A program made the translations under genes and the position numbers. Under the pieces are notes generated by a model, which saw nothing but the letters and a program-made list of their open reading frames with translations, made no database searches and was not told where the DNA came from. Below, one piece after another: positions 1 through 64,000 of a DNA stretch of 64,000 bases; within the stretch, counting starts at the first letter, position 1, and every line of letters begins with the position of its first letter. The DNA lies in assembly GCF_003991225.1 (NCBI RefSeq), contig NZ_JTFC01000042.1:186001-250000 (forward strand). The letters run 5' to 3'. Source of the stretch: Candidatus Kurthia intestinigallinarum (GTDB taxonomy: Bacteria; Bacillota; Bacilli; Bacillales_A; Planococcaceae).

Positions 1-285
1 CGGTGCAACGATGCGCCAGTTCGTATAAGCACCAATTGTTAAACCAATTGCAATCCATCCCTCTACTAAACCTGATAAATAAATCGCTCCTGGTAAGCCC
101 ATTAATAGCCACCCTGACATATCGGCTGCGCCAGCGCTTAATGCCGTGACAGCAGGGCCAAGTGAACGCCCGCCTAACATATAATCCGTCAAATTCGACG
201 TGCGACGAAACGAATACCACCCAATTGCCAGCATCGCAAGCATATAAAGTACGATGGCCACTAGCTGAAAACTGTTATCTGACAT
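1..285 (-). CDS. putP: Sodium/proline symporter PutP, N-terminal part
   Basis: The 95 visible codons run off the left edge of the window, so the C-terminus is missing. The N-terminus shows a first membrane helix (residues about 6-23), then a TDYMLGGRSLGP segment and ALSAGAADMSGWLLMGLPGA, which are hallmarks of the sodium:solute symporter family and match PutP-type proline carriers closely. It would import proline with sodium across the cytoplasmic membrane. A strong AGGAGGAG-type ribosome binding site lies just upstream of the ATG. A cre-like site lies about 70 bp upstream, suggesting catabolite control, and a regulator gene lies upstream on the same strand behind a terminator. Confidence 0.9.
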   Translation of the reverse strand, partial: MSDNSFQLVAIVLYMLAMLAIGWYSFRRTSNLTDYMLGGRSLGPAVTALSAGAADMSGWLLMGLPGAIYLSGLVEGWIAIGLTIGAYTNWRIVAP

Positions 286-355
286 CCTAACTCCTCCTTG
301 TTTTCCTGACTTAACCGCGTTAATAATCGGAAAAGTCTAAATTTTGAAACGATAA

Positions 356-369
356 TAAAAACGCTTTCA
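356..369 (-). promoter_or_regulatory. cre-like CcpA site upstream of putP
   Basis: On the minus strand this reads TGAAAGCGTTTTTA, matching the cre consensus TGWAANCGNTNWCA at all positions but one. It lies between the regulator terminator and putP. CcpA repression of proline uptake is inferred. Confidence 0.55.
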
Positions 370-430
370 TTGTACTTTTACCCATTTAGAGAAAAAACTA
401 TTCACGAATCATTAAATAAATTATGGCACG

Positions 431-463
431 AAAAAAGGATTTTGCAAATGCAAAATCCTTTTG
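431..463 (-). terminator. Terminator of the regulator gene
   Basis: A perfect 14-bp stem (AAAAGGATTTTGCA and its complement) with a 2-nt loop is followed by a T run on the minus strand. It lies just after the stop of the sigma-54-type regulator and separates it from putP. Confidence 0.85.
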
Positions 464-464
464 C

Positions 465-1748
465 TTAACCTTCAAATTTTTTCAATCGGTATTGCAAACT
501 CTGACGGCGGATATCAAGTGCTTTTGCTGCTTGTGATACATTGCCATCAAACAGCTCTAGCGCATTTTTAATATAATACTCTTCCATCTCCTGCATAAAA
601 ATCGTCAGTGGACGAATATCTTGCTTCGATGTTACTACAATCGATTGCACCGGTTTTACCTCTTCGTCATTTTGTACTTTCCAGCGGAACGACATCGGTA
701 ACTGGTCAAAGTCGATTTGGCGCTCGGTCGTAATCGTACTCATCGTTTCATCTAATAATACTTCAAGCTCTTTTAAATTTCCTGGCCAATCATAGCCCAT
801 AAAAATTTTCTCTACACGCGCTGATAGGCCATCTAATTGACTACCCGTTGTTTCACGATAACGCTTAAAATAATCATCAATAAACGGCTGAATATCCTCC
901 TTGCGCTCACGTAATGATGGGACACGGACGCATACAGACGCAAAGAAGTAATATAGCGCTTTAGATAGCTTTTGCTCGCTAATTAAATCAATCGGATCAT
1001 CGCCAACAGATGCAATGAATTGATTGTTTTCTTGATGATCTTCAAATAATTCCAGCAAGCGCTCTTGCCCCTCTAGGCTTAAATATTCTAAACGCTCACA
1101 GAAAATAGTGACGTGGCGGTCCTCTTCAAAAAGTGCCTCAATTTGCGATAACAACGCGGCTTCATCATGTCGACAAATCAATGTCACAAACTGCTCCTTA
1201 TGCACCGGTGATGCATGATGAATACCTTCTGCAATCATATCTTTTCCGGCACCTGATTCTCCGTATAATAGTACCGGCATTTGATTTTCAGCAGCCATGC
1301 GCGCCTTTTCAATGACACGCGCCATTTTTTTAGATACGGCCGTAATCGTCTCAAACAATAAAGGTTTGCCGTAACGACGAAGCGGCTGATAGGCGAGTAG
1401 TTCCCGCTCCGTAATATCGCGCATGATTTCAACAGCACCGATTAATGCCTCGTCTTGATACACCGGGGTTAAATCCGATAATGTCACAAACTCTTCGCCT
1501 GACTTCAGCCAGTAGTTTTGACGATGATTTTTAATCGCCTGCTCCGTTTTGAGTACATGATAAATCAAACTATCCTGACCGCGTGCATCCAGTGCCTGTT
1601 CCATGCGCTCGTCACTTGAAATACCTTTTAGCTCACGCATTTTTTCGTTAAAAATAAGCGTTTTCCCCTGTGTATCAACCGCATGAACCCCCACTTCGAT
1701 ATGGTTCGTAATATAGCGGTACATCTCCGTTAATTCCATTCTTTTCAT
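465..1748 (-). CDS. Degenerate sigma-54-dependent regulator (PAS, AAA+, Fis-type HTH)
   Basis: A 427-residue protein with a PAS-like sensor (about residues 8-112, ending in the typical GAVEIMRDIT), an AAA+ enhancer-binding domain (about 130-345) and a Fis-type HTH at the C-terminus (about 400-425). Walker A is intact (GESGAGKD, 163-170) and LRERKEDI (279-286) is recognisable. Key parts are missing. There is no GAFTGA loop, the stretch between Walker A and B is about 30 residues short, Walker B reads VTIFCERL with Cys in place of the Asp, and the usual YRL before the RERKEDI segment is YFF. It resembles RocR-type regulators, but is probably unable to remodel sigma-54 holoenzyme. It probably controls the adjacent putP by DNA binding; both points are inference. 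Confidence 0.8.
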   Translation of the reverse strand: MKRMELTEMYRYITNHIEVGVHAVDTQGKTLIFNEKMRELKGISSDERMEQALDARGQDSLIYHVLKTEQAIKNHRQNYWLKSGEEFVTLSDLTPVYQDEALIGAVEIMRDITERELLAYQPLRRYGKPLLFETITAVSKKMARVIEKARMAAENQMPVLLYGESGAGKDMIAEGIHHASPVHKEQFVTLICRHDEAALLSQIEALFEEDRHVTIFCERLEYLSLEGQERLLELFEDHQENNQFIASVGDDPIDLISEQKLSKALYYFFASVCVRVPSLRERKEDIQPFIDDYFKRYRETTGSQLDGLSARVEKIFMGYDWPGNLKELEVLLDETMSTITTERQIDFDQLPMSFRWKVQNDEEVKPVQSIVVTSKQDIRPLTIFMQEMEEYYIKNALELFDGNVSQAAKALDIRRQSLQYRLKKFEG

Positions 1749-2135
1749 GGCATGCCTTCCTCTCGCTTAATGTCATTAAAAGCAAAATAAATTGTCTACA
1801 CTTTACTTAAACATTTAATTATAATGCAAAAAAATTATGCACCCGATGTTTTTGTTCTTTATTTTATTATACCCTACATTATTTTGATGGCCTCTTTATT
1901 TTTTTAAAATATTGAAATACCTGAAAAGTCATTTAGACGAAGCATAAACTTTGACGCTCTGTCGTAATGGCTGTATAGTATTCATATGAACAGAATAAAA
2001 GGTCAGCCATCTCACAACTGATGTTCTTTTCTGACAGCTGACACAGACAGCAACATCGAAGAAACGTTGGAAAAATACGAAAACCGAGATTATGTCGCTG
2101 TAAGTCAGCCAACTACTAACTAGGAGGCTTTTTAC
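1749..2135. other. Intergenic region with a long, possibly structured 5' leader
   Basis: This 387-bp gap separates the divergent regulator gene from a small plus-strand gene. The left part (about 1770-1930) is very AT rich with nothing recognisable. From about 1986 to 2120 lies a more balanced stretch containing inverted segments such as GTCAGC and GCTGAC. It would be the leader of the 2136 gene. One frame at about 2032-2121 is open without a start codon (ending in QPTTN), so a gene remnant is an alternative. I recognise no known riboswitch here. Confidence 0.4.
1951..1979 (+). promoter_or_regulatory. SigmaA promoter for the small gene at 2136
   Basis: A -35 TTGACG and a -10 TATAGT, each 5/6 to consensus, are separated by exactly 17 bp. 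The predicted start at about 1986 leaves a leader of about 150 nt before the next start codon. Confidence 0.65.
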
Positions 2136-2324
2136 ATGACAAAATTCCAAAATGTAAAAATTAATGACAAAGTAATCGTCGAAAACGACAACCGCACAAC
2201 AATCGGCACTGTAATGACAATTGGTGAGCACCAATTATCAATTCATACAGCCGATAACCGTCTATCGACTTACCATATTAATGATATTGATGAATTAGCG
2301 ATTTTACTTGATCCAGTCGCTTAA
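2136..2324 (+). CDS. Small hypothetical protein, 62 aa
   Basis: An ATG preceded by TAGGAGG at good spacing opens a 62-residue soluble acidic protein. It has alternating hydrophobic residues and glycine turns (KINDKVIVENDNRTTIGTV), which suggests a small beta-barrel, vaguely like the YkvS/DUF2187 type. I cannot assign a family. There is no signal peptide or membrane segment. It is monocistronic: a good promoter with a 150-nt leader precedes it and a strong terminator follows. Real expression is likely; function is unknown. Confidence 0.65.
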   Translation: MTKFQNVKINDKVIVENDNRTTIGTVMTIGEHQLSIHTADNRLSTYHINDIDELAILLDPVA

Positions 2325-2331
2325 TGTATAT

Positions 2332-2366
2332 AAAAAGGAGGACGCAGCAATGCGACCTCCTTTTTT
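2332..2366. terminator. Bidirectional terminator
   Basis: An AAAAGGAGG/CCTCCTTTT stem with an inner CGCA/TGCG pair has A and T runs on its two sides. It lies between the convergent small gene (plus) and the diguanylate cyclase gene (minus). Confidence 0.75.
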
Positions 2367-2370
2367 CTAT

Positions 2371-3531
2371 TTATATCTCAATTGTCACTTCTTCGTAGTA
2401 GCGGACGCAATTTCGACCACTACGTTTTGCCTCATACAATGCCTCATCTGCTTCTTTAAACAGTTGTGTCATATTTACTTCTGTAGCAATATGCGAATGA
2501 GACACGCCTAAACTAACAGATAATACTGCTTCAAAAGGGGATGCTGCATGTGGAATTTGCGCTTCAAATACAGCCTGCCTCACCTGTTCAGCAAATGCTT
2601 TTATCGTTGTATTATCATCGTCGTGATGGAAGCGAACGAACATAAATTCTTCGCCACTATAGCGCGCAACAAAGGTCTTCTCTGCTCCTGCCTGCTGTTG
2701 CAAAATTTTTGCAACCATTCGTAAAGCATGATCACCTTCTAAATGACCATAAAAATCATTGTAATGCTTAAAGGCATCAATATCTAAAATCACTGCACTC
2801 ACTTGTTGATTTTCAACTTGCAAATGTTGGTCCATATAATGATACAACCCTCGACGATTTGCAAGTGTCGTCAATTCATCACGCATCGATAAATACGCTA
2901 ATTCTGTATTCAGTGCCTCTAACTCTTCATTCGTTTCACTTAATAACTCACGTTGCATATGATTTTGGGCGGCAACATTGTATAAAAAACGCGAGCCAAT
3001 TGTCGCAAACACCATAAACACCGTAATGTTAATCATATGCCCTAGAAAAATATCTTCATTTGCTTGTGCTTCATACATCGCAAATGAAATAATCACTAAT
3101 GGAATAAACTGCATGACCATAAATTTACGCATCGAACAATGATACATTAACACACCGACTAATACATTCGATAAATAAGCGGTCACCTGTCCATACGAGA
3201 GTTGGTCTAGTACTGTTAAAGCACCACCCCAAAAAATAAAAAATACATAATAACTAAAAATAAAACGATCTAAAAAACGAATATGCTGTTCTTTATTAGG
3301 CATCCACCATAGCAGTGTTAACGATACAACTGATACCGTTAATAAAACAATATAAAAAATAACATAGTAATGTAAGGACAATCCATGTTCAAAAATATTA
3401 CGTATTAATAAGGCAACTTCAAAAATGATGACAATAATTAACGAAATTTTAGCACGGTTAACATTATCAATCGTTAATTGACTAAAAAATGAACAGCCTG
3501 GTTTCGTTTGTAAAAATAACAATGATTGCAT
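2371..3531 (-). CDS. Membrane-anchored diguanylate cyclase (GGDEF)
   Basis: A 386-residue protein with about six membrane helices in the first 185 residues, a short coiled linker (about 190-215) and a GGDEF domain (about 216-380). The metal-binding segment DIDAFKHYND (250-259) and a SGEEF active-site signature (292-296) are present. SGEEF is a known tolerated variant of GGDEF. No RxxD inhibitory site is found at the expected position just before it. It should make cyclic-di-GMP from two GTP in response to an unknown membrane signal. It stands alone with no phosphodiesterase nearby. Confidence 0.85.
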   Translation of the reverse strand: MQSLLFLQTKPGCSFFSQLTIDNVNRAKISLIIVIIFEVALLIRNIFEHGLSLHYYVIFYIVLLTVSVVSLTLLWWMPNKEQHIRFLDRFIFSYYVFFIFWGGALTVLDQLSYGQVTAYLSNVLVGVLMYHCSMRKFMVMQFIPLVIISFAMYEAQANEDIFLGHMINITVFMVFATIGSRFLYNVAAQNHMQRELLSETNEELEALNTELAYLSMRDELTTLANRRGLYHYMDQHLQVENQQVSAVILDIDAFKHYNDFYGHLEGDHALRMVAKILQQQAGAEKTFVARYSGEEFMFVRFHHDDDNTTIKAFAEQVRQAVFEAQIPHAASPFEAVLSVSLGVSHSHIATEVNMTQLFKEADEALYEAKRSGRNCVRYYEEVTIEI

Positions 3532-3690
3532 TTGATTCTTCTACTCTATTCGCTAGTATCTATAGATAGTAAACCCCTTATCATCTAGTATAGTACAAAT
3601 TTTGTTTATGTATCTAGAATAGTTCTACTCATTTAATAGGTCTATACGTTCTTTTTTGTAATCACAAGGGTTACTTTTAGTTCATTATTC

Positions 3691-3716
3691 AAAAAGGCCG
3701 TCCTAAATGGACGACC
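3691..3716 (-). terminator. Terminator of the lysine-rich secreted protein gene
   Basis: A GGTCGTCC/GGACGGCC stem-loop is followed by five T on the minus strand, just downstream of the stop at 3735. Confidence 0.75.
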
Positions 3717-3734
3717 CAAAACCGAGGACTATAA

Positions 3735-4004
3735 TTAGTTTCTTACTTTTTTCTTTTTCTTAGCAACTTGCTTTTTTTTGCTTGTTTTTTTTGTTTGCTT
3801 TTTAACCGCTTTTTTTGGTTTATCAGGAACAATTAATGTATCGACATATGCCGGATTATTGTCGCTCATCGTCGGCATTGTATACGTTTCGGTTTTTGTC
3901 TCATACTCAATTATTTCTTCATCTGCCGCAAACGCTTGTGCTGGCCCTACTAACATCACTGTACCCATCATTGTCAACATAATCATTTTTAGGTTTTTTC
4001 TCAT
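3735..4004 (-). CDS. Small secreted lysine-rich protein
   Basis: This 89-residue protein has an N-terminal signal peptide (basic start, hydrophobic core about 8-24, likely cleavage after AFA near residue 26). An acidic/threonine-rich middle follows, then a strongly basic tail of Lys-rich repeats (about 62-89). After export the tail would be highly cationic and could bind teichoic acids or other wall polymers; this is inference. No named family is recognised. It has its own terminator and no partner gene. Confidence 0.6.
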   Translation of the reverse strand: MRKNLKMIMLTMMGTVMLVGPAQAFAADEEIIEYETKTETYTMPTMSDNNPAYVDTLIVPDKPKKAVKKQTKKTSKKKQVAKKKKKVRN

Positions 4005-4150
4005 ATTCTTTTGTACTCCTCGGTTTTATTTTTCTTTTTTATTTCTCTAATAAACCTAAAATACCATATTTATTAAAATTTTAAACATTTTAATTGAAAA
4101 ATAGTTATATTATACTAAATATTAATCATTTAAAAACTAATTTTCAGACA

Positions 4151-4211
4151 AAATAATAGAGAAAATGAAATAGCATCTCAGCAGACACTCCCTACATTTT
4201 CTCTATTTTTT
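4151..4211 (-). terminator. Long-stem terminator after hssS
   Basis: A 13-bp stem (AATAGAGAAAATG and its complement) encloses about 30 nt of loop. The T-rich run on the minus strand lies on the hssS-proximal side as well, so this is a less typical terminator. Confidence 0.5.
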
Positions 4212-5600
4212 TTATTTAGCTTGTTTTTTTGGTAATAACACCGTAAACATCGTGCCCCTATGCAACGTGCTATCGACCGTAATTATACCATTGTGTAGCT
4301 GTACCATTGATTCAACAATTGATAGACCTAATCCTGAGCCTGAGATGGTTTGCGTACGAGCATCATCCGCACGATAAAAACGCTTAAAAATTTGCTGGCG
4401 TTGTTCGTCTGTCATGCCAATGCCACTATCTTTTACTTCTAGGCGTACTTTATCTCCATCATTTGTAGCAATCACTTCAATACTGCCACCATCACGATTG
4501 TATTTAGTTGCATTCGTCAATAAATTATCGACAATCGTTCCTAACATGACTGCATCTGCTTCAAGTTCAATATCCTCAATTTGAGAGCGCAACATAATGC
4601 CTGCTTGCCCAATCTTCCAGCGATGCTGATGAAGCATTTCATGTAATAAGGCTGTGAAATCCACTTTTTCAAATTTCACTAAATGCTGCATTTGGTCAAT
4701 GGATGTTAGTTGTAGCAATTGCTGTGTTAAATTGGATAACCGCTGAATCTCACTATTAATAACGTCAATATACACTTTCTTATCCTCATTCGTTAGTGTA
4801 TCTTTTGCCAATAAATTCGTATAGCCTTTAATACTAGAAAGTGGCGACTGAATATCATGCGACACATTTGAAATAAATTCGCGGCGTACATCTTCCATTT
4901 TCGCAAGCTGTGCCGTCATATATGAAAAGCTCGTTGCCAGTTGCCCGATCTCATCTTTCGTCGTCACATCAAGTGGCACATCAAATTTCCCTTCTGCAAT
5001 GACATGCGTTGCACGTGTCAATTTACGAATAGGCTTGACCAAATAATACGTACTAATAAAAACAAATAAAATACTTAATAAAATAGCTGCTGCAAACATA
5101 ACACCAAATAGCCCATGCATTTCATTAAATAATAATTTAATATCTGGTCGTAAAAATAATGCATATTGATGCTGATCATGTGAAAGCTTCACACCCACCG
5201 TATTAGACAATTCATTGGCAAAAAAGCCTGTCACAAATGTTTGTTGTGGAAAATCACGTATGCCATGATAGGGTTTGCCCGCTAAAACGTCGTCAATGGC
5301 TTGCTTTGATATTGTTGTATCGCGAAACGCCGAACCGAAAAAACGTTCATTGCCATTATCCTCGACAATATAAAATTGATAGCCAATTTCAGATAAATTC
5401 TCTAAATATTCATCTAGTGATATATCTGGATGCAAGGACGTAAATTCTGCAATACTTTGTGCAATACGCATATTTTTCTCATCATTTTCAGGCTTTAACT
5501 TTTGCTGGTAATAGCCATTTGCCAATACAAAAGCGATAAGCGAGCTCACAACCATAATACAAGCCGTTAAAGCGACAAATTTTGTATACAGCGTCTTCAT
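4212..5600 (-). CDS. hssS: Heme-sensor-like histidine kinase HssS
   Basis: A 462-residue membrane kinase. It has TM1 (about 8-28), an extracytoplasmic sensor (about 30-160), TM2 (about 163-187), HAMP (about 188-240), a HisKA domain with phospho-acceptor H248 in NVSHDIQSP, and a C-terminal HATPase domain with GSGLGLSIV. The sensor segments YHGIRDF and FVTGFF (111-127) and ALFLRPDI follow those remembered from staphylococcal HssS, which senses excess heme. It overlaps hssR by four bases (ATGA), so the two are translationally coupled. The usual target, the hrtAB heme pump, is not in this window. Confidence 0.8.
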   Translation of the reverse strand: MKTLYTKFVALTACIMVVSSLIAFVLANGYYQQKLKPENDEKNMRIAQSIAEFTSLHPDISLDEYLENLSEIGYQFYIVEDNGNERFFGSAFRDTTISKQAIDDVLAGKPYHGIRDFPQQTFVTGFFANELSNTVGVKLSHDQHQYALFLRPDIKLLFNEMHGLFGVMFAAAILLSILFVFISTYYLVKPIRKLTRATHVIAEGKFDVPLDVTTKDEIGQLATSFSYMTAQLAKMEDVRREFISNVSHDIQSPLSSIKGYTNLLAKDTLTNEDKKVYIDVINSEIQRLSNLTQQLLQLTSIDQMQHLVKFEKVDFTALLHEMLHQHRWKIGQAGIMLRSQIEDIELEADAVMLGTIVDNLLTNATKYNRDGGSIEVIATNDGDKVRLEVKDSGIGMTDEQRQQIFKRFYRADDARTQTISGSGLGLSIVESMVQLHNGIITVDSTLHRGTMFTVLLPKKQAK

Positions 5601-6274
5601 GCATAAACCTCTAGCATATACCCAACACCGCGTACTGTCTTAATTTCAATGTCTTCGACTAAATCACGGAAATGCTCTCGTAGACGTTTGACGTGCACAT
5701 CGACTGTACGCGTATCACCTACAAAATCAAGTCCCCATACATGCTCAATCAGCTGTTCACGCGTAAAAGCTTGTCGTTTATTCGCAACTAAAAAACGGAG
5801 AAGTTCAAATTCCTTCGGTGGCAAGAAAAAGGTTTCATTGCCTACGACGACTTTAAAACTCGCTGTATAAATCATTAAATTGCCTGCCTTTAGCACGTCA
5901 CTGTCTTCCTGTACATGATAGCGTCGCAGTAGCGCTTTTAAGCGAAATAATAGTTCTTGTACATCAAAAGGTTTCACTAAATAATCATCTGTACCCGATT
6001 CATAGCCTTTCGCTTTGTCATTAATTTGATTTTTTGCTGTCAGTAAAATAATAGGTAGATCAATATTTTTACGCAGCTCTTTTGTTAATTCAAAACCGTC
6101 CATAAATGGCATCATTACATCAAGCACTGCCGCATCAATTACTTGTTTTTTTGCAATGCTCAGTGCCTCCATACCATCCTTCGCTGTTAGAACGTCATAT
6201 CCAGCATCTCGTAATGTCAACGATACAAGTTCTAAAATATGTACATCGTCGTCAGCTACTAAAATTGTTACCAT
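5597..6274 (-). CDS. hssR: Response regulator HssR (OmpR family)
   Basis: A 225-residue regulator with a receiver domain (phospho-Asp in AAVLDVMMPFMDG, Lys in LVKPF) and an OmpR-type winged helix ending TVRGVGYML. The chosen ATG at 6274 has a GAGGAG ribosome binding site eight bases upstream; an in-frame ATG further upstream lacks one. Residues such as GTDDYLVKPFDVQELLFRLKALLRRY resemble HssR. It should be phosphorylated by the adjacent kinase and switch on heme-detoxification genes located elsewhere. Confidence 0.8.
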   Translation of the reverse strand: MVTILVADDDVHILELVSLTLRDAGYDVLTAKDGMEALSIAKKQVIDAAVLDVMMPFMDGFELTKELRKNIDLPIILLTAKNQINDKAKGYESGTDDYLVKPFDVQELLFRLKALLRRYHVQEDSDVLKAGNLMIYTASFKVVVGNETFFLPPKEFELLRFLVANKRQAFTREQLIEHVWGLDFVGDTRTVDVHVKRLREHFRDLVEDIEIKTVRGVGYMLEVYA

Positions 6275-6312
6275 CGTATTCACTCCTCTATCCTTCATCA
6301 TACAAAATGCAT

Positions 6313-6340
6313 AAAAAAAGGCAAAGCGAAATGCTTTGCC
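6313..6340 (-). terminator. Terminator after the GNAT gene
   Basis: The stem GGCAAAGC/GCTTTGCC with a 5-nt loop is followed by seven T on the minus strand. It separates the GNAT gene from hssR. Confidence 0.85.
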
Positions 6341-6352
6341 CTCAACTCACGA

Positions 6353-6850
6353 TTATTGTTCATCAATAAAACGTGTCATATAATATTCATCAATATATCG
6401 TCCATCAATTAACATGGCATCTTGCTTTGTTCCTTCAATCGTATAGCCCATTTTACGGAAGAGGAAGATGGCCTTTACATTATTCGTTAACACCATTAAC
6501 TCTAGACGGTGTAAGCCATTATCACGCGACCAAGCATGCATATGTTCGAATAACTTCGTGCCGACACCTGAACTTCGTGCCTTACTATGCACGCCAACAG
6601 CGATTGTTCCGCAGTGCTTCGTGCTATGTATGACACCACGCTTCACTTGCAGATAACCAATAATATCGCCCGCTTCCTCCGCTACAAAGATCGTCATCGA
6701 ATCTTTATTGTCCGTTATCCACTTCGCAATCCGCGCTTCATTTAAATCGATTTCTCCTAGCTGGAACACAACTGAATCATATGCATCGGCATTTTTAATT
6801 ACTTCTACTAATTGTGCCGCATCGTCTGCTGTCGCAATACGAATATCCAT
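6353..6850 (-). CDS. GNAT family N-acetyltransferase
   Basis: A 165-residue single-domain acetyltransferase. The acetyl-CoA binding motif is visible as GVHSKARSSGVGTKLF (about 98-113), followed by the helix/strand pair RLELMVLTNNVKAIFLFRKMGY typical of GNAT enzymes. The N-terminus MDIRIATADDAAQLVEV is the usual first strand and helix. The substrate cannot be told from sequence; RimI/YkkB-like small enzymes are the nearest look-alikes. It is transcribed alone, divergent from the ybaK-like gene, and has its own terminator. Confidence 0.85.
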   Translation of the reverse strand: MDIRIATADDAAQLVEVIKNADAYDSVVFQLGEIDLNEARIAKWITDNKDSMTIFVAEEAGDIIGYLQVKRGVIHSTKHCGTIAVGVHSKARSSGVGTKLFEHMHAWSRDNGLHRLELMVLTNNVKAIFLFRKMGYTIEGTKQDAMLIDGRYIDEYYMTRFIDEQ

Positions 6851-6946
6851 CCAAACACCACCCCTTTTACTCTTTATCTGTTTATTACCCTCTTTTCATA
6901 AGATTAACATGACAATCCTATGTTAATTTTTACTACTTCAAGGATA

Positions 6947-6960
6947 ACAGAATGTTCTGT
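6947..6960. promoter_or_regulatory. Palindrome overlapping the ybaK promoter
   Basis: ACAGAATGTTCTGT has perfect 6-bp arms around a 2-bp centre. It directly abuts and overlaps a TATAAT box at 6960-6965. It looks like a dimeric repressor site, but the protein is unknown. Confidence 0.35.
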
Positions 6961-6985
6961 ATAATTGAAAGTAGGAGGAGATAGT

Positions 6986-7465
6986 ATGAGTTTAGCATTA
7001 GCAGAAAAACATTTAGCTCAGTTTCACGTAAATGAGCGTATTCAATTATTAAATGAATCATCCGCAACAGTAGAAGAAGCGGCCAATGCATTAAACTGTG
7101 AGCCTGCAAGAATTGCGAAATCTTTAACATTCGGTGTTGGCGATGATGCAATTATGATTGTTGCAGCTGGGGATGCCAAAATCGACAATAAAAAATTTAA
7201 AGAACAATTTGGTGTCAAAGCGAAAATGCTCGCCCCAGAACATGTAGAACAGCTTGTCGGTCATGCAGTCGGTGGTGTTTGTCCCTTTGGTGTACCACAA
7301 ACCGTACCGATTTTTTTAGATGCTTCACTGAAACGATTTACAACGGTCTTTCCTGCATGCGGTACAGCGAACAGTGCTATCGAGCTAACCATTGCTGAGC
7401 TCGAAACATTTAGCAATTACCGACAATGGATTGACATCGGTAAGGGCTGGCAATTGGAGGTATAA
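6986..7465 (+). CDS. YbaK/EbsC family Cys-tRNA(Pro)/aminoacyl-tRNA deacylase
   Basis: A 159-residue YbaK-fold protein. The ATG at 6986 follows GGAGGAG, so I prefer it over an upstream in-frame TTG. The core shows the family pattern: ARIAKSLTF, the conserved lysine region DAKIDNKKFKEQFG, GHAVGGVCPFGVP and VFPACGTANSAIEL. The family hydrolyses mischarged aminoacyl-tRNA, classically Cys-tRNA(Pro), in the cytosol. A TATAAT box lies at 6960-6965, overlapped by a palindrome. The next gene downstream is 620 bp away, so it is probably monocistronic. Confidence 0.85.
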   Translation: MSLALAEKHLAQFHVNERIQLLNESSATVEEAANALNCEPARIAKSLTFGVGDDAIMIVAAGDAKIDNKKFKEQFGVKAKMLAPEHVEQLVGHAVGGVCPFGVPQTVPIFLDASLKRFTTVFPACGTANSAIELTIAELETFSNYRQWIDIGKGWQLEV

Positions 7466-8087
7466 TTTTTTAGCGCGTAGAACGATTTCATTTTTCAGAA
7501 ATGGATCAGAGGCTCAAGAAGCGTGTTTTGGCTACGACATAACTGAAAATATGTGACAACGCCAAAAATAATTACGCTTTTACATAGAAAATAACAAATC
7601 TTTATGAAAAGCTGTCATTTATCGCAATTTTACGGGCGCGAAAAAAGCCGATAAAAACCCAAAATGACGAAAAACAGGCGCAAAATCGAGCTCTGAGGGG
7701 CATTTTTCGCACACTTGAAGCGTAAATTTTCACGCACGTCCAAAAATGCATTGTCATTTATTCAAAATGCTTCTATACATGTTGCATCGACCTATTCCGG
7801 CCCGAAAACACCCCTTTTCCAGACGAAAAAGGGGTGTTTTTTGCTGCTTTTTCATGAGCTTTTAATAAAAAAAGCGTTGTCAACGCGCAAATTATTTGTA
7901 TAAAATACGCTACTTTTTTGTTATTTATCGACGACTAGGCAAATTTCCACTAAAGTGTTGTGTCTTATCCCCTAAGGCTGTCGCTTACTCATAAATATGT
8001 CGTATCTAAAAGACGCTTTCTGAAGTTATCCACTATTTTTCTTAAAAAATAGAAAAGATAATCGATTATCATGACATGCGACATTTT
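7466..8087. other. 620-bp region without a convincing gene
   Basis: No reading frame here has a credible ribosome binding site and coding character; the longest plus-strand frame (about 7715-7903) runs through a terminator hairpin. Visible items are the hairpin at 7805-7842, a self-complementary GATAATCGATTATC at 8057-8070, and repeated GAAAAA/GCGC-rich patches around 7630-7700. It may hold an untranslated RNA or a decayed gene. I recognise neither tmRNA, 6S, RNase P nor SRP RNA features. Confidence 0.4.
7805..7842. terminator. Strong terminator-like hairpin
   Basis: An AAAACACCCC/GGGGTGTTTT stem with extended A/T pairing has a six-T run on the plus strand and four T on the minus strand. It lies 340 bp beyond the nearest plus-strand gene. 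Confidence 0.75.
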
Positions 8088-8966
8088 CTATTGACGTTTG
8101 CCATATACCGTAATATGTTTTGGCAAGATAGAGAAATGTGCAGGCAAATGCTCCATCATATCTCCATCAACATTAAGTTGAATGTCGGATGGTCCATTAA
8201 TCGTCATTTGATGCGCTCGAAATGCATGCACATCTTTATCATCTCGGAATGTTCCAGCAGCAATTTTCGTCATCAATTTCGCGATTGTTAAAACAGAGCC
8301 AGATTTCACAACAAACCCATGTAAATAGCCATCATCTACAGCGGCCTGATCCGCAATTGTAGACATACCTCCTACAGAATTTGTTAGCGCCACTAATACG
8401 AGTAAAGACTCCTCTGAAAATTGTTGACCGTCTGCGTCAATATCAAAAGAATAGGTTTCGTGTTGAAATGCTGCCTTTGTACCTTCCCATGCATACGCAA
8501 GCGAGCCAAGCATTGATTTTTGCTCACTCGATACATTGCCCACCGAGTCTGGCAATGAACCGATTGCTACAACATTTGTAAAGTACCGACCATTGAGCTT
8601 ACCAATATCCACCTCTACGGATGGACCACCAATGCAGGCAATTGCTCCTTCCACATCAAGTGGAATGGACAATGCACGTGCAAAATCATTTACTGTCCCA
8701 AGAGGTACGACACCAACCTTTGGACGATATGTTTGTTCGGCTAAGCCATTAATACCCTCATGCACCGTTCCATCACCTCCAACAAGCACCACTAAATCTA
8801 GTTGCTGCTTGCAAGCTTCTTTGGCAAAGTCCGTTGCATCGCCTTCCTTTTGTGTTTCACAAACCGTCACCTCATAATGTGCTAATTGTTTTTTTAATTG
8901 TTCAATACAAGATGTGCCTTGCTCTTTGCCTGATGTTGGATTTATAATAATCATCGCTTTTTCCAT
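8088..8966 (-). CDS. Diacylglycerol kinase family lipid kinase
   Basis: A 292-residue soluble kinase of the DgkB/YegS type. The N-terminus IIINPTSGK, the nucleotide motif VVLVGGDGTVHEGINGL (about 58-74) and VPLGTVNDFARAL (about 86-98) are diagnostic. It phosphorylates diacylglycerol or a related lipid at the membrane surface with ATP. A GGAG ribosome binding site precedes the ATG. It lies 12 bp downstream of the helicase gene and may be co-transcribed with it, without an obvious functional link. Confidence 0.9.
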   Translation of the reverse strand: MEKAMIIINPTSGKEQGTSCIEQLKKQLAHYEVTVCETQKEGDATDFAKEACKQQLDLVVLVGGDGTVHEGINGLAEQTYRPKVGVVPLGTVNDFARALSIPLDVEGAIACIGGPSVEVDIGKLNGRYFTNVVAIGSLPDSVGNVSSEQKSMLGSLAYAWEGTKAAFQHETYSFDIDADGQQFSEESLLVLVALTNSVGGMSTIADQAAVDDGYLHGFVVKSGSVLTIAKLMTKIAAGTFRDDKDVHAFRAHQMTINGPSDIQLNVDGDMMEHLPAHFSILPKHITVYGKRQ

Positions 8967-8978
8967 CGCTTTTCGCTC

Positions 8979-11003
8979 CTACTCACTACTTTTTTTAAAA
9001 ATGAACGTTACTGTATTACCGCATTTCATTACGTCATGTAACTCATCATAAAAGCTACCTCCCTCAATTCCAGATAAATGACACCAAGCTTTCGTGCGTA
9101 ACAACGCTATAAATAATTCATTGCGTAATAATTGATTCCGTTCATCCATTGCAAGTTTATCAATACCAACAACATACAGCATATATGCCTCATGCCCACG
9201 CGCTCGCTCTACAGTTGATACCGTCACAGCCCCAGGCACTGAAAACGTCCTATCATCTGGAATATGTGTCGGCACGCCACGTTCTGCTAGCCCCGTTGCT
9301 ACTTCTTCTAACAATTTCTCATCTTCGCCAAAGACGAGCACTGCGATATGCCGCGTACAATCGAGCTCATCTTCATGTATATTTTGCTGTAGACGCTTCG
9401 CTAAATCGTCAAGCTCCTGTGTACGTGAGGCATACGTTTCAAGCGTTACTAAATCGCCATTCCATAGCTTGGGCACACTATTTGGTGAATGCTCTGGTGG
9501 GCGATATAACACAATTTGCTCCCCTTCTTGGAACACGCCCATCCGCACTTCGTAACCCAAATGTTGCCATGCATCCTTCGTCGTAATGCCAGCCAACATT
9601 CCCTCTTTTCGCAGTAGTCCCATACCGATTGTGTGTGCCGCAACGATAATCGGTCCAGGTGTACGATAGCAGCGATGCATAATATCACTTTTTAACAAGC
9701 CACCCTTATGCATTCCTGTCACAAAATGACGAAATGACGGCTCCTCGCCAAATAAATCGCGTGCGGTCGGTGTCAACATTTTGGTTAAATCCGTACTCTC
9801 ATCGTACGCCCAAATTAAACGGCGATTTACCTTCTCATTTTCAATTGGCTGTACGAGCTGATAAGCAAGCCAGTAAAACGCTTGTTTATCCTTATAACGA
9901 TACTGCTCGTCTGATACAAAGCATTCGCCTTCATCGATTAATAATGCATCATATAGTTGTGTAAAAATATACACATTGCTTAAAAAGTCTGTGCATAATG
10001 CGCCAACTAAATCACTATCCGATCTAATATGCTGCTGCTTTTTCAGTAATTGGTGTGTTGGTGGCTCATAGCTATGCGCTTCACAAATTGTCGCAAAAAA
10101 GCCATCATCACCGAAAAATGATTTTACCTGAATATGTGATTTTGCTGTCTCATAACTTACCGCATCATTACTAAAATAACGTAGCCAATGGTCGATTTGG
10201 TCGATAATCGTTTCTTGCAAATGCGGTGAAAAATATACAAAGCCAATTTGCCAATCTGGATATTTCAAATGCATATGCGCTGCTTTTTGACACTGTACAA
10301 CGGTTTTCCCTGTTCCTGCAATGCCGCGAATACGCTGCTGTCCTGGTGGAATAATTTTACCCAATTCATTTTGCTTTAAATCTACTTCCTTCGCTTGCTT
10401 TGATAACTCATAAACCACTTCATAGCGTGTGCCGGTCTTCGTTGGTCGCTGTTCGCGCTCACGTAGGCGAATACCATGTAATAACGACTGTACTAATAAA
10501 AAGCGCTCGTCATTAAATCGAGCACCTTTTATTTGATATTCAGCATCTTTCATCGTTTGCCATAGGCGGTTAGGTGTCAGCTTATTGCCGAATATAAAAT
10601 GCGCATCGTCCATGTCATGTTGTGCAATATGCGGGACGACTACAAAGGACTTACCGTGTATTTTATTTTCTGTACGTGGATCTCCTCGATTAAAGACTTC
10701 CATTAAACTTTCTAGCTGTATTTGAGCACGCTTTTTTTCTTGCCGTAATGTTGCCGCATCTACTTCACCTGTATGCACATGCAGCATCAAAATGCCTTCC
10801 TCTCGGTCAATAATTAAAATATCCGGTTGTTCGAATGTATCTTCTATTTTTGTATATAAAGGAAAGCGCCAATAACTTTTGCTATCGCGCTTTGCAAAAA
10901 TTTCTTTTATCGTTTGCCAAAGGAGCCAGTCATGTGAATCCTTTGAACGTTCAAGACGTTCCATCTCAATAAAGCGTTCCATCATGTTGTCACTATTCTT
11001 CAC
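8979..11003 (-). CDS. UvrD/PcrA-like superfamily I helicase with NERD-like N-terminus
   Basis: A protein of about 674 residues. I place the start at GTG 11003, eight bases after GGGAG; an upstream ATG at 11018 has no ribosome binding site. The N-terminal 170 residues look like a nuclease-related (NERD) fold (PDILIIDREEGILML), but the expected ExK catalytic motif is replaced by HVHTGE. A helicase core follows: Walker A GIAGTGKT (about residue 230), motif II LLIDEGE, and C-terminal UvrD-like segments VSTVERARGHEA and LFIALLRTKAW. It probably translocates on DNA or RNA. Its physiological role is unknown, and such stand-alone proteins occur in many Bacillales. Confidence 0.75.
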   Translation of the reverse strand: MKNSDNMMERFIEMERLERSKDSHDWLLWQTIKEIFAKRDSKSYWRFPLYTKIEDTFEQPDILIIDREEGILMLHVHTGEVDAATLRQEKKRAQIQLESLMEVFNRGDPRTENKIHGKSFVVVPHIAQHDMDDAHFIFGNKLTPNRLWQTMKDAEYQIKGARFNDERFLLVQSLLHGIRLREREQRPTKTGTRYEVVYELSKQAKEVDLKQNELGKIIPPGQQRIRGIAGTGKTVVQCQKAAHMHLKYPDWQIGFVYFSPHLQETIIDQIDHWLRYFSNDAVSYETAKSHIQVKSFFGDDGFFATICEAHSYEPPTHQLLKKQQHIRSDSDLVGALCTDFLSNVYIFTQLYDALLIDEGECFVSDEQYRYKDKQAFYWLAYQLVQPIENEKVNRRLIWAYDESTDLTKMLTPTARDLFGEEPSFRHFVTGMHKGGLLKSDIMHRCYRTPGPIIVAAHTIGMGLLRKEGMLAGITTKDAWQHLGYEVRMGVFQEGEQIVLYRPPEHSPNSVPKLWNGDLVTLETYASRTQELDDLAKRLQQNIHEDELDCTRHIAVLVFGEDEKLLEEVATGLAERGVPTHIPDDRTFSVPGAVTVSTVERARGHEAYMLYVVGIDKLAMDERNQLLRNELFIALLRTKAWCHLSGIEGGSFYDELHDVMKCGNTVTFIFKKSSE

Positions 11004-11137
11004 GTAGATCACTCCCATTCTCGATATTAATTACCCTATACCCACATTTCTTCGAACAAATACGGGTATAGACAAGGTAAGGAGGAATTGACAATATTCA
11101 CCTTATTCATTTTTGTGCCACAAGTGCCAGTCAATGT

Positions 11138-11151
11138 TTAAAGCGCTTACA
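11138..11151. promoter_or_regulatory. cre-like CcpA site upstream of the first usp gene
   Basis: Read on the minus strand, TGTAAGCGCTTTAA matches the cre consensus at 13 of 14 positions. It lies 43 bp before the start codon, close to a TATATA box at about 11161, where CcpA could affect transcription. Confidence 0.45.
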
Positions 11152-11193
11152 AAAGTGCTATATAACCAATAAAACTACTAGGGAGGGTTTCAC

Positions 11194-11643
11194 ATGTATG
11201 AGAAAATCATGGTTTGTGTAGATGGAACGGAAATGTCGTATAAATTGTTTGAACAAGCAATTGTTGTCGCCGGACGTTATGATTCGGATGTCTATTTAGT
11301 ACGAATTATCGATATGCGTGCTATCCCCTATATGAAAAGTTATGCAGCAATGACCTTTGATCAAATGACTGAGGATGCGTATAAAAAATGTCAGGAAGTT
11401 GTCGCCTCCTACAAAGCAAAATCCGATACGCCTGAACGCTATGACCGCGTCAATATTATTGTCGAAGCAGGATCTCCTCGAAAGTTAATCACACCGAAAA
11501 TTGCGAAGGAAATAAATCCTGGTCTTATTATTTGTGGGGCACGTAGTCCGAAAAAAGGCGCAGAACGCTTTGTTGGTAATGTAACGATGCATATTTTAAA
11601 TACGGCAAAATGCGATGTGCTTGTCGTTCATCCAGATTTGTAA
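11194..11643 (+). CDS. Universal stress protein UspA, first copy
   Basis: A 149-residue single Usp domain. It begins MYEKIMVCVDGTEMSYK, contains VEAGSPRKLITPKIAKE, and ends with an ATP-binding-type loop (GARSPKKGAERFVGNVT) and CDVLVVHPD. Usp proteins dimerise in the cytosol and support survival under starvation or stress. A GGGAGG ribosome binding site precedes the ATG and a cre-like site lies upstream. The next gene is a paralogue 56 bp downstream on the same strand, so the two probably form an operon. Confidence 0.9.
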   Translation: MYEKIMVCVDGTEMSYKLFEQAIVVAGRYDSDVYLVRIIDMRAIPYMKSYAAMTFDQMTEDAYKKCQEVVASYKAKSDTPERYDRVNIIVEAGSPRKLITPKIAKEINPGLIICGARSPKKGAERFVGNVTMHILNTAKCDVLVVHPDL

Positions 11644-11658
11644 AAAGTTGTCGATTCC

Positions 11659-11692
11659 CCTCCCCGCACCATGTATACTAGGTGTAGGGAGG
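11659..11692 (+). promoter_or_regulatory. Hairpin covering the ribosome binding site of the second usp gene
   Basis: CCTCCC (11659-11664) pairs with GGGAGG (11687-11692) and CACC with GGTG around a 10-nt loop. The right arm is the ribosome binding site of the downstream usp gene. A short T run follows, so it could equally be a weak terminator between the two usp genes. Confidence 0.6.
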
Positions 11693-11699
11693 GATTTTT

Positions 11700-12137
11700 A
11701 TGTATCAACATATTTTAGTTTGTATTGATGGCTCTGAAGTATCACCACTCGTTTTAGAACACGCAATTGACGTGGCGGGGCGCCATACCGCAAAAATTCA
11801 TGTGGCGAATGTCGTGGATACACGCAACTGGCCTAGCTTTGAAAATTTAACACAGACAGAAGAACAGTTAAAACAAGCAGCACATGCAAAGGCCGAAGAA
11901 GCGGTGAAACAATTCATTGAAAAAAGTGGTTTACCAGAAACACAATTTGATGTCATTGTCGAAGCCGGTTCTCCGCGCTCGATCATCACAAAAAAAATCG
12001 CCAAAGATGTTGGTGCCGATCTTATCATCATTGGTGCATCAAGTGTCCGTGGCTTAGACCATCTTGTTGTCGGTAGTGTCGCAAGTGCTGTTTTACGCAC
12101 CGCGACTTGTGATGTACTTGTTGTACGTCGCCCGTAA
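11700..12137 (+). CDS. Universal stress protein UspA, second copy
   Basis: A 145-residue Usp-domain protein paralogous to the one upstream (MYQHILVCIDGSEVSPLVLEHAIDVAG; VEAGSPRSIITKKIAKD). Its nucleotide-loop region, GASSVRGLDHLVVGSVASAVLRTATCDVLVV, is closer to the canonical G-2x-G-9x-G(S/T) pattern than that of its neighbour, so ATP binding is more likely here. The ribosome binding site GGGAGGG lies inside a stable hairpin, which may couple its translation to the first usp gene. A bidirectional terminator follows. Confidence 0.9.
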   Translation: MYQHILVCIDGSEVSPLVLEHAIDVAGRHTAKIHVANVVDTRNWPSFENLTQTEEQLKQAAHAKAEEAVKQFIEKSGLPETQFDVIVEAGSPRSIITKKIAKDVGADLIIIGASSVRGLDHLVVGSVASAVLRTATCDVLVVRRP

Positions 12138-12138
12138 G

Positions 12139-12170
12139 AAAAAAACCCAGCCAAATCGGCTGGGTTTTTT
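12139..12170. terminator. Bidirectional terminator
   Basis: An AAAACCCAGCC/GGCTGGGTTTT stem is flanked by A and T runs. It lies between the convergent second usp gene and the histidine kinase gene. Confidence 0.9.
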
Positions 12171-12176
12171 ATATTA

Positions 12177-14264
12177 CTACGGCAGTTTCACGGTCACTTT
12201 AAATAAATCGCCATCCACTTGAATTACTAAATGTGTGCCATGTAAGTTGGCAATGGACTGCGCAATCGCAAGACCAAGGCCAGAGCCTTCAGTGTGGCGT
12301 GATGCATCGCCGCGTTTAAAGCGGTCCACAAGCTCATCGACATTTTCCGTTAATTCATAGGCAGAGACATTTTTAATAGTCAGTGTACCTGCTTTTAATT
12401 GCACATGCACACGTGTGTTAGGCGCGCTATATTTAATGGCATTACCGATTAAATTATCAATCATACGTGCCCATTTCGCCGCGTCCACCGTCAGTGAATA
12501 GCTTTCTGTATCAAACTGTGTGCGAATCGTTAATTGATGCGCGGTCGCAAGCTCTTCATGCTCCCCAACAAGCTGCTGGAGTAACTGGACATAATCAATC
12601 GTCTGCTTATGCAACTCAACCTGACCAGATGCCATTTTTGTGACATCAAATAAATCATCAATCAAGACTTTTAATTTTTGCGTTTTCGCATCGAGCACCT
12701 CAATATACTTCGCATGCTCCTCAGCCGTTAATGCCGGATTTTTTAGTAAGTCTGTATACGTCATCATTGCCGTCAGTGGCGTTCGTAAATCATGGCTCAC
12801 ATTCGTAATCAGTTCGGTCTTCATACGCTCACTATTTTGCTTTTCAGCCATTGATTCATCGACACCCATTTTTAATTGCTGAATGCGCTGTGAATGCTTC
12901 GCAAGCGGTGACGAGCCTGTTAGCGCTGTATTCTTGTGACCAAGTAAGGCTTCATTCGTTTGATCCATCACTTGTTTCATCGCCGCTAAATGCTTCAGTC
13001 CCTTGTACATAATGGGTAGCATCACAACGAGCCATAAGAAGATGTAAATAATTAGTATACTACTGTTGAAATTATACTGCATAACAATGAGGAATCCAAT
13101 CCCTGCTAGGAAAAAGGCAAACCAAGAAAATAGCGTAAAGAAAGTATATTGTGGCAGTTGAAGTGCCTGTGCAAGCATTTGACCAAACTTCACTGAAAAC
13201 AAGCGCTCACGTACATTTCCCTCGCGGAATGCATAAACAATATTATGCATAAATTGCAGTAGCCAATAAATTAAGAAAGCGGAAATGGCCCACATACTAA
13301 TAAGGGCAAAATAATCGATAGTAGAACCATAGTAACTCTGTGTGAAGATTGATGTCACATTTCCGCCAATTAATAAGCCAATCACGCCAATCACAAGCGA
13401 TAGCACAGCTAACACTTCAATCGGCCAAGATAGCTTCGGATATTTTTTGCGTATTGGCCACCATAAAATTAGCGCGACAACACATGCAATGATACCTGCA
13501 ATTTGAATGATTTGTAATACAAGCTTCGACTGCTCAGCTTGCGTTATAGCCTTTCCAAGCTCGGTCGTAGCTTTTGCTGATGCTGGTAAATACCACTGAA
13601 TATCGTATGTTGCATCCTCCGCTGGGATAAGCTCAAATTCTAAGACATCTTCAGGAGCATCGTACCATTCATAATAATAGTCATAGGGATTAAGATTAAC
13701 ATTTGATTGTTTTTCAGAGAATATAGCTTTTTCCGTTGTATCTTCATTTGAGAATACTTGTCCCGTTTTTGTATTCGTTGCTTTATAGACAATACCATCT
13801 AACTGTGCATCATCATTTTTTAAACTCTCATAATATTTTTTAATATGCTGTTTTTTTATAGGCAACACAATTTTCGTTGTAAACGCATCGTCATTATAAA
13901 TTTTTTGATTGTAGCGAAGTGCTGCTTCTAGCTCCCGCTCCAGCGCCTTTTTTTGCTTAGCTGATGTTTTATAGCTCATAACGTTTTTATACGCACCGCG
14001 AAGATTTTCTGTCCGTTCATTTTCTGAGCTTGCTAAGCTTGCACGGTACATCTGTAAATCTGCATCGGTTACGGTCGTGTTTTTCAGTAAATCCTTTAAT
14101 TTATGCTGTAAAATAATCTCCTTCTCTATTAGTGTCATATTATTTCCAGCTATATTTTGAACATTTTCAGCATCCTTCGCCGGATTATTAAAGCCAAACA
14201 TAACATATGCCACAAGTGCGACACAGCTCAGCGCCAGCAACATACTAATAAATCCTCTTCTCAC
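12177..14264 (-). CDS. Membrane sensor histidine kinase
   Basis: A kinase of about 695 residues. I choose GTG 14264, which follows GAGGTG by six to eight bases. It has a signal-anchor helix (about 8-25), an extracytoplasmic domain of about 200 residues rich in Lys, Asn and Tyr, about six membrane helices (about 240-430), then HisKA (TNVSHDLRTPLTAMMTYTD) and HATPase (GSGLGLAIAQSI) domains. Its architecture resembles VanS/VncS-like kinases with multi-spanning inputs. Its partner is the regulator gene 80 bp upstream. The signal is unknown; the large outer domain hints at envelope stress (inference). Confidence 0.8.
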   Translation of the reverse strand: MRRGFISMLLALSCVALVAYVMFGFNNPAKDAENVQNIAGNNMTLIEKEIILQHKLKDLLKNTTVTDADLQMYRASLASSENERTENLRGAYKNVMSYKTSAKQKKALERELEAALRYNQKIYNDDAFTTKIVLPIKKQHIKKYYESLKNDDAQLDGIVYKATNTKTGQVFSNEDTTEKAIFSEKQSNVNLNPYDYYYEWYDAPEDVLEFELIPAEDATYDIQWYLPASAKATTELGKAITQAEQSKLVLQIIQIAGIIACVVALILWWPIRKKYPKLSWPIEVLAVLSLVIGVIGLLIGGNVTSIFTQSYYGSTIDYFALISMWAISAFLIYWLLQFMHNIVYAFREGNVRERLFSVKFGQMLAQALQLPQYTFFTLFSWFAFFLAGIGFLIVMQYNFNSSILIIYIFLWLVVMLPIMYKGLKHLAAMKQVMDQTNEALLGHKNTALTGSSPLAKHSQRIQQLKMGVDESMAEKQNSERMKTELITNVSHDLRTPLTAMMTYTDLLKNPALTAEEHAKYIEVLDAKTQKLKVLIDDLFDVTKMASGQVELHKQTIDYVQLLQQLVGEHEELATAHQLTIRTQFDTESYSLTVDAAKWARMIDNLIGNAIKYSAPNTRVHVQLKAGTLTIKNVSAYELTENVDELVDRFKRGDASRHTEGSGLGLAIAQSIANLHGTHLVIQVDGDLFKVTVKLP

Positions 14265-14353
14265 CTTTATCACCTCATCATTTTAATAAGAGAAAGTGAA
14301 CAGCACATACAATAATTGTCGATAAGCCTAATATCGTTGCAATAATCGACCAA

Positions 14354-15049
14354 CTACGGCTGCTCAATTTTATAGCCGACACCCCATACTACTTTCACAT
14401 ATTGCGGATTTTTTGGATTAGCTTCTACTTTTTCGCGGATTTTACGGATATGAACAGCGACGATGTTCGCCGCATTATAAGCAGGTTCCTGCCAGACCGC
14501 TTCGTAAATCGCATCTATTGGATAGACACGACCAGGATGCTGCATGAGCAACGTCAAAATTTGAAATTCAAGCGGTGTTAATTTCACTTCATTGCCGCTG
14601 ACAAAGCATTGCTTTGTTTCCACATTGATGCTCAAATCACCGACGTCTATCGTCGCCGCATTATTTTCTACAGCATATGTACCAAGCGTCATATAGCGGC
14701 GCAGTTGAGACTTCACGCGTGCCAGTAGCTCAAGCGGACGGAAGGGCTTCGTCATATAATCGTCCGCACCGACAGATAGCCCTAGGATTTGATCCGCTTC
14801 CTCTACTTTTGCGCTCAGCATAATAATCGGAATATTACGCTCTGCTCGAATTTTAAATGTCGCCTGAATCCCATCTAATTTTGGCATCATGACATCTAAA
14901 ATAATTAAATGAACCTCTGTTGTCGCGAGTAATGCAAGCGCCTCTTCTCCGTTCTCTGCCTGTACGACCGCATACCCCTCATTTCTCAAATAAATTTCAA
15001 TTCCGCTGCGAATATCCGCATCATCGTCGACTACTAAAATCGTATACAT
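14354..15049 (-). CDS. Response regulator, OmpR/VanR family
   Basis: A 231-residue regulator with a receiver domain (DDD near the N-terminus, phospho-Asp in LIILDVMMPKLDG, Lys in YMTKPF) and a winged-helix output domain. Its end, NIVAVHIRKIREKVE and VVWGVGYKIE, resembles VanR-type proteins. The start at 15049 follows GGGAGG by eight bases; the upstream ATG at 15055 is too close to that site. It is followed on the same strand by the cognate histidine kinase. The regulon cannot be read from this window; the small membrane protein transcribed divergently at 15301 is a candidate target. Confidence 0.85.
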   Translation of the reverse strand: MYTILVVDDDADIRSGIEIYLRNEGYAVVQAENGEEALALLATTEVHLIILDVMMPKLDGIQATFKIRAERNIPIIMLSAKVEEADQILGLSVGADDYMTKPFRPLELLARVKSQLRRYMTLGTYAVENNAATIDVGDLSINVETKQCFVSGNEVKLTPLEFQILTLLMQHPGRVYPIDAIYEAVWQEPAYNAANIVAVHIRKIREKVEANPKNPQYVKVVWGVGYKIEQP

Positions 15050-15300
15050 GTCCATTGCCTCCCTCTCGAAGTACCTCTATCGTATAAATAATTTCTTAAC
15101 ATTTGCTTATAATAATTATGAAGAAATTCTTAAGTTTTGTCTGCCCCTCTTTAAAAATGACGAAATGATTACAATTTCACGATAATATCCCTATTTTTAG
15201 CGGCCATTCATGAACTTTTTGTAACGGCTTTCTTTTTGCTGTAGTCATAAGCGAAAAAATCACCTATAATAAGCGTAAACGGATTGGAGGTTATATACCT

Positions 15301-15465
15301 ATGATGGCTATTATCACTACTATCATCTTCATGGTAATTGGTATCGGTTCAGTGCTTGCGCTTTTCGTAATCAACGCATACGATATCAACTATTTATCAC
15401 TACCACCTGAAGAAATTGAAAAACACCGCCAAGCAAAACGTAACGGAACAAAAGTTGCTCATTAG
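15301..15465 (+). CDS. Small single-pass membrane protein, 54 aa
   Basis: A 54-codon frame opens with two ATG codons after TTGGAGG. It has one membrane helix (about residues 3-25, IITTIIFMVIGIGSVLALFV) and a charged C-terminal tail (PPEEIEKHRQAKR). A TATAAT box lies at 15265-15270. Its own terminator follows at 15478. Codon use and signals suggest a genuine microprotein. The family is not recognised. It is divergent from the response regulator gene and could be part of that system. Confidence 0.65.
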   Translation: MMAIITTIIFMVIGIGSVLALFVINAYDINYLSLPPEEIEKHRQAKRNGTKVAH

Positions 15466-15477
15466 TTTTGACTTGTA

Positions 15478-15508
15478 AGAGACTTTGACTGTTGTCTAAG
15501 TCTCTTTT
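15478..15508 (+). terminator. Terminator of the 54-aa protein gene
   Basis: An AGAGACTT/AAGTCTCT stem with a 12-nt loop is followed by TTTTCTTT on the plus strand. Confidence 0.75.
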
Positions 15509-15530
15509 CTTTACCTTCGTACAACAAAAA

Positions 15531-15565
15531 AAGCAGAAATCGCCTACTGACGATTTCTGCTTTTT
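15531..15565. terminator. Bidirectional terminator
   Basis: An AAGCAGAAATCG/CGATTTCTGCTT stem with an 8-nt loop has A and T runs on either side. It serves the arsB side and backs up the preceding terminator. Confidence 0.85.
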
Positions 15566-15629
15566 CTATGTATGTCTAACGTAATTCATCACACACACAA
15601 TTTCCATTCCACAATCCCTATTTGTTATC

Positions 15630-16925
15630 CTACAGAAGTATCAGGCGAATGTAAAGCCCTAAAAGCGTAATTAGCAAAATAGGTGGCGTTAAACGTATGC
15701 CTAGCTTGAAATACTGGCCCCAAGAAATGCGAATTCCTTGCTGACGCAGTACATGCAGCCACACAAGGGTCGCGAGCGAGCCAATCGGCGTGATTTTAGG
15801 TCCTAAGTCTGTACCAATAATATTGGCATAAATAAGTGCCTCACGTATGATACCACTTGTCGATGTCTCGGCAATTGCGAGCGCATCAATCATGACGGTC
15901 GGTAGATTATTCATCACAGAGGATAATACCGCCGCAATAAAGCCCATTGAGATGGTTGCTGCAAATAAACCATGCGATGCGCACCACTCAATGACCTCCG
16001 CAAGCACCGTTGTAAAGCCTGCATTGCCCATACCATAAACGACAACATACATTCCAATGGAAAATAACACAATATTCCACGGGGCACCTTTGAGTACAGC
16101 TTTCGTTTTTACCGTATCTGAACGACTGGTCGCCACTAAAAACAGTAAGCCTGTTCCAAGGACGATAAACGATACCGGAATATGAAGTGGCTCACTAAGA
16201 ACATAACCAACAAGTAAAATGGCGAGGACGACCCATGACCAGTGAAAGAGCGTCTGATTACGAATGGCCGTCTTTGGTGCCTTTATCGACGCGACATCAT
16301 AGTGCTTTGGAATATGTTTACGGAAATAAATGGACAATACCGTAATCGTTGCTACGAGTGAAAATAAATTCGGCACGAACATACGCGATGCATATTCCAT
16401 AAAGCCAATTGAAAAAAAGTCCGCCGAGACGATATTCGTTAAATTACTAATCGTAAACGGTAGCGATGTCGTATCCGCGATAAAGCCACTTGCCATAATA
16501 AACGGCAGGAGCATCGCCTCTTTAAAGTGCAGATTTCGCACCATCGCGAGGACGATTGGCGTTAAAATAAGCGCGGCCCCGTCATTGGCGAATAATGCAG
16601 CCACAACCGCACCGAGTACGCTAACGTAAATAAATAAGCGAATGCCGCTTCCTTTTGCGAGGCGCGCCATATGAAGCGCGGCCCACTCAAATAAGCCGAT
16701 CTCATCTAAAATAAGTGACACTAAAATAATACCAATAAATGCAAGCGTCGCATTCCACGTAATGCCGATTACTTCTTTTACATCACCAAAATCAACGACA
16801 CCTGCAAGTAGAGCAACAGCGGCACCAATACACGCTGTCCACCCGATATTAAAGCCTTTCGGTTGCCAAATGACGAAAAAAATCGTCACAGCAAAAATTC
16901 CGAAAGCGAGTAAAAATGTTCCCAC
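15630..16925 (-). CDS. arsB: Arsenite efflux pump ArsB
   Basis: A 431-residue, about 12-helix membrane protein of the ArsB family. Stretches such as [60 protein letters not shown] and [20 protein letters not shown] follow ArsB of plasmid pI258 closely. It exports arsenite and antimonite from the cytosol. Translation starts at GTG, nine bases after AGGAG. No arsR or arsC is adjacent, so it is a lone efflux gene here; its regulator would have to act from elsewhere. Its start lies 12 bp after the VWA gene stop, so it could be read through from the upstream cassette. Confidence 0.9.
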
Positions 16926-16937
16926 AATGTTAATCTC

Positions 16938-18320
16938 CTATAACGTAAATGCCACGGCCCCTTGCTCATCTTCAAAATCATGAATTTTCAGGACCAACTC
17001 TGATACTGCTGGCAGTAGCCCCTCATGTTTATTGTAGCCGACAAGTAAGCTCAGCATCTCAAATTGTTTTTTATCTTTTAAGGCGTTAAATTCCGCAATA
17101 AAGTCATCCGAAATATGGCACATGCCGTCCGTAATAAAGACAATATCGCCATCTTTTGCGGATTTTTCTAAATGCTGCATGGCCTCGCGTAGCGGTGCTT
17201 CAAAATTTGTGCCGCCACCGATATATGATGCTGCGACATCGAGCATATCACGCACGCTATAGCGCCCTTTTTTAAACACCTTGACGTCACTGTAGCCTAC
17301 ATCGCCGCTAAATGGAATAAACACAAAATCGCGCTTTTCCTTTTTGGCAATCGCCAACAGCGCGAGCACAAAGCCCTTTCCTTCGACATCAAGTTCCTGC
17401 ATACTGCCACTCTCGTCATAGCACACAACAAAGGCGCCCTTTCCCTTTTTTGTGCGCTTTTTATAATCATACATGAGCGTGCGTCCTTCAGCGAAACGAT
17501 GCATAAAATCAAGTTTCGATTCCGCTGCCTCAGACTTTAAATATTCAATCGGCAGTAGACGCTCCGCCGCGTTTCCCGTCGTCATGCCCTGTTTTAAAAT
17601 TGTGCGGACCTGCTTTGTCTTTCGTACATTGCGCGCCTTTAGCTTAAAGCGCCCTGCCCACTCGGCAATTTTTTGAAGCTCTGGATTTTTTGCTAGCTCC
17701 GCGGCCAGTGCAAGCTGCTCCTGTATAGGGACTTTTCCTGCATCACCGGCACCAACACTCGGCGCAAGACCACGTAGTAATTCATCGACATTCGACGATA
17801 CTTCCTCGACCTCCTGTAGCTCTTCATCTAGCATATCCTGCCATGCTGCAAGTGCTTCTGCATCCCCAAAAAGCGTAGCAAGTTCTGCGGGAGACAGTGT
17901 ATCGCTCCCGGCACCACTTGAATTAGACGATGCCTCGTAGTCAAGTTCCTCCTCTGAGGCAGCAGGTTGTTCGTCTACATCAGCCGGCGTCTGTTCATCC
18001 GTCATTTTTTTGAGCCATTCGCCCGTCACATAACTAAAGCGCCACGTCGTGAGTGTCGCCAGTAGTAAATTGCCCTTTGCATTGCCGTGGAGCTTTAGAA
18101 AGGCCTCACTGTGAAATAATTGCTGTAACAGCACATAATTAACCGAATCTTCTTCTATTAATGTCGTTTCACCGCTATACAGCGCCTGCCATAGGTCGCT
18201 GATTAGCGTATCAAAATGCGGATAATCATACGTAGCAATCAATTCATCGAACTTTGGGAATTGCTGACGAATGCGTGTATACTGCGCCGCAATTTGTGCG
18301 TGCTCCTGTTGTAGTGGCAT
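16938..18320 (-). CDS. VWA-domain protein, ViaA-like partner of a MoxR ATPase
   Basis: A 460-residue protein with a helical N-terminal half, an acidic linker (about 105-190) and a von Willebrand A domain (about 293-455). The metal-ion site is complete: DESGS (302-306), the Thr of GGGTNFE and the Asp of FITDGMC. The gene start overlaps the stop of the MoxR gene (TAATG), so the two are translationally coupled. MoxR/VWA pairs such as RavA-ViaA act as ATP-driven chaperones or insertases for metal-containing or membrane complexes. The client here is unknown. A third gene of unknown type lies upstream in the same operon. Confidence 0.8.
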   Translation of the reverse strand: MPLQQEHAQIAAQYTRIRQQFPKFDELIATYDYPHFDTLISDLWQALYSGETTLIEEDSVNYVLLQQLFHSEAFLKLHGNAKGNLLLATLTTWRFSYVTGEWLKKMTDEQTPADVDEQPAASEEELDYEASSNSSGAGSDTLSPAELATLFGDAEALAAWQDMLDEELQEVEEVSSNVDELLRGLAPSVGAGDAGKVPIQEQLALAAELAKNPELQKIAEWAGRFKLKARNVRKTKQVRTILKQGMTTGNAAERLLPIEYLKSEAAESKLDFMHRFAEGRTLMYDYKKRTKKGKGAFVVCYDESGSMQELDVEGKGFVLALLAIAKKEKRDFVFIPFSGDVGYSDVKVFKKGRYSVRDMLDVAASYIGGGTNFEAPLREAMQHLEKSAKDGDIVFITDGMCHISDDFIAEFNALKDKKQFEMLSLLVGYNKHEGLLPAVSELVLKIHDFEDEQGAVAFTL

Positions 18321-19441
18321 TATAGCAACACCTTCGTTAGCGCCTGCTCCACTTCTTCTTCAAGTGCCTCAAAGCGTTGTCGCTGTTCAGTCGTATCGAG
18401 TAATTCTTCGATTTCTACTTTCACAGCTTGCCAGTCATTATATGCCTCAGATGCATATTCTGTATACGCTTTATAGGCGAAATCCGGTGCCGTTTTAAAA
18501 CGTTTGACAGACTCCATGACATTACCGTAAAATGCCTCTGCTTTTTCAAAGGCATGGTCAAGTGGCGTCAGCACGTATTCATGGATAATCTCATTTACTA
18601 TCACGCGGTCATCCGCTTCAATCCAGAGCGCATCCTCAAGTACGAGTAAATCATTCGTCACGACCTGCATACGCCCACTTAATAGCGCCTGTGCTTGTAG
18701 TAGTACAAGACATTGCTTTGTACGGCGGTCTGACACCGGAATCCCCTGCTCTTTTAAGCGGAAATGAATGGCCACAAGTTGCTCTAAAATCGCTGCAGGT
18801 ATTGTGACAGTGGTCACAAGCTGCTGTAATGAACGTAGCTGGGCGAGTGAAATCGGTGGAACATCGACTGCAGTGGTAGATGAACTAAGCATTGATAACA
18901 ATGCGTCCGGTGTTTTTAAGCTCGCTACCTCGCGTCGAATGAGGAAGCGGTCATATAAAGCGGCTAGGTCATCCTCCTCGGGAAATTCATTACTTGCGCC
19001 AATTAGCGTAAATAGCGGTGTTTTCAGTACAGCCGTCCCGTTTTCAAACTGATGCTCGTTCATAATTTTTAATAGGCCGTTCAATAAATCAGACGTCGAT
19101 TTAAAAATTTCATCTAAAAAGGCGAAATGTGCCGTTGGTAATTGACCGTCAATATTACGCTCGATTACGCCTTCTTTTAAACGATCAAATTTTGCGGAAC
19201 CAAATAATTCATCTGGCTGCGTCGTTGGTGAAATTAGACGTGTGAACGTATTGACGTCTGAAAAGGCATCGATGAATTGCTGAATGACACTCGATTTGGC
19301 AACCCCTGGTGGGCCGATTAATAAAATATTTTTCTTCGCAATTAATGCGAGCATAATCGCGCGGATTTCTGCTTGGCGTTCAATGAAATTGGCATTCATT
19401 GCTTGTTCTGTTGCTAAAAGCTGTTTCACTAATTGTTGCAT
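18320..19441 (-). CDS. MoxR-family AAA+ ATPase (RavA-like)
   Basis: A 373-residue ATPase. The N-terminal AAA+ domain has Walker A GPPGVAKS (43-50), Walker B AFLDEIFKS (107-115), sensor 1 LIGASNEFPEEDD, and RFLIRREV in the arginine-finger region. A helical C-terminal region follows. The GPPGxAKS form is typical of the RavA branch of MoxR proteins. It overlaps the upstream gene by 13 bp and the VWA gene by one base, so the three proteins are probably made in a fixed ratio. Likely role: ATP-driven remodelling of a target presented by the VWA protein (inference from family). Confidence 0.85.
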   Translation of the reverse strand: MQQLVKQLLATEQAMNANFIERQAEIRAIMLALIAKKNILLIGPPGVAKSSVIQQFIDAFSDVNTFTRLISPTTQPDELFGSAKFDRLKEGVIERNIDGQLPTAHFAFLDEIFKSTSDLLNGLLKIMNEHQFENGTAVLKTPLFTLIGASNEFPEEDDLAALYDRFLIRREVASLKTPDALLSMLSSSTTAVDVPPISLAQLRSLQQLVTTVTIPAAILEQLVAIHFRLKEQGIPVSDRRTKQCLVLLQAQALLSGRMQVVTNDLLVLEDALWIEADDRVIVNEIIHEYVLTPLDHAFEKAEAFYGNVMESVKRFKTAPDFAYKAYTEYASEAYNDWQAVKVEIEELLDTTEQRQRFEALEEEVEQALTKVLL

Positions 19442-20553
19442 GACGTAGATCCCTCTTTTTCAAAATGGCGTAATAGTAGCGCGTTAAAGGCACGCTGCTG
19501 TGGTGGTAATGTAGTAGTTTTTTCTTCAATAAATGCGTGAAGGTCCTCAATAACTTCGATTGTTGTCGGTAAATGGGCCCCGTCTTGCAAGCCGCTTGCG
19601 ACGTCATTGTAGACGCATGCGAGATAAGGTTGCTGCTCAAACGCTTCAATAAGCGGTGTCGCTTCGCTTTCGACCGCTTCCATCGAGCGGGTGTAGCGGC
19701 CATTCTCATAATGCGTCGCCGTATGTACAATCGTTTCAAAAGACTGCAGGCGCTGGATCGTATAACGCTTTCGTTCGGTAATCAACTGGAGCTTTTCAGT
19801 GCTTAGCTGGACACGAAATGCAGGGTTTGGACGGAATAAAAACACCTCGCTCGAAAGTGGGGCAAGTGCTAAGCCTTGTACAATACGTGAAAACGCATGA
19901 TCGATGACCGCACTTTTCGTTTTGCCATGCATTGTATCCTTTTTAAAATACGTCGTTATATTCAGCACAAAATTCGGCAAATCCTCGGTGCGTAGCATAG
20001 TTGGAAAATCGTATAACACATCGGTATCCATCATATAAAATGTCATATAGCCATCGCGAATCCCGAGCTCATCTGACGTTATATTAGCAGCATAGACGTC
20101 TACTGACACATCGTATAAATCATCAAAAAATGCACGGATACTCGCACAACTTACATGATGTTTTGCGAGAAGCCAGGCATTGGCATCGTAAATAAACGGT
20201 ATATGTTTTGCGGCAAATTCAATATGGCGAATGACATGTTCATATAGCGCCATCGCAGTATCAGGTGTTTCCTGCGCACGATATGCATCATAAACGCTTT
20301 GAAGCGACTTCAGCGCTTTCTCCTGGTCACTATATTGCTTACGCACCGCACTCATCGATTGAAAGCGGCTCGCATTCTTTTCAAGTTGTTTTTGATAGCG
20401 CGCTAGTAACGCATCACACTGTGCAATAAGCGCATCAACAACACTTAATTTAAGTGATACATAACATAGCGGCACATCACTTTCAATTAGCGCTAACTGG
20501 CGTAGCGGCGCTTTTGTCAGTGCCTCTGTTCGGTAAATATACTTCATCGTCAA
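19429..20553 (-). CDS. Unknown protein of the MoxR/VWA cassette
   Basis: A 374-residue soluble protein with no recognised domain. It is rich in predicted helices, with a likely coiled segment (DALLARYQKQLEKNASRFQS, about 47-66) and no signal peptide, membrane helix or metal motif. It is the first gene of a tightly overlapping three-gene operon with a RavA-like MoxR ATPase and a VWA protein. It may therefore be an adaptor, substrate or subunit of that complex; this is inference from context. The start ATG precedes ATGAAGTATA and lacks a very strong ribosome binding site. Confidence 0.7.
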   Translation of the reverse strand: MTMKYIYRTEALTKAPLRQLALIESDVPLCYVSLKLSVVDALIAQCDALLARYQKQLEKNASRFQSMSAVRKQYSDQEKALKSLQSVYDAYRAQETPDTAMALYEHVIRHIEFAAKHIPFIYDANAWLLAKHHVSCASIRAFFDDLYDVSVDVYAANITSDELGIRDGYMTFYMMDTDVLYDFPTMLRTEDLPNFVLNITTYFKKDTMHGKTKSAVIDHAFSRIVQGLALAPLSSEVFLFRPNPAFRVQLSTEKLQLITERKRYTIQRLQSFETIVHTATHYENGRYTRSMEAVESEATPLIEAFEQQPYLACVYNDVASGLQDGAHLPTTIEVIEDLHAFIEEKTTTLPPQQRAFNALLLRHFEKEGSTSCNN

Positions 20554-20685
20554 AACCCTTTCCGTAAAATCTCTTCTTTTACTTTAACGCAAAATCTACG
20601 CTTTGTGGACCTTTTTGTCATGTCAGCAGATAAATCCCTAATAATTGGAAAAATATTGTATACTAATTAAAAAGGAGGAATAACG

Positions 20686-21429
20686 ATGCGCCATGTTTAT
20701 GCGTTTGAAAAGCCATTAGAAGCACCCCTTCATGATATTGAGTGGCTAAAACAACAACTTGAGCCCTTTCAACAATGGCTACGCAGTGATTTCGCCGTTC
20801 GGGATATGCCAAAGGGTTTTATTTGGACGACGTGGGAGCTTGCGACAAATTTTTTTAGAGATGAAAAACCACTTGCTGCTTATACGAGTGAGGATTTTAT
20901 TTATCTCTCACCTGAACTTGATGAGTGGAAAGGCTTTTATGCTAAGGCTTTTGCAGATAGCCCTGAGCCTATTCGTACATATTTTAATACCATTACACTG
21001 AATGAAATTTTAACAATTGCCGGGCATGAACTTGTGCATCACTCAGATTTTTTCGTTGACGACTTTAGCGGTGATTACGAGCACTCTATTTGGTTCGAGG
21101 AGGGGATGTGCGACTATATTGCTCGCAAGCATTTGCTTGGACGCGCGCAATTTAATGAGCGCCTCGCGATGGATCAGGCAATTGTAGAGCACTATACCCC
21201 ACAGTTCGGCACACAACCTATTGATAATTTTGGACAGGCGACCTATGCCCGTCAAAATTTAACGGAAATCTTTTATGAATATTGCCGTAGCTTCATTACG
21301 GTACAGCAGCTTGTCGACGTGCGCTACAAGGGAGATATAGCAGAGGTGTTCCGTATCTACAAGGAATGGCATACGAACGGACGCCAAACAAGCCTTGCAT
21401 CTTGCTTTACTACCGAAGTAAAATTTTAG
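20686..21429 (+). CDS. Putative zinc metallopeptidase-like protein
   Basis: A 247-residue protein with a gluzincin-like signature: HELVH (114-118) and, twenty residues on, EEGMCDYIARKH (138-149), the expected position of the third zinc ligand. There is no signal peptide or membrane segment, so it should act in the cytosol. AAAGGAGGAATAACG precedes the ATG. It is divergent from the MoxR/VWA cassette with 130 bp between. The exact family and substrate are not recognised; a catalytically active peptidase is likely but unproven. Confidence 0.7.
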   Translation: MRHVYAFEKPLEAPLHDIEWLKQQLEPFQQWLRSDFAVRDMPKGFIWTTWELATNFFRDEKPLAAYTSEDFIYLSPELDEWKGFYAKAFADSPEPIRTYFNTITLNEILTIAGHELVHHSDFFVDDFSGDYEHSIWFEEGMCDYIARKHLLGRAQFNERLAMDQAIVEHYTPQFGTQPIDNFGQATYARQNLTEIFYEYCRSFITVQQLVDVRYKGDIAEVFRIYKEWHTNGRQTSLASCFTTEVKF

Positions 21430-21541
21430 CACGAAAGGTATATAAGTTCTCTTTGTGCTTAGTGCCATCCTCCTTTTGTTTCACTGTTAATCTTCATTTT
21501 TCTCATTAGTGGGTATGAAACGGTAAAAGGAGGTTTTTGGC

Positions 21542-21958
21542 ATGAATAAATTTATTTTAATTATTAGTGCAGTCGGTCTTATTTTTTCATTCGCCTACTT
21601 TAATATTAGTGTTTGGAATAATATTGACTGGCTCCTGCTTGAGCGTGGTTACTATACTGCGATGTCTGGCATCATTGTCTTTTCCGTTATTTCTGCAGCA
21701 AAATCCATTACAACCGTTGTTGAAAAAGGTGGTACGAAGCTTGACCGTATTTACGCAGGCATTGCCTCGGTCATCGCCGTCGTATCCATCATTTATTGCT
21801 GTGTCAGTATTTACAATACCGATTGGGTGTATTTAGAAAAGGGGTATTACTGGGGCGCAACAGCCTTCATTACGATTACTGCTGCCTTAACGTGGATTTC
21901 ACTTGAAATTGTTGCAAGAGAAAATGCGGCAAAACGTCCAACATATGAGGAAGATTAA
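21542..21958 (+). CDS. YiaA/YiaB two-helix family membrane protein
   Basis: This 138-residue protein has four membrane helices arranged as two repeats. Each repeat carries the family motif: SVWNNIDWLLLERGYYTAMSG (about 24-44) and SIYNTDWVYLEKGYYWGATAF (about 90-110). This duplicated W...LxERGYY pattern is characteristic of the YiaAB domain. Function is unknown in the family. GGAGG precedes the ATG and a terminator follows, so the gene is monocistronic. Confidence 0.8.
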   Translation: MNKFILIISAVGLIFSFAYFNISVWNNIDWLLLERGYYTAMSGIIVFSVISAAKSITTVVEKGGTKLDRIYAGIASVIAVVSIIYCCVSIYNTDWVYLEKGYYWGATAFITITAALTWISLEIVARENAAKRPTYEED

Positions 21959-21977
21959 TAAAAAATATTTTCTAAGT

Positions 21978-22012
21978 GGAAATTGCAAAATGATGCAATT
22001 TCTGCTTTTTTT
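21978..22012 (+). terminator. Terminator of the YiaAB gene
   Basis: A GAAATTGC/GCAATTTC stem with an 8-nt loop is followed by TGCTTTTTTT. Confidence 0.8.
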
Positions 22013-22092
22013 ATGCACTTTATTGGAAGCGACTTTTTTTGTGAAAACTGTGCTATGATTAGGAGCATATTTCATTCGAAGGGAGTCTTCTG

Positions 22093-23265
22093 ATGCGCTA
22101 CTTCCACCCGATTGTCTGGCAGTTATTAGCCGGCACGGTTTTTGCGCGTACGGCAAGTTTTATGACTATGCCGTTTTTGGCTATTTATTTACAACAGGAT
22201 TTTCATGCCTCTGCGCTCATGATTGGCTTAGCTGTCGGTATTCCACAGCTCACCGCAACATTTGGCGGCTTCTTCGGTGGCTTTTTAACGGACCGTATTG
22301 GTCGAAAGCCCGTCATTATTGTCTCAATGATTGCCTGGAGTCTCGTCTTTTTTGGCTTCGCCTTTGCGCCTAATATTTGGACACTCGTCATCTGCAATGC
22401 ATTAAATGGCTTATGTCGCTCTTTTTTCGAGCCCGCTTCACAAGCATTAATGATTGATTATACAGATGAACGAAAACGCCGCCGCTTATTTTCGATTCGC
22501 TACACAGCGATTAATTTATCTGCCGTTGTTGGACCGTTAGTCGGTGTCTTAATCGCTCAAGCCGGCTCTATGCGCACCCCATTTTTAATTACGGCATCGA
22601 TGTATGCAATCTATGCTATCATGCTACTATGGATTTTACGCCATGCCAACGCACCAACCACTCTGCATCAAAAACAACGTGTCGGCAATATTGTTCAGGC
22701 CATTGTTCACGACCATACGCTCGTATTACTTGTCGTAGCAAGCGTTCTTGGGACCTTTGTTTATTCACAAACATCATCCACTATGCCGCAGTTACTTAAT
22801 CTGACAATGGCAGATGGCGTCGCACTTTACTCTGTCCTGATTGCTATAAACTCTGCGACGGTATTAATTCTTCAGCTACCACTCGGCATTTTAAGCGAGC
22901 GCGTGTCGATTAAAACGAGCTTAATTACCGGTGTCTTACTATTTTCGGGCGGGATGATTTGTTTTCAATTAGCCGATAGCTGGTCATTTTATATTGTGGC
23001 GATGATTATTTTTTCAGTAGGCGAAATTTTTGTTTTCCCAATGATGAGTGCGGTCATTGAAATGATTGCACCTGCTCATCAAAAGGCGACCTATTTGGGG
23101 GTCATGCAGTTCCAAAGCTTCGGTGGCTTTCTTGGACCGATGCTTGGCGGGTTACTGTTAACACATGCCGCATCCGCGCTATATTTTGTGATGGCGTGTG
23201 TTAGTTTATTATCGCTCGTGTGTTATTTAAGGGCACTGCGTCATACAACACGTTTTTCAAACTAA
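22093..23265 (+). CDS. MFS drug-efflux-type transporter
   Basis: A 390-residue, 12-helix major facilitator. The loop 2-3 motif A appears as GGFLTDRIGRKPVI (about 62-75), and GLCRSFFEPASQALMIDYTDERKRRRLFSIRYTAINL is typical of the YfmO/MdtH-like multidrug branch. It probably exports small toxic compounds using the proton gradient; substrate unknown. GAAGGGAG serves as ribosome binding site. The next gene starts 38 bp downstream on the same strand. Confidence 0.85.
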   Translation: MRYFHPIVWQLLAGTVFARTASFMTMPFLAIYLQQDFHASALMIGLAVGIPQLTATFGGFFGGFLTDRIGRKPVIIVSMIAWSLVFFGFAFAPNIWTLVICNALNGLCRSFFEPASQALMIDYTDERKRRRLFSIRYTAINLSAVVGPLVGVLIAQAGSMRTPFLITASMYAIYAIMLLWILRHANAPTTLHQKQRVGNIVQAIVHDHTLVLLVVASVLGTFVYSQTSSTMPQLLNLTMADGVALYSVLIAINSATVLILQLPLGILSERVSIKTSLITGVLLFSGGMICFQLADSWSFYIVAMIIFSVGEIFVFPMMSAVIEMIAPAHQKATYLGVMQFQSFGGFLGPMLGGLLLTHAASALYFVMACVSLLSLVCYLRALRHTTRFSN

Positions 23266-23303
23266 ACTATTAGCGGAATCTGAAAGGGAAAGAAGGAATA
23301 TCC

Positions 23304-23705
23304 ATGAAAAAAGCCATCCCGTGGTTGCTATTTGCCGCGCTATTTTTCATTATTTTGTATACGGTATTATTTGCGATGCACCGCATGTCGAACAATACGT
23401 TAACCGACATGTGGAAGGTTTCGTTTGAACGACCATTTGATGATACTACTTGGACCTATGACATCGAGCAGTTAACAAAAGAGCCCCTCGATATGCAGTC
23501 CATTCAACTACTGCATCATGACGAAGAACTCATTCATATCGAACAATTTGAAGAAGGAACAACCATTGAGGATTTCAACATGTTATTGCATCCTTTCTAT
23601 TTACAAAGCGCCACCAATATCGTAGAAAAGGGAGAAACGTATACCCTCATCATCCGTTATAAACAGCATCATGTGCTAAAACGTGATGTATTAACCATTA
23701 AATAG
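23304..23705 (+). CDS. Membrane-anchored hypothetical protein
   Basis: A 133-residue protein with an N-terminal signal anchor (about 5-25, WLLFAALFFIILYTVLFAM) and a soluble outer domain of about 105 residues with beta character and many acidic residues. No Cys and no recognised motif. GAAGGAAT precedes the ATG. It follows the MFS gene by 38 bp and may be co-transcribed. Its stop is immediately followed by the first copy of the convergent repeat element. Confidence 0.55.
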   Translation: MKKAIPWLLFAALFFIILYTVLFAMHRMSNNTLTDMWKVSFERPFDDTTWTYDIEQLTKEPLDMQSIQLLHHDEELIHIEQFEEGTTIEDFNMLLHPFYLQSATNIVEKGETYTLIIRYKQHHVLKRDVLTIK

Positions 23706-23849
23706 AAAAAATGAGGCTGGGACAAACACTTTATTTTCCTTTTTTAGTGTTCGCAACGAAAAACCGGAACCGCGCAACAGCGCGATTCCGGTTTTTCTTA
23801 TGCTCATATGAGAGATTGTTTTACACTTATGTCCCAGCCTCATTTTTTT
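23706..23849. repeat. Structured convergent-gene repeat, copy A
   Basis: Outer arms AATGAGGCTGGGACA and TGTCCCAGCCTCATT pair perfectly. Inside are a GTTCGCAAC mini-hairpin, a large A5/T5-flanked hairpin (CCGGAACCGCGC with GCGCGATTCCGG, about 23758-23797) and a CTCATATGAG palindrome. It fills the gap between the 23304 gene and the TSUP gene exactly and should terminate both. Confidence 0.85.
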
Positions 23850-24621
23850 AAAACAAAATATCCGTCCAAATTTTCACAGCTGTTAGCGTAATGAGTAAAG
23901 CTAAGAAAATTTGAAGTGCTCGTGTATTCATCGTTTTTGCAACCTTAGCGCCAAGTGGAGCGGCAATAATTGCTGCAACTGCTAAAATGATGAAAGGCAA
24001 CCACTCAACTTGTCCCGTTGAAATCTTGCCAATTGAACTCCCGATTGACGAAATAAATGTAATCGCTAGACTCGAAGCAATTGTTACGCGCGTTGGAATT
24101 TTTAAAATAACGAGCATAATTGGTACGAGTAAAAAGCCCCCGCCTGCACCTACAATACCAGATCCAACCCCAACAAATAGCGCTAGACCTGCTGCAAGTG
24201 GTTTATTAAAGGTTACTTCTGTTGTATCTGGCACTTGTTTTCTTGGTATCAACATCAACACAGCAGCAAGTAACGCAAAAATACCGTATACGATATTGAC
24301 GCCTTCCTCACTAAAGCTGCTTGATAAAAAACTTCCACCGAGGCTCCCCACTAATACAGCAGTCCCCATAATGAAAATGAGTTTAGCATTTAAATAGTTG
24401 CCCTTTCGAAAAGCAAGTACACCTGAAATCGATGTCACAAGCACTTCAACCGCCGTAATACCTGATACTTCATGCGATGTGAATGATCCCACACCGAGTA
24501 GCGCCGGGATATATAATAACATCGGAAATTTGATGATAGCTCCGCCAATACCGAGCATGCCGGAAATAAACGAACCCACAATCCCGATAGCAAATAACGT
24601 TGCAATAAATCCAATGGTCAT
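23848..24621 (-). CDS. TSUP/TauE-SafE family sulfite or sulfur-anion exporter
   Basis: A 257-residue protein with about eight membrane helices. It has the duplicated TSUP pattern, including GSFISGMLGIGGAIIKFPMLLY (about 16-37) and GVGSGIVGAGGGFLLVPIML (about 155-174). In persulfide-stress operons such proteins export sulfite, thiosulfate or related anions (TauE in the cst system). It is last in the rhodanese/rhodanese/DsrE operon but separated by 149 bp, so it may also have its own promoter. The stop codon overlaps repeat copy A. Confidence 0.85.
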   Translation of the reverse strand: MTIGFIATLFAIGIVGSFISGMLGIGGAIIKFPMLLYIPALLGVGSFTSHEVSGITAVEVLVTSISGVLAFRKGNYLNAKLIFIMGTAVLVGSLGGSFLSSSFSEEGVNIVYGIFALLAAVLMLIPRKQVPDTTEVTFNKPLAAGLALFVGVGSGIVGAGGGFLLVPIMLVILKIPTRVTIASSLAITFISSIGSSIGKISTGQVEWLPFIILAVAAIIAAPLGAKVAKTMNTRALQIFLALLITLTAVKIWTDILF

Positions 24622-24770
24622 AATGTGCCTTCTTTCATTTGTGCCTTAGTCCACATTCTATAGTACACGTTTTATCGTAACTTTTATACGGTAGAGCGCT
24701 CTCTTCATATAAAACATAAGAACCGATGTATTTTGCACGAAGCATGGACGATTTTTATTAAAACAATTCA

Positions 24771-25166
24771 TTAGAATGATAATGAAGGTGCTGCATCTTT
24801 AGCAAATTCTAAGAATGTAACAGCTCCGCCTACTTCGATTCCATCAATAAATGCTTCTTTAGTTAAACCCATTACATCCATTGTCATTTGACAAGCAATC
24901 ATTTTTACACCTAAATCTTGCGCCATTTCAACTAATTCTGGAATAGCTGGCACTTTCGCTTGTTTAAAGCCTTCTGCCATTGCTTCTTTCCCTGCTGGTA
25001 GTGGTAGTGCATGCATCGCTTCTTTGTGAATTAAGTTTAACCCTTCAAATGTAAAGAAGATGGCTACCTCTTTGTCAGTTGCGGCTGCTGCCGTTGCGAT
25101 ATTGAATACTTTATAAGCGTCGAAAAGACCACCGTTTGATGCGATAATAGCTACTTTGTTTGACAT
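24771..25166 (-). CDS. DsrE/DsrF-family sulfur-relay protein
   Basis: A 131-residue DsrE-fold protein (MSNKVAIIASNGGLFDAYKVFNIATAAAA...EVAIFFTFEGLN). The conserved cysteine lies in KMIACQMTMDVMGL (Cys about 92), the residue that carries persulfide in this family. It likely accepts sulfane sulfur from the rhodaneses encoded just upstream. A GAGG-type ribosome binding site is present. The order rhodanese, rhodanese, DsrE, TSUP is like the B. subtilis yrk and S. aureus cst persulfide operons. Confidence 0.85.
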   Translation of the reverse strand: MSNKVAIIASNGGLFDAYKVFNIATAAAATDKEVAIFFTFEGLNLIHKEAMHALPLPAGKEAMAEGFKQAKVPAIPELVEMAQDLGVKMIACQMTMDVMGLTKEAFIDGIEVGGAVTFLEFAKDAAPSLSF

Positions 25167-25209
25167 AATAAATTTCCTCCTATTAATTAACGAATTATAA
25201 TATAATGTG

Positions 25210-25509
25210 TTATTTTACTGGACCTTCCCAAGCAAGCATGCCACCGACCATATTTGTCGCGTCATAGCCCATATCTGTTAAGAATTGTGTTGCTTGTCCA
25301 CTGCGTGCAGATGAACGACATACTAAAATATAAGGTGTTTGCTTATTCAAATCTGGTAATTTGGCCTCTAATAAGTGCAAAGGAATATTATCAATCCCTT
25401 CAATATGTCCTTCTGCCACTTCTTGTGGTGTACGCACATCAATTAAATGTAGCGCCTCACCTGCATTCATTTTTGCTAATACATCTGTTGTTGAAATTTC
25501 CTTCATCAT
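25210..25509 (-). CDS. Rhodanese-like sulfurtransferase, second of the pair
   Basis: A 99-residue single rhodanese domain. HLIDVRTPQEVAEGHIEGIDNIPL carries the CH2A motif, and the active-site loop is VCRSSARSGQ with catalytic Cys about 69. It transfers sulfane sulfur between thiols in the cytosol. It lies 9 bp downstream of another rhodanese gene in the persulfide operon and is more canonical in its N-terminal motif than that paralogue. Confidence 0.9.
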   Translation of the reverse strand: MMKEISTTDVLAKMNAGEALHLIDVRTPQEVAEGHIEGIDNIPLHLLEAKLPDLNKQTPYILVCRSSARSGQATQFLTDMGYDATNMVGGMLAWEGPVK

Positions 25510-25518
25510 TGTTCCTCC

Positions 25519-25809
25519 TTAATAAGCACTCATACCACCGCGAACATTTGTCACGTTCAGGCCGAGCTTTTTCATTTGTTTGCATGCTGCTTTTGAGCGC
25601 ATACCACTTTGACAGATCACGACAATTTCTTTGTTTGTTGGTAACTTACTGTAATCTGAACCAAGTGGCATATTTTTAAATTGACGTAAGCCGTTCGATT
25701 TATACTCCGCTTTCGTACGTACATCGATAAATACCTTATCTTTGTCATTTAGACAATCTTTTAATTGTGCTGTTGAAATTGATGGTATTTTTGAAAAAAA
25801 TGAAAACAT
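25519..25809 (-). CDS. Rhodanese-like sulfurtransferase, first of the pair
   Basis: A 96-residue rhodanese domain with VFIDVRTKAEYKSNGLRQFKNMPL and active-site loop VICQSGMRSKAACK (catalytic Cys about 70), with a further Cys seven residues later. The N-terminus MFSFFSKIPSIS is short and hydrophobic and could give loose membrane contact. It is the first gene of the operon, directly behind a promoter carrying an inverted-repeat operator. Confidence 0.9.
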   Translation of the reverse strand: MFSFFSKIPSISTAQLKDCLNDKDKVFIDVRTKAEYKSNGLRQFKNMPLGSDYSKLPTNKEIVVICQSGMRSKAACKQMKKLGLNVTNVRGGMSAY

Positions 25810-25868
25810 AAAACGACCTCCTATACGGTTAATGGTATTTTCTTTTCAGTAATTACTTTACGATTAAT

Positions 25869-25897
25869 ATCATATACCCCATGAGGTATAAAGTCAA
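25869..25897 (-). promoter_or_regulatory. Persulfide-operon promoter with embedded operator
   Basis: On the minus strand, -35 TTGACT and -10 TATGAT are separated by 17 bp. The spacer contains TATACC(N6)GGTATA (25873-25890), a perfect inverted repeat of the type bound by CsoR/CstR repressors. Binding there would block polymerase. No csoR/cstR-like gene lies in this window. Confidence 0.8.
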
Positions 25898-26065
25898 AGA
25901 AAAGAATTTATTTTTTTATTAGGCCCTTTATTTCAGCTTTTTATACAATTTTAATTTTATTCATATTATGTTACAACATCTATTACACCTATTTTTTCTT
26001 ATAGAATTTCTACACACCATAGGGTATTTTAAAAATCAAAAAATGAGTATTTTCACTTACAATAA

Positions 26066-26076
26066 AATGATATAAT
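26066..26076 (+). promoter_or_regulatory. Extended -10 promoter for the 26109 gene
   Basis: TGATATAAT is a perfect extended -10 box 32 bp before the start codon, without a convincing -35. A GGGTAT half-site about 45 bp upstream (26022-26027) resembles the persulfide operator. Confidence 0.5.
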
Positions 26077-26108
26077 AGGTTAAGTTATCCATTTTAAGGA
26101 GCGTTTTT

Positions 26109-26699
26109 ATGGTAAAATATCCTATAAAATTAGTACAATTACAAAGGATGTATGAGATACGAGCATGGATTTTAGAAGGATATGTGGCATTTCTTATAGG
26201 CATCTACTGCTTTATCCCCTTTTTACAGAAAATACAACATATTACAGACAGTTCGCTGTACTTTCCTTCTTCGTTTACGAACGCTGCACAGTACTATTTT
26301 CAGTTTGTGCCACAGTATGTAGTCACCGCAGTTGCTACTATACCTATTTGGCGCGTGCTTGCTACATTGATTAGTGATATGGCTATCTTTGGATTTTTTG
26401 CTGTTATTTTAGGGTATCTCGTGACATTGCAATTCCCACATAGATATGCAACTAGTTCATCAAAGTCATTAACTCGAAGTCTGATGCTAGACATTGCAGT
26501 TATTCAGCTCATTTGTGCGCTGCTATGTATTCAGCCCTTTGTTTTATCTGTCTCTGTAGCATTATGGCTAGGGCTAATGTGCGGTCATACAATCGCAATA
26601 CTTTATCAGGAAATGCTAGCGCATCCTCATGAAAAAGGCTTAACCATTTTACGAGGCTTCTTTTATATAAAAGAAGAAACCAACAACATCACCTATTGA
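26109..26699 (+). CDS. Multi-pass membrane protein of unknown function
   Basis: A 196-residue protein with about four to five membrane helices (about 18-36, 68-84, 88-112, 128-150, 152-168) and a basic N-terminus. No transporter or enzyme motif is recognised. It is divergent from the persulfide operon, with an operator-like half-site between them, so shared regulation is possible. A secreted repeat protein starts 18 bp downstream and is probably in the same operon. Confidence 0.6.
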   Translation: MVKYPIKLVQLQRMYEIRAWILEGYVAFLIGIYCFIPFLQKIQHITDSSLYFPSSFTNAAQYYFQFVPQYVVTAVATIPIWRVLATLISDMAIFGFFAVILGYLVTLQFPHRYATSSSKSLTRSLMLDIAVIQLICALLCIQPFVLSVSVALWLGLMCGHTIAILYQEMLAHPHEKGLTILRGFFYIKEETNNITY

Positions 26700-26717
26700 A
26701 GGAGCTGATGATCGCTT

Positions 26718-27245
26718 ATGAAAAAACTTAAAAAAATCGTTGCTACCTGTAGCTGTGCTGCATTACTACTCGTTGCTACAACACCGGCATCTGCCGCCTC
26801 CTATAAATTGGTCTATTATACGTTATACAATAAGAAAACCAATCAGCCGGTAAAAGGCTATGCTGTTTACAAAAATACGCTCTATTATGATGCGATTGAA
26901 AAGGTAGGACGCTATTCATATAAAGGTGTACTTTATCATAATGGTGCGCCCTATAGCGGCGTACAAAGACCTGATGGCATTCGTTATGTGGACGGTAAAC
27001 CGCTAACAGGCTTTCACAACGAAAGTGGCAAATATTTTGTGAAAGGCATCGTAGCAAGTGGTACCTATGATGGTATTCTTTATAAAAATGGTCGCGCCTT
27101 CTCTGGTGTTGTCGATGCCATTCGTTATGTAGACGGTGTCCGATTAACGGGCATTCATAAAGACAGCGGCAAATATTTTGTTGATGGTATTGTCGCAAAT
27201 GGTATGTATAATGGGACAATCTACAAAAATGGCTATGCCCATTAA
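26718..27245 (+). CDS. Secreted protein with tandem GxxYKNG-type repeats
   Basis: A 175-residue protein with a signal peptide (basic MKKLKK, hydrophobic core, cleavage after ASA near residue 27). The mature part is built from similar units: IRYVDGKPLTGFH...GKYFVKGI...GILYKNG (about 88-126) and IRYVDGVRLTGIH...GKYFVDGI...GTIYKNG (about 135-172), with a weaker unit before them. Such tyrosine/glycine beta-repeats resemble cell-wall or choline-binding-like modules. GGAGCTGATG lies upstream of the ATG. Function unknown; probably wall associated. Confidence 0.7.
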   Translation: MKKLKKIVATCSCAALLLVATTPASAASYKLVYYTLYNKKTNQPVKGYAVYKNTLYYDAIEKVGRYSYKGVLYHNGAPYSGVQRPDGIRYVDGKPLTGFHNESGKYFVKGIVASGTYDGILYKNGRAFSGVVDAIRYVDGVRLTGIHKDSGKYFVDGIVANGMYNGTIYKNGYAH

Positions 27246-27288
27246 AAAAGCAGGAATTGCGAACACCTACGCAATTCCTGCTTTTTTC
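27245..27288. terminator. Bidirectional terminator
   Basis: An AAAAAAGCAGGAATTGCG hairpin with its perfect complement and a 9-nt loop, with A and T runs on both sides. It lies between the convergent repeat-protein gene and the small membrane protein gene. Confidence 0.9.
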
Positions 27289-27289
27289 T

Positions 27290-27499
27290 TTATTTTTTCG
27301 TATCTTCAGTTGTCGGCTCAATATAGGTGTTATCATCTTGAATCGGATGACGCGTCACGCCATCGTCTTTTCCAGATGTGGCATTATCAAATGGCGTATA
27401 CATATCTTCTACTGGGCGGCGTTTAATCACAACACGATAAAATGCGATACCAATGAGTACTAAAAACGCAACTGCAATTACAAGACCAATCCATTCCAT
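27290..27499 (-). CDS. Small single-pass membrane protein, 69 aa
   Basis: One N-terminal helix (about 3-22, WIGLVIAVAFLVLIGIAFYRV) is followed by a basic stop-transfer segment (VIKRRPVE) and an acidic, threonine-rich hydrophilic tail. No family is recognised. It lies 40 bp downstream of the acyl-CoA ligase gene on the same strand and may be its last co-transcribed gene. It ends at a strong shared terminator. Confidence 0.6.
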   Translation of the reverse strand: MEWIGLVIAVAFLVLIGIAFYRVVIKRRPVEDMYTPFDNATSGKDDGVTRHPIQDDNTYIEPTTEDTKK

Positions 27500-27539
27500 G
27501 CCTATTCGCCTCCGTTCGTCATCGTTACAAATCTATACC

Positions 27540-29024
27540 CTATGTGCTGCTTCGTAACACATGCTTCAGTACTTTTCCAGAAGCATTACGCGGTAAGGCA
27601 TCCATTAATTCCATCTCCACCGGTATTTTATACTTTGCTAAACGCTCTACACAATGCGCTGTTAGCTCCTCAACTGTCAGCGTCTGTCCTTCTTTTAAAC
27701 AAATATACGCCTTCGGTACTTCGCCGTAAATAGGATGTGGTACCCCTACAACAGCTGCTTCAAGCACTGCTGGCATTTGGAATAATACTTCTTCCACCTC
27801 GACCGGATACACGTTTTCCCCGCCGCGAATCAACATATCTTTTTGGCGATCAACGATATATAGGAAGCCCTCTTCATCAAGACGGCCTAAGTCACCTGTA
27901 AATAACCAGCCATCGCGTAGGGCATGTGCCGTTTCCTGTGGATTGCGTAAATAGCCGGTCATCGTCTGCGGTCCCTTGACAATAATTTCACCGACGACGC
28001 CATTTGGTACGGATTCACCGTCTGGTCCAACAATGCGAACAGCTGTTTTTTTCGTTGGCGGCTTACCGACAGAGCCGATTTTCTCCAATACGTCATTCCC
28101 TTTAAGTGTTGTGGAGCACGGTGCGTTTTCTGTTTGACCATAAAAATTTTGTAGTGACACATGCGGAAATAACTTACGCAACTTTGATACTAATTCATAA
28201 GGCATCGGTGCCGCACCATACGCAAATAAGCGTACATGCGATAAATCAAACGCTGAGAAATCCTCATTATTTAATAGCAGCATATACATCGCCGGCACAC
28301 CAAAGAAAATTGTCGCCTGTGTATCACGCAGCCAGGTTGGCATTTGTGTCGGCGAAAAGGCTTCTTCGATAATAAACGTACCCCCTGCCATGACAATCGG
28401 CGTTAAGAACACATGTAAGCCCGCACAGTGAAATAATGGTGTACAAATAAACATACGGTCCTGTACCGTTAATCCAACCGACTCCACCCACTGCGAAGTT
28501 GCCTCATACACCGCACGATACGACAGCATGACACCCTTTGGCTTTCCTGTCGTCCCTGACGTATACATAATCACCGCAATATCCTCATCCTCTACGCACG
28601 TTGTCTCAAATGGCGCATGTGCATAAATTTCAGGCAAATCCTCGGTTGTGAAGCGCTGTGCAATAGGCATGCCCGTTGCATCTAGCTTCGGCGTAAGTGC
28701 CGTATCACAAAAAATAGCCTTTACCTCCGAATGCTCGATAATATAGGCAATTTCTGCTGGTGCTAGCTTCGTATTAATTGGCATAGCGATAAGCCCTGCT
28801 AGCTGAATCCCAAAGTAAATGACCGGAAAATCATCATGATTATCCATAAAAATACCGATAATCGTATCCTTATCATAATTAAATTGCTGTAAGTATCCTG
28901 CTAAGGCAGTCGCCTGTCTATAGACGTCTCCATAGGTTTTTTTATGAGACCGAAATTCAAAGGCTATTTTTTCAGGCTGTTGTATTGCTTGTTGCTTTAA
29001 AACGAGCGGCATACGTTTTTGCAT
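27540..29024 (-). CDS. Class I acyl-CoA synthetase (AMP-dependent ligase)
   Basis: A 494-residue adenylate-forming enzyme. The AMP-binding motif IMYTSGTTGKPKGVML (about 154-169), the A5 segment LQNFYGQTENA, and the C-terminal RQKDMLIRGGENVYPVEVEEVL and NASGKVLKHVL (catalytic Lys) are all present. It activates a carboxylic acid with ATP and joins it to CoA. Length and motifs fit fatty-acid or aromatic acyl-CoA ligases; MenE-like activity is an alternative but no men genes are near. GGGGAG precedes the start. Monocistronic or paired with the small membrane gene downstream. Confidence 0.85.
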   Translation of the reverse strand: MQKRMPLVLKQQAIQQPEKIAFEFRSHKKTYGDVYRQATALAGYLQQFNYDKDTIIGIFMDNHDDFPVIYFGIQLAGLIAMPINTKLAPAEIAYIIEHSEVKAIFCDTALTPKLDATGMPIAQRFTTEDLPEIYAHAPFETTCVEDEDIAVIMYTSGTTGKPKGVMLSYRAVYEATSQWVESVGLTVQDRMFICTPLFHCAGLHVFLTPIVMAGGTFIIEEAFSPTQMPTWLRDTQATIFFGVPAMYMLLLNNEDFSAFDLSHVRLFAYGAAPMPYELVSKLRKLFPHVSLQNFYGQTENAPCSTTLKGNDVLEKIGSVGKPPTKKTAVRIVGPDGESVPNGVVGEIIVKGPQTMTGYLRNPQETAHALRDGWLFTGDLGRLDEEGFLYIVDRQKDMLIRGGENVYPVEVEEVLFQMPAVLEAAVVGVPHPIYGEVPKAYICLKEGQTLTVEELTAHCVERLAKYKIPVEMELMDALPRNASGKVLKHVLRSST

Positions 29025-29122
29025 GCATGTTCTCCCCTTTTCTTGTCAGCATTCCCGCGGCAAGTGCAATCATAAGTAATACATCATTCCCTTAATATAC
29101 CAATTATAATCCTTTTATCTAC

Positions 29123-29150
29123 AAAAAAAAGCCCACAGTTGTGAGCTTTT
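29123..29150 (-). terminator. Terminator of the 146-aa protein gene
   Basis: The stem AAAGCTCACA/TGTGGGCTTT is followed by eight T on the minus strand, right after the stop at 29157. Confidence 0.75.
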
Positions 29151-29156
29151 CATACG

Positions 29157-29597
29157 CTAAGCGCCAATTTCTTCTAGCATTGCATCGACAAGTTTTAATA
29201 ACTTATCATATGCCTCGCCAAGTGTTTCATTTCCTGTATAATCTTTCATTGCATCAAAGGCAATGTTGATTTCCCAAATGCCCTCTTGTCCATTAAACAT
29301 CGCACTTGATGAACCAAGCATCGGTGTTAAATTCGCACGTAAGTATGTCTTAATCGGGTTGCTGTATTTTTTTTGTAAGGCAAGGCCAAATAATGCGGTA
29401 TGTATTTTAAACATATCGTCAAACTCAATTACTACGGCATCCATTTTACGATCTGTAAACTCTTTTGATTCCGCGTAAATATATTCAATTTGGTTTTGTG
29501 CCACATAGTTTAAAGGTTCTTTAAGGAATGATTCATCTGCTGATGCAATAATTTCCTCTGTCTCTTTATTACAGCGATCTAAGGCTGTCATTTTCAT
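29157..29597 (-). CDS. Cytosolic hypothetical protein, 146 aa
   Basis: The ATG at 29597 follows TGGAGGGATTATT, giving 146 residues; an upstream in-frame start has no ribosome binding site. The protein is acidic and mixed alpha/beta, with no signal peptide or membrane segment. Middle segments MFKIHTALFGLALQKKYSNPIKTYLRANL and EGIWEINIAFDAMKDYTG look conserved-protein-like, but I cannot name a family. It is monocistronic with a terminator and is divergent from sstT. Confidence 0.6.
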   Translation of the reverse strand: MKMTALDRCNKETEEIIASADESFLKEPLNYVAQNQIEYIYAESKEFTDRKMDAVVIEFDDMFKIHTALFGLALQKKYSNPIKTYLRANLTPMLGSSSAMFNGQEGIWEINIAFDAMKDYTGNETLGEAYDKLLKLVDAMLEEIGA

Positions 29598-29840
29598 AAT
29601 AATCCCTCCAATATCTATTTTATTATACTTTAATCTTGAGCAATACACAAAACTGCTCAAAATCATTCTATTTTTAATAGACTATGTATCGATTTTTCTA
29701 TTTTCTGTTGAAATATGTCGTGTTTTTGCGTAAAAATATAAGAAAGTCTGAATTTTTCAGATTAATAGAACATTTAGTGGTAAACTGTACACTATACAAA
29801 AACATCAGTCTTTCTAGAGAACACATTCGGAGGTTACATA

Positions 29841-31073
29841 ATGAAAAAACTATTCGCAAAATGGAATAGTATTAGCCTAGTCAATCGTATTATTGTCGGT
29901 ATCGTTATCGGTGTAATCCTTGCACTCGTTGCCCCAAAATCATTGGCTGGCATTTCTATTCTAGGTACATTATTTATTAGCGCATTAAAAGCGGTAGCAC
30001 CTATCCTTGTATTCGTACTCGTTATCGCAGCCATCTCAGGTCATAAGAACGGCCAACAAACAAATATGAAATCTATTTTAGGCTTATATGCGCTTGCAAC
30101 ATTTATGGCCGGTGCTGTCGCGGTAATTGCCGCAAAAATTTTCCCAACAACTCTTCACTTAAAAGAAAGCGCTACGGAAATTAAACCGCCAAGTGATATT
30201 TGGGAAGTACTCCAAAATATTCTATTAAATATTACAACAAACCCGGTTACAGCTATTATGAATGCCAACTACTTAGGTATTCTTGCTTGGGCGATTTTAT
30301 TAGGTGTGGCACTACGTATGGCAAGTGACACAACAAAAACCGTTATTTCAAATCTATCAGATGCGGTATCAAAAATCGTTCAATGGGTAATCAATCTAGC
30401 TCCATTCGGTATCATCGGTGTTGTATTCGATGCGGTGGCAAAAAATGGCCTATCAGCATTACTTGATTATGGTCATTTAATTATCGTCCTTGTAGGAACA
30501 ATGCTCTTTGTCGCACTTGTTGTGAACCCATTAATCGTCTTTATTTATACACGTCGTAATCCATATCCATTAACACTTCTAACATTAAAAGAAAGTGGTA
30601 TTACAGCATTCTTCACACGTAGCTCTGCAGCGAATATTCCCGTTAATATGAAGCTATGTGAAAAATTAAATTTAGATAAAGATACGTACGCAGTATCCGT
30701 TCCATTAGGTGCAACAATCAATATGGGTGGCGCAGCCGTAACCATTTCTGTATTATCACTTGCGGCCGCTCATACACTTGGAATCGAAGTAGACATTCCA
30801 ACAGCTATTTTATTAATGGTGTTATCTGCTGTCTCTGCAGCCGGCGCTTCAGGTGTAACAGGTGGCTCACTATTGTTAATTCCATTAGCATGTAGTCTGT
30901 TTGGTGTCCCAGCAGATGTGGCGATGCAAGTCATTGCAGTCGGTATGATCATTGGCGTTGTACAAGATTCTTGCGAAACAGCATTAAATTCATCTACAGA
31001 CGTATTATTCACAGCAACAGCTGAATATGCAAAAGAACGTAAAGAAGGAAATATTTCAACAAAAGCATTATAA
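29841..31073 (+). CDS. sstT: Serine/threonine:sodium symporter SstT
   Basis: A 410-residue DAACS-family transporter. Recognisable SstT segments include [41 protein letters not shown] (the serine-rich re-entrant loop), [16 protein letters not shown] (substrate and sodium site) and [19 protein letters not shown]. It imports serine and threonine with sodium. GGAGG precedes the ATG. A TCTGAATTTTTCAGA hairpin lies about 90 bp upstream (29747-29761) and could be an operator or a leader structure. A strong terminator follows. Confidence 0.9.
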
Positions 31074-31118
31074 AAAAACGAGACTCGGGCAAGTTGTTGT
31101 CCGAGTCTCATTTTTTTA
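31073..31118. terminator. sstT terminator
   Basis: A GAGACTCGG/CCGAGTCTC stem with a 12-nt loop is flanked by A7 and T7. Confidence 0.9.
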
Positions 31119-31158
31119 TGGCGATGCCCTCATGCTATACTAAAGACGAGGTGATTCG

Positions 31159-31509
31159 ATGCATGCTGAACAACAACTATGGCGCACTGAAAAATACCGT
31201 GTGATGTACTATAGTCAAGCACATTACAATCAAATTCGTCATATGATGCGTGATGGCTGTACTGTAGAGGAACTCCAGCAAACGATTAATGAAGCGCTCA
31301 CACTCACGCCTACAGACGGCAGCCGCTCGAATGCCCTTCAGCATATGTGGGGCTATTTTAAAAAACAGACGACAGACGAACAAAAGGCGCGCTACATCAA
31401 GCTGTTAGAGGAAAAACAATGGGGTGCATTACGCGCCTACTTAGCGACGCTTGCGCAACAATATAACGTCGTCTATTTGCAGCAAAGTACGATTTTACAA
31501 CAGGATTGA
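31159..31509 (+). CDS. YbgA/DUF1722-like protein
   Basis: A 116-residue soluble helical protein. NALQHMWGYFKKQTTDEQKARYIKLLEE resembles the core of DUF1722, as do the N-terminal YRVMYYSQAHYNQI and the closing LRAYLATLAQQYNVVYLQQ. DUF1722 often occurs fused or next to photolyase-type or DUF523 genes; none is present here. Function is unknown. It is followed closely by two tiny membrane protein genes. Confidence 0.65.
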   Translation: MHAEQQLWRTEKYRVMYYSQAHYNQIRHMMRDGCTVEELQQTINEALTLTPTDGSRSNALQHMWGYFKKQTTDEQKARYIKLLEEKQWGALRAYLATLAQQYNVVYLQQSTILQQD

Positions 31510-31557
31510 GTTCAAAAAAAAGCGGGAATATCATAGATAACAACTGTAAGGGATGTG

Positions 31558-31710
31558 ATGAAGATGATCGTCATTTCACTTTGTCTTTTAGTCTTTGGTG
31601 CTGTGATGCTTATTTCAAACGTCAAAGAAATTTTACGACAGCCAGAACCATATACTTCCCCTTCACAACAAGCCGTTATCATGCCACGTTTTTATCGACT
31701 CAAACATTGA
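31558..31710 (+). CDS. Membrane microprotein, 50 aa
   Basis: The frame opens at ATG 31558 (another in-frame ATG at 31564) after AAGGGA. It encodes one membrane helix (MIVISLCLLVFGAVMLIS) and a short tail rich in Pro, Gln and basic residues. It lies 48 bp after the DUF1722-like gene and 49 bp before another microprotein gene of the same layout. The small size makes this tentative, but two consecutive helix-plus-tail frames with ribosome binding sites favour real genes. Confidence 0.5.
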   Translation: MKMIVISLCLLVFGAVMLISNVKEILRQPEPYTSPSQQAVIMPRFYRLKH

Positions 31711-31759
31711 CACATAGTGGCTGGTCATCCAGCCGCTGCTACATAAGGATGGTGATTTG

Positions 31760-31888
31760 ATGTCTATTGCGATTCTTCTCATTCTCATCGTCATTATTTT
31801 AGGATTAATGATCAATTTATTTGAAGCCTTTCGCCGCGCAAAACCTCCCGCCCACTTTAAAAAGCGGGAATATGAAGATGACGACTAA
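31760..31888 (+). CDS. Membrane microprotein, 42 aa
   Basis: ATG 31760 follows AAGGATGGTG. The product has a single helix (SIAILLILIVIILGLMINLF) and a charged tail ending in four consecutive acidic residues (EDDD). It is unrelated in sequence to the microprotein just upstream. Its stop directly abuts repeat copy B. Function unknown. Confidence 0.5.
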   Translation: MSIAILLILIVIILGLMINLFEAFRRAKPPAHFKKREYEDDD

Positions 31889-32028
31889 AAAGAGACTAGG
31901 ACAAAACACGTCATGTTCCTTTTTTAGCGTTCGCAACGAAAGACCGGAACCGCGCCACAGCTCGATTCCGGTTTTTCTTATGCTCCTATGAGAGGTGATT
32001 TCTACACGTATGTCAAAGCCTCTTTTTA
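31887..32028. repeat. Structured convergent-gene repeat, copy B
   Basis: About 75-80% like copy A by eye. Shared parts are TTTTTTAGCGTTCGCAACGA, the CCGGAACCGCGC/GCTCGATTCCGG hairpin, CTTATGCTCCTATGAG and the right arm TGTCAAAGCCTCTTTTT. The left arm AGAGACTAGGACA pairs only imperfectly with it. It spans the whole gap between the 31760 gene and chrA. Confidence 0.85.
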
Positions 32029-32030
32029 GA

Positions 32031-33173
32031 TTAAAAGAAACCACCAATAAGGATTCCAACGACAACAACTAGTAACGGCGACCATTTCAGGAGCATAGCA
32101 AACAACAGAATCACCCATAAAATATCAAGCCATGAATGAATGGTCGAGGTGACAATCGGTGTAATCCAAGCAGCTATCAACACGCCTATTACTGCCGCAT
32201 TCATACCATTAAATGCACCGCACCATTTTGGATTTGAGCGGATTTGTTGCCAAAAAGGATAGGCCCCTATAATTAATAAAAAAGCGGGTAAAAAAATCGC
32301 CACCGTTGCTAGTAACGCCATAGGTATACCGCCTATAACCATGCCTAAATAGCTAGCAAAAGTAAATAATGGTCCTGGCACGGCTTGAACCGCTCCGTAG
32401 CCTACTAAAAAATCATTGAGTGAAATCAGTCCCGTTTCAACGAGGCGTTCTTCAAGTAGTGGCAAGACCACATGTCCTCCGCCAAAAACAAGCGCACCAG
32501 CCGTATAAAACTTTTCGAACATCACAAGCCATGTCGTAGGCCATAATTTCGCTATAAGCGGCAAGGCTACGAGCAGCACACCAAAGGCAATTAAAAATCC
32601 CGCAGCAATTCGCTTAGAAATAACATTCTCTACAAGAAGCGCTGGTTGCTGCTGACGTAAAAAGAGTTGTCCTGCAAGTGCTGCAATTAGTAGGACGATG
32701 ATTGTACTATACGTCGTTTGCCAGCTTAAAAGAACGGCCGTTGCTACCACTGTTAGAATGATAGCCATTTTTGAATGCCAAATTTTTTTTGACATATCTA
32801 AAATTGCATGCGCAACAATTGCTACAGCCACGAGCTTTAAACCATGAAGCCAGTCAAGTGACCAGTTCCCTTTTGCATGGATGTAGGCAAAAATCATTAG
32901 CACAACTACCGATGGCAATGTAAATCCTAAAAATGCTACGATACTGCCTAAAATCCCCCCTTTTTTTAATCCAATTCCCATACCTACCTGACTAGATGCA
33001 GGACCTGGTAAAAACTGACTTAAGCTTACTAAATCTGTATACTCTACTGCTGTTAACCATTTCTTTTCCTTTACATAAACACGTTCAAAATAAGCTAAAT
33101 GTGCACTCGGCCCGCCAAAGGATACGAGCCCTAATTTCAGTGCAGTCCAAAAAATCATGAGTAATTGTCCCAT
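32031..33173 (-). CDS. chrA: Chromate transporter ChrA
   Basis: A 380-residue CHR-family protein with two homologous CHR domains and about 10-12 helices. Domain 1 shows FGGPSAHLAYFERVYVKEKKWL and LSQFLPGPASSQVGMGIG; domain 2 shows VFGGGHVVLPLLEE and GYGAVQAVPGPLFTFASYLG. It exports chromate, probably as a chromate:sulfate type antiporter. GAGGGGTGG precedes the start. It has no chrB-type regulator beside it and is monocistronic. Confidence 0.9.
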   Translation of the reverse strand: MGQLLMIFWTALKLGLVSFGGPSAHLAYFERVYVKEKKWLTAVEYTDLVSLSQFLPGPASSQVGMGIGLKKGGILGSIVAFLGFTLPSVVVLMIFAYIHAKGNWSLDWLHGLKLVAVAIVAHAILDMSKKIWHSKMAIILTVVATAVLLSWQTTYSTIIVLLIAALAGQLFLRQQQPALLVENVISKRIAAGFLIAFGVLLVALPLIAKLWPTTWLVMFEKFYTAGALVFGGGHVVLPLLEERLVETGLISLNDFLVGYGAVQAVPGPLFTFASYLGMVIGGIPMALLATVAIFLPAFLLIIGAYPFWQQIRSNPKWCGAFNGMNAAVIGVLIAAWITPIVTSTIHSWLDILWVILLFAMLLKWSPLLVVVVGILIGGFF

Positions 33174-33306
33174 TTTCCACCCCTCTTTTCTTTATTACAT
33201 CAATGTTCCATATAGCTGTAAAGTTGTTTTACAAACTCTTTACAAAATGGAAATGTTGCTGTAATAGCTTCGCAGGTGTTTCCTTTTTTTATCTAGTTTT
33301 CGGCAC

Positions 33307-33349
33307 AAAAAAGAAGCAAGCCTCGTAACCGAGACCTGCTTCTTTTTTA
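33307..33349 (-). terminator. Terminator of the nag operon
   Basis: An AAAAAGAAGCA...CTCG/CGAG...TGCTTCTTTTT hairpin lies at the 3' end of nagB, with a T run on the minus strand. Confidence 0.85.
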
Positions 33350-34042
33350 TTTTACTAAATCTGTTAAAACAATGACATTCGGATGCTTCGTCAGTGCCGT
33401 CGCCGGAACTTGCTCCGTATAATCATTATTAATCAACGCCTGTAGTGCCGTACGCTTTGATTCACCAATCGCAATAAGTAAAATACAGTTCGCACGTAAA
33501 ATCGATTGAATGCCCATCGTAAATGCTTTATGCGGTACTTCCTCTAATGAATCAAAATAACGTGCATTTACTTCACGCGTAGAAGGCGTTAAATCGACAA
33601 CATGTGTTACCGAGTCGAATGATGTTCCTGGTTCGTTAAACCCAATATGGCCATTGACACCGATGCCTAGCAATTGAAAATCAAGTGGTTGCTCATTTAA
33701 TAACGCTTCATAACGTGCCGCTTCTTTCGTCGCATCCGTTGCCAAACCATTTGGTAAATATGACGCTTTAAACGGCTTTTGATTAAATAAATGATGATGC
33801 ATGTAGTTGTTATAGCTTTGCTCATGTGTCGGATCAAGTCCAACATATTCATCTAAATTAAAGCTCACTGCATCACTGAAATCAATGGACGTGTCACATA
33901 GCTTTGCATACAATGGCTCCATTGTGCCCCCTGTAGCAAGGCCAAATGTGTGCGCGCCTTGTGCTTTCACTTCTTCGATAATCGCCACCGCACGCTCATA
34001 AAGCGCTTCTTTCGATGGAATTCTCTCTACTCGTATTGCCAT
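33347..34042 (-). CDS. nagB: Glucosamine-6-phosphate deaminase NagB
   Basis: A 231-residue short-type NagB. Diagnostic stretches are TFGLATGGTMEPLY (phosphate loop), SFNLDEYVGLDPTHEQSYNNYM (catalytic Asp), LLGIGVNGHIGFNEPG (catalytic His) and IAIGESKRTALQAL. It converts glucosamine-6-phosphate to fructose-6-phosphate and ammonia, the last step of N-acetylglucosamine use. It is the terminal gene of the nag operon, 20 bp after the SIS-domain gene, with a GGGG ribosome binding site. Confidence 0.95.
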   Translation of the reverse strand: MAIRVERIPSKEALYERAVAIIEEVKAQGAHTFGLATGGTMEPLYAKLCDTSIDFSDAVSFNLDEYVGLDPTHEQSYNNYMHHHLFNQKPFKASYLPNGLATDATKEAARYEALLNEQPLDFQLLGIGVNGHIGFNEPGTSFDSVTHVVDLTPSTREVNARYFDSLEEVPHKAFTMGIQSILRANCILLIAIGESKRTALQALINNDYTEQVPATALTKHPNVIVLTDLVK

Positions 34043-34062
34043 GACTGTATCCCCTTTTTCAA

Positions 34063-34776
34063 TTAAAAATGAATGCGTCGACCGTAGTGTTCAATCAATG
34101 ATTCATTAGTAGTCGTTGTTTGGATATTGCTACTTCCAAATACCGGTAGTTCAATATTACGTGCTGCTAATTCTTCAATTACTGCACCATAGAGCGCATT
34201 TAAAATAGCAGCGCCTAGTACGGTTGATACCGGGCCATATTGTAAGCCATCAAGTGCCAACACACCATCTCCAACCGGCACATGGGTATCAAGCACAACA
34301 TCCACCACTTCTTCTAGGCGCTTTCCTGACACATGATTGGATGCCATATCTGTATACGCAAGTGACTGCAGTGAAATCGTCAATGCTCCCGCTTCTTTTG
34401 CGAGATACGCCATATCTAGTGGTGCAGGATTTTTAGCAGATGTTGAAATAATAATACAAACATCTGCTGCTTCTAGTTGAATGTCTTGTTGATGCTGTGC
34501 TAGGAAACCCGCTTGTTTTTCATTTGCGGACGATAATAATGCGCCTTTATGCAGCATAAGCGGTTCAATTTGAATTGCTTTGACCGGCACGAGACCGCCA
34601 CTTCGAAAATGGCCATCTTGTGCTAATAACGTCGAATGACCTGAGCCAAATAGCTGAATGATGCCACCTGCCTGTAATCGATCAGCGATTTTACCAGCAA
34701 GTGCTGTCATTTTAGGTAGCTCAGAAGCTTCTACGTCATTTAATAAGCTGTGCAATTGTTCAAAATATAAATTCAT
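34063..34776 (-). CDS. SIS-domain sugar-isomerase-like protein (UPF0309)
   Basis: A 237-residue single SIS domain. IIQLFGSGHSTLLAQDGHFRSGGLVPVKAI (about 39-68) carries the phosphosugar-binding serines, and CIIISTSAKNPAPLDMA holds the second loop. It matches the UPF0309 group related to GmhA/MurQ-like SIS_2 proteins. The start overlaps the nagA stop by four bases (ATGA). Its position inside the nag operon suggests action on an amino-sugar phosphate or a sensing role; this is inference and no reaction is assigned. Confidence 0.8.
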   Translation of the reverse strand: MNLYFEQLHSLLNDVEASELPKMTALAGKIADRLQAGGIIQLFGSGHSTLLAQDGHFRSGGLVPVKAIQIEPLMLHKGALLSSANEKQAGFLAQHQQDIQLEAADVCIIISTSAKNPAPLDMAYLAKEAGALTISLQSLAYTDMASNHVSGKRLEEVVDVVLDTHVPVGDGVLALDGLQYGPVSTVLGAAILNALYGAVIEELAARNIELPVFGSSNIQTTTTNESLIEHYGRRIHF

Positions 34777-35921
34777 GATTTCACCTCATAAACTATATTA
34801 CCCGCTTTCACCGTTTGAACCAACGTTAAACGTTCATCAAGCAATACCGCATCGGCATCTGCCTGTTCCACAAGACGTCCTTTATTGGTCATTTGAAGTT
34901 GCTGCGCCGCATTAAAGCTCGACATTTGCACAAGCTCCTCTAACGAACAATTTGTTGCTTGGTGCATATTACGTACTGCTTGATCCATCGTAAGCACACT
35001 ACCTGCAAGTGAGCCATTTGGTAAATGGGCACCTGTCTCTGTCACATGCACGAGCTGACCACCTAAATCATAGTCACCATAAGGCATCCCTTTTGCACGC
35101 ATCGCATCGGTAATTAAAATAATGCCCGCTGCAGTTTTCATTTTATACGCCATAAGGACCGCTTTCGGATGAGAATGAATGAAGTCGGCAATAAGCTCAG
35201 CCTTGATTTCTGGTAAAAGCCACGTCGCGCCAATGACACCCGGCTCACGGTGATGGAATGGGCGCATTTGATTGTATAAATGCGTCCCTTGTGAAACGCC
35301 TAATTCAACCGCTTCCACAACCTCATCAAATGTCGCATCTGAGTGACCAATGGATACGACAACACCGTCTGCATGAAGCGCTTTAACAGCTTCCATGCCA
35401 CCTGGCTCTTCAGGCGCGATCGTAATTTCTTTAATACGATGCCCGCTAAGCTGTTGCCACTTACGGAATAACGCCATATCTGGTGGCGTAATATGCTCTA
35501 GTGGCTGTGCACCGGCACGTTTTTTCGATACAAATGGACCTTCTAAGTGAACGCCGACCATTTCCGCTTCCTGTAACGTAGGCTTGAAGTCACCTAAAAC
35601 AGCAAGTGCTGCTTCGATGTTTTCCGGGCTTTGCGTCATTGTTGTCGCTAAAAAGCTCGTTGTTCCTTCGCGAAGAAGTGACGCAGCCATCGTATGAAGG
35701 CCCTCATCGCTTGCATCCATTGCATCACAGCGTACAGAGCCATGAATATGCATATCGATAAAGCCCGGTAGTAAATACTTGCCTGTTCCATCAATTATTG
35801 TCGCATCTGCTTGAATTTCTTTTGCAATCCGTTGAATTTTACCATCAACCATTAATACGTCGATGTTTTCTAAACGTTCGGCTGCATTGACGACTGTTAC
35901 GCCTTTAATTAATAATGACAC
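34773..35921 (-). CDS. nagA: N-acetylglucosamine-6-phosphate deacetylase NagA
   Basis: A 382-residue amidohydrolase. It has GKYLLPGFIDMHIHGS (metal-binding HxH, about 48-63), HLEGPFVSKKRAGAQ, the GHSDATFDEVVEAVE and THLYNQMRPFHHREPG histidines, and LITDAMRAKG with the catalytic Asp. It removes acetate from N-acetylglucosamine-6-phosphate. It lies between the PTS transporter gene (15 bp upstream) and the SIS-domain gene (4-bp overlap). Confidence 0.95.
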   Translation of the reverse strand: MSLLIKGVTVVNAAERLENIDVLMVDGKIQRIAKEIQADATIIDGTGKYLLPGFIDMHIHGSVRCDAMDASDEGLHTMAASLLREGTTSFLATTMTQSPENIEAALAVLGDFKPTLQEAEMVGVHLEGPFVSKKRAGAQPLEHITPPDMALFRKWQQLSGHRIKEITIAPEEPGGMEAVKALHADGVVVSIGHSDATFDEVVEAVELGVSQGTHLYNQMRPFHHREPGVIGATWLLPEIKAELIADFIHSHPKAVLMAYKMKTAAGIILITDAMRAKGMPYGDYDLGGQLVHVTETGAHLPNGSLAGSVLTMDQAVRNMHQATNCSLEELVQMSSFNAAQQLQMTNKGRLVEQADADAVLLDERLTLVQTVKAGNIVYEVKS

Positions 35922-35936
35922 AGTCCGTCATCTCCT

Positions 35937-37883
35937 TTATTCTTCGTCTAATGACACAATATTTGCTGTTCCAACTTCCTGGAACCCTGTTTTTTCAAGT
36001 GTCACTTTTTGACCTAATGCACTTGTGAACACAACTGGTGTAATAATAGACGGAACTTGTGGTTTAATTGCCGCTAAGTCCACGCTCAGTAAATGATCAC
36101 CACGTTGTACTAATTGGCCTTCTTCTACATGTAATGTGAAGCCTTCACCATTTAATTTCACGGTATCTAACCCAACATGGATTAATACTTCCACACCTGT
36201 ATCCGATTTTAAGCCAATCGCATGTTTCGTTGGGAATACCATAACGATTTGACCATCAAATGGTGCGTAAATTTCACCGTTATGCGGTAAAATACCGAAG
36301 CCCGGTCCCATCATTTCTGTAGAGAATGCTTGGTCTGGTACTTCTGATAGCGGTAGTAGCTCCCCTGCAATCGGCATTTCAAAATCAGCTGATGTGATAT
36401 TGCCTGTTTGTGTTTCTTCTACTGGTACAGCAACTGGTGCCATATCTGCATTTTCAGGAGCTGGGTTGCCTTTTTTCAGGCGGTCTTTCATTGCTTCCGC
36501 TAAAAATTCAACGGATGTACCAATAATGACTTGAACATTTTTATTATTAATACGCATTAAACCACGCGCACCTGTTTGTTTTAAATAATCACCATCGACT
36601 TTATCTGCATCGACTACTGACATACGTAAACGTGTTGTACAGTAATCCACTTGTTCGATATTGTCTTGACCACCTAACGCTTGAATTGTTTGATACGCAC
36701 GAACATCTAAATCATTTGAAACTGTAGAAGCCATACCCTCTTCATCTTCGTCATCGTCTTCACGACCCGGTGTTTTTAAATCTAATTTTTTAATTAAGAA
36801 GTAGAACACGACAAAGTAAATCGCACCGAATACGAGACCGAGTGGTAATAACATCCAAGGATTGTCCGCTTTAGTTAGGTTTAATAAGAAATCAATAAAG
36901 CTCGCGGAGAAGCCAAAGCCATCACGGAAGCCTACAATATACGCAACCGCTAATGAAATACCTGTTAACACTGCGTGAACACCGTATAAAACAGGTGATA
37001 GGAACATAAATGTAAATTCAATTGGCTCTGTAACCCCTGTTAAAAACGAGGTAAAGCCGATTGAGAATAACATCCCGCCGACTGCGGCACGCTTATGTTT
37101 TTTCGCTGTTAAATACATCGCAAGACATGCTGCCGGCAAACCGAACATCATAATTGGGAAGAAACCAGCTTGGAAGTGACCTGCTGTTGGATCGCCCGCA
37201 AGGAAGCGTGGAATATCGCCTTTGACGATTTCGCCAGCCGTATTTGTAAATGTACCAAAATCGAACCATACGATTGTATTGATGATATGATGTAGACCTA
37301 CTGGTAACAATAAGCGGTTAAGGAAACCATACATCCCTACGCCTAGTGCTCCGGCACCAATCATCCAGTTACCAACCCAGTCGATACCCATTTGTGCATA
37401 ACCCCATACAACAGATAATAGACCTGCGATTACCGCCATTGAAATGGACGTAATGATCGGTACAAATCGTCTACCCCCGAAGAATGATAACCATTCTGGG
37501 AATTTTACTTTATGGAATTTATTGTACAGAAGACCCGCTGTAATGCCGGATACAATCCCGCCAAATACCCCCATATCTAATTTATCGTTTGTTGCGCCTA
37601 AAACGGCTACTAATACTAATTGTGCAATGGCACCAGCTAAGGCTGCGGCACCACTCGTGTCAACAGCTAAGCCCATTGCGATACCAATCGCAAAAATAAG
37701 CGGTAAGTTACCTAAAATTGCATTACCGGCAGCCTCCATAATCGCGGCGACGGTTTGAATCCAAGCAACATCAATTTGCCCTAGCATATCGCCTGCGCCT
37801 AAGCGAACAAGAATCGCTGCAGCAGGTAATGTCGCAATTGGGAACATTAATGACTTACCAATTTTCTGTAAGAAAGCTAGCAT
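35937..37883 (-). CDS. nagP: N-acetylglucosamine PTS transporter, EIICBA
   Basis: A 648-residue fusion. EIIC (about 1-380) has ten-odd membrane helices and GVTEPIEFTFMFLSPVLYG. EIIB (about 395-465) has the phosphocysteine in DYCTTRLRMSV. EIIA (about 500-640) has the phosphohistidine in VEVLIHVGLDTVKLNGEGF. The ISMPIAxLPAAAILxRLGAGDMLG-like start and the nag operon context assign it to N-acetylglucosamine rather than glucose. It imports and phosphorylates the sugar. The operon order nagP-nagA-SIS-nagB is driven from a promoter with both cre and dre sites. Confidence 0.92.
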   Translation of the reverse strand: MLAFLQKIGKSLMFPIATLPAAAILVRLGAGDMLGQIDVAWIQTVAAIMEAAGNAILGNLPLIFAIGIAMGLAVDTSGAAALAGAIAQLVLVAVLGATNDKLDMGVFGGIVSGITAGLLYNKFHKVKFPEWLSFFGGRRFVPIITSISMAVIAGLLSVVWGYAQMGIDWVGNWMIGAGALGVGMYGFLNRLLLPVGLHHIINTIVWFDFGTFTNTAGEIVKGDIPRFLAGDPTAGHFQAGFFPIMMFGLPAACLAMYLTAKKHKRAAVGGMLFSIGFTSFLTGVTEPIEFTFMFLSPVLYGVHAVLTGISLAVAYIVGFRDGFGFSASFIDFLLNLTKADNPWMLLPLGLVFGAIYFVVFYFLIKKLDLKTPGREDDDEDEEGMASTVSNDLDVRAYQTIQALGGQDNIEQVDYCTTRLRMSVVDADKVDGDYLKQTGARGLMRINNKNVQVIIGTSVEFLAEAMKDRLKKGNPAPENADMAPVAVPVEETQTGNITSADFEMPIAGELLPLSEVPDQAFSTEMMGPGFGILPHNGEIYAPFDGQIVMVFPTKHAIGLKSDTGVEVLIHVGLDTVKLNGEGFTLHVEEGQLVQRGDHLLSVDLAAIKPQVPSIITPVVFTSALGQKVTLEKTGFQEVGTANIVSLDEE

Positions 37884-37902
37884 ATTTTTTCCTCCTCAAT
37901 AT

Positions 37903-37918
37903 AGTGGTCTATACCACT
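37903..37918. promoter_or_regulatory. dre operator (NagR/DasR type)
   Basis: AGTGGTCTATACCACT has perfect AGTGGT/ACCACT arms and matches the known NagR/DasR dre pattern except for the centre. It sits right after the -10 box, a roadblock position. A GntR-type nagR gene is not in this window. Confidence 0.85.
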
Positions 37919-37919
37919 T

Positions 37920-37948
37920 ATTTTAAAAGCAATCGAAACCGCTTTCAA
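37920..37948 (-). promoter_or_regulatory. nag operon promoter
   Basis: On the minus strand, -35 TTGAAA, a 17-bp spacer and -10 TAAAAT, each box 5/6 to consensus. The cre site overlaps the -35 and the dre site follows the -10. Confidence 0.7.
37934..37947 (-). promoter_or_regulatory. cre site in the nag promoter
   Basis: On the minus strand TGAAAGCGGTTTCG matches the cre consensus at 13 of 14 positions and overlaps the -35 box, the classic location for CcpA repression. Confidence 0.7.
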
Positions 37949-38065
37949 GTGTATTCTTCTCCATTTTTCCCTTTTTTTCAAAAAAAACTACGACTTATTT
38001 AAGATTTTTCATGTTTTATGCGTTAAAAATGGAAATTTGCATACAATACACTTTAATTTACGTCT

Positions 38066-38923
38066 TTATACTTCAAAAGAATTTACAAAAACCGCTGTAC
38101 CTGAAATGGAAATAGTCTTGTCGACGTGCACATAAATGCGCCCATCCTTGTCAATTTCCATGCCCTGTTCAACGACTAAAGTGTATGGTAACACTTTTTT
38201 ATGGTCGATAAATTCTTTATAATACGCCCCCATTACGCCTGATGCAGTACCTGTTGCGACATCTTCTGTCGTTCCTGAATACGGGGACGAGAAATGACGA
38301 GCGTGCATAGCTGCCTCGTCAAATTGCGTTTCTAAGCAAAATGGATGTACCGAGCAAGTTGGGCGGTCCGTTAAAATCGCTGGGAAGCGCTCAATCTGCG
38401 GCGTCATTTTCGCAAAACTTGCTAATTTTTTTACAGGTACTAGCAATGTCCACGCTCCTGTACTGCCATACACAATTGGTAAATCGGATGCTAGCTCCTG
38501 TTCGGAAAGTCCAAGTGCCTCAGCTAGCGCTATCTTTGAGCCAATAAAAGGGGCAAATTGCGGTTTGGCATGCTGCATCGTAATACGGACTTCGTCACCC
38601 TCCTCAATATGAATCGGCAAAATGCCCGCGCCTGTTTCAATCGTGAAATCATGCGCCGGAAGTTTATTCGCGCGATATAGCGCATAGATGCTCCCCATTG
38701 TCGCATGACCACATAGCGGCGTCTCATGCCCTGGTGTAAAATAACGAATACGAAAATCTGCAACAGCTGACGAAAGTACAAACGCCGTCTCATTAAAACC
38801 AACACGTTTTGCGATGTCCTGCATCATCTGTTCATCTAACCGTTCAGCCTCTAAAACAACCCCTGCCGGATTGCCTTTTCCTGGCGTATTACTAAATGCA
38901 TCAATATGTATGACTTCTACCAT
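38066..38923 (-). CDS. PhzF-family isomerase/epimerase
   Basis: A 285-residue PhzF-fold enzyme. It has FSNTPGKGNPAGVVL and RVGFNETAFVL (the catalytic Glu of the family is in NETAF, about residue 46), RYFTPGHETPLCGHATMGSIY, and the second-domain pair VATGTASGVMGAYY. Known relatives isomerise phenazine precursors or small amino acid-like compounds; the substrate here is unknown. A good ribosome binding site (GGAGAGGA) precedes the ATG. Monocistronic, no linked pathway genes. Confidence 0.85.
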   Translation of the reverse strand: MVEVIHIDAFSNTPGKGNPAGVVLEAERLDEQMMQDIAKRVGFNETAFVLSSAVADFRIRYFTPGHETPLCGHATMGSIYALYRANKLPAHDFTIETGAGILPIHIEEGDEVRITMQHAKPQFAPFIGSKIALAEALGLSEQELASDLPIVYGSTGAWTLLVPVKKLASFAKMTPQIERFPAILTDRPTCSVHPFCLETQFDEAAMHARHFSSPYSGTTEDVATGTASGVMGAYYKEFIDHKKVLPYTLVVEQGMEIDKDGRIYVHVDKTISISGTAVFVNSFEV

Positions 38924-39309
38924 CTAATCCTCTCCTTTCCTCCATTATACGAAACATTCTAGCTACTGTCGTGATTCATTTTCCAGGACACTACCCGATA
39001 CATTCTATGAGGCGATTAACTGAAGAAATGGATTAGATGATAGTTGACATGTTTTTTTCTCACCATTCTAGGTATAGACTTTCTACACAAAAGGCAAAAA
39101 AAGCTACAAGAAAGCATACGAAAAAAATAAATTAGAATGACTTTATAACAATAAACTACATACCACCCGGCTTTCAGATGCGGTCAATGAATGCTATGTT
39201 CAAGCAAATAAAAACAATAAATTTTACAAGAAATTTTGCAATAACCATTTCTAATATCAGAATTCTGTTATAAACTACCAGTACCACACTAAAAGGAGAT
39301 TTTATCAAC
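38924..39309. other. Intergenic region with a possible decayed frame
   Basis: This 386-bp AT-rich gap separates the divergent PhzF and NlpC/P60 genes. A TTGACA lies at about 39045 without a matched -10. One plus-strand frame (39078-39254) is interrupted by a single TGA and has no start codon, yet reads like a lysine/tyrosine-rich secreted protein (KGKKSYKKAYEKNKLE, later LSDAVNECYVQANKNNKFYK). It may be a remnant of a small secreted protein gene. Confidence 0.35.
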
Positions 39310-40221
39310 ATGAAAAAATTATTTGGCAGCGCCTTGCTTGCTGCAGGCTTCCTAGCAGTCGCTTTAACTGCGCAAGGAACACATGCAAGTGCGATTACCT
39401 ACACAGAAGCCTATTTTTCAAAACTTGAATATAAAGATGCAACACATGATGAAGAACGTTTAATAAGCTCAAAATCAAGTGTTACGATACAAGCTGTCGA
39501 AAATTCAAAACAATTACGTAGTACAAGTCTTGTGCTATTCCCTACAAAGCAAACAATTATTACACGCGACCGCTCTGGACAAGCGGAAGTAGGACTGCGC
39601 ACAACAAGCGATGGACAGGCATATGGTTTTGTTAGTCAGCTTAATAAATATTCAAACTCAACGTATCGTCAGATTCAAAAAGGAAAGAGCCAAGCCTTTT
39701 ACACACCAAATGGCGTAAAAGTTGTCGCGGGCTATACAGCGAATAATAACTTATTTTTCAAATGGAAAGGCAACAAGGTATTAGTCAAATCTAAAGGCTA
39801 TTCAGTTGTTTATAACGATCAAGCACGAAAAGAAAATAAAATACGTACGTATGACCGTTCAAAAACAAAAACAACCGGTACAAAAGCGGAAAAGCTACTC
39901 CATGAAGCACGCCGTTTATCAGGTGGACGCTATGTGTATAACGGCCAATCGTTATTTTATGGCTTAGATTGTGCAACGTATACACAAAAAATCTACTTAA
40001 ATGCGCTTGGCGTAGATATTGGTTCAACAACAAAATCACAAGCTGCTCGTGCTCTTAAAACACGTACAGTGAAAAATGCGAAGCCTGGCGATATTTTATA
40101 TGATGGTAAGGGCCATGTAGGCATTTATATGGGCGATGGTAAAGCCTATGATATGCTTGTTGGTGGTGCTAAATTACGCCCACTTAGCCACTGGAAATGG
40201 ACCGTTGCACTCGCATATTAA
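39310..40221 (+). CDS. Secreted NlpC/P60-type cell wall peptidase
   Basis: A 303-residue protein with a signal peptide (cleavage after ASA near 28), a middle region of about 160 residues of unknown fold, and a C-terminal NlpC/P60 domain (about 190-303). The catalytic Cys is C221 in YGLDCATYTQ and the His is H269 in GHVGIYMGDG. The usual DCSG is DCAT, a tolerated variant. It likely cuts peptide bonds in peptidoglycan stems. AAAGGAG precedes the ATG. A small soluble protein gene follows 18 bp downstream. Confidence 0.85.
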   Translation: MKKLFGSALLAAGFLAVALTAQGTHASAITYTEAYFSKLEYKDATHDEERLISSKSSVTIQAVENSKQLRSTSLVLFPTKQTIITRDRSGQAEVGLRTTSDGQAYGFVSQLNKYSNSTYRQIQKGKSQAFYTPNGVKVVAGYTANNNLFFKWKGNKVLVKSKGYSVVYNDQARKENKIRTYDRSKTKTTGTKAEKLLHEARRLSGGRYVYNGQSLFYGLDCATYTQKIYLNALGVDIGSTTKSQAARALKTRTVKNAKPGDILYDGKGHVGIYMGDGKAYDMLVGGAKLRPLSHWKWTVALAY

Positions 40222-40239
40222 AGAAAGCAGGTAAAATAA

Positions 40240-40470
40240 ATGGATTCTGAAACATGGGAACAAGTGAAAGAAGCAATTGATGAGGGGCAGGAGCTGTCAT
40301 TTGATTATAAGGGTGACGAATGGTGGATTAGTCGCGTGCAGGCGGACGATAGCTTCTTATTAACACGTTCATCCGATAGTGATACCCAATATTTTAAAAC
40401 GGCAGAAGACCTTTATCAACACGGCGTTATTGATGGCAAAGCCTTTATCGACCGAGTGCCTGAACTATAA
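40240..40470 (+). CDS. Small acidic cytosolic protein, 76 aa
   Basis: The frame encodes an acidic protein, MDSETWEQVKEAIDEGQELSFDYKGDEWWISRV, with conserved-looking tryptophans and a helix near the end. There is no signal peptide. AAGCAGG lies upstream of the ATG. It is probably in an operon with the NlpC/P60 gene 18 bp upstream and is followed by a terminator. No family is recognised. Confidence 0.6.
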   Translation: MDSETWEQVKEAIDEGQELSFDYKGDEWWISRVQADDSFLLTRSSDSDTQYFKTAEDLYQHGVIDGKAFIDRVPEL

Positions 40471-40499
40471 GAACCTTATTCTACTAATCGTATTTTCAA

Positions 40500-40530
40500 G
40501 ACATCTTCAATAGGTTGAAGATGTTTTTTT
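40500..40530 (+). terminator. Terminator of the NlpC/P60 operon
   Basis: The stem ACATCTTCAA/TTGAAGATGT with a 4-nt loop is followed by seven T. Confidence 0.9.
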
Positions 40531-40651
40531 ATTGCATATGTATTCTTACATTATTATTATTTTTTATAATAAATACTAAAAAATTCCACATTATCATGCA
40601 TTTTGATATACAATAAAAAGATACCAATCGAATTCCGAAAGGATGATGACC

Positions 40652-41251
40652 ATGCCATTCCAATTAGAGTCCCCATTTATCGATGACTATTTGAAACCGA
40701 CAGATGTCGTCAACTACCATCACGAACGTATCGAGCAGTTAATCGACGCATTACATGTGGTCGAATTACCAGAATTAGAAAAAGTACGCACTTTTTATGA
40801 ATATGTACGCGATAAGATTGCCCATTCATGGGATGAGCAAACTCACACCGTTACACGTACAGCATCCGATGTTGTAGAGCATCAAACAGGTATTTGCTAT
40901 GCTAAGGCGAATTTACTAGCCGCACTACTGCGCCATGAAGGCATTCCAAGTGGTTTTTGTTACCAACGATTAATGCTATTTGATGAGCCACAGCAGGGCT
41001 ATTACTTGCATGCCTTTAATGCGATTTATTTAACATCGCTCAATCGCTGGGTGTATGCCGACGCACGCGGCAATGTGCAAACGGAGTTATCTCTTGAGGA
41101 GCCTGCACTCGCCTTCACTGCCGATGAATCACTTGGTGAAAAAACGTATGACGTCATTTATATTGCACCAAATCCTAAAACGATGAATGTTCTAAAAGAA
41201 GCCGAAGATGCACTCGCCATGTACGCAAATGATTTACCGGACACATTATAG
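40652..41251 (+). CDS. Transglutaminase-like cysteine protease-fold protein
   Basis: A protein of about 199 residues. I choose the third of three nearby ATG codons because AAAGG lies eight bases before it. The catalytic triad is in order: C82 in QTGICYAKANLLAALLRHEGIP, H120 in YYLHAFNAIYL and D137 in WVYADARGN. There is no signal peptide, so it acts in the cytosol. Such proteins may be peptidases or amidases. It is monocistronic and ends at repeat copy C. Confidence 0.8.
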   Translation: MPFQLESPFIDDYLKPTDVVNYHHERIEQLIDALHVVELPELEKVRTFYEYVRDKIAHSWDEQTHTVTRTASDVVEHQTGICYAKANLLAALLRHEGIPSGFCYQRLMLFDEPQQGYYLHAFNAIYLTSLNRWVYADARGNVQTELSLEEPALAFTADESLGEKTYDVIYIAPNPKTMNVLKEAEDALAMYANDLPDTL

Positions 41252-41268
41252 ATTTTCATTTGCACACG

Positions 41269-41408
41269 AAAAGAAATTGGGACAAAGCACGTCATGTTCC
41301 TTTTTTAGCGTTCGCAACGAAAAACCGGAATTGCGCTGAGGCACGATTCCGGTTTTTCTTATGCTCTTAGGAGCGATTGTTTTTACACGTATGTCAAAGC
41401 CTCTTTTA
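41269..41408. repeat. Structured convergent-gene repeat, copy C
   Basis: Shares CACGTCATGTTCCTTTTTTA, GCGTTCGCAACGA, the CCGGAATTGCG/CACGATTCCGG hairpin (partly weaker than in other copies), CTTATGCTCTTAGGAG and ACACGTATGTCAAAGCCTCT with copy B. It lies between the transglutaminase-like gene and the convergent HTH gene. Confidence 0.85.
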
Positions 41409-41448
41409 TATATGATGCTAGTGGATACGATTATACAGACTTTTGCTG

Positions 41449-41712
41449 TTATTGATCTACTGTAATATAAGCTGCACCGTTTGCCTTACGATAAAATGTA
41501 AAATTGACATGCTCCGGGTAACATTCGCTAAGTTTTTGCAAATCGATAAAATGCGAATAAATTGTACGACGGTCTAGTTTTTGACTTACATTAAATTCTG
41601 CACTCATATAGTTAACGACCTGAGCTGCATTAAGTGGGGTTGTTTCACTTGAATACTTTTTTAATACTAAAAATGTATATACTAATAAGATATTTTGCTG
41701 TGCAATTATCAT
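41449..41712 (-). CDS. Winged-HTH-only protein (WYL-regulator-like N-domain)
   Basis: The protein is about 87 residues if translation starts at ATG 41712, which follows GAGGGTG right after the upstream stop. A longer frame from 41754 lacks a ribosome binding site. The sequence LVYTFLVLKKYSSETTPLNAAQVVNYM...LDRRTIYSHFIDLQKL reads like the DNA-binding half of WYL-domain regulators, without the ligand half. It is immediately downstream of a membrane protein gene and probably translationally coupled to it. A membrane-signal/HTH pairing is speculation. Confidence 0.6.
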   Translation of the reverse strand: MIIAQQNILLVYTFLVLKKYSSETTPLNAAQVVNYMSAEFNVSQKLDRRTIYSHFIDLQKLSECYPEHVNFTFYRKANGAAYITVDQ

Positions 41713-41719
41713 CACCCTC

Positions 41720-42433
41720 TTAATCATGTATTTGCTTAGCAATGCATCCATCATGTTTCAAATGAATGATTCCTGGAAAATTTGGCAATTTCCTTCTAAA
41801 CGGCATAACAAAAACCTCTTTTTGTGTTACACTGTCCGCGATAAAATGAGCAAGTTCTTCAGAAAAATTCGATTGAAGCGGAAAATGGCGCAAGATTTCC
41901 TGTGTATTATAATCGACAATGCGCAATCGTCCCTCATAAAACATAAGCTCTAGCGGTCGTCTTAACTGTTGTCGCTGTAATTGTGCAACTACTTCCTTTG
42001 TAATCGCAAATTCGTAGGTTGATTGCTCATACAATTTAAACAATTGGCGACGCTTCCCTGCATGCTTCATTGCCTGCTCATCAAGTGCCACAATCGGCCG
42101 TTTATGCGTACAGGCTTCTAGTCGCTTCATTTGTTGCATGAGTGATTGCTCACGCCAAGCATATCCTTCACAAAGCGCTAATAAAAAAAGCATGCTCATC
42201 GGTACGAGCCACATAGGGATACCAACAAGATAAAATCCAGCTAAGATGACAGCAACTGAAAAAAACAATGCTGGACGCCTGATTTCATTGTTATAGTAAT
42301 AGCCCATACCGGGCGCAATGATATTAACTAGTAGACGCCTTTGTTTCGTTAGCTGTTGATGTCTCACAGCATGATGCCCAATGAGCAGTAACACATACAG
42401 TACATATCCATATACACCGATTAAAAAAATCAT
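41720..42433 (-). CDS. Membrane protein with cytosolic domain, unknown
   Basis: A 237-residue protein with an N-terminal helix (about 1-19), two or three helices around 55-92 preceded by LLVNIIAPGMGYYYNNEIRRPALFF, which resembles a TM2-type turn. A C-terminal cytosolic part of about 140 residues is rich in basic residues. No enzyme motif is seen. The downstream HTH gene starts 8 bp after its stop. Confidence 0.55.
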   Translation of the reverse strand: MIFLIGVYGYVLYVLLLIGHHAVRHQQLTKQRRLLVNIIAPGMGYYYNNEIRRPALFFSVAVILAGFYLVGIPMWLVPMSMLFLLALCEGYAWREQSLMQQMKRLEACTHKRPIVALDEQAMKHAGKRRQLFKLYEQSTYEFAITKEVVAQLQRQQLRRPLELMFYEGRLRIVDYNTQEILRHFPLQSNFSEELAHFIADSVTQKEVFVMPFRRKLPNFPGIIHLKHDGCIAKQIHD

Positions 42434-42539
42434 TCACTTCCCCCCTTAGATAAAAGGCTTACTCTACTTATTACCTAAAATTAAGGAAAATATGAGTGTT
42501 TTTATATAAAATGATTAAATCGTCACAAAAAAAGAAGCC

Positions 42540-42734
42540 TCAAGAGACTTCCTTCGTTCGTTTCTTCTTTACGCGTAGTTCCATTGTTAAAATTAATAGA
42601 CATCCTACACTGAGCCAAATAACAATAGATAGAAGAAGCTGATGATCATTCATAGAATGGGTCAGGTAGCTCAATACATGAAAAACAACAACGGCAATAA
42701 TTAAACTAATACTGTTCATTTTTAAATCGGTCAT
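42540..42734 (-). CDS. Small membrane protein, 64 aa
   Basis: Two membrane helices (about 8-24 and 33-50) and a basic C-terminal tail (RVKKKRTKEVS). A GGAGTGAG-type ribosome binding site precedes the start. No family is recognised. It stands alone between the 42433 gene and the CMD gene. Confidence 0.55.
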   Translation of the reverse strand: MTDLKMNSISLIIAVVVFHVLSYLTHSMNDHQLLLSIVIWLSVGCLLILTMELRVKKKRTKEVS

Positions 42735-42864
42735 AGTGGCTCACTCCTTCCAAAAAGAACTAAAAAATAAGTTATGTCTATTTTATCATATTTTTCAGAA
42801 AATTATTAGTCTTTTTGTCTCGAGTGAAAAAAACTTTATACCTTCTTACTCATGGTATAAAAAA

Positions 42865-43245
42865 CTATTTCAGCGCATTCATATCTTCTAATACTTCTTT
42901 AGCAATACGAAAACCTTCCTGTGCGGCAGGAGCTCCACAGTACACGGCTGTTTGCAGTATTACTTCTTTGATTTCTTCTACTGTAACACCATTGTTAATG
43001 GCACCGCGTACATGCCCACGCAGCTCCTGTGAACGATTTAGCGCCGTTAGCATGGCTAAATTAATTAAGCTACGATCACGTTTTTTTAAACCTTCACGTC
43101 CCCAAATGCCTCCCCAGCATACGTCCGTTATGTAGTGTTGTAAATCCATCGTAAATTCTGTCGCCTGCTCAAATGCACGATCTACAAATTCATCGCCCAT
43201 CACTTGTCGTCGAATGGCTAAGCCTTTTTCAAATTGCTCTGTCAT
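42865..43245 (-). CDS. Carboxymuconolactone decarboxylase-family protein
   Basis: A 126-residue CMD-domain protein. The ATG at 43245 follows GAGGTG by eight bases. KGLAIRRQVMGDEFVDRA, WGGIWGREGLKKRDRSLINLAMLTALNRSQELRGHVRGAINNG and QTAVYCGAPAAQEGFRIAKEV match PcaC-type gamma-carboxymuconolactone decarboxylases. No CxxC redox pair is present, so AhpD-like peroxidase activity is unlikely. No aromatic degradation genes are near, so the true substrate is open. Confidence 0.85.
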   Translation of the reverse strand: MTEQFEKGLAIRRQVMGDEFVDRAFEQATEFTMDLQHYITDVCWGGIWGREGLKKRDRSLINLAMLTALNRSQELRGHVRGAINNGVTVEEIKEVILQTAVYCGAPAAQEGFRIAKEVLEDMNALK

Positions 43246-43304
43246 AAAACACACCTCTTTTTTCATTTTTTTACAGTAATTGTATTATAACAGAAGAAAT
43301 ACGC

Positions 43305-43340
43305 AAAAAAAAGAGGCTAGGTACAAGACCTAACCTCTTT
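43305..43340 (-). terminator. Terminator of the ribose operon
   Basis: An AAAGAGG.TAGGT/ACCTA.CCTCTTT stem-loop is followed by eight T on the minus strand, just after rbsB. Confidence 0.85.
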
Positions 43341-43355
43341 ATAAAAAGCGTTGAT

Positions 43356-44279
43356 TTATTTTTTGATTAATTCTAATTCAACTGGAATATCTTTTTCTAC
43401 TTTTTCACCATTTAATGATTTGACAGCTGTTTCAATCGCAGTTTCACCAATTTCAGTTGGTTTTTGAGCGATTGTTGCGATCATTTTACCATCTTCAACA
43501 GCTTTTACACCATCATCTGTTGCGTCAAAACCAACAACTTTGATGTCTTTACCTGATGCTTCAATAGCTTCGATAGCACCTAAAGCCATTTCATCATTTT
43601 GTGCGAAAACACCTTTAATATCAGCGTTTGATTGTAGGATGTTTTCCATTACTGTTAGACCTTCAGCACGATTGAAGTTAGCTGTTTGAGAAGCTACTAC
43701 ATCAAAACCGTCTTTCGCTACTTCTTCAAAGCCAGCACCACGGTCTGTTGCAGCTGATGAACCAGCTACACCTTCAAGTTGAGCAACTTTCGCTCCTTCA
43801 CCGATTACTTCTTCTAAATATTCAGCGGCCATTTTACCGCCTTCTTTGTTGTCAGAAGCGATATGTGATACAACTTCGCCGCCTTCAGAAGCACGGTCAA
43901 CTGTAATCACTGGAATATCGGCATTGTTCGCTGATTCAACTGCTGAAGCGACTGCTTTTGAATCTGTTGGGTTGATAATAATTAAATCAACATCTTGTTG
44001 AATTAAATCTTCAACGTCTGATGCTTGTTTTGATGCATTATCTTGTGCATCTACAACGGTTAAGTTCACTTTTTCATCTTTTGCTTCGGCTTTTGCACCG
44101 TCAGATAATGTAACGAAGAATGGGTTGTTTAATGTTGAAACAGACATCCCAATTTTGAAATCGCCATCTGATTTTTTTGTATCTTTTGCTTTGTCGTCGC
44201 CACCTTGTGACATGGAACAAGCGCCCAATAATAGAGATGATGCAAGTAATGCTGTAACTGATAATTTTTTCATTTTCAT
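43356..44279 (-). CDS. rbsB: Ribose ABC transporter substrate-binding lipoprotein RbsB
   Basis: A 307-residue periplasmic-type binding protein with a lipoprotein signal (LLLGACSMSQGG, lipid-anchored Cys about 20). FKIGMSVSTLNNPFFVTLSDGAK and VDLIIINPTDSKAVASAVESAN are typical of RbsB, as are VDRASEGGEVVSHIASDN and FAQNDEMALGAIEA. It captures ribose outside the membrane and delivers it to RbsC. Last gene of the rbsRKDACB operon. Confidence 0.93.
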   Translation of the reverse strand: MKMKKLSVTALLASSLLLGACSMSQGGDDKAKDTKKSDGDFKIGMSVSTLNNPFFVTLSDGAKAEAKDEKVNLTVVDAQDNASKQASDVEDLIQQDVDLIIINPTDSKAVASAVESANNADIPVITVDRASEGGEVVSHIASDNKEGGKMAAEYLEEVIGEGAKVAQLEGVAGSSAATDRGAGFEEVAKDGFDVVASQTANFNRAEGLTVMENILQSNADIKGVFAQNDEMALGAIEAIEASGKDIKVVGFDATDDGVKAVEDGKMIATIAQKPTEIGETAIETAVKSLNGEKVEKDIPVELELIKK

Positions 44280-44293
44280 AGTGAAATACCCCT

Positions 44294-45238
44294 TTACGCT
44301 GCTTTTTTACGGTCGATTAATACCGCGAATAAAATAACTAACCCTTTGACTACTTGTTGGAAGAATGATGATACACCGATTAAGTTTAGACCATTGTTTA
44401 ACACACCGATGATTAATGCACCGATTAATGTACCAACGATCCAACCACGGCCACCTGTAAGGCTTGTACCACCTAAAACAACTGCTGCGATTGCATCTAA
44501 TTCATATGATTGACCTGCAGTAGGCTGAGCAGAATTTAAACGAGACGTTAAAATTAATGCTGCCATTGCAGCTAACATACCTGTTAACGCGTAAACCGCA
44601 ATTGTTGTACGGTCTACATTAATACCTGATAGACGAGATGCTTCGGCGTTACCACCGATTGCATACACACGACGACCAAATGTTGTTTTACGTAAGATGA
44701 AGTACAATACGAAGAAGGCTATTAACATCGTTACGACAGGTACTGGAATTCCTAAGAAATACCCTTTACCGAACATTTGGAATGATAAGTGATCGCCTAA
44801 ACCAGAAATTGGCTTACCATCTGTATAAACAAGTGTTAGACCACGATAAATGGTCATTGTTGCTAATGTAGCGATAAATGGTGCTACTTTACCTTTTGCA
44901 ATTACAACACCGTTGATTGCACCTAAGATTAAACCAAGGATTAATGCCACACCCATTGCGATGAATGGATCTGTACCACCAGCTAATAAGCTTGCAGCAA
45001 CGGCCCCAGTTAGTGCCAAGGTCGAACCGACAGATAAGTCAATCCCGCCTGTTAAGATAACAAATGTCATCCCGAATGCGATTAACGCACTAATTGAAAC
45101 TTGACGTAAAACGTTGAAAATATTGTCCGCTGTTAAGAAGCTAGGACTCATAATAGAAATAATAACGACAATAAGTAGTAATCCAAATAACGGTCCTAAT
45201 TTTTGCATTAGGCCATTAGAAGTTTTGGCTTTGGACAA
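44294..45238 (-). CDS. rbsC: Ribose ABC transporter permease RbsC
   Basis: A permease of about 314 residues and eight to ten helices. I place the start at TTG 45238, eight bases after GGAGG; an upstream in-frame ATG lies inside rbsA without its own site. [25 protein letters not shown] and [16 protein letters not shown] are diagnostic of RbsC/sugar permeases. It overlaps the end of rbsA by about 23 bp. Confidence 0.92.
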
Positions 45239-46718
45239 CTTTGTCACCTCCAGTAGCATAATGCATAATTTTTTCTTGTGTCATGTCCTCACCAGCAACC
45301 TCGCCAGTGATTTTACCTTCGTGCATCACAAGTACGCGGTCAGACATGCCGATAACTTCTGGTAATTCAGAAGAAATCATTAAGATGGCTACGCCTTGTT
45401 CTGCAAGGTCATTCATGATTTGATAAATTTCTTTTTTCGCGCCGATATCAACGCCGCGTGTTGGTTCATCTAAAATTAAAATTTCAGGTTCAATGCCTAA
45501 CCATTTTGCGATAACTACTTTTTGTTGGTTACCACCGGACAATGATTTGGCAGATAGTTCAGCACTTGGTGTTTTAACGCCAAGCTTTTTCACAAGATTG
45601 CCAACAAATGACTTTTCTTTCGAACCACTAATGATGCCTGATTTAGATGTTTTACCAAAGTTGGCCATCGCGATATTTTCTTTAATCGAGAAGTCAACGA
45701 TCAACCCTTGTGTTTTACGGTCTTCTGTTACAAAGCCGATACCTAATTTTTTAGCTTGACGAGGGTTTTTAATTTTCACAGCGTTTCCGTCAATGAATAA
45801 TTGACCCTTCGTCATTTTGCGGTAGCCGAAAATTGCTTGCGCTACTTCCGTACGACCCGCCCCCATTAATCCAGCAAGTGCGACAATTTCACCTTTACGG
45901 ACATTGAAATGAACATCTTCACAGAGGCCCGGACGTGTAAGCCCTTTCACTTCAAGCTTTACATCACCGATTGTTGCGTTGCGTCCTGGGAAGCGTTCAC
46001 CAAGTTCACGACCAACCATCATCTGAACAATTTCGTCAAATGTCGTATCTTTAATCGTACGAACACCGACATACTCACCGTCACGTAAAATCGTAATGCG
46101 GTCACAAATCGCGAAAATTTCTTCCATACGGTGAGAAATGTAAACGAATGATACCCCTTCTGATTTTAGCTTGCGAATTGTTTTAAATAATGTTTGAATT
46201 TCACGGTCTGTTAACGCAGCCGTCGGTTCATCCATGATGATAACATTTGCTTTTGTTTCCATCGCTTTGGCGATTTCAATAATTTGCTGTTTACCGACTG
46301 ACAATGAACCTGCTGGTGTACGCACATCAATGTCTAAACCTAATTGGTTTAAAATACGTTTTGCCTCTTTATTCATTTCTTTGTTTTTCATAATCCCCAT
46401 ACCAACTGTTTGCTCATTACCTAAAAATAAGTTTTCAGCAACCGTTAAGTCCGGTAAAATGTTTAACTCTTGGTGGATAACGGCAATCCCTTTTGCTTCT
46501 GCCTCTTTTGGTGATTTGAAGTGAACTTCTTCACCATCGACTTTAATGACGCCGTTATCACGCTCGTAAATCCCCGTTAGAATTTTCATCATCGTTGATT
46601 TACCCGCACCATTTTCGCCCATTAGCGCGTGGATTTCTCCATCTGCTAACTGGAATTGGACGTCTTTCAAAACAACATTCCCACTGAATGCTTTTTGAAT
46701 GCCCGACATTTCAATCAT
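45216..46718 (-). CDS. rbsA: Ribose ABC transporter ATPase RbsA
   Basis: A 500-residue protein with two ABC domains. Domain 1 has Walker [10 protein letters not shown], signature LSVGKQQ and Walker [12 protein letters not shown]. Domain 2 has the degenerate P-loop GLMGAGRTE usual for RbsA, signature LSGGNQQK and [12 protein letters not shown]. It powers ribose import with RbsC. GGAGG precedes the start, 15 bp after rbsD. Confidence 0.95.
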
Positions 46719-46733
46719 GCACGTTTCCTCCTT

Positions 46734-47126
46734 TTAAAAAATGACACCTGATTGCAATAAGATATTGGCATACGGCGTAGCCTCACCCGTACGAATAATG
46801 ACTTTCGCTTTTGCAGATAGCGCTTTCAATTGTTCATGTGAAACCTCTTCAAATGCTGTATCTACTATGTCATGCACCGCTTTGTAAAGGGGTGCATTTT
46901 GTGATGCCATTTCAGTGGCGATAATTGCTTTTTCTGTTTTGTAGTCTGCTAAAACAACTTCTAAAATCGCCATGAAGCCCGGCTCTCCAATTTTGTAAGC
47001 GAGATCGATGCATGTAACACCATCTGGAATCGGTAACCCGCAGTCTGCAATCATAATTTGATCTGTGTGACCAATACGTGCAAAAATCCCGGCTAGTTCA
47101 CGATTTAAAATACCTTGTTTTTTCAT
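46734..47126 (-). CDS. rbsD: D-ribose pyranase RbsD
   Basis: A 130-residue protein: MKKQGILNRELAGIFARIGHTDQIMIADCGLPIPDGV, with the catalytic His in RIGHTD, and a C-terminal IIRTGEATPYANILLQSGVIF. It interconverts pyranose and furanose forms of ribose, giving the form RbsK uses. It follows rbsK with a 1-bp gap. Confidence 0.95.
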   Translation of the reverse strand: MKKQGILNRELAGIFARIGHTDQIMIADCGLPIPDGVTCIDLAYKIGEPGFMAILEVVLADYKTEKAIIATEMASQNAPLYKAVHDIVDTAFEEVSHEQLKALSAKAKVIIRTGEATPYANILLQSGVIF

Positions 47127-47127
47127 G

Positions 47128-48006
47128 TTACTGTGCGCCTCCTAAGCGTTTAAGCACTGCTTCTTGCTGTGGCATACCGCCTTGTGCACCAAATTTTTCA
47201 ACTGATAATGATGCCGCGACATTCGCAAATTCAACTGCCTCTGACAACGATTGATTTGTCGTTAGTGCATGCGCTAAAGCACCATTAAATGTATCACCCG
47301 CACCTGTTGTATCAACAGCTTTTGTTTTAAAGCCTTTAACAAACACATGTTGTGTCCCATCATAGTAGCGTGCCCCGTCTGCGCCTAATGTAACGATTAA
47401 TTGATTCGGGAAGCGTTCTAAAGCGCTCTCTACATCAACGCCGAAAATATCAGCACATTCTGTTTCATTTGGTGTGAAGTAAGCAACGCGTTCCATCCAT
47501 TCTGCTTTAAAATTCTCAGCAGGCGCTGGATTTAATAACACACGTGTATGTAATTCTTCACAAACGGACAGCGCATACTCTACTGTATCTTGTGGAATTT
47601 CTAGCTGCATAACGACTAAATCACTTTTAGCGATTAATGTACGTGCTGCATCGATTGATTCGCGCGATACATCTGCGTTCGCTCCTGGTACCACGATAAT
47701 GCGGTTATCATTATCAAATAATGTAATGTTCGCAATACCTGTTGCTGTCTCTGTTGTACGAACGAATGTATCGTCAATCTTTTCTTGTTGTAAAATCGTA
47801 CGCAATTCGTTACCAAATGCGTCTTGACCAAGCGCACCAACCATATGTACATGGCTGCCTAAACGGGCAACTGCAACAGCTTGGTTTGCTCCTTTACCGC
47901 CTGGAACGGTATGGAACCCTTGTCCAAAAACCGTTTCTCCTTGCTTTGGAAAAACAGTCGTTTCAACGACGATATCCATATTAATACTACCGATTACTGT
48001 AATCAT
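47128..48006 (-). CDS. rbsK: Ribokinase RbsK
   Basis: A 292-residue PfkB-family kinase. GSINMDIVVETTVFPKQGETVFG and PGGKGANQAVAVARLG form the sugar-binding N-terminus. VDTTGAGDTFNGALAHAL holds the anion hole and catalytic Asp. It phosphorylates ribose to ribose-5-phosphate. Its start overlaps the rbsR stop by four bases (ATGA). Confidence 0.95.
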   Translation of the reverse strand: MITVIGSINMDIVVETTVFPKQGETVFGQGFHTVPGGKGANQAVAVARLGSHVHMVGALGQDAFGNELRTILQQEKIDDTFVRTTETATGIANITLFDNDNRIIVVPGANADVSRESIDAARTLIAKSDLVVMQLEIPQDTVEYALSVCEELHTRVLLNPAPAENFKAEWMERVAYFTPNETECADIFGVDVESALERFPNQLIVTLGADGARYYDGTQHVFVKGFKTKAVDTTGAGDTFNGALAHALTTNQSLSEAVEFANVAASLSVEKFGAQGGMPQQEAVLKRLGGAQ

Positions 48007-48992
48007 AATTCCGTTCCTTTCGTTGTTGAATTTCGAACGACGAGCTTCGGCGGAAATACAACGCGCTTCGCTGTCATTTTTTGTCCTTCAATTAATGCAA
48101 TTAATAATTCTGTTGCACGCTCTCCCATTAAGGAAATCGGCTGCGCAATCGTTGTTAGCTCTGGCGATAGCAATGTACCGATATTAATACCGTCATAACC
48201 AACAAGTGATACATCCTTTGGAATGTGTATCCCTAGTGATTCAGCTGCTTTCATTACACCGATTGCCGATGCATCGCTTGACGCAAACACCGCATCATAA
48301 TCCCTTGTGTGTTGCAACTGCTGAAGGGTCACCTTTTTAGCTGACTCAAAATCAAAAGGGCTCACAATCGTATCGTACTGTATGGTTGGATGTTGCTTCA
48401 TGATTTCTTCAAAGCCGCGCATCCGATCATTTGCGACATCAATATCAAGTGGCCCGCGCACACATAAAATGCGTTTGACGTTTTGCTCGACCAAATAATT
48501 AGCGACAAGCTGTCCACCTAATACATTATCCGATGTCACTGTTGGAATCGCTTCTGATAAATTACGATCAAGTGCGACAATAGGTACATCTAGTTTCTTA
48601 TAGAAATCTGCTTCGATATGGTTTGTAGTTACGATAAATCCTGCTGCATAATTTTGTTGCAGCGAGCGGATATAATGTTTTTCTTTTTCACTCGTTTCGC
48701 CCGCATTGCACAACACCACTGTATAGCCATGCTCATAAGCTGTACGTTCAACCGCACGTGCTAGTTCAGGGAAAAAAGGGTTTGTAATATCTGGTACAAG
48801 CAAACCAAGTAAATTCGTTTGCTTCGTCGTTAGCGAGCGTGCTAATTGATTTGGTGCATAATTTAATGTAGTAATTGCCTTCTCAATTATCTGCTTCGCA
48901 TCATTACTTACATAGCCTTTATTATTCAAATGTCTAGAAACAGTCGCTACAGAAACTCCTGCCTCTTTTGCGACATCACGAATTGTTGCCAA
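48003..48992 (-). CDS. rbsR: Ribose operon repressor RbsR (LacI family)
   Basis: A repressor of about 329 residues. I place the start at TTG 48992, giving MATIRDVAKEAGVSVATVSRHLNNKG as in other RbsR proteins, eight bases after GAGG; the GTG at 49001 is part of that site. The HTH is at residues 3-22, followed by a periplasmic-binding-like domain (LIGLLVPDITNPFFPELARAVE). It represses the operon by binding the palindromes upstream, with ribose as likely inducer. Confidence 0.92.
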   Translation of the reverse strand: MATIRDVAKEAGVSVATVSRHLNNKGYVSNDAKQIIEKAITTLNYAPNQLARSLTTKQTNLLGLLVPDITNPFFPELARAVERTAYEHGYTVVLCNAGETSEKEKHYIRSLQQNYAAGFIVTTNHIEADFYKKLDVPIVALDRNLSEAIPTVTSDNVLGGQLVANYLVEQNVKRILCVRGPLDIDVANDRMRGFEEIMKQHPTIQYDTIVSPFDFESAKKVTLQQLQHTRDYDAVFASSDASAIGVMKAAESLGIHIPKDVSLVGYDGINIGTLLSPELTTIAQPISLMGERATELLIALIEGQKMTAKRVVFPPKLVVRNSTTKGTEL

Positions 48993-49018
48993 TGCATTCA
49001 CCTCAAAACGATCTGTTA

Positions 49019-49032
49019 TGTAACCGGTTCCA
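49019..49032. promoter_or_regulatory. Second RbsR/cre-like site
   Basis: On the minus strand TGGAACCGGTTACA matches cre at 13 of 14 positions and has a perfect AACCGGTT core. It is a few bases downstream of the stronger site, in the leader. Confidence 0.6.
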
Positions 49033-49050
49033 TGTGTAACCGATTACACA
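49033..49050. promoter_or_regulatory. RbsR/CcpA operator of the ribose operon
   Basis: TGTGTAACCGATTACACA has perfect 7-bp arms. The inner TGTAATCGGTTACA (minus strand) fits the cre consensus at all 14 positions. It lies just after the -10 box, as in the B. subtilis rbs operon, where RbsR and CcpA act at one site. Confidence 0.85.
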
Positions 49051-49051
49051 T

Positions 49052-49080
49052 AATATAATGCACGAATTTTATCAAGTCAA
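49052..49080 (-). promoter_or_regulatory. rbs operon promoter
   Basis: On the minus strand, -35 TTGACT, a 17-bp spacer and -10 TATATT. Confidence 0.8.
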
Positions 49081-49291
49081 CACATTTTTTTATTAGGTTA
49101 TACTATTTTCAACTGTTACATGACTTAAAGAGTGTTATAAAACAGCACATTGACGCTTTTTTGTAGCAAATCGGGTAATGATTTGTCCCACCAAAAAATT
49201 TTTTTTAGGTCATGTAATATCCCTAAATGCAGAAAAATGGTATGATATAGAAAATAGTTTCTTAAAAGAGAAAAAAGAAGGTGTTTGACAT

Positions 49292-50551
49292 ATGAAGATG
49301 AGTTTATCGCAAAAACAACAATTAAAATTATATATGACCACACAATTGCGCCAATCCATTGAATTACTACAGTATTCACACGAAGATTTAGTTGAATTCG
49401 TACGTGAACAGGCATTAGAAAACCCTTTAATTGAATTAGAAGAAACCACTTCAAGTTATCAAAAATCTACAACGGGATTTGATGATGTGTTACCATCCGT
49501 TGCAGGCGAGACAGATTACCGGGATGAACTGTTACAATTGCTACACTGTGAAGTGAAAGAACAGCGATTACTCTATGCATGCTTAACAATTGTTCACAAC
49601 TTAGATGACAATGGCTATTTGTCACGCGATGCCATCGCCGCCTATCAGATTCCGGAAGCGTTATTACAAGCAGCAATTCAAGAATTACAGCAGCATGGTC
49701 CGCCTGGAATTGCGGCCTTTGATTTACGCCACTGTTTATTACTACAATTAGAAGCACTCGAGCCGCGCCAAATCGTTGCCGAAAAAATTGTTACTTCTCA
49801 TTTAGAGGATGTCGCAAATAGTGCCTTTGAAAAAATTACGCAGGCGCTTCATATCACGCCGCATTCACTGCGCCGTGCCATTCGAAAAATTCAAGCACTC
49901 GAGCCAAAGCCATGTCGTTCGCTTTTTAGTCGTCCTGCAACGACGATTACGCCTGATGCGACGGTGATGCTAAGTGATGAAGGCTTTACATTCCAATTAA
50001 ATACAGCTGGCATGCCAAAAATTTCTCTTTCTACTGCCTATGATGCCTTTTTTGAACATCAGGAAGCAGCAGAATTTTTAAAAATGCAGTTTAAGCGCTA
50101 TGAATGGTTACTACATAGTTTAAATCAACGTCAAAGCACATTAACGCGTCTTTTAGAGGCTGTCGTTGCACATCAGCAGCCCTTTTTCTATCAAGGTTAT
50201 ATTGCGCTAAGACCGCTATTATTAAAAGATATTGCCGCACAATTGGGCGTGCATGAGTCTACCGTTAGTCGCGCTACTAAAAATAAATGGCTAGCAACAC
50301 CTTTTGGCACAATTGCGCTACGCTCATTGTTTACCAATGCGGTATCTGAAGACGGAGCCTCTCAAACATCGATTAAAGTGCATATTCAAAATTTGATTAA
50401 TACAGAAAATAAAACCCGCCCCTTATCAGACCAAAAAATTACTGATTTATTAATGGCGAAAGAAAATATTACGCTTGCACGTCGTACAGTGGCGAAGTAC
50501 CGCGATGAGCTTTCAATCCCAAGTGCCTCGAAAAGAAAGTGTCTTATCTGA
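49292..50551 (+). CDS. rpoN: RNA polymerase sigma-54 factor
   Basis: A 419-residue sigma-54 (SigL). Region I is MSLSQKQQLKLYMTTQLRQSIELLQYSHEDL with LENPLIE. A core-binding region and HTH (IAAQLGVHESTVSRATKNKW) follow, then the RpoN box ARRTVAKYRDEL near the C-terminus, which reads the -24 element. It directs transcription that needs ATP-driven activators. The regulator at 465-1748 belongs to that activator family but looks inactive, so the partners of this sigma factor lie elsewhere. AAGGTG precedes the start. Confidence 0.93.
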   Translation: MKMSLSQKQQLKLYMTTQLRQSIELLQYSHEDLVEFVREQALENPLIELEETTSSYQKSTTGFDDVLPSVAGETDYRDELLQLLHCEVKEQRLLYACLTIVHNLDDNGYLSRDAIAAYQIPEALLQAAIQELQQHGPPGIAAFDLRHCLLLQLEALEPRQIVAEKIVTSHLEDVANSAFEKITQALHITPHSLRRAIRKIQALEPKPCRSLFSRPATTITPDATVMLSDEGFTFQLNTAGMPKISLSTAYDAFFEHQEAAEFLKMQFKRYEWLLHSLNQRQSTLTRLLEAVVAHQQPFFYQGYIALRPLLLKDIAAQLGVHESTVSRATKNKWLATPFGTIALRSLFTNAVSEDGASQTSIKVHIQNLINTENKTRPLSDQKITDLLMAKENITLARRTVAKYRDELSIPSASKRKCLI

Positions 50552-50580
50552 TATACTTAATGTATAAGGAGGTCATCTAA

Positions 50581-51045
50581 ATGAACAAATACATTTTTTC
50601 TACTGTGAGTTTCATCTTATTTTTTGCTGTAGCCCTTTATGGAACCGTTCATTTTCATGAGCTACCTCCATTTGTATACAGCGCACTCTTTGATGATTGG
50701 CAAACGCGTGAAATGGTCTTTTTACCACTTGTCGCAGGCATTGTGCTGTGGAGCTTTCTTCATCTATTGGCAACACATCCAGAATGGCATGAATTTTCCG
50801 ATAAATATTCTGAAAATAAAGAATTATCTTTTAAAAATTCTTCTACTGTGTTACATGTGCTGAAAAATGCTGTGTGTATCGTCTTAACACTCAAAACTTA
50901 TGTAGATATTTATCATATCCTTCACCCAACTGCACCCGTTATGACAGGCACTACGTTAGTCAGCATCGCCTTTTTATTACTTAGTTCGTTACTCACTGTC
51001 TATTTCATCCGAACACGTCATGAATTTTTGCATTATTCAAAATAG
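50581..51045 (+). CDS. Four-helix membrane protein, DUF1648-like
   Basis: A 154-residue protein with four membrane helices (about 5-22, 45-62, 92-110, 122-142). The layout HELPPFVYSALFDDWQTREMVFLPLVAGIVLWSFLHLL is reminiscent of DUF1648. AAGGAGG precedes the ATG, 29 bp after rpoN, so it could be co-transcribed with it. Its stop merges into repeat copy D. Function unknown. Confidence 0.6.
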   Translation: MNKYIFSTVSFILFFAVALYGTVHFHELPPFVYSALFDDWQTREMVFLPLVAGIVLWSFLHLLATHPEWHEFSDKYSENKELSFKNSSTVLHVLKNAVCIVLTLKTYVDIYHILHPTAPVMTGTTLVSIAFLLLSSLLTVYFIRTRHEFLHYSK

Positions 51046-51187
51046 AAAAGGGACTGAGGCAAAACATGTCATGTTTCTTTTTTAGCGTTCGCAATGAAAA
51101 ACCGGAACCGCCCTACAGCGCGGTTCCGGTTTTTCTTATGCTCATATGAGATGTTACTTTTACATGTATGTCAAAGCCTCTTTTTTC
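51044..51187. repeat. Structured convergent-gene repeat, copy D
   Basis: Contains TTTTTTAGCGTTCGCAATGA, a CCGGAACCGCCC/GCGCGGTTCCGG hairpin with a changed but still pairing base (A to G against C), CTCATATGAG, and the right arm TGTATGTCAAAGCCTCTTTTTT. It fills the gap between the 50581 gene and the convergent GNAT gene. Confidence 0.85.
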
Positions 51188-51190
51188 TCA

Positions 51191-51739
51191 TTATAATCCT
51201 TCAATATGTCGCTTCACAGAGGCCCATTCATCGTCAATAATGCTATAAACGGCACTATTACGAATCGCACCATCTGCTCCGAATTTATGTTTACGTAAAA
51301 TCCCCTCAAATGTCGCGCCAATACGCACAATCGCATTGCGTGAACGCATGTTCCGTTCATCTGCCATAATTTGTACCCGCTTCATTCCCCACTGCTCAAA
51401 TGCATAACAAAACATTAAAAGCTTCATATTCGTATTAATAGCGCTACGCCACACAATCGGATTCAGCCATGTGTAGCCAATTTCCACACTCCCAAAATCC
51501 TCATCAATCGTGTAAAAACGTGTGGCACCAACAATTTGATTATGTACCTTTGAAAAGACAGCAAATGCCTGCTGATCTTGTGCTTGTAACGCCATATTAA
51601 TATAGTGTGTAGCATCCGCCAACGAACGAATGCGCGGCTGCGTCATTTCCCAAATTCGCTCGTCATTTGCAGCATGTACTAAAGCCTCCGCATGTTGCTG
51701 TGTCAGCGGCTCTAAACGTACAATATCATTTTCTAGCAT
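51191..51739 (-). CDS. GNAT acetyltransferase, RimJ/RimL-like
   Basis: A protein of about 182 residues; ATG 51739 follows AAAGGGGG, while an upstream in-frame ATG has no site. It starts MLENDIVRLEPLTQQHAEALVHAAND, the RimJ/RimL-type opening, and has VEIGYTWLNPIVWRSAINTNMKLLMFCYAFEQWGMKRVQIMADERNMRSRNAIVRIGATFEGILRKH, the acetyl-CoA site and the asparagine-rich turn. It probably acetylates an N-terminal amine or a small molecule in the cytosol. Confidence 0.85.
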   Translation of the reverse strand: MLENDIVRLEPLTQQHAEALVHAANDERIWEMTQPRIRSLADATHYINMALQAQDQQAFAVFSKVHNQIVGATRFYTIDEDFGSVEIGYTWLNPIVWRSAINTNMKLLMFCYAFEQWGMKRVQIMADERNMRSRNAIVRIGATFEGILRKHKFGADGAIRNSAVYSIIDDEWASVKRHIEGL

Positions 51740-51784
51740 ATGAAAAACCCCCTTTGTATTGTAAGTATACGCGGAGGGCTTCAT

Positions 51785-52030
51785 TTAAGAAAGTTCTTGT
51801 AAGTATAATTTATTTACATAGCCAATCTGGTGGTGAAATTGCACTTTGCACCACGCACCTGCCGTACAAAATACGCCGACGACTTCATCCTTTTCTAAAT
51901 AACCTAATGCTTCATAGCCGGTTCCTGGACCACTACGAACATAGACAGGATTTTTCGCTACATAGTTTGTCATAAGCTGTTCTTTAAAACAGTCTGTCAC
52001 AATGTCTGATAACGTTTGCCTATTAGCCAT
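51785..52030 (-). CDS. Intracellular single SH3b-domain protein
   Basis: An 81-residue protein without a signal peptide. A short helical N-terminus (LSDIVTDCFKEQLMTNY) precedes one bacterial SH3 domain with the typical NPVYVRSGPGTGYEALGYLEK and WCKVQFHHQIGYVNKLYL. Lacking an export signal, it contrasts with the secreted SH3b proteins at 55-57 kb. It contains two or three cysteines. An AGGAGG site precedes the ATG. It may be a domain copy that lost its signal sequence. Confidence 0.7.
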   Translation of the reverse strand: MANRQTLSDIVTDCFKEQLMTNYVAKNPVYVRSGPGTGYEALGYLEKDEVVGVFCTAGAWCKVQFHHQIGYVNKLYLQELS

Positions 52031-52078
52031 TTAAATCCTCCTAGATTTGCGTCATTAAGAAATAGACGCAATAGGACA

Positions 52079-52705
52079 TTAAATAGTTTCACCTTTTAAT
52101 TGTTTAACGGTTTGCTGTATGTCTGAGCTGTGGCAAATTGCTGAAATAACGGCTACCCCGTCCACACCCGTTGCTAAAACAGGCGCTACATTCGATGCTT
52201 CAATACCGCCAATCGCAACAATCGGACATTCAGGAAATTGCTCGTGCATGGCTTTTGGAAATGCTGTATGACAGGGTACTTTGGCATCCGCTTTTGAAGA
52301 CGTGGCATAAATAGGTCCAATGCCGACATACGCACAGCCCCCATCAATCGCCGTAGCCATTTCATCAGCCGTATGCACCGATACTCCGATAAAACCTTTA
52401 AATTGTGCTTTTGCAATTTGTAGCTGTGCATCATCCTGGCCGATATGAAGACCATCCGCTTCTAGCAAAACAGCGAGGGCCACATCATCATTAATGACAA
52501 ACGGCACATTATACTGTGTACATAAAGCCTGACATTGCCTTGCAAATTGAATATACGCCTCCCCCTTCAGTGCATAAGAACCTTTTTCCCGGAGCTGAAA
52601 CATCGTAATTCCCGCAGCAAGTGCCTCTTCTAGCGTTTGTAGAGGTGCTTTCACACAATTTTCCGTTCCCATAATAAAATATACCGCTAAATCACTACGC
52701 TTCAT
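52079..52705 (-). CDS. thiE: Thiamine-phosphate synthase ThiE
   Basis: A protein of about 208 residues starting MKRSDLAVYFIMGTENC at ATG 52705, eight bases after GAGGTG and inside the end of thiD. TIM-barrel motifs are TMFQLREKGS, VPFVINDDVALAVLLEADGLHIGQDD and YVGIGPIYATSSKADA, then VAIGGIEASNV. It joins the pyrimidine and thiazole moieties to form thiamine phosphate. Last gene of the tenA-thiM-thiD-thiE salvage operon. Confidence 0.93.
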   Translation of the reverse strand: MKRSDLAVYFIMGTENCVKAPLQTLEEALAAGITMFQLREKGSYALKGEAYIQFARQCQALCTQYNVPFVINDDVALAVLLEADGLHIGQDDAQLQIAKAQFKGFIGVSVHTADEMATAIDGGCAYVGIGPIYATSSKADAKVPCHTAFPKAMHEQFPECPIVAIGGIEASNVAPVLATGVDGVAVISAICHSSDIQQTVKQLKGETI

Positions 52706-53507
52706 CGACGAACACCTCACAGTCATAGCGATTATAGGCAAAATGATTGGTCGGTCCATGACCATGTCCAATGCCTAGCGGATGTACGATAGCAGCTTGA
52801 ATAAAGCGTTTCGCTTCAATAATGGCTTCCTTTAGCTCTTGTCCATTCGCTAGCCCTGCTGTAATGGCTGCTGAAAACGTGCAGCCTGTGCCATGCGTGG
52901 CCTTCGTATCAATACGTGGCGTCGTCATCGTAAAAACAGATCCATCTTCTAAAAACACTGTATCTACCGCATCCACTCCGCTTAAATGACCACCCTTCAT
53001 GACAATATTTTTTGCACCAAGCGCCATTAATCGCTGTGCTGCTTGTGCTACATCACTAGCTGTAGTAATCGTCATACCAGCGAGCACCTCTGCCTCTGGA
53101 ATATTTGGTGTACAAACTGTCGCGACCGGCAATAAAACTTCCTTCATTGTTTGAACAGCCTGTTGCGCTAATAATGTCGCGCCGCCTTTCGCAATCATCA
53201 CGGGATCGACGACAAGTGGGATATGTTGCTGTTGCATAGTTGCTGCCACCACGTCAATAATAGCGGGTGAAAATAACATGCCCGTTTTCGCGGCTGTTAT
53301 CTCAAAATCTTCAAATAATGCATGCAACTGTGCCACCACAAATGCTGGCTCTGCTGCCATAATATCATGCACACCAAGTGTATTTTGTGCCGTCAATGCC
53401 GTAATCGCCGACGTGCCAAAGACGCCTAACTCCTGAAATGTTTTTAAGTCGGCTTGAATCCCTGCTCCGCCACCGCTATCTGATCCTGCAATTGTCAATG
53501 CAATCAT
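52695..53507 (-). CDS. thiD: Hydroxymethylpyrimidine (phosphate) kinase ThiD
   Basis: A 270-residue ribokinase-fold enzyme: ALTIAGSDSGGGAGIQADLKTFQELGVFG, ITALTAQNTLGV, VVDPVMIAKGG and THGTGCTFSAAITAGLANG, the latter with the catalytic Cys/Asp region. It phosphorylates hydroxymethylpyrimidine and its phosphate. Start overlaps thiM by four bases and its end overlaps thiE by 11 bases. Confidence 0.93.
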   Translation of the reverse strand: MIALTIAGSDSGGGAGIQADLKTFQELGVFGTSAITALTAQNTLGVHDIMAAEPAFVVAQLHALFEDFEITAAKTGMLFSPAIIDVVAATMQQQHIPLVVDPVMIAKGGATLLAQQAVQTMKEVLLPVATVCTPNIPEAEVLAGMTITTASDVAQAAQRLMALGAKNIVMKGGHLSGVDAVDTVFLEDGSVFTMTTPRIDTKATHGTGCTFSAAITAGLANGQELKEAIIEAKRFIQAAIVHPLGIGHGHGPTNHFAYNRYDCEVFVDEA

Positions 53508-54238
53508 GCTAATCCCTCCGAAATATGATGTAAGGCATCTAAAAAGCCCATTTGAAATGAGCCCGTTGCTTTAGGTCCGACGATGGTAGCCGCCTGCTTA
53601 TACTGTTGTAATGTTTCCAAAAGAGAAGCTTCTGCACCAAGTGTTGCTGCACATACTGCACTAAGTAAGCAGCCAGTTCCTGTAACAAAGGTTGCTTCGA
53701 CAACGCCCCCAGAAATACGATAAACCTTCCCTTGGTCGATTAAAACATCAGTTGCACCAGTAATAATGACGGCACATTGATAATCTTTTGCGAACTTGGA
53801 TGCTGCTGCAATGACATCCATATTCCCCTCACCACTATCCACACCCTTTGCCTGCCACTGGGCGCCTGTAAGAGCCGCTAATTCTCCAGCATTACAACGC
53901 AATAAATCAATGTTCACTTGCGCTAAAAGTTGCTTTACAAACTGTTTGCGAAATGGCGTAGCGCCAACACCTACTGGGTCGAGTACAACTGGAACTTGTT
54001 GCGTATTTGCCGCTTTTCCAGCAATCACCATCGCCTCCATCGTGCGCTCATTTAATGTGCCAATATTAAGTAATAATGCATCACTTACACGTACCATATC
54101 CGCTACCTCCTCGACGGCATCCGCCATCACAGGAGAAGCACCCATCGCAAGCAACCCATTTGCCGTAAAATTCGCGACGACATAGTTCGTTATACAATGG
54201 ACAAGCGGTGCTTTTTTTCGAATATTAACGAGTGACAT
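53504..54238 (-). CDS. thiM: Hydroxyethylthiazole kinase ThiM
   Basis: A 244-residue enzyme starting at ATG 54238, nine bases after GGAGG. KAPLVHCITNYVVANFTANGLLAMGASPVMADA and VVLDPVGVGATPFR are diagnostic, as is VTGTGCLLSAVCAA near the active-site Cys. It phosphorylates hydroxyethylthiazole for thiamine salvage. Overlaps tenA by about 14 bp. Confidence 0.93.
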   Translation of the reverse strand: MSLVNIRKKAPLVHCITNYVVANFTANGLLAMGASPVMADAVEEVADMVRVSDALLLNIGTLNERTMEAMVIAGKAANTQQVPVVLDPVGVGATPFRKQFVKQLLAQVNIDLLRCNAGELAALTGAQWQAKGVDSGEGNMDVIAAASKFAKDYQCAVIITGATDVLIDQGKVYRISGGVVEATFVTGTGCLLSAVCAATLGAEASLLETLQQYKQAATIVGPKATGSFQMGFLDALHHISEGLA

Positions 54239-54908
54239 AGCGCATAACCTCCTGCTCCCAGTTTTCAGACGTCCATGGCATTTCCCAGAACTTCCACTCA
54301 TAGTAGCAGCTCTTTTTAAAATGCTGCTTAAATAATGAGATTTTATGCGGTTGCTGTTGTGCATAGTGATTCATTAACGCTAATTGTTGCTTAATATTCT
54401 CGTTCATATCGTCAGAGCTATAAAGCGCAAGCCACTGTTCATACAGCGCGACGCCTGGCTTCGCATCTTTAAAACGATTGCCAATTTCTAAATAGAGCCA
54501 TGGACATGGGAACATCGCTGCGAATGCTTCTGCCGCATCTCCGTTATAGGCCGCATTGTACATATGACTCACATAGTTATACGCAGATGGCGCAGGTTCA
54601 AATGCTTCAAGTTCCGCGCCCGTTACACCTAACTCATGGAACGTTAGACGATGCATCTCAAGTTCTGCAAGTTGAATATTTTGCGCTGCTTGCAAATAAT
54701 AGAGCGTCTCGTCCGCTTCTGTCGCCTTCGATGCAGCAATGGCCAATACCTTCGTATAGTGTTTTAAATAGAAGGCATCTTGTAGCATATAATACTTAAA
54801 TTTCTCCAGTGGTAATGTACCGTCCACAATGCCTTGCACAAATGGATGCTCAAAGCTTGCCTCAAAATAAAGTGCATTTTCTTGTCTTACTTCGTCACAA
54901 AATGTCAT
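54225..54908 (-). CDS. tenA: Aminopyrimidine aminohydrolase TenA
   Basis: A 227-residue protein starting at ATG 54908 after GAGGAGGA. It has HPFVQGIVDGTLPLEKFKYYMLQDAFYLKHYTKVLAIAASK, active-site Cys in FPCPWLYLEIG and Glu in CYYEWKFWEM near the end. It hydrolyses degraded thiamine pyrimidines so that they can be reused. First gene of the salvage operon, directly behind the TPP riboswitches. Confidence 0.93.
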   Translation of the reverse strand: MTFCDEVRQENALYFEASFEHPFVQGIVDGTLPLEKFKYYMLQDAFYLKHYTKVLAIAASKATEADETLYYLQAAQNIQLAELEMHRLTFHELGVTGAELEAFEPAPSAYNYVSHMYNAAYNGDAAEAFAAMFPCPWLYLEIGNRFKDAKPGVALYEQWLALYSSDDMNENIKQQLALMNHYAQQQPHKISLFKQHFKKSCYYEWKFWEMPWTSENWEQEVMRYVTR

Positions 54909-54939
54909 TAAAAAGTCCTCCTCTTGGATGGACGTAGGC

Positions 54940-54976
54940 AAAAAAAAGCACGCATCCGAAATAGGAGCGCGCTTTT
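54940..54976 (-). terminator. Expression-platform terminator of the proximal TPP riboswitch
   Basis: An AAAGCGCGC/GCGTGCTTT hairpin (one G-T pair, inner CC/GG) is followed by eight T on the minus strand. It lies between the second aptamer and tenA. Confidence 0.8.
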
Positions 54977-54982
54977 AAAAAA

Positions 54983-55062
54983 TTGCTCCCTACGTCAGTG
55001 TTAACTGTCAGGTTCTAAGGGTCAGGTTTTAACCTTCTCAACACAAATGTGTCCCCCCGCAA
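54983..55062 (-). ncRNA. TPP riboswitch aptamer, tenA-proximal
   Basis: On the minus strand it has GGGGGACAC, TTGAGAAGG, CCTGACCCTTAGAACCTGA and GTAGGGAGC in order, the conserved THI-element core. With the downstream terminator it should stop transcription of the thi operon when thiamine pyrophosphate is plentiful. Confidence 0.92.
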
Positions 55063-55078
55063 ATTAAAATAGTGCAAT

Positions 55079-55102
55079 AAAAAAACTCTCCATGACGGAG
55101 AG
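55079..55102 (-). terminator. Expression-platform terminator of the distal TPP riboswitch
   Basis: A CTCTCCGTCATGGAGAG hairpin is followed by seven T on the minus strand, 30 nt after the upstream aptamer. Confidence 0.85.
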
Positions 55103-55130
55103 CAAATGTACACAGTAATGATTACGTACA

Positions 55131-55208
55131 TTGCTCCCTACGCCCGTATTAACGGACAGGTTCTAAGGGTCAGGCTTTAACCTTCTCAACACATACGTGT
55201 CCCCCTGC
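55131..55208 (-). ncRNA. TPP riboswitch aptamer, promoter-proximal
   Basis: On the minus strand GGGGGACACG, GTTGAGAAGG, GCCTGACCCTTAGAACCTG and GTAGGGAGC give a full THI-element core. It is followed by its own terminator and then by a second complete aptamer. Confidence 0.92.
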
Positions 55209-55227
55209 AATAATTTTAATTATCCTT

Positions 55228-55236
55228 AGTATAGCA
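55228..55236 (-). promoter_or_regulatory. Promoter of the thi operon
   Basis: An extended -10, TGCTATACT on the minus strand, lies about 20 bp before the first aptamer. The -35 is weak. Confidence 0.55.
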
Positions 55237-55254
55237 TACATTCCAAAAAACGCC

Positions 55255-55281
55255 ATAAAAAAGCGGGGCATGATACCCCGC
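55255..55281 (-). terminator. Terminator of the SH3b gene cluster
   Basis: A GCGGGG/CCCCGC stem with a short loop is followed by six T on the minus strand, just after the 55290 gene. Confidence 0.85.
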
Positions 55282-55289
55282 AAAGTTTC

Positions 55290-55796
55290 TTAGTGATAAA
55301 TATATGTGTAAGCTGAGCTCACATACCCAACTTTTCCTTTATAATAAATTTTGTACCAAAAACCATCACGGAAATCAATCACTTTAAATGCTGCACGAGA
55401 TGGCATTTTACCAATAATTTTATACCCTGTGCTTGGTCCAGAACGAATATTAAGATTCACACCTTTTGCCGTTGTCACAAAGCCTGTTCCCATATGAATT
55501 GGCTCTTTTGCGACATACGCTTTATGCACATAACGTTTTGTACCTTTATATGAAATTTGATACCATGTTGTCGCATAGCTTCGAAGCACTTGAATGGCAT
55601 CATTTTCATTAAATTGCCCAACAACGCGGTATTTCTTACTTGGTCCTGTACGGATATTTAAATGATCCGTTGTTGAATACATCGTACTAATTGCTTGCGC
55701 GTGTTGAACAGTTGAGGGTTGCGCGGCATATGTTAGCCCAAATGCCGACCCTGCTAAACCTGCTGCAATTGTCCACTTTACCCATTTTGATGTCAT
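55290..55796 (-). CDS. Secreted protein with two SH3b domains
   Basis: A 168-residue protein with a signal peptide (MTSKWVKWTIAAGLAGSAFGLTYA). Two bacterial SH3 domains follow: TDHLNIRTGPSKKYRVVGQF (about 43-95) and GVNLNIRSGPSTGYKIIGKM (about 110-165), each ending in YV.xxY. There is no catalytic domain, so a wall-binding or sensing role is inferred. GGGGTGAG precedes the ATG. Third of three clustered paralogues. Confidence 0.8.
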   Translation of the reverse strand: MTSKWVKWTIAAGLAGSAFGLTYAAQPSTVQHAQAISTMYSTTDHLNIRTGPSKKYRVVGQFNENDAIQVLRSYATTWYQISYKGTKRYVHKAYVAKEPIHMGTGFVTTAKGVNLNIRSGPSTGYKIIGKMPSRAAFKVIDFRDGFWYKIYYKGKVGYVSSAYTYIYH

Positions 55797-55808
55797 GATG
55801 TCTCACCC

Positions 55809-56513
55809 CTAATTTTTCGTTACATAGGCGGCTGATACATAACCAATTTCCCCGCGGTGATACACTTGATACCATTTCGATGTTGTTTTTTCTAACACTT
55901 GTACGCGGTCTTTATTATATAAGGCACCAATTTGTCGATAGCCAACACCTGGTCCTGTTCGTACAGTCAGTGTATCATCTGCCGGCACACGCACCGTATA
56001 CCACGGCGGCGCTACCGTATATCCTTTATTCACAAAGCCAAACTGTCCTTTATACCAAACCTGTAGCCAGTTGCCAAATAACTTCGTACTTGTTACATAG
56101 AGTGGCTTTGTATGCGCTACCGCACCAATCACTTTATAGCTGACACCTGGCCCTGTTCGCACATTTAGTGTATCTCCAGGTGTATAGACCTTCACAGCTT
56201 TTACAAAATACGGTGCTGCGCTAACATATTCTTTTTGGACATATCCTTTTTGGCTGTCAATCTGCACCTCATAATAATCACGATTATACGACTTTAAAAT
56301 ATGCACGGGGTTATTTAGTGTATAGGTTCCTACTACTTTACTTGTAATGGCTGGCTTTTCAAATGCCTTTAAGCCATTGTATTGTGCATACTTTATCGTT
56401 ACTTGCTGTACTGCTTGCGCCATAAATTGCGGCTCTGCTAGTACACTCACCCCCAGAGCTGAAAATGCGAAACCCGCTGCCATCAACCATTTTTTTAAAA
56501 GGGCTCTGGCCAT
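55809..56513 (-). CDS. Secreted protein with three SH3b domains, most diverged
   Basis: About 234 residues; ATG 56513 follows GGAGGAG. It has a signal peptide (KKWLMAAGFAFSALGVSVLA), one weak SH3 unit (about 35-90, AFEKPAITSKVVGTYTL) and two canonical ones (GDTLNVRTGPGVSYKVIG and DDTLTVRTGPGVGYRQIG). The first unit has lost the NVRSGPG motif. Middle gene of the tandem cluster. Confidence 0.8.
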   Translation of the reverse strand: MARALLKKWLMAAGFAFSALGVSVLAEPQFMAQAVQQVTIKYAQYNGLKAFEKPAITSKVVGTYTLNNPVHILKSYNRDYYEVQIDSQKGYVQKEYVSAAPYFVKAVKVYTPGDTLNVRTGPGVSYKVIGAVAHTKPLYVTSTKLFGNWLQVWYKGQFGFVNKGYTVAPPWYTVRVPADDTLTVRTGPGVGYRQIGALYNKDRVQVLEKTTSKWYQVYHRGEIGYVSAAYVTKN

Positions 56514-56532
56514 CACTACTCCTCCTCACGAT

Positions 56533-57240
56533 TTAGTATGGGAAAGGGGTTAAATATTTTGCATTAACATAGCCAATTTTGCCATCTGCATATGCCACTG
56601 CAAACCATCTACTACTCTCGACATTTACTGCGTATAGCACCTCATAGTCTGTCAAAGTACGAATCTTTGTATAGGTTGAGCCTGGCCCTGTTCGAAGATA
56701 AAGCTTCACGCCTTCTGTTTGAACACTATACGCTGGCAAACGTTCTAAATACGCGGCTGATACATAGCCTACTCGGCTTCCACCACCCCAAATACGGTAC
56801 CATTTAGAATTCGTTTTATTCAGCATCGCTGCAATAGAGCCGCCTGATTTTTTGAATAAAATGCTATACGACGTGCCTGGTCCACTGCGCACATTTAAAT
56901 TAGCCCCTCCGGTATTCACCGTATAATATTCTTGTACATTTGGTTGTGACGCAATCCAACTATTCGATACATACGCTGTTTTGCCTTTATATGAAATTTT
57001 TGACCATGCGCTATTGTATTTACTAATGACAGAAATCGGATCATTAAATGTTAATTGCCCTAATACACGATATCCTGTCCCTGGTCCACTTCGTACATTC
57101 ACACCATCTGTAATTGAGAACATTGTATATGCCGCCTGCGCTACTTCTACATTAGATGAAGGAGATGCTACAGCTCCTAATCCAAATGCCGATGTTGCCA
57201 AACTTGCCGCCAGAGTCCATTTCACTAATTTTGATTTCAT
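56533..57240 (-). CDS. Secreted protein with three SH3b domains
   Basis: About 235 residues; ATG 57240 follows GAGGTG. The signal peptide (SKLVKWTLAASLATSAFGLGAVA) is clearly related to that of the 55290 protein. Three SH3 units follow: TDGVNVRSGPGTGYRVLG, GANLNVRSGPGTSYSILF and GVKLYLRTGPGSTYTKIR. First gene of the cluster. A TATAGT box lies about 70 bp upstream. Confidence 0.8.
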   Translation of the reverse strand: MKSKLVKWTLAASLATSAFGLGAVASPSSNVEVAQAAYTMFSITDGVNVRSGPGTGYRVLGQLTFNDPISVISKYNSAWSKISYKGKTAYVSNSWIASQPNVQEYYTVNTGGANLNVRSGPGTSYSILFKKSGGSIAAMLNKTNSKWYRIWGGGSRVGYVSAAYLERLPAYSVQTEGVKLYLRTGPGSTYTKIRTLTDYEVLYAVNVESSRWFAVAYADGKIGYVNAKYLTPFPY

Positions 57241-57626
57241 GCTAGTCACCTCATTGTAGTATTTTTGACAATACGTTGCATTCGCATGACCGAGTGTGAC
57301 GTCATATCAACTATAGTACTTGAGTTTTTTTAAAGACTCTCTCTACCTAATCATTTGTTATAACCCACGCTCGCTCAAACTGCTTATTCCGTCCCTTACA
57401 CAACTAATCCTATGCACAACTGTTGCACCAACTGAACAAACATCATCTTTTTAACTACACTCCTATTTCCTTGAACTATCCCGCACACTGTTTATTCTTT
57501 CTATGCCAAAAAACTAATCGATGCACTGTCTATTTACATACTATTATGTCTTAAATTTTTAGAAAAATCAATCTTTTTATGAGTTTTAGTCTATAAAAGC
57601 ATATTTCTTATTATTTTTTAATTTTC

Positions 57627-57657
57627 AAATAGAGACTTATGAATCTCTATTTTTTTA
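57627..57657 (+). terminator. Orphan plus-strand terminator
   Basis: An AAATAGAGA/TCTCTATTT stem with a 7-nt loop is followed by seven T on the plus strand. No plus-strand gene precedes it for several kilobases. Confidence 0.6.
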
Positions 57658-57712
57658 TATTAAACATCTTTGTACTTTTGAATAACAGTTCATATTAATT
57701 TCAAAAAGCCTA

Positions 57713-57748
57713 TAAAAAAAGAAGAATTACGCCAATACGTAATTCTTC
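57713..57748 (-). terminator. Terminator of the GH25 lysozyme gene
   Basis: The stem GAAGAATTACG/CGTAATTCTTC with a 6-nt loop is followed by seven T on the minus strand. Confidence 0.9.
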
Positions 57749-57755
57749 CAATTAT

Positions 57756-59231
57756 TTAATGAAACCGTGCTTTATAAGCCGTAATATATTGGTTTTTTCC
57801 TACTTCTAAGCGTGGTACGCCATCTTTTGTATAGCTTACACCTTGAATCGTTAATTTTTTGCCAGCTCGTACAATTCGAAGCTTTTCATTCGCTTTAAAA
57901 TTAACAGTGGAGAATACATTTAAATCTTGTGCTACTTTCACTTGTTTTGGATTGATATAATAATAATCCTTTATATTTGCCAGTACAGCACGTGTAATAT
58001 CTTTACGTGCAGACAAGTAATTGCCAGATGCTGTTTTTAACCGTGGTGTGCCACTAGCTGTGTACACAATGGATGCAATTTCAAATGTTGTATTTTTATT
58101 ATATTTACGAATTTCATGTTTTTTAGTGAAATCTTTTGAATTATAAACAATTTGATAACGACGTAACAACACACGATCAGGAACGTTTGTAATGTACTCA
58201 TTAATATCACTACGAACCTTTAAAACATTTTTACGTTTTGCTGTTATATAATGCCCATTTTCTAATTTCAAGCGTGTTGTCCCATTTTCTAATGTTTTTA
58301 CGCCTGCAATCTTAACAATTTTATTTTTCTTTAATGTACGAACCTTAGTTTTAAATGCCGCATCACGGTATTCGCCGACATTTTCTTTAAGCACGACTTT
58401 ACGTGGATTTGTCGAATAATACAAACTATTTGAAGCTTGCGTTACCTGTGAATTCGTTGCTAATGGTGATTTCTTTAATAAATCACTTACTTTTTTACCC
58501 GCTGCTAATTTATTCGCATCAACCGGACCATTAATACCACTAATTATCGCGCGATCTGTATATTGCCATAAATCATAGCTATACGCGGGTTTCACAGAGC
58601 CATATCGTGGAATCCATACAAAATCGGCTTTTTTCGTCTCTAAATTCAATTTATTATACATATGATGTGCAATGTATAAGCCAATTTGTTTATCAGTATG
58701 CTTACGCAATTCACTGACATATGCATTAACGATTGTACGCATCGATTCACCAGATGTATTCGTCATTTCTTCTACGTCAATCACATAAAATTTTGCACTA
58801 CTACTCGCACGATTAATTAAATTACGTGCCTCAATACGCGCATTCGTGCTTGATGATGCTTGCATATATGAATACACACCATATGGTACACCACTTGCTT
58901 TTGCACCTTTTTCATATGTTTTATGCATATAATCTTCTACTGAACTACCATATTGCACACGAATAATCGCTAAATCCGTAGATTTTGCTACCTTCGCCCA
59001 ATTAATATTCCCTTGCCATTTTGATACATCAATAATCATTCCTGTTGCGGCTTTTGTTTGAACACCTTTTGTATAGTCTGTCACATACGGTGTCTCTTCC
59101 CATTGAACTTTACCATCAGGCTTTCCTGACTGTTCATCAACTGCAGAAGCTGTTAACTGCCACTCACTTACTACGATGAAACAAAGTATGAAACTAAAAG
59201 CGACAACAAAAAATTGTATTATATTTTTCAA
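57756..59231 (-). CDS. Secreted GH25 muramidase with three C-terminal repeats
   Basis: A 491-residue protein with a signal peptide or anchor (about 4-30) and a GH25 lysozyme domain (about 63-255). The catalytic Asp is in GMIIDVSKWQG (D68) and the catalytic pair in YVIDVEEMT (D152/E154). Three related repeats of about 70 residues follow (about 272-340, 345-415, 420-491), each with a Y.xN..xVxL/V start and a TRL/PRL...GxYIxAxK end, similar to DUF5776-type modules. It should cleave peptidoglycan glycan strands; the repeats probably bind wall. Monocistronic with terminator. Confidence 0.85.
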   Translation of the reverse strand: MKNIIQFFVVAFSFILCFIVVSEWQLTASAVDEQSGKPDGKVQWEETPYVTDYTKGVQTKAATGMIIDVSKWQGNINWAKVAKSTDLAIIRVQYGSSVEDYMHKTYEKGAKASGVPYGVYSYMQASSSTNARIEARNLINRASSSAKFYVIDVEEMTNTSGESMRTIVNAYVSELRKHTDKQIGLYIAHHMYNKLNLETKKADFVWIPRYGSVKPAYSYDLWQYTDRAIISGINGPVDANKLAAGKKVSDLLKKSPLATNSQVTQASNSLYYSTNPRKVVLKENVGEYRDAAFKTKVRTLKKNKIVKIAGVKTLENGTTRLKLENGHYITAKRKNVLKVRSDINEYITNVPDRVLLRRYQIVYNSKDFTKKHEIRKYNKNTTFEIASIVYTASGTPRLKTASGNYLSARKDITRAVLANIKDYYYINPKQVKVAQDLNVFSTVNFKANEKLRIVRAGKKLTIQGVSYTKDGVPRLEVGKNQYITAYKARFH

Positions 59232-59284
59232 TTTTTGTTGCTTCTCCCTTCTGATTTAACGCATCTTGTCTCTATTTGCCCAAC

Positions 59285-59312
59285 AAAAAAAGCCACGTAA
59301 AGACGTCGCTTT
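59285..59312. terminator. Terminator-like hairpin downstream of pcp
   Basis: An AAAAGC.ACGT/ACGT.GCTTTT stem with a 4-nt loop and A/T runs. On the minus strand it lies about 150 bp after pcp. Confidence 0.6.
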
Positions 59313-59459
59313 TGTCGACAGTGCAAGCTAGATGAAGTAATAGCTCACTGCTAAAACTTTTAAGATGTCTCGTCTCAACTTTAATGATATCAATTTTCTA
59401 GTAGTCCAATCGAACCTTTTTGTTAAATTTTTGATTAAATTTATGTTACAACTATCAAA

Positions 59460-60065
59460 TTATCTAGTTTTTAACACTGTTTCAATAGCGATTTGTATCG
59501 TCGCCAATAAATCCCGATCATGCCACCCAGGCACATTACCTAAAACGATGGCTAAATCAAAATTTGCTGGGATATGAATAAAGCCCGATGGAATTTGACG
59601 AGCGGCAGCATAGTGTAAGCCTTCATACATAATCGTATTGCATACATACGTCCCTGCTGTATTGGACACCTTCGCTGGGTAACCTGCCTGCTTTAGGGCA
59701 TCGACAATTTCTTGTACTGGAAGTGTCGAAAAATAGCTTGGTTCCTCCCCATCTCGGATTTCCTCTCCTTGTGGCGTATTGCCATCATTATCCGGCTCGT
59801 TACTATCACGCATATTAATTGCCACACGCTCTGGTGTTATATGAAAGCGTCCTACCGCAACACCTAATGAAATAATGCTATCCGGCTCAATATCCTCTAT
59901 TAATTCAACAAAAGCTTGCTGTGCTTCTTTAAAAGAGACTGGTAAGATACGACCGATAATATCGTATTCACCAATTTGCGTACCATTTAATGCTTCCACA
60001 ATAGGCATCGTAGGGTTTACTTCATAATCTAAAAAAGGCTCAAATCCTGTCAGTAATAAGCGCAT
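59460..60065 (-). CDS. pcp: Pyrrolidone-carboxylate peptidase Pcp
   Basis: A 201-residue cysteine peptidase. LLLTGFEPFLDYEVNPTM opens the protein. Catalytic E79 is in RFHITPERVAIN, C142 in NTAGTYVCNTIMYEGLHY and H163 in GFIHIP. It removes N-terminal pyroglutamate from peptides in the cytosol. The start overlaps the 3' end of a decayed LysR gene by about 26 bp. Confidence 0.93.
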   Translation of the reverse strand: MRLLLTGFEPFLDYEVNPTMPIVEALNGTQIGEYDIIGRILPVSFKEAQQAFVELIEDIEPDSIISLGVAVGRFHITPERVAINMRDSNEPDNDGNTPQGEEIRDGEEPSYFSTLPVQEIVDALKQAGYPAKVSNTAGTYVCNTIMYEGLHYAAARQIPSGFIHIPANFDLAIVLGNVPGWHDRDLLATIQIAIETVLKTR

Positions 60066-60715
60066 ATTGTATATCCTCCTCTAATTGCCATAATATTTTT
60101 TTGATTTGCAGAAGTACTTCATTGGTCGAATGCCTCGCAATCCACACTGTATCACGCTGTTGCGAAATTGGGAGTTCATGCGCGATAACATCCGTATAAT
60201 GATATGCTTCGACTAATCTTTCATTAAGCACCGTAATTGTTTGTCGCACTGTTAAAAAATCACGAATACTTTCAGGTGAAGGCAAAATTTTTACCGTTAC
60301 CTGTTTTTGCTGTGCCTCTAGCCATGCCAAAACAGTTTGTGTATAGACACAATCGCGGTGAATAGCATACAGTATTAGTTCCTGTGCGGCTAATGTCTGC
60401 GTATAACGGTTATCTGATAGCACGACAAATGTTTCCTCTGCTAGCCTGTCATACATTAGCTCCGGAAAATGCTTCAGTGGATTTGTCGTAATCGCACAAT
60501 CAAGCACACTTCGTCATCAGCCGAGCATAGGTTTGCTGCTGTGTTGCTAAAAACTGCAAGTAAGCATCTCCTGCTGCTGTACGCTGTAAGCCAACTGGCG
60601 TGCGGTCAAAAACTTTAGCGCCTAACTCCTGCTCTAAACGCTTTATTTTCATCGACAATGCCGACTGCGAATAATTTGTATGGCTTGCGGTCAAAATTAG
60701 ATTTTCGTCTACTAA
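60040..60715 (-). pseudogene. LysR-family regulator, disrupted
   Basis: The N-terminal HTH (YSQSALSMKIKRLEQELGAKVFDRTPVGLQRTAAGD) and the C-terminal effector domain (LDCAITTNPLKHFPELMYDRLAEE...) lie in different frames that overlap at about 60500-60507. Between them, where a complete LysR protein has about 45-60 more residues, the sequence jumps from LMTK to LDCAI, so an internal deletion with frameshift is likely. The 5' end also lacks a start codon and the usual first ten residues. It is divergent from an equally damaged MFS gene and was probably its regulator. Confidence 0.75.
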
Positions 60716-60861
60716 TAATTACTGTAACAACCCCCACTCCGCTTCTGCTTTTGTCACATTGTCATCCCTATCAATATTATTGATATCCCTCTTACTAAAT
60801 GGTATTTCACAGTATTGTGAAATGTTTGTACACTTATAGTACACCAGAAAGCAGGGATTTT

Positions 60862-61414
60862 CATGTATCGTTGGTTTATCGTTGCCATCGCTACGATTGC
60901 ACTGGCTGTTGGTTCCGTTGTTACGTATGGTATGGGGACCATCGCCGCTTTTTATCAAGTCGATTGGCAACTCACACAATTTCAAACAGGCTTTATTTCT
61001 ACAATGACAAATGTAGGACCCTATGTTCGATGATGATTTTTGGACATTTAATGGACCGTTACGGCGAAAAATATGTCATCGGCCTCAGTGCCTTATTACT
61101 TGGGCTTACCGCCGCATTGCTACCATTCGCTAGTTCGTATACAACACTACTTATCGGCGTCTTTATTGTTGGTTTATTTTATGGCAGTGCACACACAGGA
61201 GGCAGTACGGTGATTACAAAATGGTTTCCTAACGAGCACCGCACTCACGATCAATCAATTCTTTATTATTACGGCTCCTGCGTTATTTGGGCTTTTTGTC
61301 GATTGGAGTGGTCAGTTTATTCTTTGCTTTGTTGCATTAGGTGCCTTGATGCTTATCCTTGCAGCATGGCAATTATTGCGTACTATTTTCAACAAAAAAA
61401 CACGTTCAACATAA
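60862..61414 (+). pseudogene. MFS transporter, disrupted
   Basis: ATG 60862 opens MYRWFIVAIATIALAVGSVVTYGMG, a clear MFS first helix, but the frame ends at tandem TGA codons near 61033. The next frame continues with MMIFGHLMDRYGEKYVIGLSALLLGL (motif A) and LFYGSAHTGGSTVITKWFPNEHR. After about 61255 a third frame gives the last helices (FFIITAPALFGLFVDWSG...FNKKTRST, stop at 61412-61414). About 200 central residues are missing. Only some 180 codons of a roughly 400-codon gene remain, so it is non-functional. Confidence 0.8.
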
Positions 61415-61431
61415 CTTGAACGCGTCTTTTT
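61402..61431 (+). terminator. Terminator after the MFS pseudogene
   Basis: A CGTTCAA/TTGAACG stem with a 6-nt loop is followed by CGTCTTTTTG on the plus strand. Confidence 0.65.
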
Positions 61432-61444
61432 GTTTACGTATTTT

Positions 61445-63232
61445 TTAATTTGCGAGCTTTGTTTGCATCGTATAATAAAAGCCTTGTTGCTTCATTAACT
61501 GCTGATGGTCCCCGTGCTCATGAATTTCACCTTGCTGTAACACGAAAATTTGGTCCGCTTGCTCAATCGTTTTTAAGCGATGGGCAATAACAAAGCTTGT
61601 ACGGCCATGCATCAGATTATGCAGTCCTTTTTGAATATGCACCTCTGTACGCGTATCGACATTTGACGTCGCTTCATCTAAAATTAATACATCAGGGTCT
61701 TCTAAAATCGCACGTGCAATGGCAATTAGTTGCCGCTGCCCCTGGCTTAAATTTGTACCCCCAGAAGCAATTTGCGTATCATACTGTGCGGGTAAATGAC
61801 GAATAAATTGATGAGCATATGCAATCTCTGCGGCCTGCTCTACTTCCTCATCCGTCGCATCTAGGCGCCCAAAGCGAATATTTTCACGAATCGTTCCTGA
61901 GAATAAATACGTATCTTGCAGCACGACACCTATATGGTCACGTAAACTAGCGAGTTCATAGGCATTGATTGCTACATCATCAATCATAATGTCGCCAGCC
62001 TTGGCCTCATAAAATCGCGACAATAAATTAATAATCGTCGTTTTGCCTGAGCCAGTAGGTCCAACAAAAGCAATCATTTCACCAGGCTTCGCATGGAAGG
62101 AAATATTTTTCAAAATCGGTTTATTTTCTTCATATTCAAAATCAACATTTTTGAATATGACATCCCCTTTGAGTTTATCAATTTTCTTCGTTGCAGGCTT
62201 CTCCAGTACTTCTTCCTCTTCATCTAATACTTCAAAAACACGCTCCGCACCAGCAATAGCTGATTGGAAAACATTCAGTAGATTAGAAAGCTGATTAATC
62301 GGTTGAAAAAATTGGCGTGTATACGTCGTAAAGGCGGCGATAACCCCAATTGTTGTATAACCTTTAACCGCAAGCAATGCACCGACACCAATGACTAATC
62401 CCAAGCCAACATTATTCATTGCATTATTGATAGGTCCCATAAAACCTGAAATCGTTTCTGCGCGAACACCCGCATGACGAAGCGCTTCATTTTTATGATG
62501 AAATTCCTCAACATGCTGCTTTTCCTTACCAAATAACGTCACGACCTCTGATGCACTCAGGGATTCCTCAACGAAACCATTTACCCCACCCAATGCTTTT
62601 TGGCGCGCACGATAATTAACACTTGAACGCTTAATAATTTGCTTCGATAAAAAGACAATTAATGGAATGACAGTCATAACAACAAGTGCTAAGCGCCAAT
62701 CGAGCCAAAAAATCGCAATCGTTGTTCCAATAATCGTTAAGATGGCTGTTAAAATTTGCGTGACACTTTGCGTTAATGCCATATTTAAGCTATCAATATC
62801 ATTGGTGACACGACTCATTAAATCGCCTTGTTGACGGCCATCAAAAAAGCGAAGCGGTAGCACCTGAATTTTTTTAAATAGTTTGCGGCGTATACGCTGA
62901 ATCGTTTTTTGTGCCACATAAATCATAACAATCGTTTGGATATACGTGGCGATAAATAACCCCACATAGGTCGCGCCTAATACGAGCGACATCGAAATCG
63001 TTCCTTGTATGTCTAGCTTCATAATATAATGATCGACGATATACCCAATCAGCCATGGTCCTGCAATTTTTAATAATGTCGCCACAAAAACGGTAATCAT
63101 TGCGATAATAATGCCGAGGCGCTGCTTTTGCATGTAGTGCCATAAGCGCTTGACAGTCGACAATTGATCTTTTGGCTTTTCAAACGTCATACTGCCAATA
63201 CGCGGTCCTTTTTCTAACCCTGTTCTACTCAT
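61445..63232 (-). CDS. ABC exporter half-transporter, canonical subunit
   Basis: A 595-residue protein with six membrane helices (about 35-320) and a C-terminal ABC domain. Walker A is GPTGSGKTT, the signature is LSQGQRQL (Gln for the usual Gly), Walker B with catalytic Glu is VLILDEATSNVD, and the H-loop is IAHRLKTIE. It overlaps the upstream ABC gene by eight bases. With that gene it forms a heterodimeric multidrug-type exporter of the YfiBC/BmrCD class, in which this subunit carries the competent ATPase site. Confidence 0.88.
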   Translation of the reverse strand: MSRTGLEKGPRIGSMTFEKPKDQLSTVKRLWHYMQKQRLGIIIAMITVFVATLLKIAGPWLIGYIVDHYIMKLDIQGTISMSLVLGATYVGLFIATYIQTIVMIYVAQKTIQRIRRKLFKKIQVLPLRFFDGRQQGDLMSRVTNDIDSLNMALTQSVTQILTAILTIIGTTIAIFWLDWRLALVVMTVIPLIVFLSKQIIKRSSVNYRARQKALGGVNGFVEESLSASEVVTLFGKEKQHVEEFHHKNEALRHAGVRAETISGFMGPINNAMNNVGLGLVIGVGALLAVKGYTTIGVIAAFTTYTRQFFQPINQLSNLLNVFQSAIAGAERVFEVLDEEEEVLEKPATKKIDKLKGDVIFKNVDFEYEENKPILKNISFHAKPGEMIAFVGPTGSGKTTIINLLSRFYEAKAGDIMIDDVAINAYELASLRDHIGVVLQDTYLFSGTIRENIRFGRLDATDEEVEQAAEIAYAHQFIRHLPAQYDTQIASGGTNLSQGQRQLIAIARAILEDPDVLILDEATSNVDTRTEVHIQKGLHNLMHGRTSFVIAHRLKTIEQADQIFVLQQGEIHEHGDHQQLMKQQGFYYTMQTKLAN

Positions 63233-64000
63233 GCAGCACCCCTCCTTTTTCTAGTTGTGTTTCGACAATTTCTTGGTATACGGTATTGGTTGCAAGTAAT
63301 TCTTCGTGTGTACCAAGCCCAGCCATTTCACCATTTTCTAACACAAGAATTTTATCCGCATGACGAATTGATGAAATTTTTGACGCCACAATAATTTTCG
63401 TTGCTGCCTCAAAATCACGTGCAATGCTTTGTTGAATTTTTTTCTCTGATACCGCATCGACTGCCGATGTTGTATCATCTAAAATTAAAATTGCTGGCTG
63501 TCGGATAAATGCCCGGGCCATCGCCAGACGTTGACGCTGCCCACCAGATAGATTGCGCCCACCTTGTGCTACTGGGTGCTGTAGCCCATCATCAAATCGA
63601 GACACAAATTCAGAAGCTACCGATGCTTCGAGTGCATGCGCTAGCTCGCCCTCTGTCGCATCCTCACGTCCAAAGCGTAGTTGCTCTTCAATTGTGCCTG
63701 AGAGTAAAATGGCCTGCTGCGGAGCAAAGCCTATCGCCTGTCGTAATGTTTGTAAATCATACTGTTCAATTGGCCGATTATCGATTAACACACGTCCCTT
63801 TTGTGCTTCATACAGACGTGGAATTAATCGTACAAGAGACGTTTTGCCGCTTCCTGTCATACCAATAATGCCAAGTGTTTCATGTGGATGTAGTGTAAAT
63901 GAAATATCTTTTAAGACATATTCATCCTTGTTATAGTAATAAAACGATACATTATCAAATTCAATCTTGCCTTGAATCGGTGCCACAACCGCATCCGTAG
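63225..64000 (-). CDS. ABC exporter half-transporter, degenerate-site subunit (partial)
   Basis: Only the C-terminal ABC domain of about 255 residues is inside the window; the membrane domain lies beyond the right edge and the frame stays open to 64000. Walker A is GMTGSGKTS, the signature NLSGGQRQRLA, and Walker B reads LILDDTTSAVD, where Asp replaces the catalytic Glu. The H-loop position reads VASKISSIRHAD, with Lys instead of His. Both changes mark the non-catalytic partner of heterodimeric exporters such as BmrC or TM287. Confidence 0.88.
   Translation of the reverse strand, partial: TDAVVAPIQGKIEFDNVSFYYYNKDEYVLKDISFTLHPHETLGIIGMTGSGKTSLVRLIPRLYEAQKGRVLIDNRPIEQYDLQTLRQAIGFAPQQAILLSGTIEEQLRFGREDATEGELAHALEASVASEFVSRFDDGLQHPVAQGGRNLSGGQRQRLAMARAFIRQPAILILDDTTSAVDAVSEKKIQQSIARDFEAATKIIVASKISSIRHADKILVLENGEMAGLGTHEELLATNTVYQEIVETQLEKGGVLHE

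Follow-up and report, generated by a model that had tools for sequence, protein, structure and literature searches.

The four repeats and their neighboring genes

The window, i.e., the whole 64,000-nt stretch of Kurthia DNA that we analyzed, carries four copies of a ~140-bp repeat, each situated where two genes converge (Table 1). Copy 2 was used as the reference for the window alignment, in which the blocks are 140 nt long and ungapped, and copies 1, 3, and 4 are 72, 86, and 87% identical to it, respectively, so the four copies described in the original prediction are real. Copy 1 is placed between the stop codons of its two flanking reading frames, and the stop codon of the minus-strand frame overlaps the T run outside the copy. 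In a gene list that we edited by hand, the gaps of the window comprise 8 convergent, 53 tandem, and 8 divergent ones, of which 4, 0, and 0, respectively, contain the element; all four window copies are thus in convergent gaps, as had been stated.

Table 1. Positions of the repeat copies and adjacent genes in the window
Feature	Position	Strand	Annotation or basis
Gene upstream of copy 1	23304..23705	+	No Pfam match
Copy 1	23709..23845 model match (aligned block 23708-23847)	+	Covariance model, alignment
Copy 1 outer repeats	23713-23724, 23830-23841; inner hairpin 23758-23797		GAGGCTGGGACA, TGTCCCAGCCTC
Convergent partner of copy 1	23848..24621	-	TauE/SafE-type permease (Pfam)
Small reading frame ending at copy 2	31761..31888	+	
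Copy 2	31888..32026 model match (aligned block 31888-32027)	+	Covariance model, alignment
Copy 2 outer repeats	31892-31903, 32011-32022; inner hairpin 31938-31977		GAGACTAGGACA, TGTCAAAGCCTC
Convergent partner of copy 2	32031..33173	-	Chromate-transporter family (Pfam)
Gene upstream of copy 3	40643..41251	+	Transglutaminase-like (Pfam)
Copy 3	41269..41407 model match (aligned block 41269-41408)	+	Covariance model, alignment
Copy 3 outer repeats	41273-41284, 41392-41403; inner hairpin 41319-41358		GAAATTGGGACA, TGTCAAAGCCTC
Convergent partner of copy 3	41449..41754	-	No Pfam match
Gene upstream of copy 4	50581..51045	+	No Pfam match
Copy 4	51046..51184 model match (aligned block 51046-51185)	+	Covariance model, alignment
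Copy 4 outer repeats	51050-51061, 51169-51180; inner hairpin 51096-51135		GGGACTGAGGCA, TGTCAAAGCCTC
Convergent partner of copy 4	51191..51784	-	GNAT acetyltransferase (Pfam)

The element consists of outer repeats (GAGGCTGGGACA...TGTCCCAGCCTC) that enclose a CCGGAA...TTCCGG hairpin with A/T tracts. The outer inverted repeat bounding each copy was absent from the earlier description. The hairpin had been part of that description and was borne out, since it folds on both strands in all four window copies (-22 to -33 kcal/mol) and 0 of 200 shuffles of each copy folded as well. By our own thresholds, 128 of 145 copies have a stable hairpin and a T tract on both strands, with the A/T tracts pairing within the stem. 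A consensus terminator scanner called the inner hairpin in 0 of the 4 window copies; the one stem that it did call within them has 5 pairs and is located in the right arm of copy 3. In addition, we counted 13 cells with compensatory changes in the inner stem versus 0.31 (maximum of 3 in 1000 shuffles), a covariation that could stem from template switching in palindromes. The element is predicted to act as a two-way terminator, in which the inner hairpin, bordered by A and T tracts, is enclosed by the outer stem. Of the two strands, the minus strand gives the better fold in 124 of 145 copies, and 26 of 37 tandem copies are oriented against their upstream gene (p 0.02); since the copies are related by descent, this apparent RNA-strand preference was given no weight.

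Family size and placement at gene 3' ends

A covariance model built from 30 copies was run on the 3.93-Mb Kurthia genome, and the 150 model rows (weakest E = 5.6e-6) correspond to at least 149 distinct places, a copy number far beyond chance expectation. The element is multicopy, ~139 bp long, and lacks a transposase gene. Its average density is ~1 copy per 26 kb, so the 8- to 10-kb spacing originally noted holds locally in the window and not genome-wide. The family is present in 8 of 8 Kurthia genomes (with 75 copies in G002, 19 in G006, 25 in G004, and 5 in G007) and in 0 of 23 other genera. At the Rfam gathering score, the element had no match, the only window matches being two TPP riboswitches. 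A search of 72,556 plasmid records gave no match (E 1e-5), and plasmid carriage of the element was rejected on this ground. In a viral collection, 12-base ends lie 95-125 nt apart in one stretch. Among the matches listed, a search of the open-access full-text literature returned no account of such an element.

Gene context was determined for 147 of the 149 listed copies. Our home-made hexamer-scoring gene caller misses short genes (e.g., those at 31761-31888 and 50581-51045 of the window), which makes the counts and distances approximate, with closeness more often underestimated. Convergent gaps host 105 copies, tandem gaps 37, and divergent gaps 3, whereas one of the remaining 2 overlaps a called frame and the other has no left neighbor. 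Convergent gaps thus hold 105/147 of the copies; in the window, they contribute 13.7% of the intergenic bases outside the element. For 132 of the 147 copies, a called stop codon lies no more than 20 bp away, and for 9 the called 3' end is more than 50 bp away or none was called. Where a convergent copy has each of its two stops no more than 20 bp away (72 copies), a median of only 7.5 nt of the gap remains besides the element.

What the copies have in common is a gene 3' end, and this holds for tandem gaps as well: of the 37 tandem copies, 33 are within 25 bp of the 3' end of the upstream gene, and 0 are that close to a 5' end. Confinement to convergent gaps, as originally proposed, was thus too narrow a description, and we rejected a pure convergent-gap rule. 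Tandem copies unrelated to transcript ends had been named as the observation that would speak against the original prediction; as far as position goes, those found here are related to them. Similarly, the common orientation is valid for the four window copies, all of which are on the + strand, and does not extend to the genome, where the 105 convergent copies are divided into 57 + and 48 - in contig coordinates; a fixed orientation was therefore rejected.

Orthologous gaps and IS1182-type ends

Orthologous gaps were compared by drawing 24 of 63 eligible sites, of which 15 were searched; 20 gaps were read. Sites 1, 5, and 7, without two nearby flank hits, were left out, as were the G005 pair (2.8 kb apart) and the G006 pair (inverted) at site 9. 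In 14 of the 20 gaps, the element is absent from the Kurthia relative and an ordinary hairpin is present (11 folded and 3 by eye), and the 11 compact gaps of relatives span 35-84 nt, hairpin included. Element occupancy of gaps therefore differs between Kurthia species. Since the relatives are only 66-82% identical over the window region, exact junctions and deleted bases are not mappable. For copy 2, an ordinary hairpin follows the same upstream frame in both G003 and G005, and a small frame similar to that at 31761..31888 of the window was recognized by eye upstream of these hairpins. Past the gene upstream of copy 3, an ordinary hairpin is found in G003 and G006, and the element is found in opposite orientation in G005. 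The copy at C13:46858 and its G005 counterpart, which share one gap that is homologous on both sides, are also oppositely oriented. In K. senegalensis (G006), moreover, two copies with unrelated flanks are identical, and element edges fall at the same bases across copies. Collectively, the presence at no fewer than 149 places, the occupancy differing by species, the opposite orientations, and the identical copies between unrelated flanks give good support to the earlier suggestion that this terminator family is mobile or amplified. Turnover of terminators also occurs in the absence of the element, and hence replacement by transposition is not separable site by site from ordinary turnover.

The two flanks of a copy tend to be complementary to each other. 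In 107 copies, own flanks pair better than shuffled ones at offsets 1, 3, and 4 (at offset 2, p 0.14), and the complementary run has a mean of 3.68 versus 3.02 for shuffled flanks (maximum of 3.41 in 2000 shuffles). Selection for A/T tracts could account for part of this residual complementarity.

The outer repeats match, at 12 of 12 bases, both ends of IS1182 elements from Kurthia gibsonii, Cytobacillus, G061, and G076, where the elements compared were those with a transposase above the curated cut-off (NF033551). IS1182-family elements with these ends carry a hairpin inside each end, and the left/right asymmetry of the ends (ACAAAAC versus ACATA) also resembles that of IS1182 elements. Both ends have at most 3 mismatches in 107 of 147 copies, the right end being scored against two variants. 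The ends vary among IS1182 elements: in S. equorum, each end has two mismatches, and in the E. faecium IS1182, such ends were not found. Within the host genome, IS1182 pieces occur at contig ends, with an exact end on C135 and one with a single mismatch on C226. Among draft genomes, in which repeats collapse, G002, G004, and G007 yielded no IS1182 transposase and G006 yielded one trace (E 8.5e-4). The likeness to the IS1182 ends of the genus is limited to the 12-bp ends and a few adjoining inner bases. No IS examined matches the interior, and no parent IS was found; for this reason, we do not call the element a deletion derivative, and simple derivation by deletion from a resident IS1182 was rejected.

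Repeats with GAGGCTGGGACA in other Bacilli (G044, G148, G013, G016, G025, G048, G052, and G069) have the same 12-base end and inner hairpins, with 119-395 nt between paired 12-mers and interiors that by eye are unrelated. Of 95 sampled Bacilli genera, 13 include a genome with at least 5 copies of the 12-mer (the reversed control gave at most 1 per strand), and 39 contain it at least once, in many cases no more often than chance would allow. The earlier pointer to Firmicutes repeats of the GAGGCTGGGACA type was right and can be sharpened, in that GAGGCTGGGACA is the terminal repeat of some IS1182-family elements.

As described in excerpts of two reports, insertion of the staphylococcal IS1272/TnSha1 elements of the IS1182 family replaces hairpins, often terminators, without target duplication; the stem is lost, and both orientations occur at one terminator (PMC5678879, PMC4923244). 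A probe in a table of the latter includes TTTATGTCCC, which may be taken as the inner part of the IS1272 end. An excerpt of another report lists IS1182 among the families over-represented between convergent genes (PMC9208149). The NF033551 elements examined have GAGGCTGGGACA ends and an inner hairpin; unlike IS1272/TnSha1, which bear a transposase and have one hairpin per end, the Kurthia repeat is 139 bp long, lacks a transposase, and has one central hairpin.

EFAR repeats are likewise intergenic and predicted to fold on both strands. Compared by description only, the same applies to Efa-1 of Enterococcus faecalis (listed with 163) and Sta-1 of Staphylococcus aureus, stem-loop families in an excerpt of PMC2267715. 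The pneumococcal MITEs RUP, BOX, and SPRITE, the last of which is called terminator-like, resemble the Kurthia element in being short, noncoding, and present in many intergenic copies; they differ in that the excerpted account presents them without terminator replacement, and the words IS1182, convergent, and hairpin occur 0 times in its text (PMC10969869).

Proposed terminator replacement and competing explanations

We consider, with a probability of roughly 0.7, that the repeats are a MITE-like, non-autonomous, terminator-replacing family with IS1182-type ends, most likely mobilized in trans by an IS1182-type transposase. Such a transposase would recognize a hairpin, usually an intrinsic terminator just past a stop codon, and delete most of its stem, and the element would take the place of the hairpin without target duplication, as published for IS1272/TnSha1. 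The host would lose one terminator and gain the predicted two-way terminator of the element, and the insertion would therefore be tolerated. That an IS1182 transposase moves the element, that the native hairpin is deleted, and that transcripts end at the element in the cell are what we infer from these comparisons, which suggest that a small transposon-like element swaps out the stop signal of a gene and supplies its own.

It is improbable, in our assessment, that the repeats are instead an old, immobile terminator type that multiplied through duplication, gene conversion, or the horizontal exchange of blocks of genes and was retained by selection, its likeness to IS1182 ends being coincidental or borrowed by the IS. 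Terminator function alone would explain the 3'-end placement and the stem covariation, and the copy at C175:886391, whose flanks are 99% identical to G003 in DNA and 97.5-100% in protein, did move with its genes, as these identities indicate. However, the opposite orientations at one gap, the unrelated ordinary hairpins in the orthologous gaps, and the identical copies between unrelated flanks with same-base edges point to insertion, and a 12-bp end common to IS1182 elements of several genera is hard to obtain by chance. Mobility through a non-IS1182 transposase or RNA copying, with hairpins or T tracts as targets, also seems unlikely: the three copy-bearing Kurthia genomes without a detected IS1182 transposase and the interior unrelated to the IS1182 ends examined would suit it, whereas the end sequence, its asymmetry, and the placement past stop codons resemble IS1182.

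Positive supercoiling accumulates in convergent gaps, and the BIMEs of enterobacteria are sites for gyrase or nucleoid proteins. The excess of copies in convergent gaps would thus fit a BIME-like, DNA-level site with termination as a secondary effect, but we regard this as very improbable, given the 37 tandem copies that mostly still sit at a 3' end, the paired arms and A/T tracts suited to termination, and the fact that no observed feature indicates a protein site.

If terminator replacement by an element with IS1182-type ends is correct, several consequences follow. Most insertions harm the host, and an element that supplies a terminator for the one it removes would hold a nearly neutral niche at gene ends. 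We propose, tentatively and at somewhat less than even odds, that a transposable element has captured a sizeable share of terminators (105 of an estimated 490 convergent gaps, extrapolated from 8 per 64 kb in the window), that it can be replaced by further copies, and that other families with the same ends arose repeatedly. Replacement may occur because the element is itself a hairpin, and it would explain the opposite orientations at one gap. The unexplained GAGGCTGGGACA repeats of Firmicutes would be tied to one transposase family and their position explained, and terminator turnover by transposition would become directly testable. Transcription termination would then have a selfish element among its standard parts, and many transcript 3' ends in such genomes would be set by a mobile element.

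Structure, variation and range of the element

All four repeats that the original prediction had placed in the window are present, and they could be aligned without gaps over 140 bases, with 72, 86, and 87% identity of the other three to the reference copy. Each lies in a convergent gap, where the stop codons on either side are 0-41 bp away. According to a hand-edited gene list, the element occupies 4 of the window's 8 convergent gaps, 0 of its 53 tandem gaps, and 0 of its 8 divergent gaps.

A consensus drawn from 145 copies has a length of 139 nt. Read from the outside inward, it consists of an A tract, GAGGCTGGGACA, ~35 nt, and the CCGGAA hairpin with A and T tracts, followed by ~34 nt, TGTCCCAGCCTC or its variant TGTCAAAGCCTC, and a T tract. 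For one copy, a single strand is predicted to fold into a rod, both as RNA (from either strand) and as DNA (z-scores of -7.9 to -9.5, with 0 of 200 shuffles equally good). On either strand, the inner hairpin of the window copies has a predicted folding energy of -22 to -33 kcal/mol, and 128 of the 145 copies carry on each strand a hairpin with a dG under -12 kcal/mol together with four or more consecutive T (thresholds that we set ourselves). A simple consensus terminator scan called the inner hairpin in 0 of the 4 window copies, which counts against a textbook terminator; its sole call in these copies was a stem of 5 pairs in copy 3, within the right arm. In the inner hairpin, the A and T tracts form part of the paired stem, and one strand contains a C.A mismatch, which the scanner disallows. 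Among the inner stem's 11 basal pairs, we found 13 cells with two-sided changes preserving Watson-Crick pairing, compared to a mean of 0.31 and a maximum of 3 in 1,000 shuffles. To judge from this variation, the pairing has been maintained, through either selection or template switching within the palindrome.

A covariance model built from 30 copies located at least 149 distinct places in the source genome (G000, 3.93 Mb). Applied across genomes, it detected the element in 8 of 8 Kurthia genomes (at least 105 in G000, and 8, 75, at least 105, 25, 94, 19, and 5 in G001 to G007, respectively), whereas 23 genomes from other genera yielded no copy. An exact core pattern matched one named record, Kurthia senegalensis NZ_HE611066.1. 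Mean identity among the copies of the source genome is 83%, with one identical pair; among ten copies read in K. senegalensis (G006) it is 95%, and two identical copies there have unrelated flanks.

A different multi-hairpin repeat, ~185 nt long and highly conserved, was observed in another Bacilli genome, G148, and by locus order also in G044 (L252-L270; probably Streptococcus). It begins with GAGGCTGGGACA and ends near CTGTCCCACTCTC in all 13 loci inspected.

Coordinates of the element copies and of other features observed (window positions unless a contig is named)
Feature	Location	Strand	Observation
Copy 1	23708-23847	+	
Copy 2	31888-32027	+	Reference copy
Copy 3	41269-41408	+	
Copy 4	51046-51185	+	
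Direct repeats	26973-27232		Two of 119 nt, 75% identical, 141 nt apart, within frame 26718-27245
TPP riboswitches	54970-55068, 55118-55216	-	Two in tandem, 89% identical over 81 nt, upstream of minus-strand genes
SH3-domain proteins	55290-57249	-	Bacterial type (two scanned); neighboring frames have repeats in common
Viral contig (L213)	IMGVR_UViG_2579778522_000001, 11814-11962		Inverted GAGGCTGGGACA ends spanning 149 nt
Gap in G003 (L219)	G003:C17:6800-7280		AAAAGAGGCTTTGGGAAATCCCAAGCCTCTTTT where G000 and G005 hold the element
Near-identical flanks	G000 C175:886391, G003:C2:88772-89260		Gene ends flanking one copy 99% identical in DNA between the two species

Placement at gene 3' ends and counterparts in relatives

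Placement was assessed for 147 of the 149 copies of the source genome, together with their flanks, using a home-made gene caller. These copies occupy 105 convergent, 37 tandem, and 3 divergent gaps; one further copy overlaps a called frame and one has no left neighbor. Of the 147 copies, 132 have a called stop codon no more than 20 bp away and 138 no more than 50 bp away, the remaining 9 having a more distant stop or none called. For the tandem copies, the 3' end of the upstream gene is within 25 bp in 33 of 37 cases and a 5' end in 0 of 37. By comparison, convergent gaps make up 13.7% of the element-free intergenic bases of the window. Elsewhere in the genus, a called 3' end lies within 20 bp of 9 of the 10 copies read in K. 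senegalensis (within 30 bp of all 10) and within 25 bp of 2 of 4 further copies in G004 and G007. The original prediction of a mobile terminator family is right in outline, but its rules were wrong: the tandem and divergent copies contradict confinement to convergent gaps, and the shared orientation of the four window copies does not hold for the family as a whole.

Of 63 eligible convergent sites, 24 were drawn randomly, and the flanks of 15 were searched in three relatives. For 11 sites, one or more relatives have the two flanks near each other; for a twelfth, the right flank adjoins an element. Among the 20 relatives' gaps read, 11 are compact, with one ordinary hairpin, 35-84 nt from stop to stop, and no element. 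Three hold, by eye, ordinary hairpins and extra DNA without a complete element (one with an IS1182-like end remnant, another 1.9 kb long), and one of 22 nt has no clear hairpin. The other five contain the element, inverted in two (both flanks homologous at L234, only the right one at L230). The counterparts of copy 2 in G003 and G005, and of copy 3 in G003 and G006, are ordinary hairpins; G005 has an inverted element past copy 3's upstream gene, next to a different right neighbor. Copy 1 is also found in G003, interrupted by ~0.9 kb resembling a broken insertion sequence.

Where both stops of a convergent copy are no more than 20 bp away (72 copies), the median gap remainder beside the element is only 7.5 nt, leaving no room for a native hairpin. 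In addition, the two flanks of a given copy (107 of the 147 copies, those with clear ends) pair with each other better than shuffled flanks at offsets 1, 3, and 4 (offset 2 is not significant), with a mean run of 3.68 versus 3.02 (maximum of 3.41 in 2,000 shuffles). Such complementarity is what one would expect had the base of a replaced stem been left in the flanks. Since the relatives are only 66-82% identical to the source genome over the window region, they are too distant for mapping exact junctions. The gene ends at C175:886391 that are 99% identical between G000 and G003, set against a likeness of ~72-82% between these two species over the window region, point to a recent block exchange. 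AAAAGAGGCTTTGGGAAATCCCAAGCCTCTTTT resembles two fused element ends and is perhaps a remnant of the element.

IS1182-type ends and proposed terminator replacement

In two other genera of the family, GAGGCTGGGACA occurs in inverted pairs ~1.8 kb apart, with an IS1182-family transposase between them. Identical ends bound IS1182 elements on Kurthia gibsonii and Cytobacillus plasmids; those on a Mammaliicoccus sciuri plasmid match with one mismatch at one end, and those of an S. equorum element differ by two mismatches at each end. The E. faecium IS1182 element inspected showed no such end. Where the repeat is exact, a perfect or near-perfect terminator-like hairpin is visible by eye ~15-30 nt inside, and several of these IS1182 elements have the ends ACAAAAC/ACATAA, similar to ACAAAAC/ACATACG in the Kurthia element. 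Contig ends of the source genome hold IS1182 pieces; C135 carries the exact end sequence and C226 a version with one mismatch. A search for IS1182 transposases yielded no match in the element-bearing drafts G002, G004, and G007 and only a trace in draft G006, and the element's interior matched none of the insertion sequences examined. Annotated stop codons flank the K. gibsonii insertion sequence, one 7 bp before it and the convergent one 13 bp after it. In 4 of 5 distinct IS1182 copies inspected, the 3' end of an open frame (at least 240 nt, not a gene call) is no more than 35 bp away on one or both sides.

Two papers (PMC5678879, PMC4923244) report that IS1272 and TnSha1, both of the IS1182 family, insert into hairpins, whereby the stem is lost and the target is not duplicated; for TnSha1, RNA-seq confirmed 5 of 7 sequenced targets as terminators, and both orientations were found at one plasmid terminator. 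In a survey, IS1182 is among the families over-represented between convergent genes (PMC9208149).

The Kurthia element is best explained as a MITE-like family whose ends are of the IS1182 type, which probably takes the place of terminators and is itself a predicted terminator. An incoming element would take the place of a terminator hairpin, leaving the base of the replaced stem in its flanks, and would then serve as the terminator itself. Since IS1272 already supplies the replacement mechanism, the Kurthia element is not a new kind of system.
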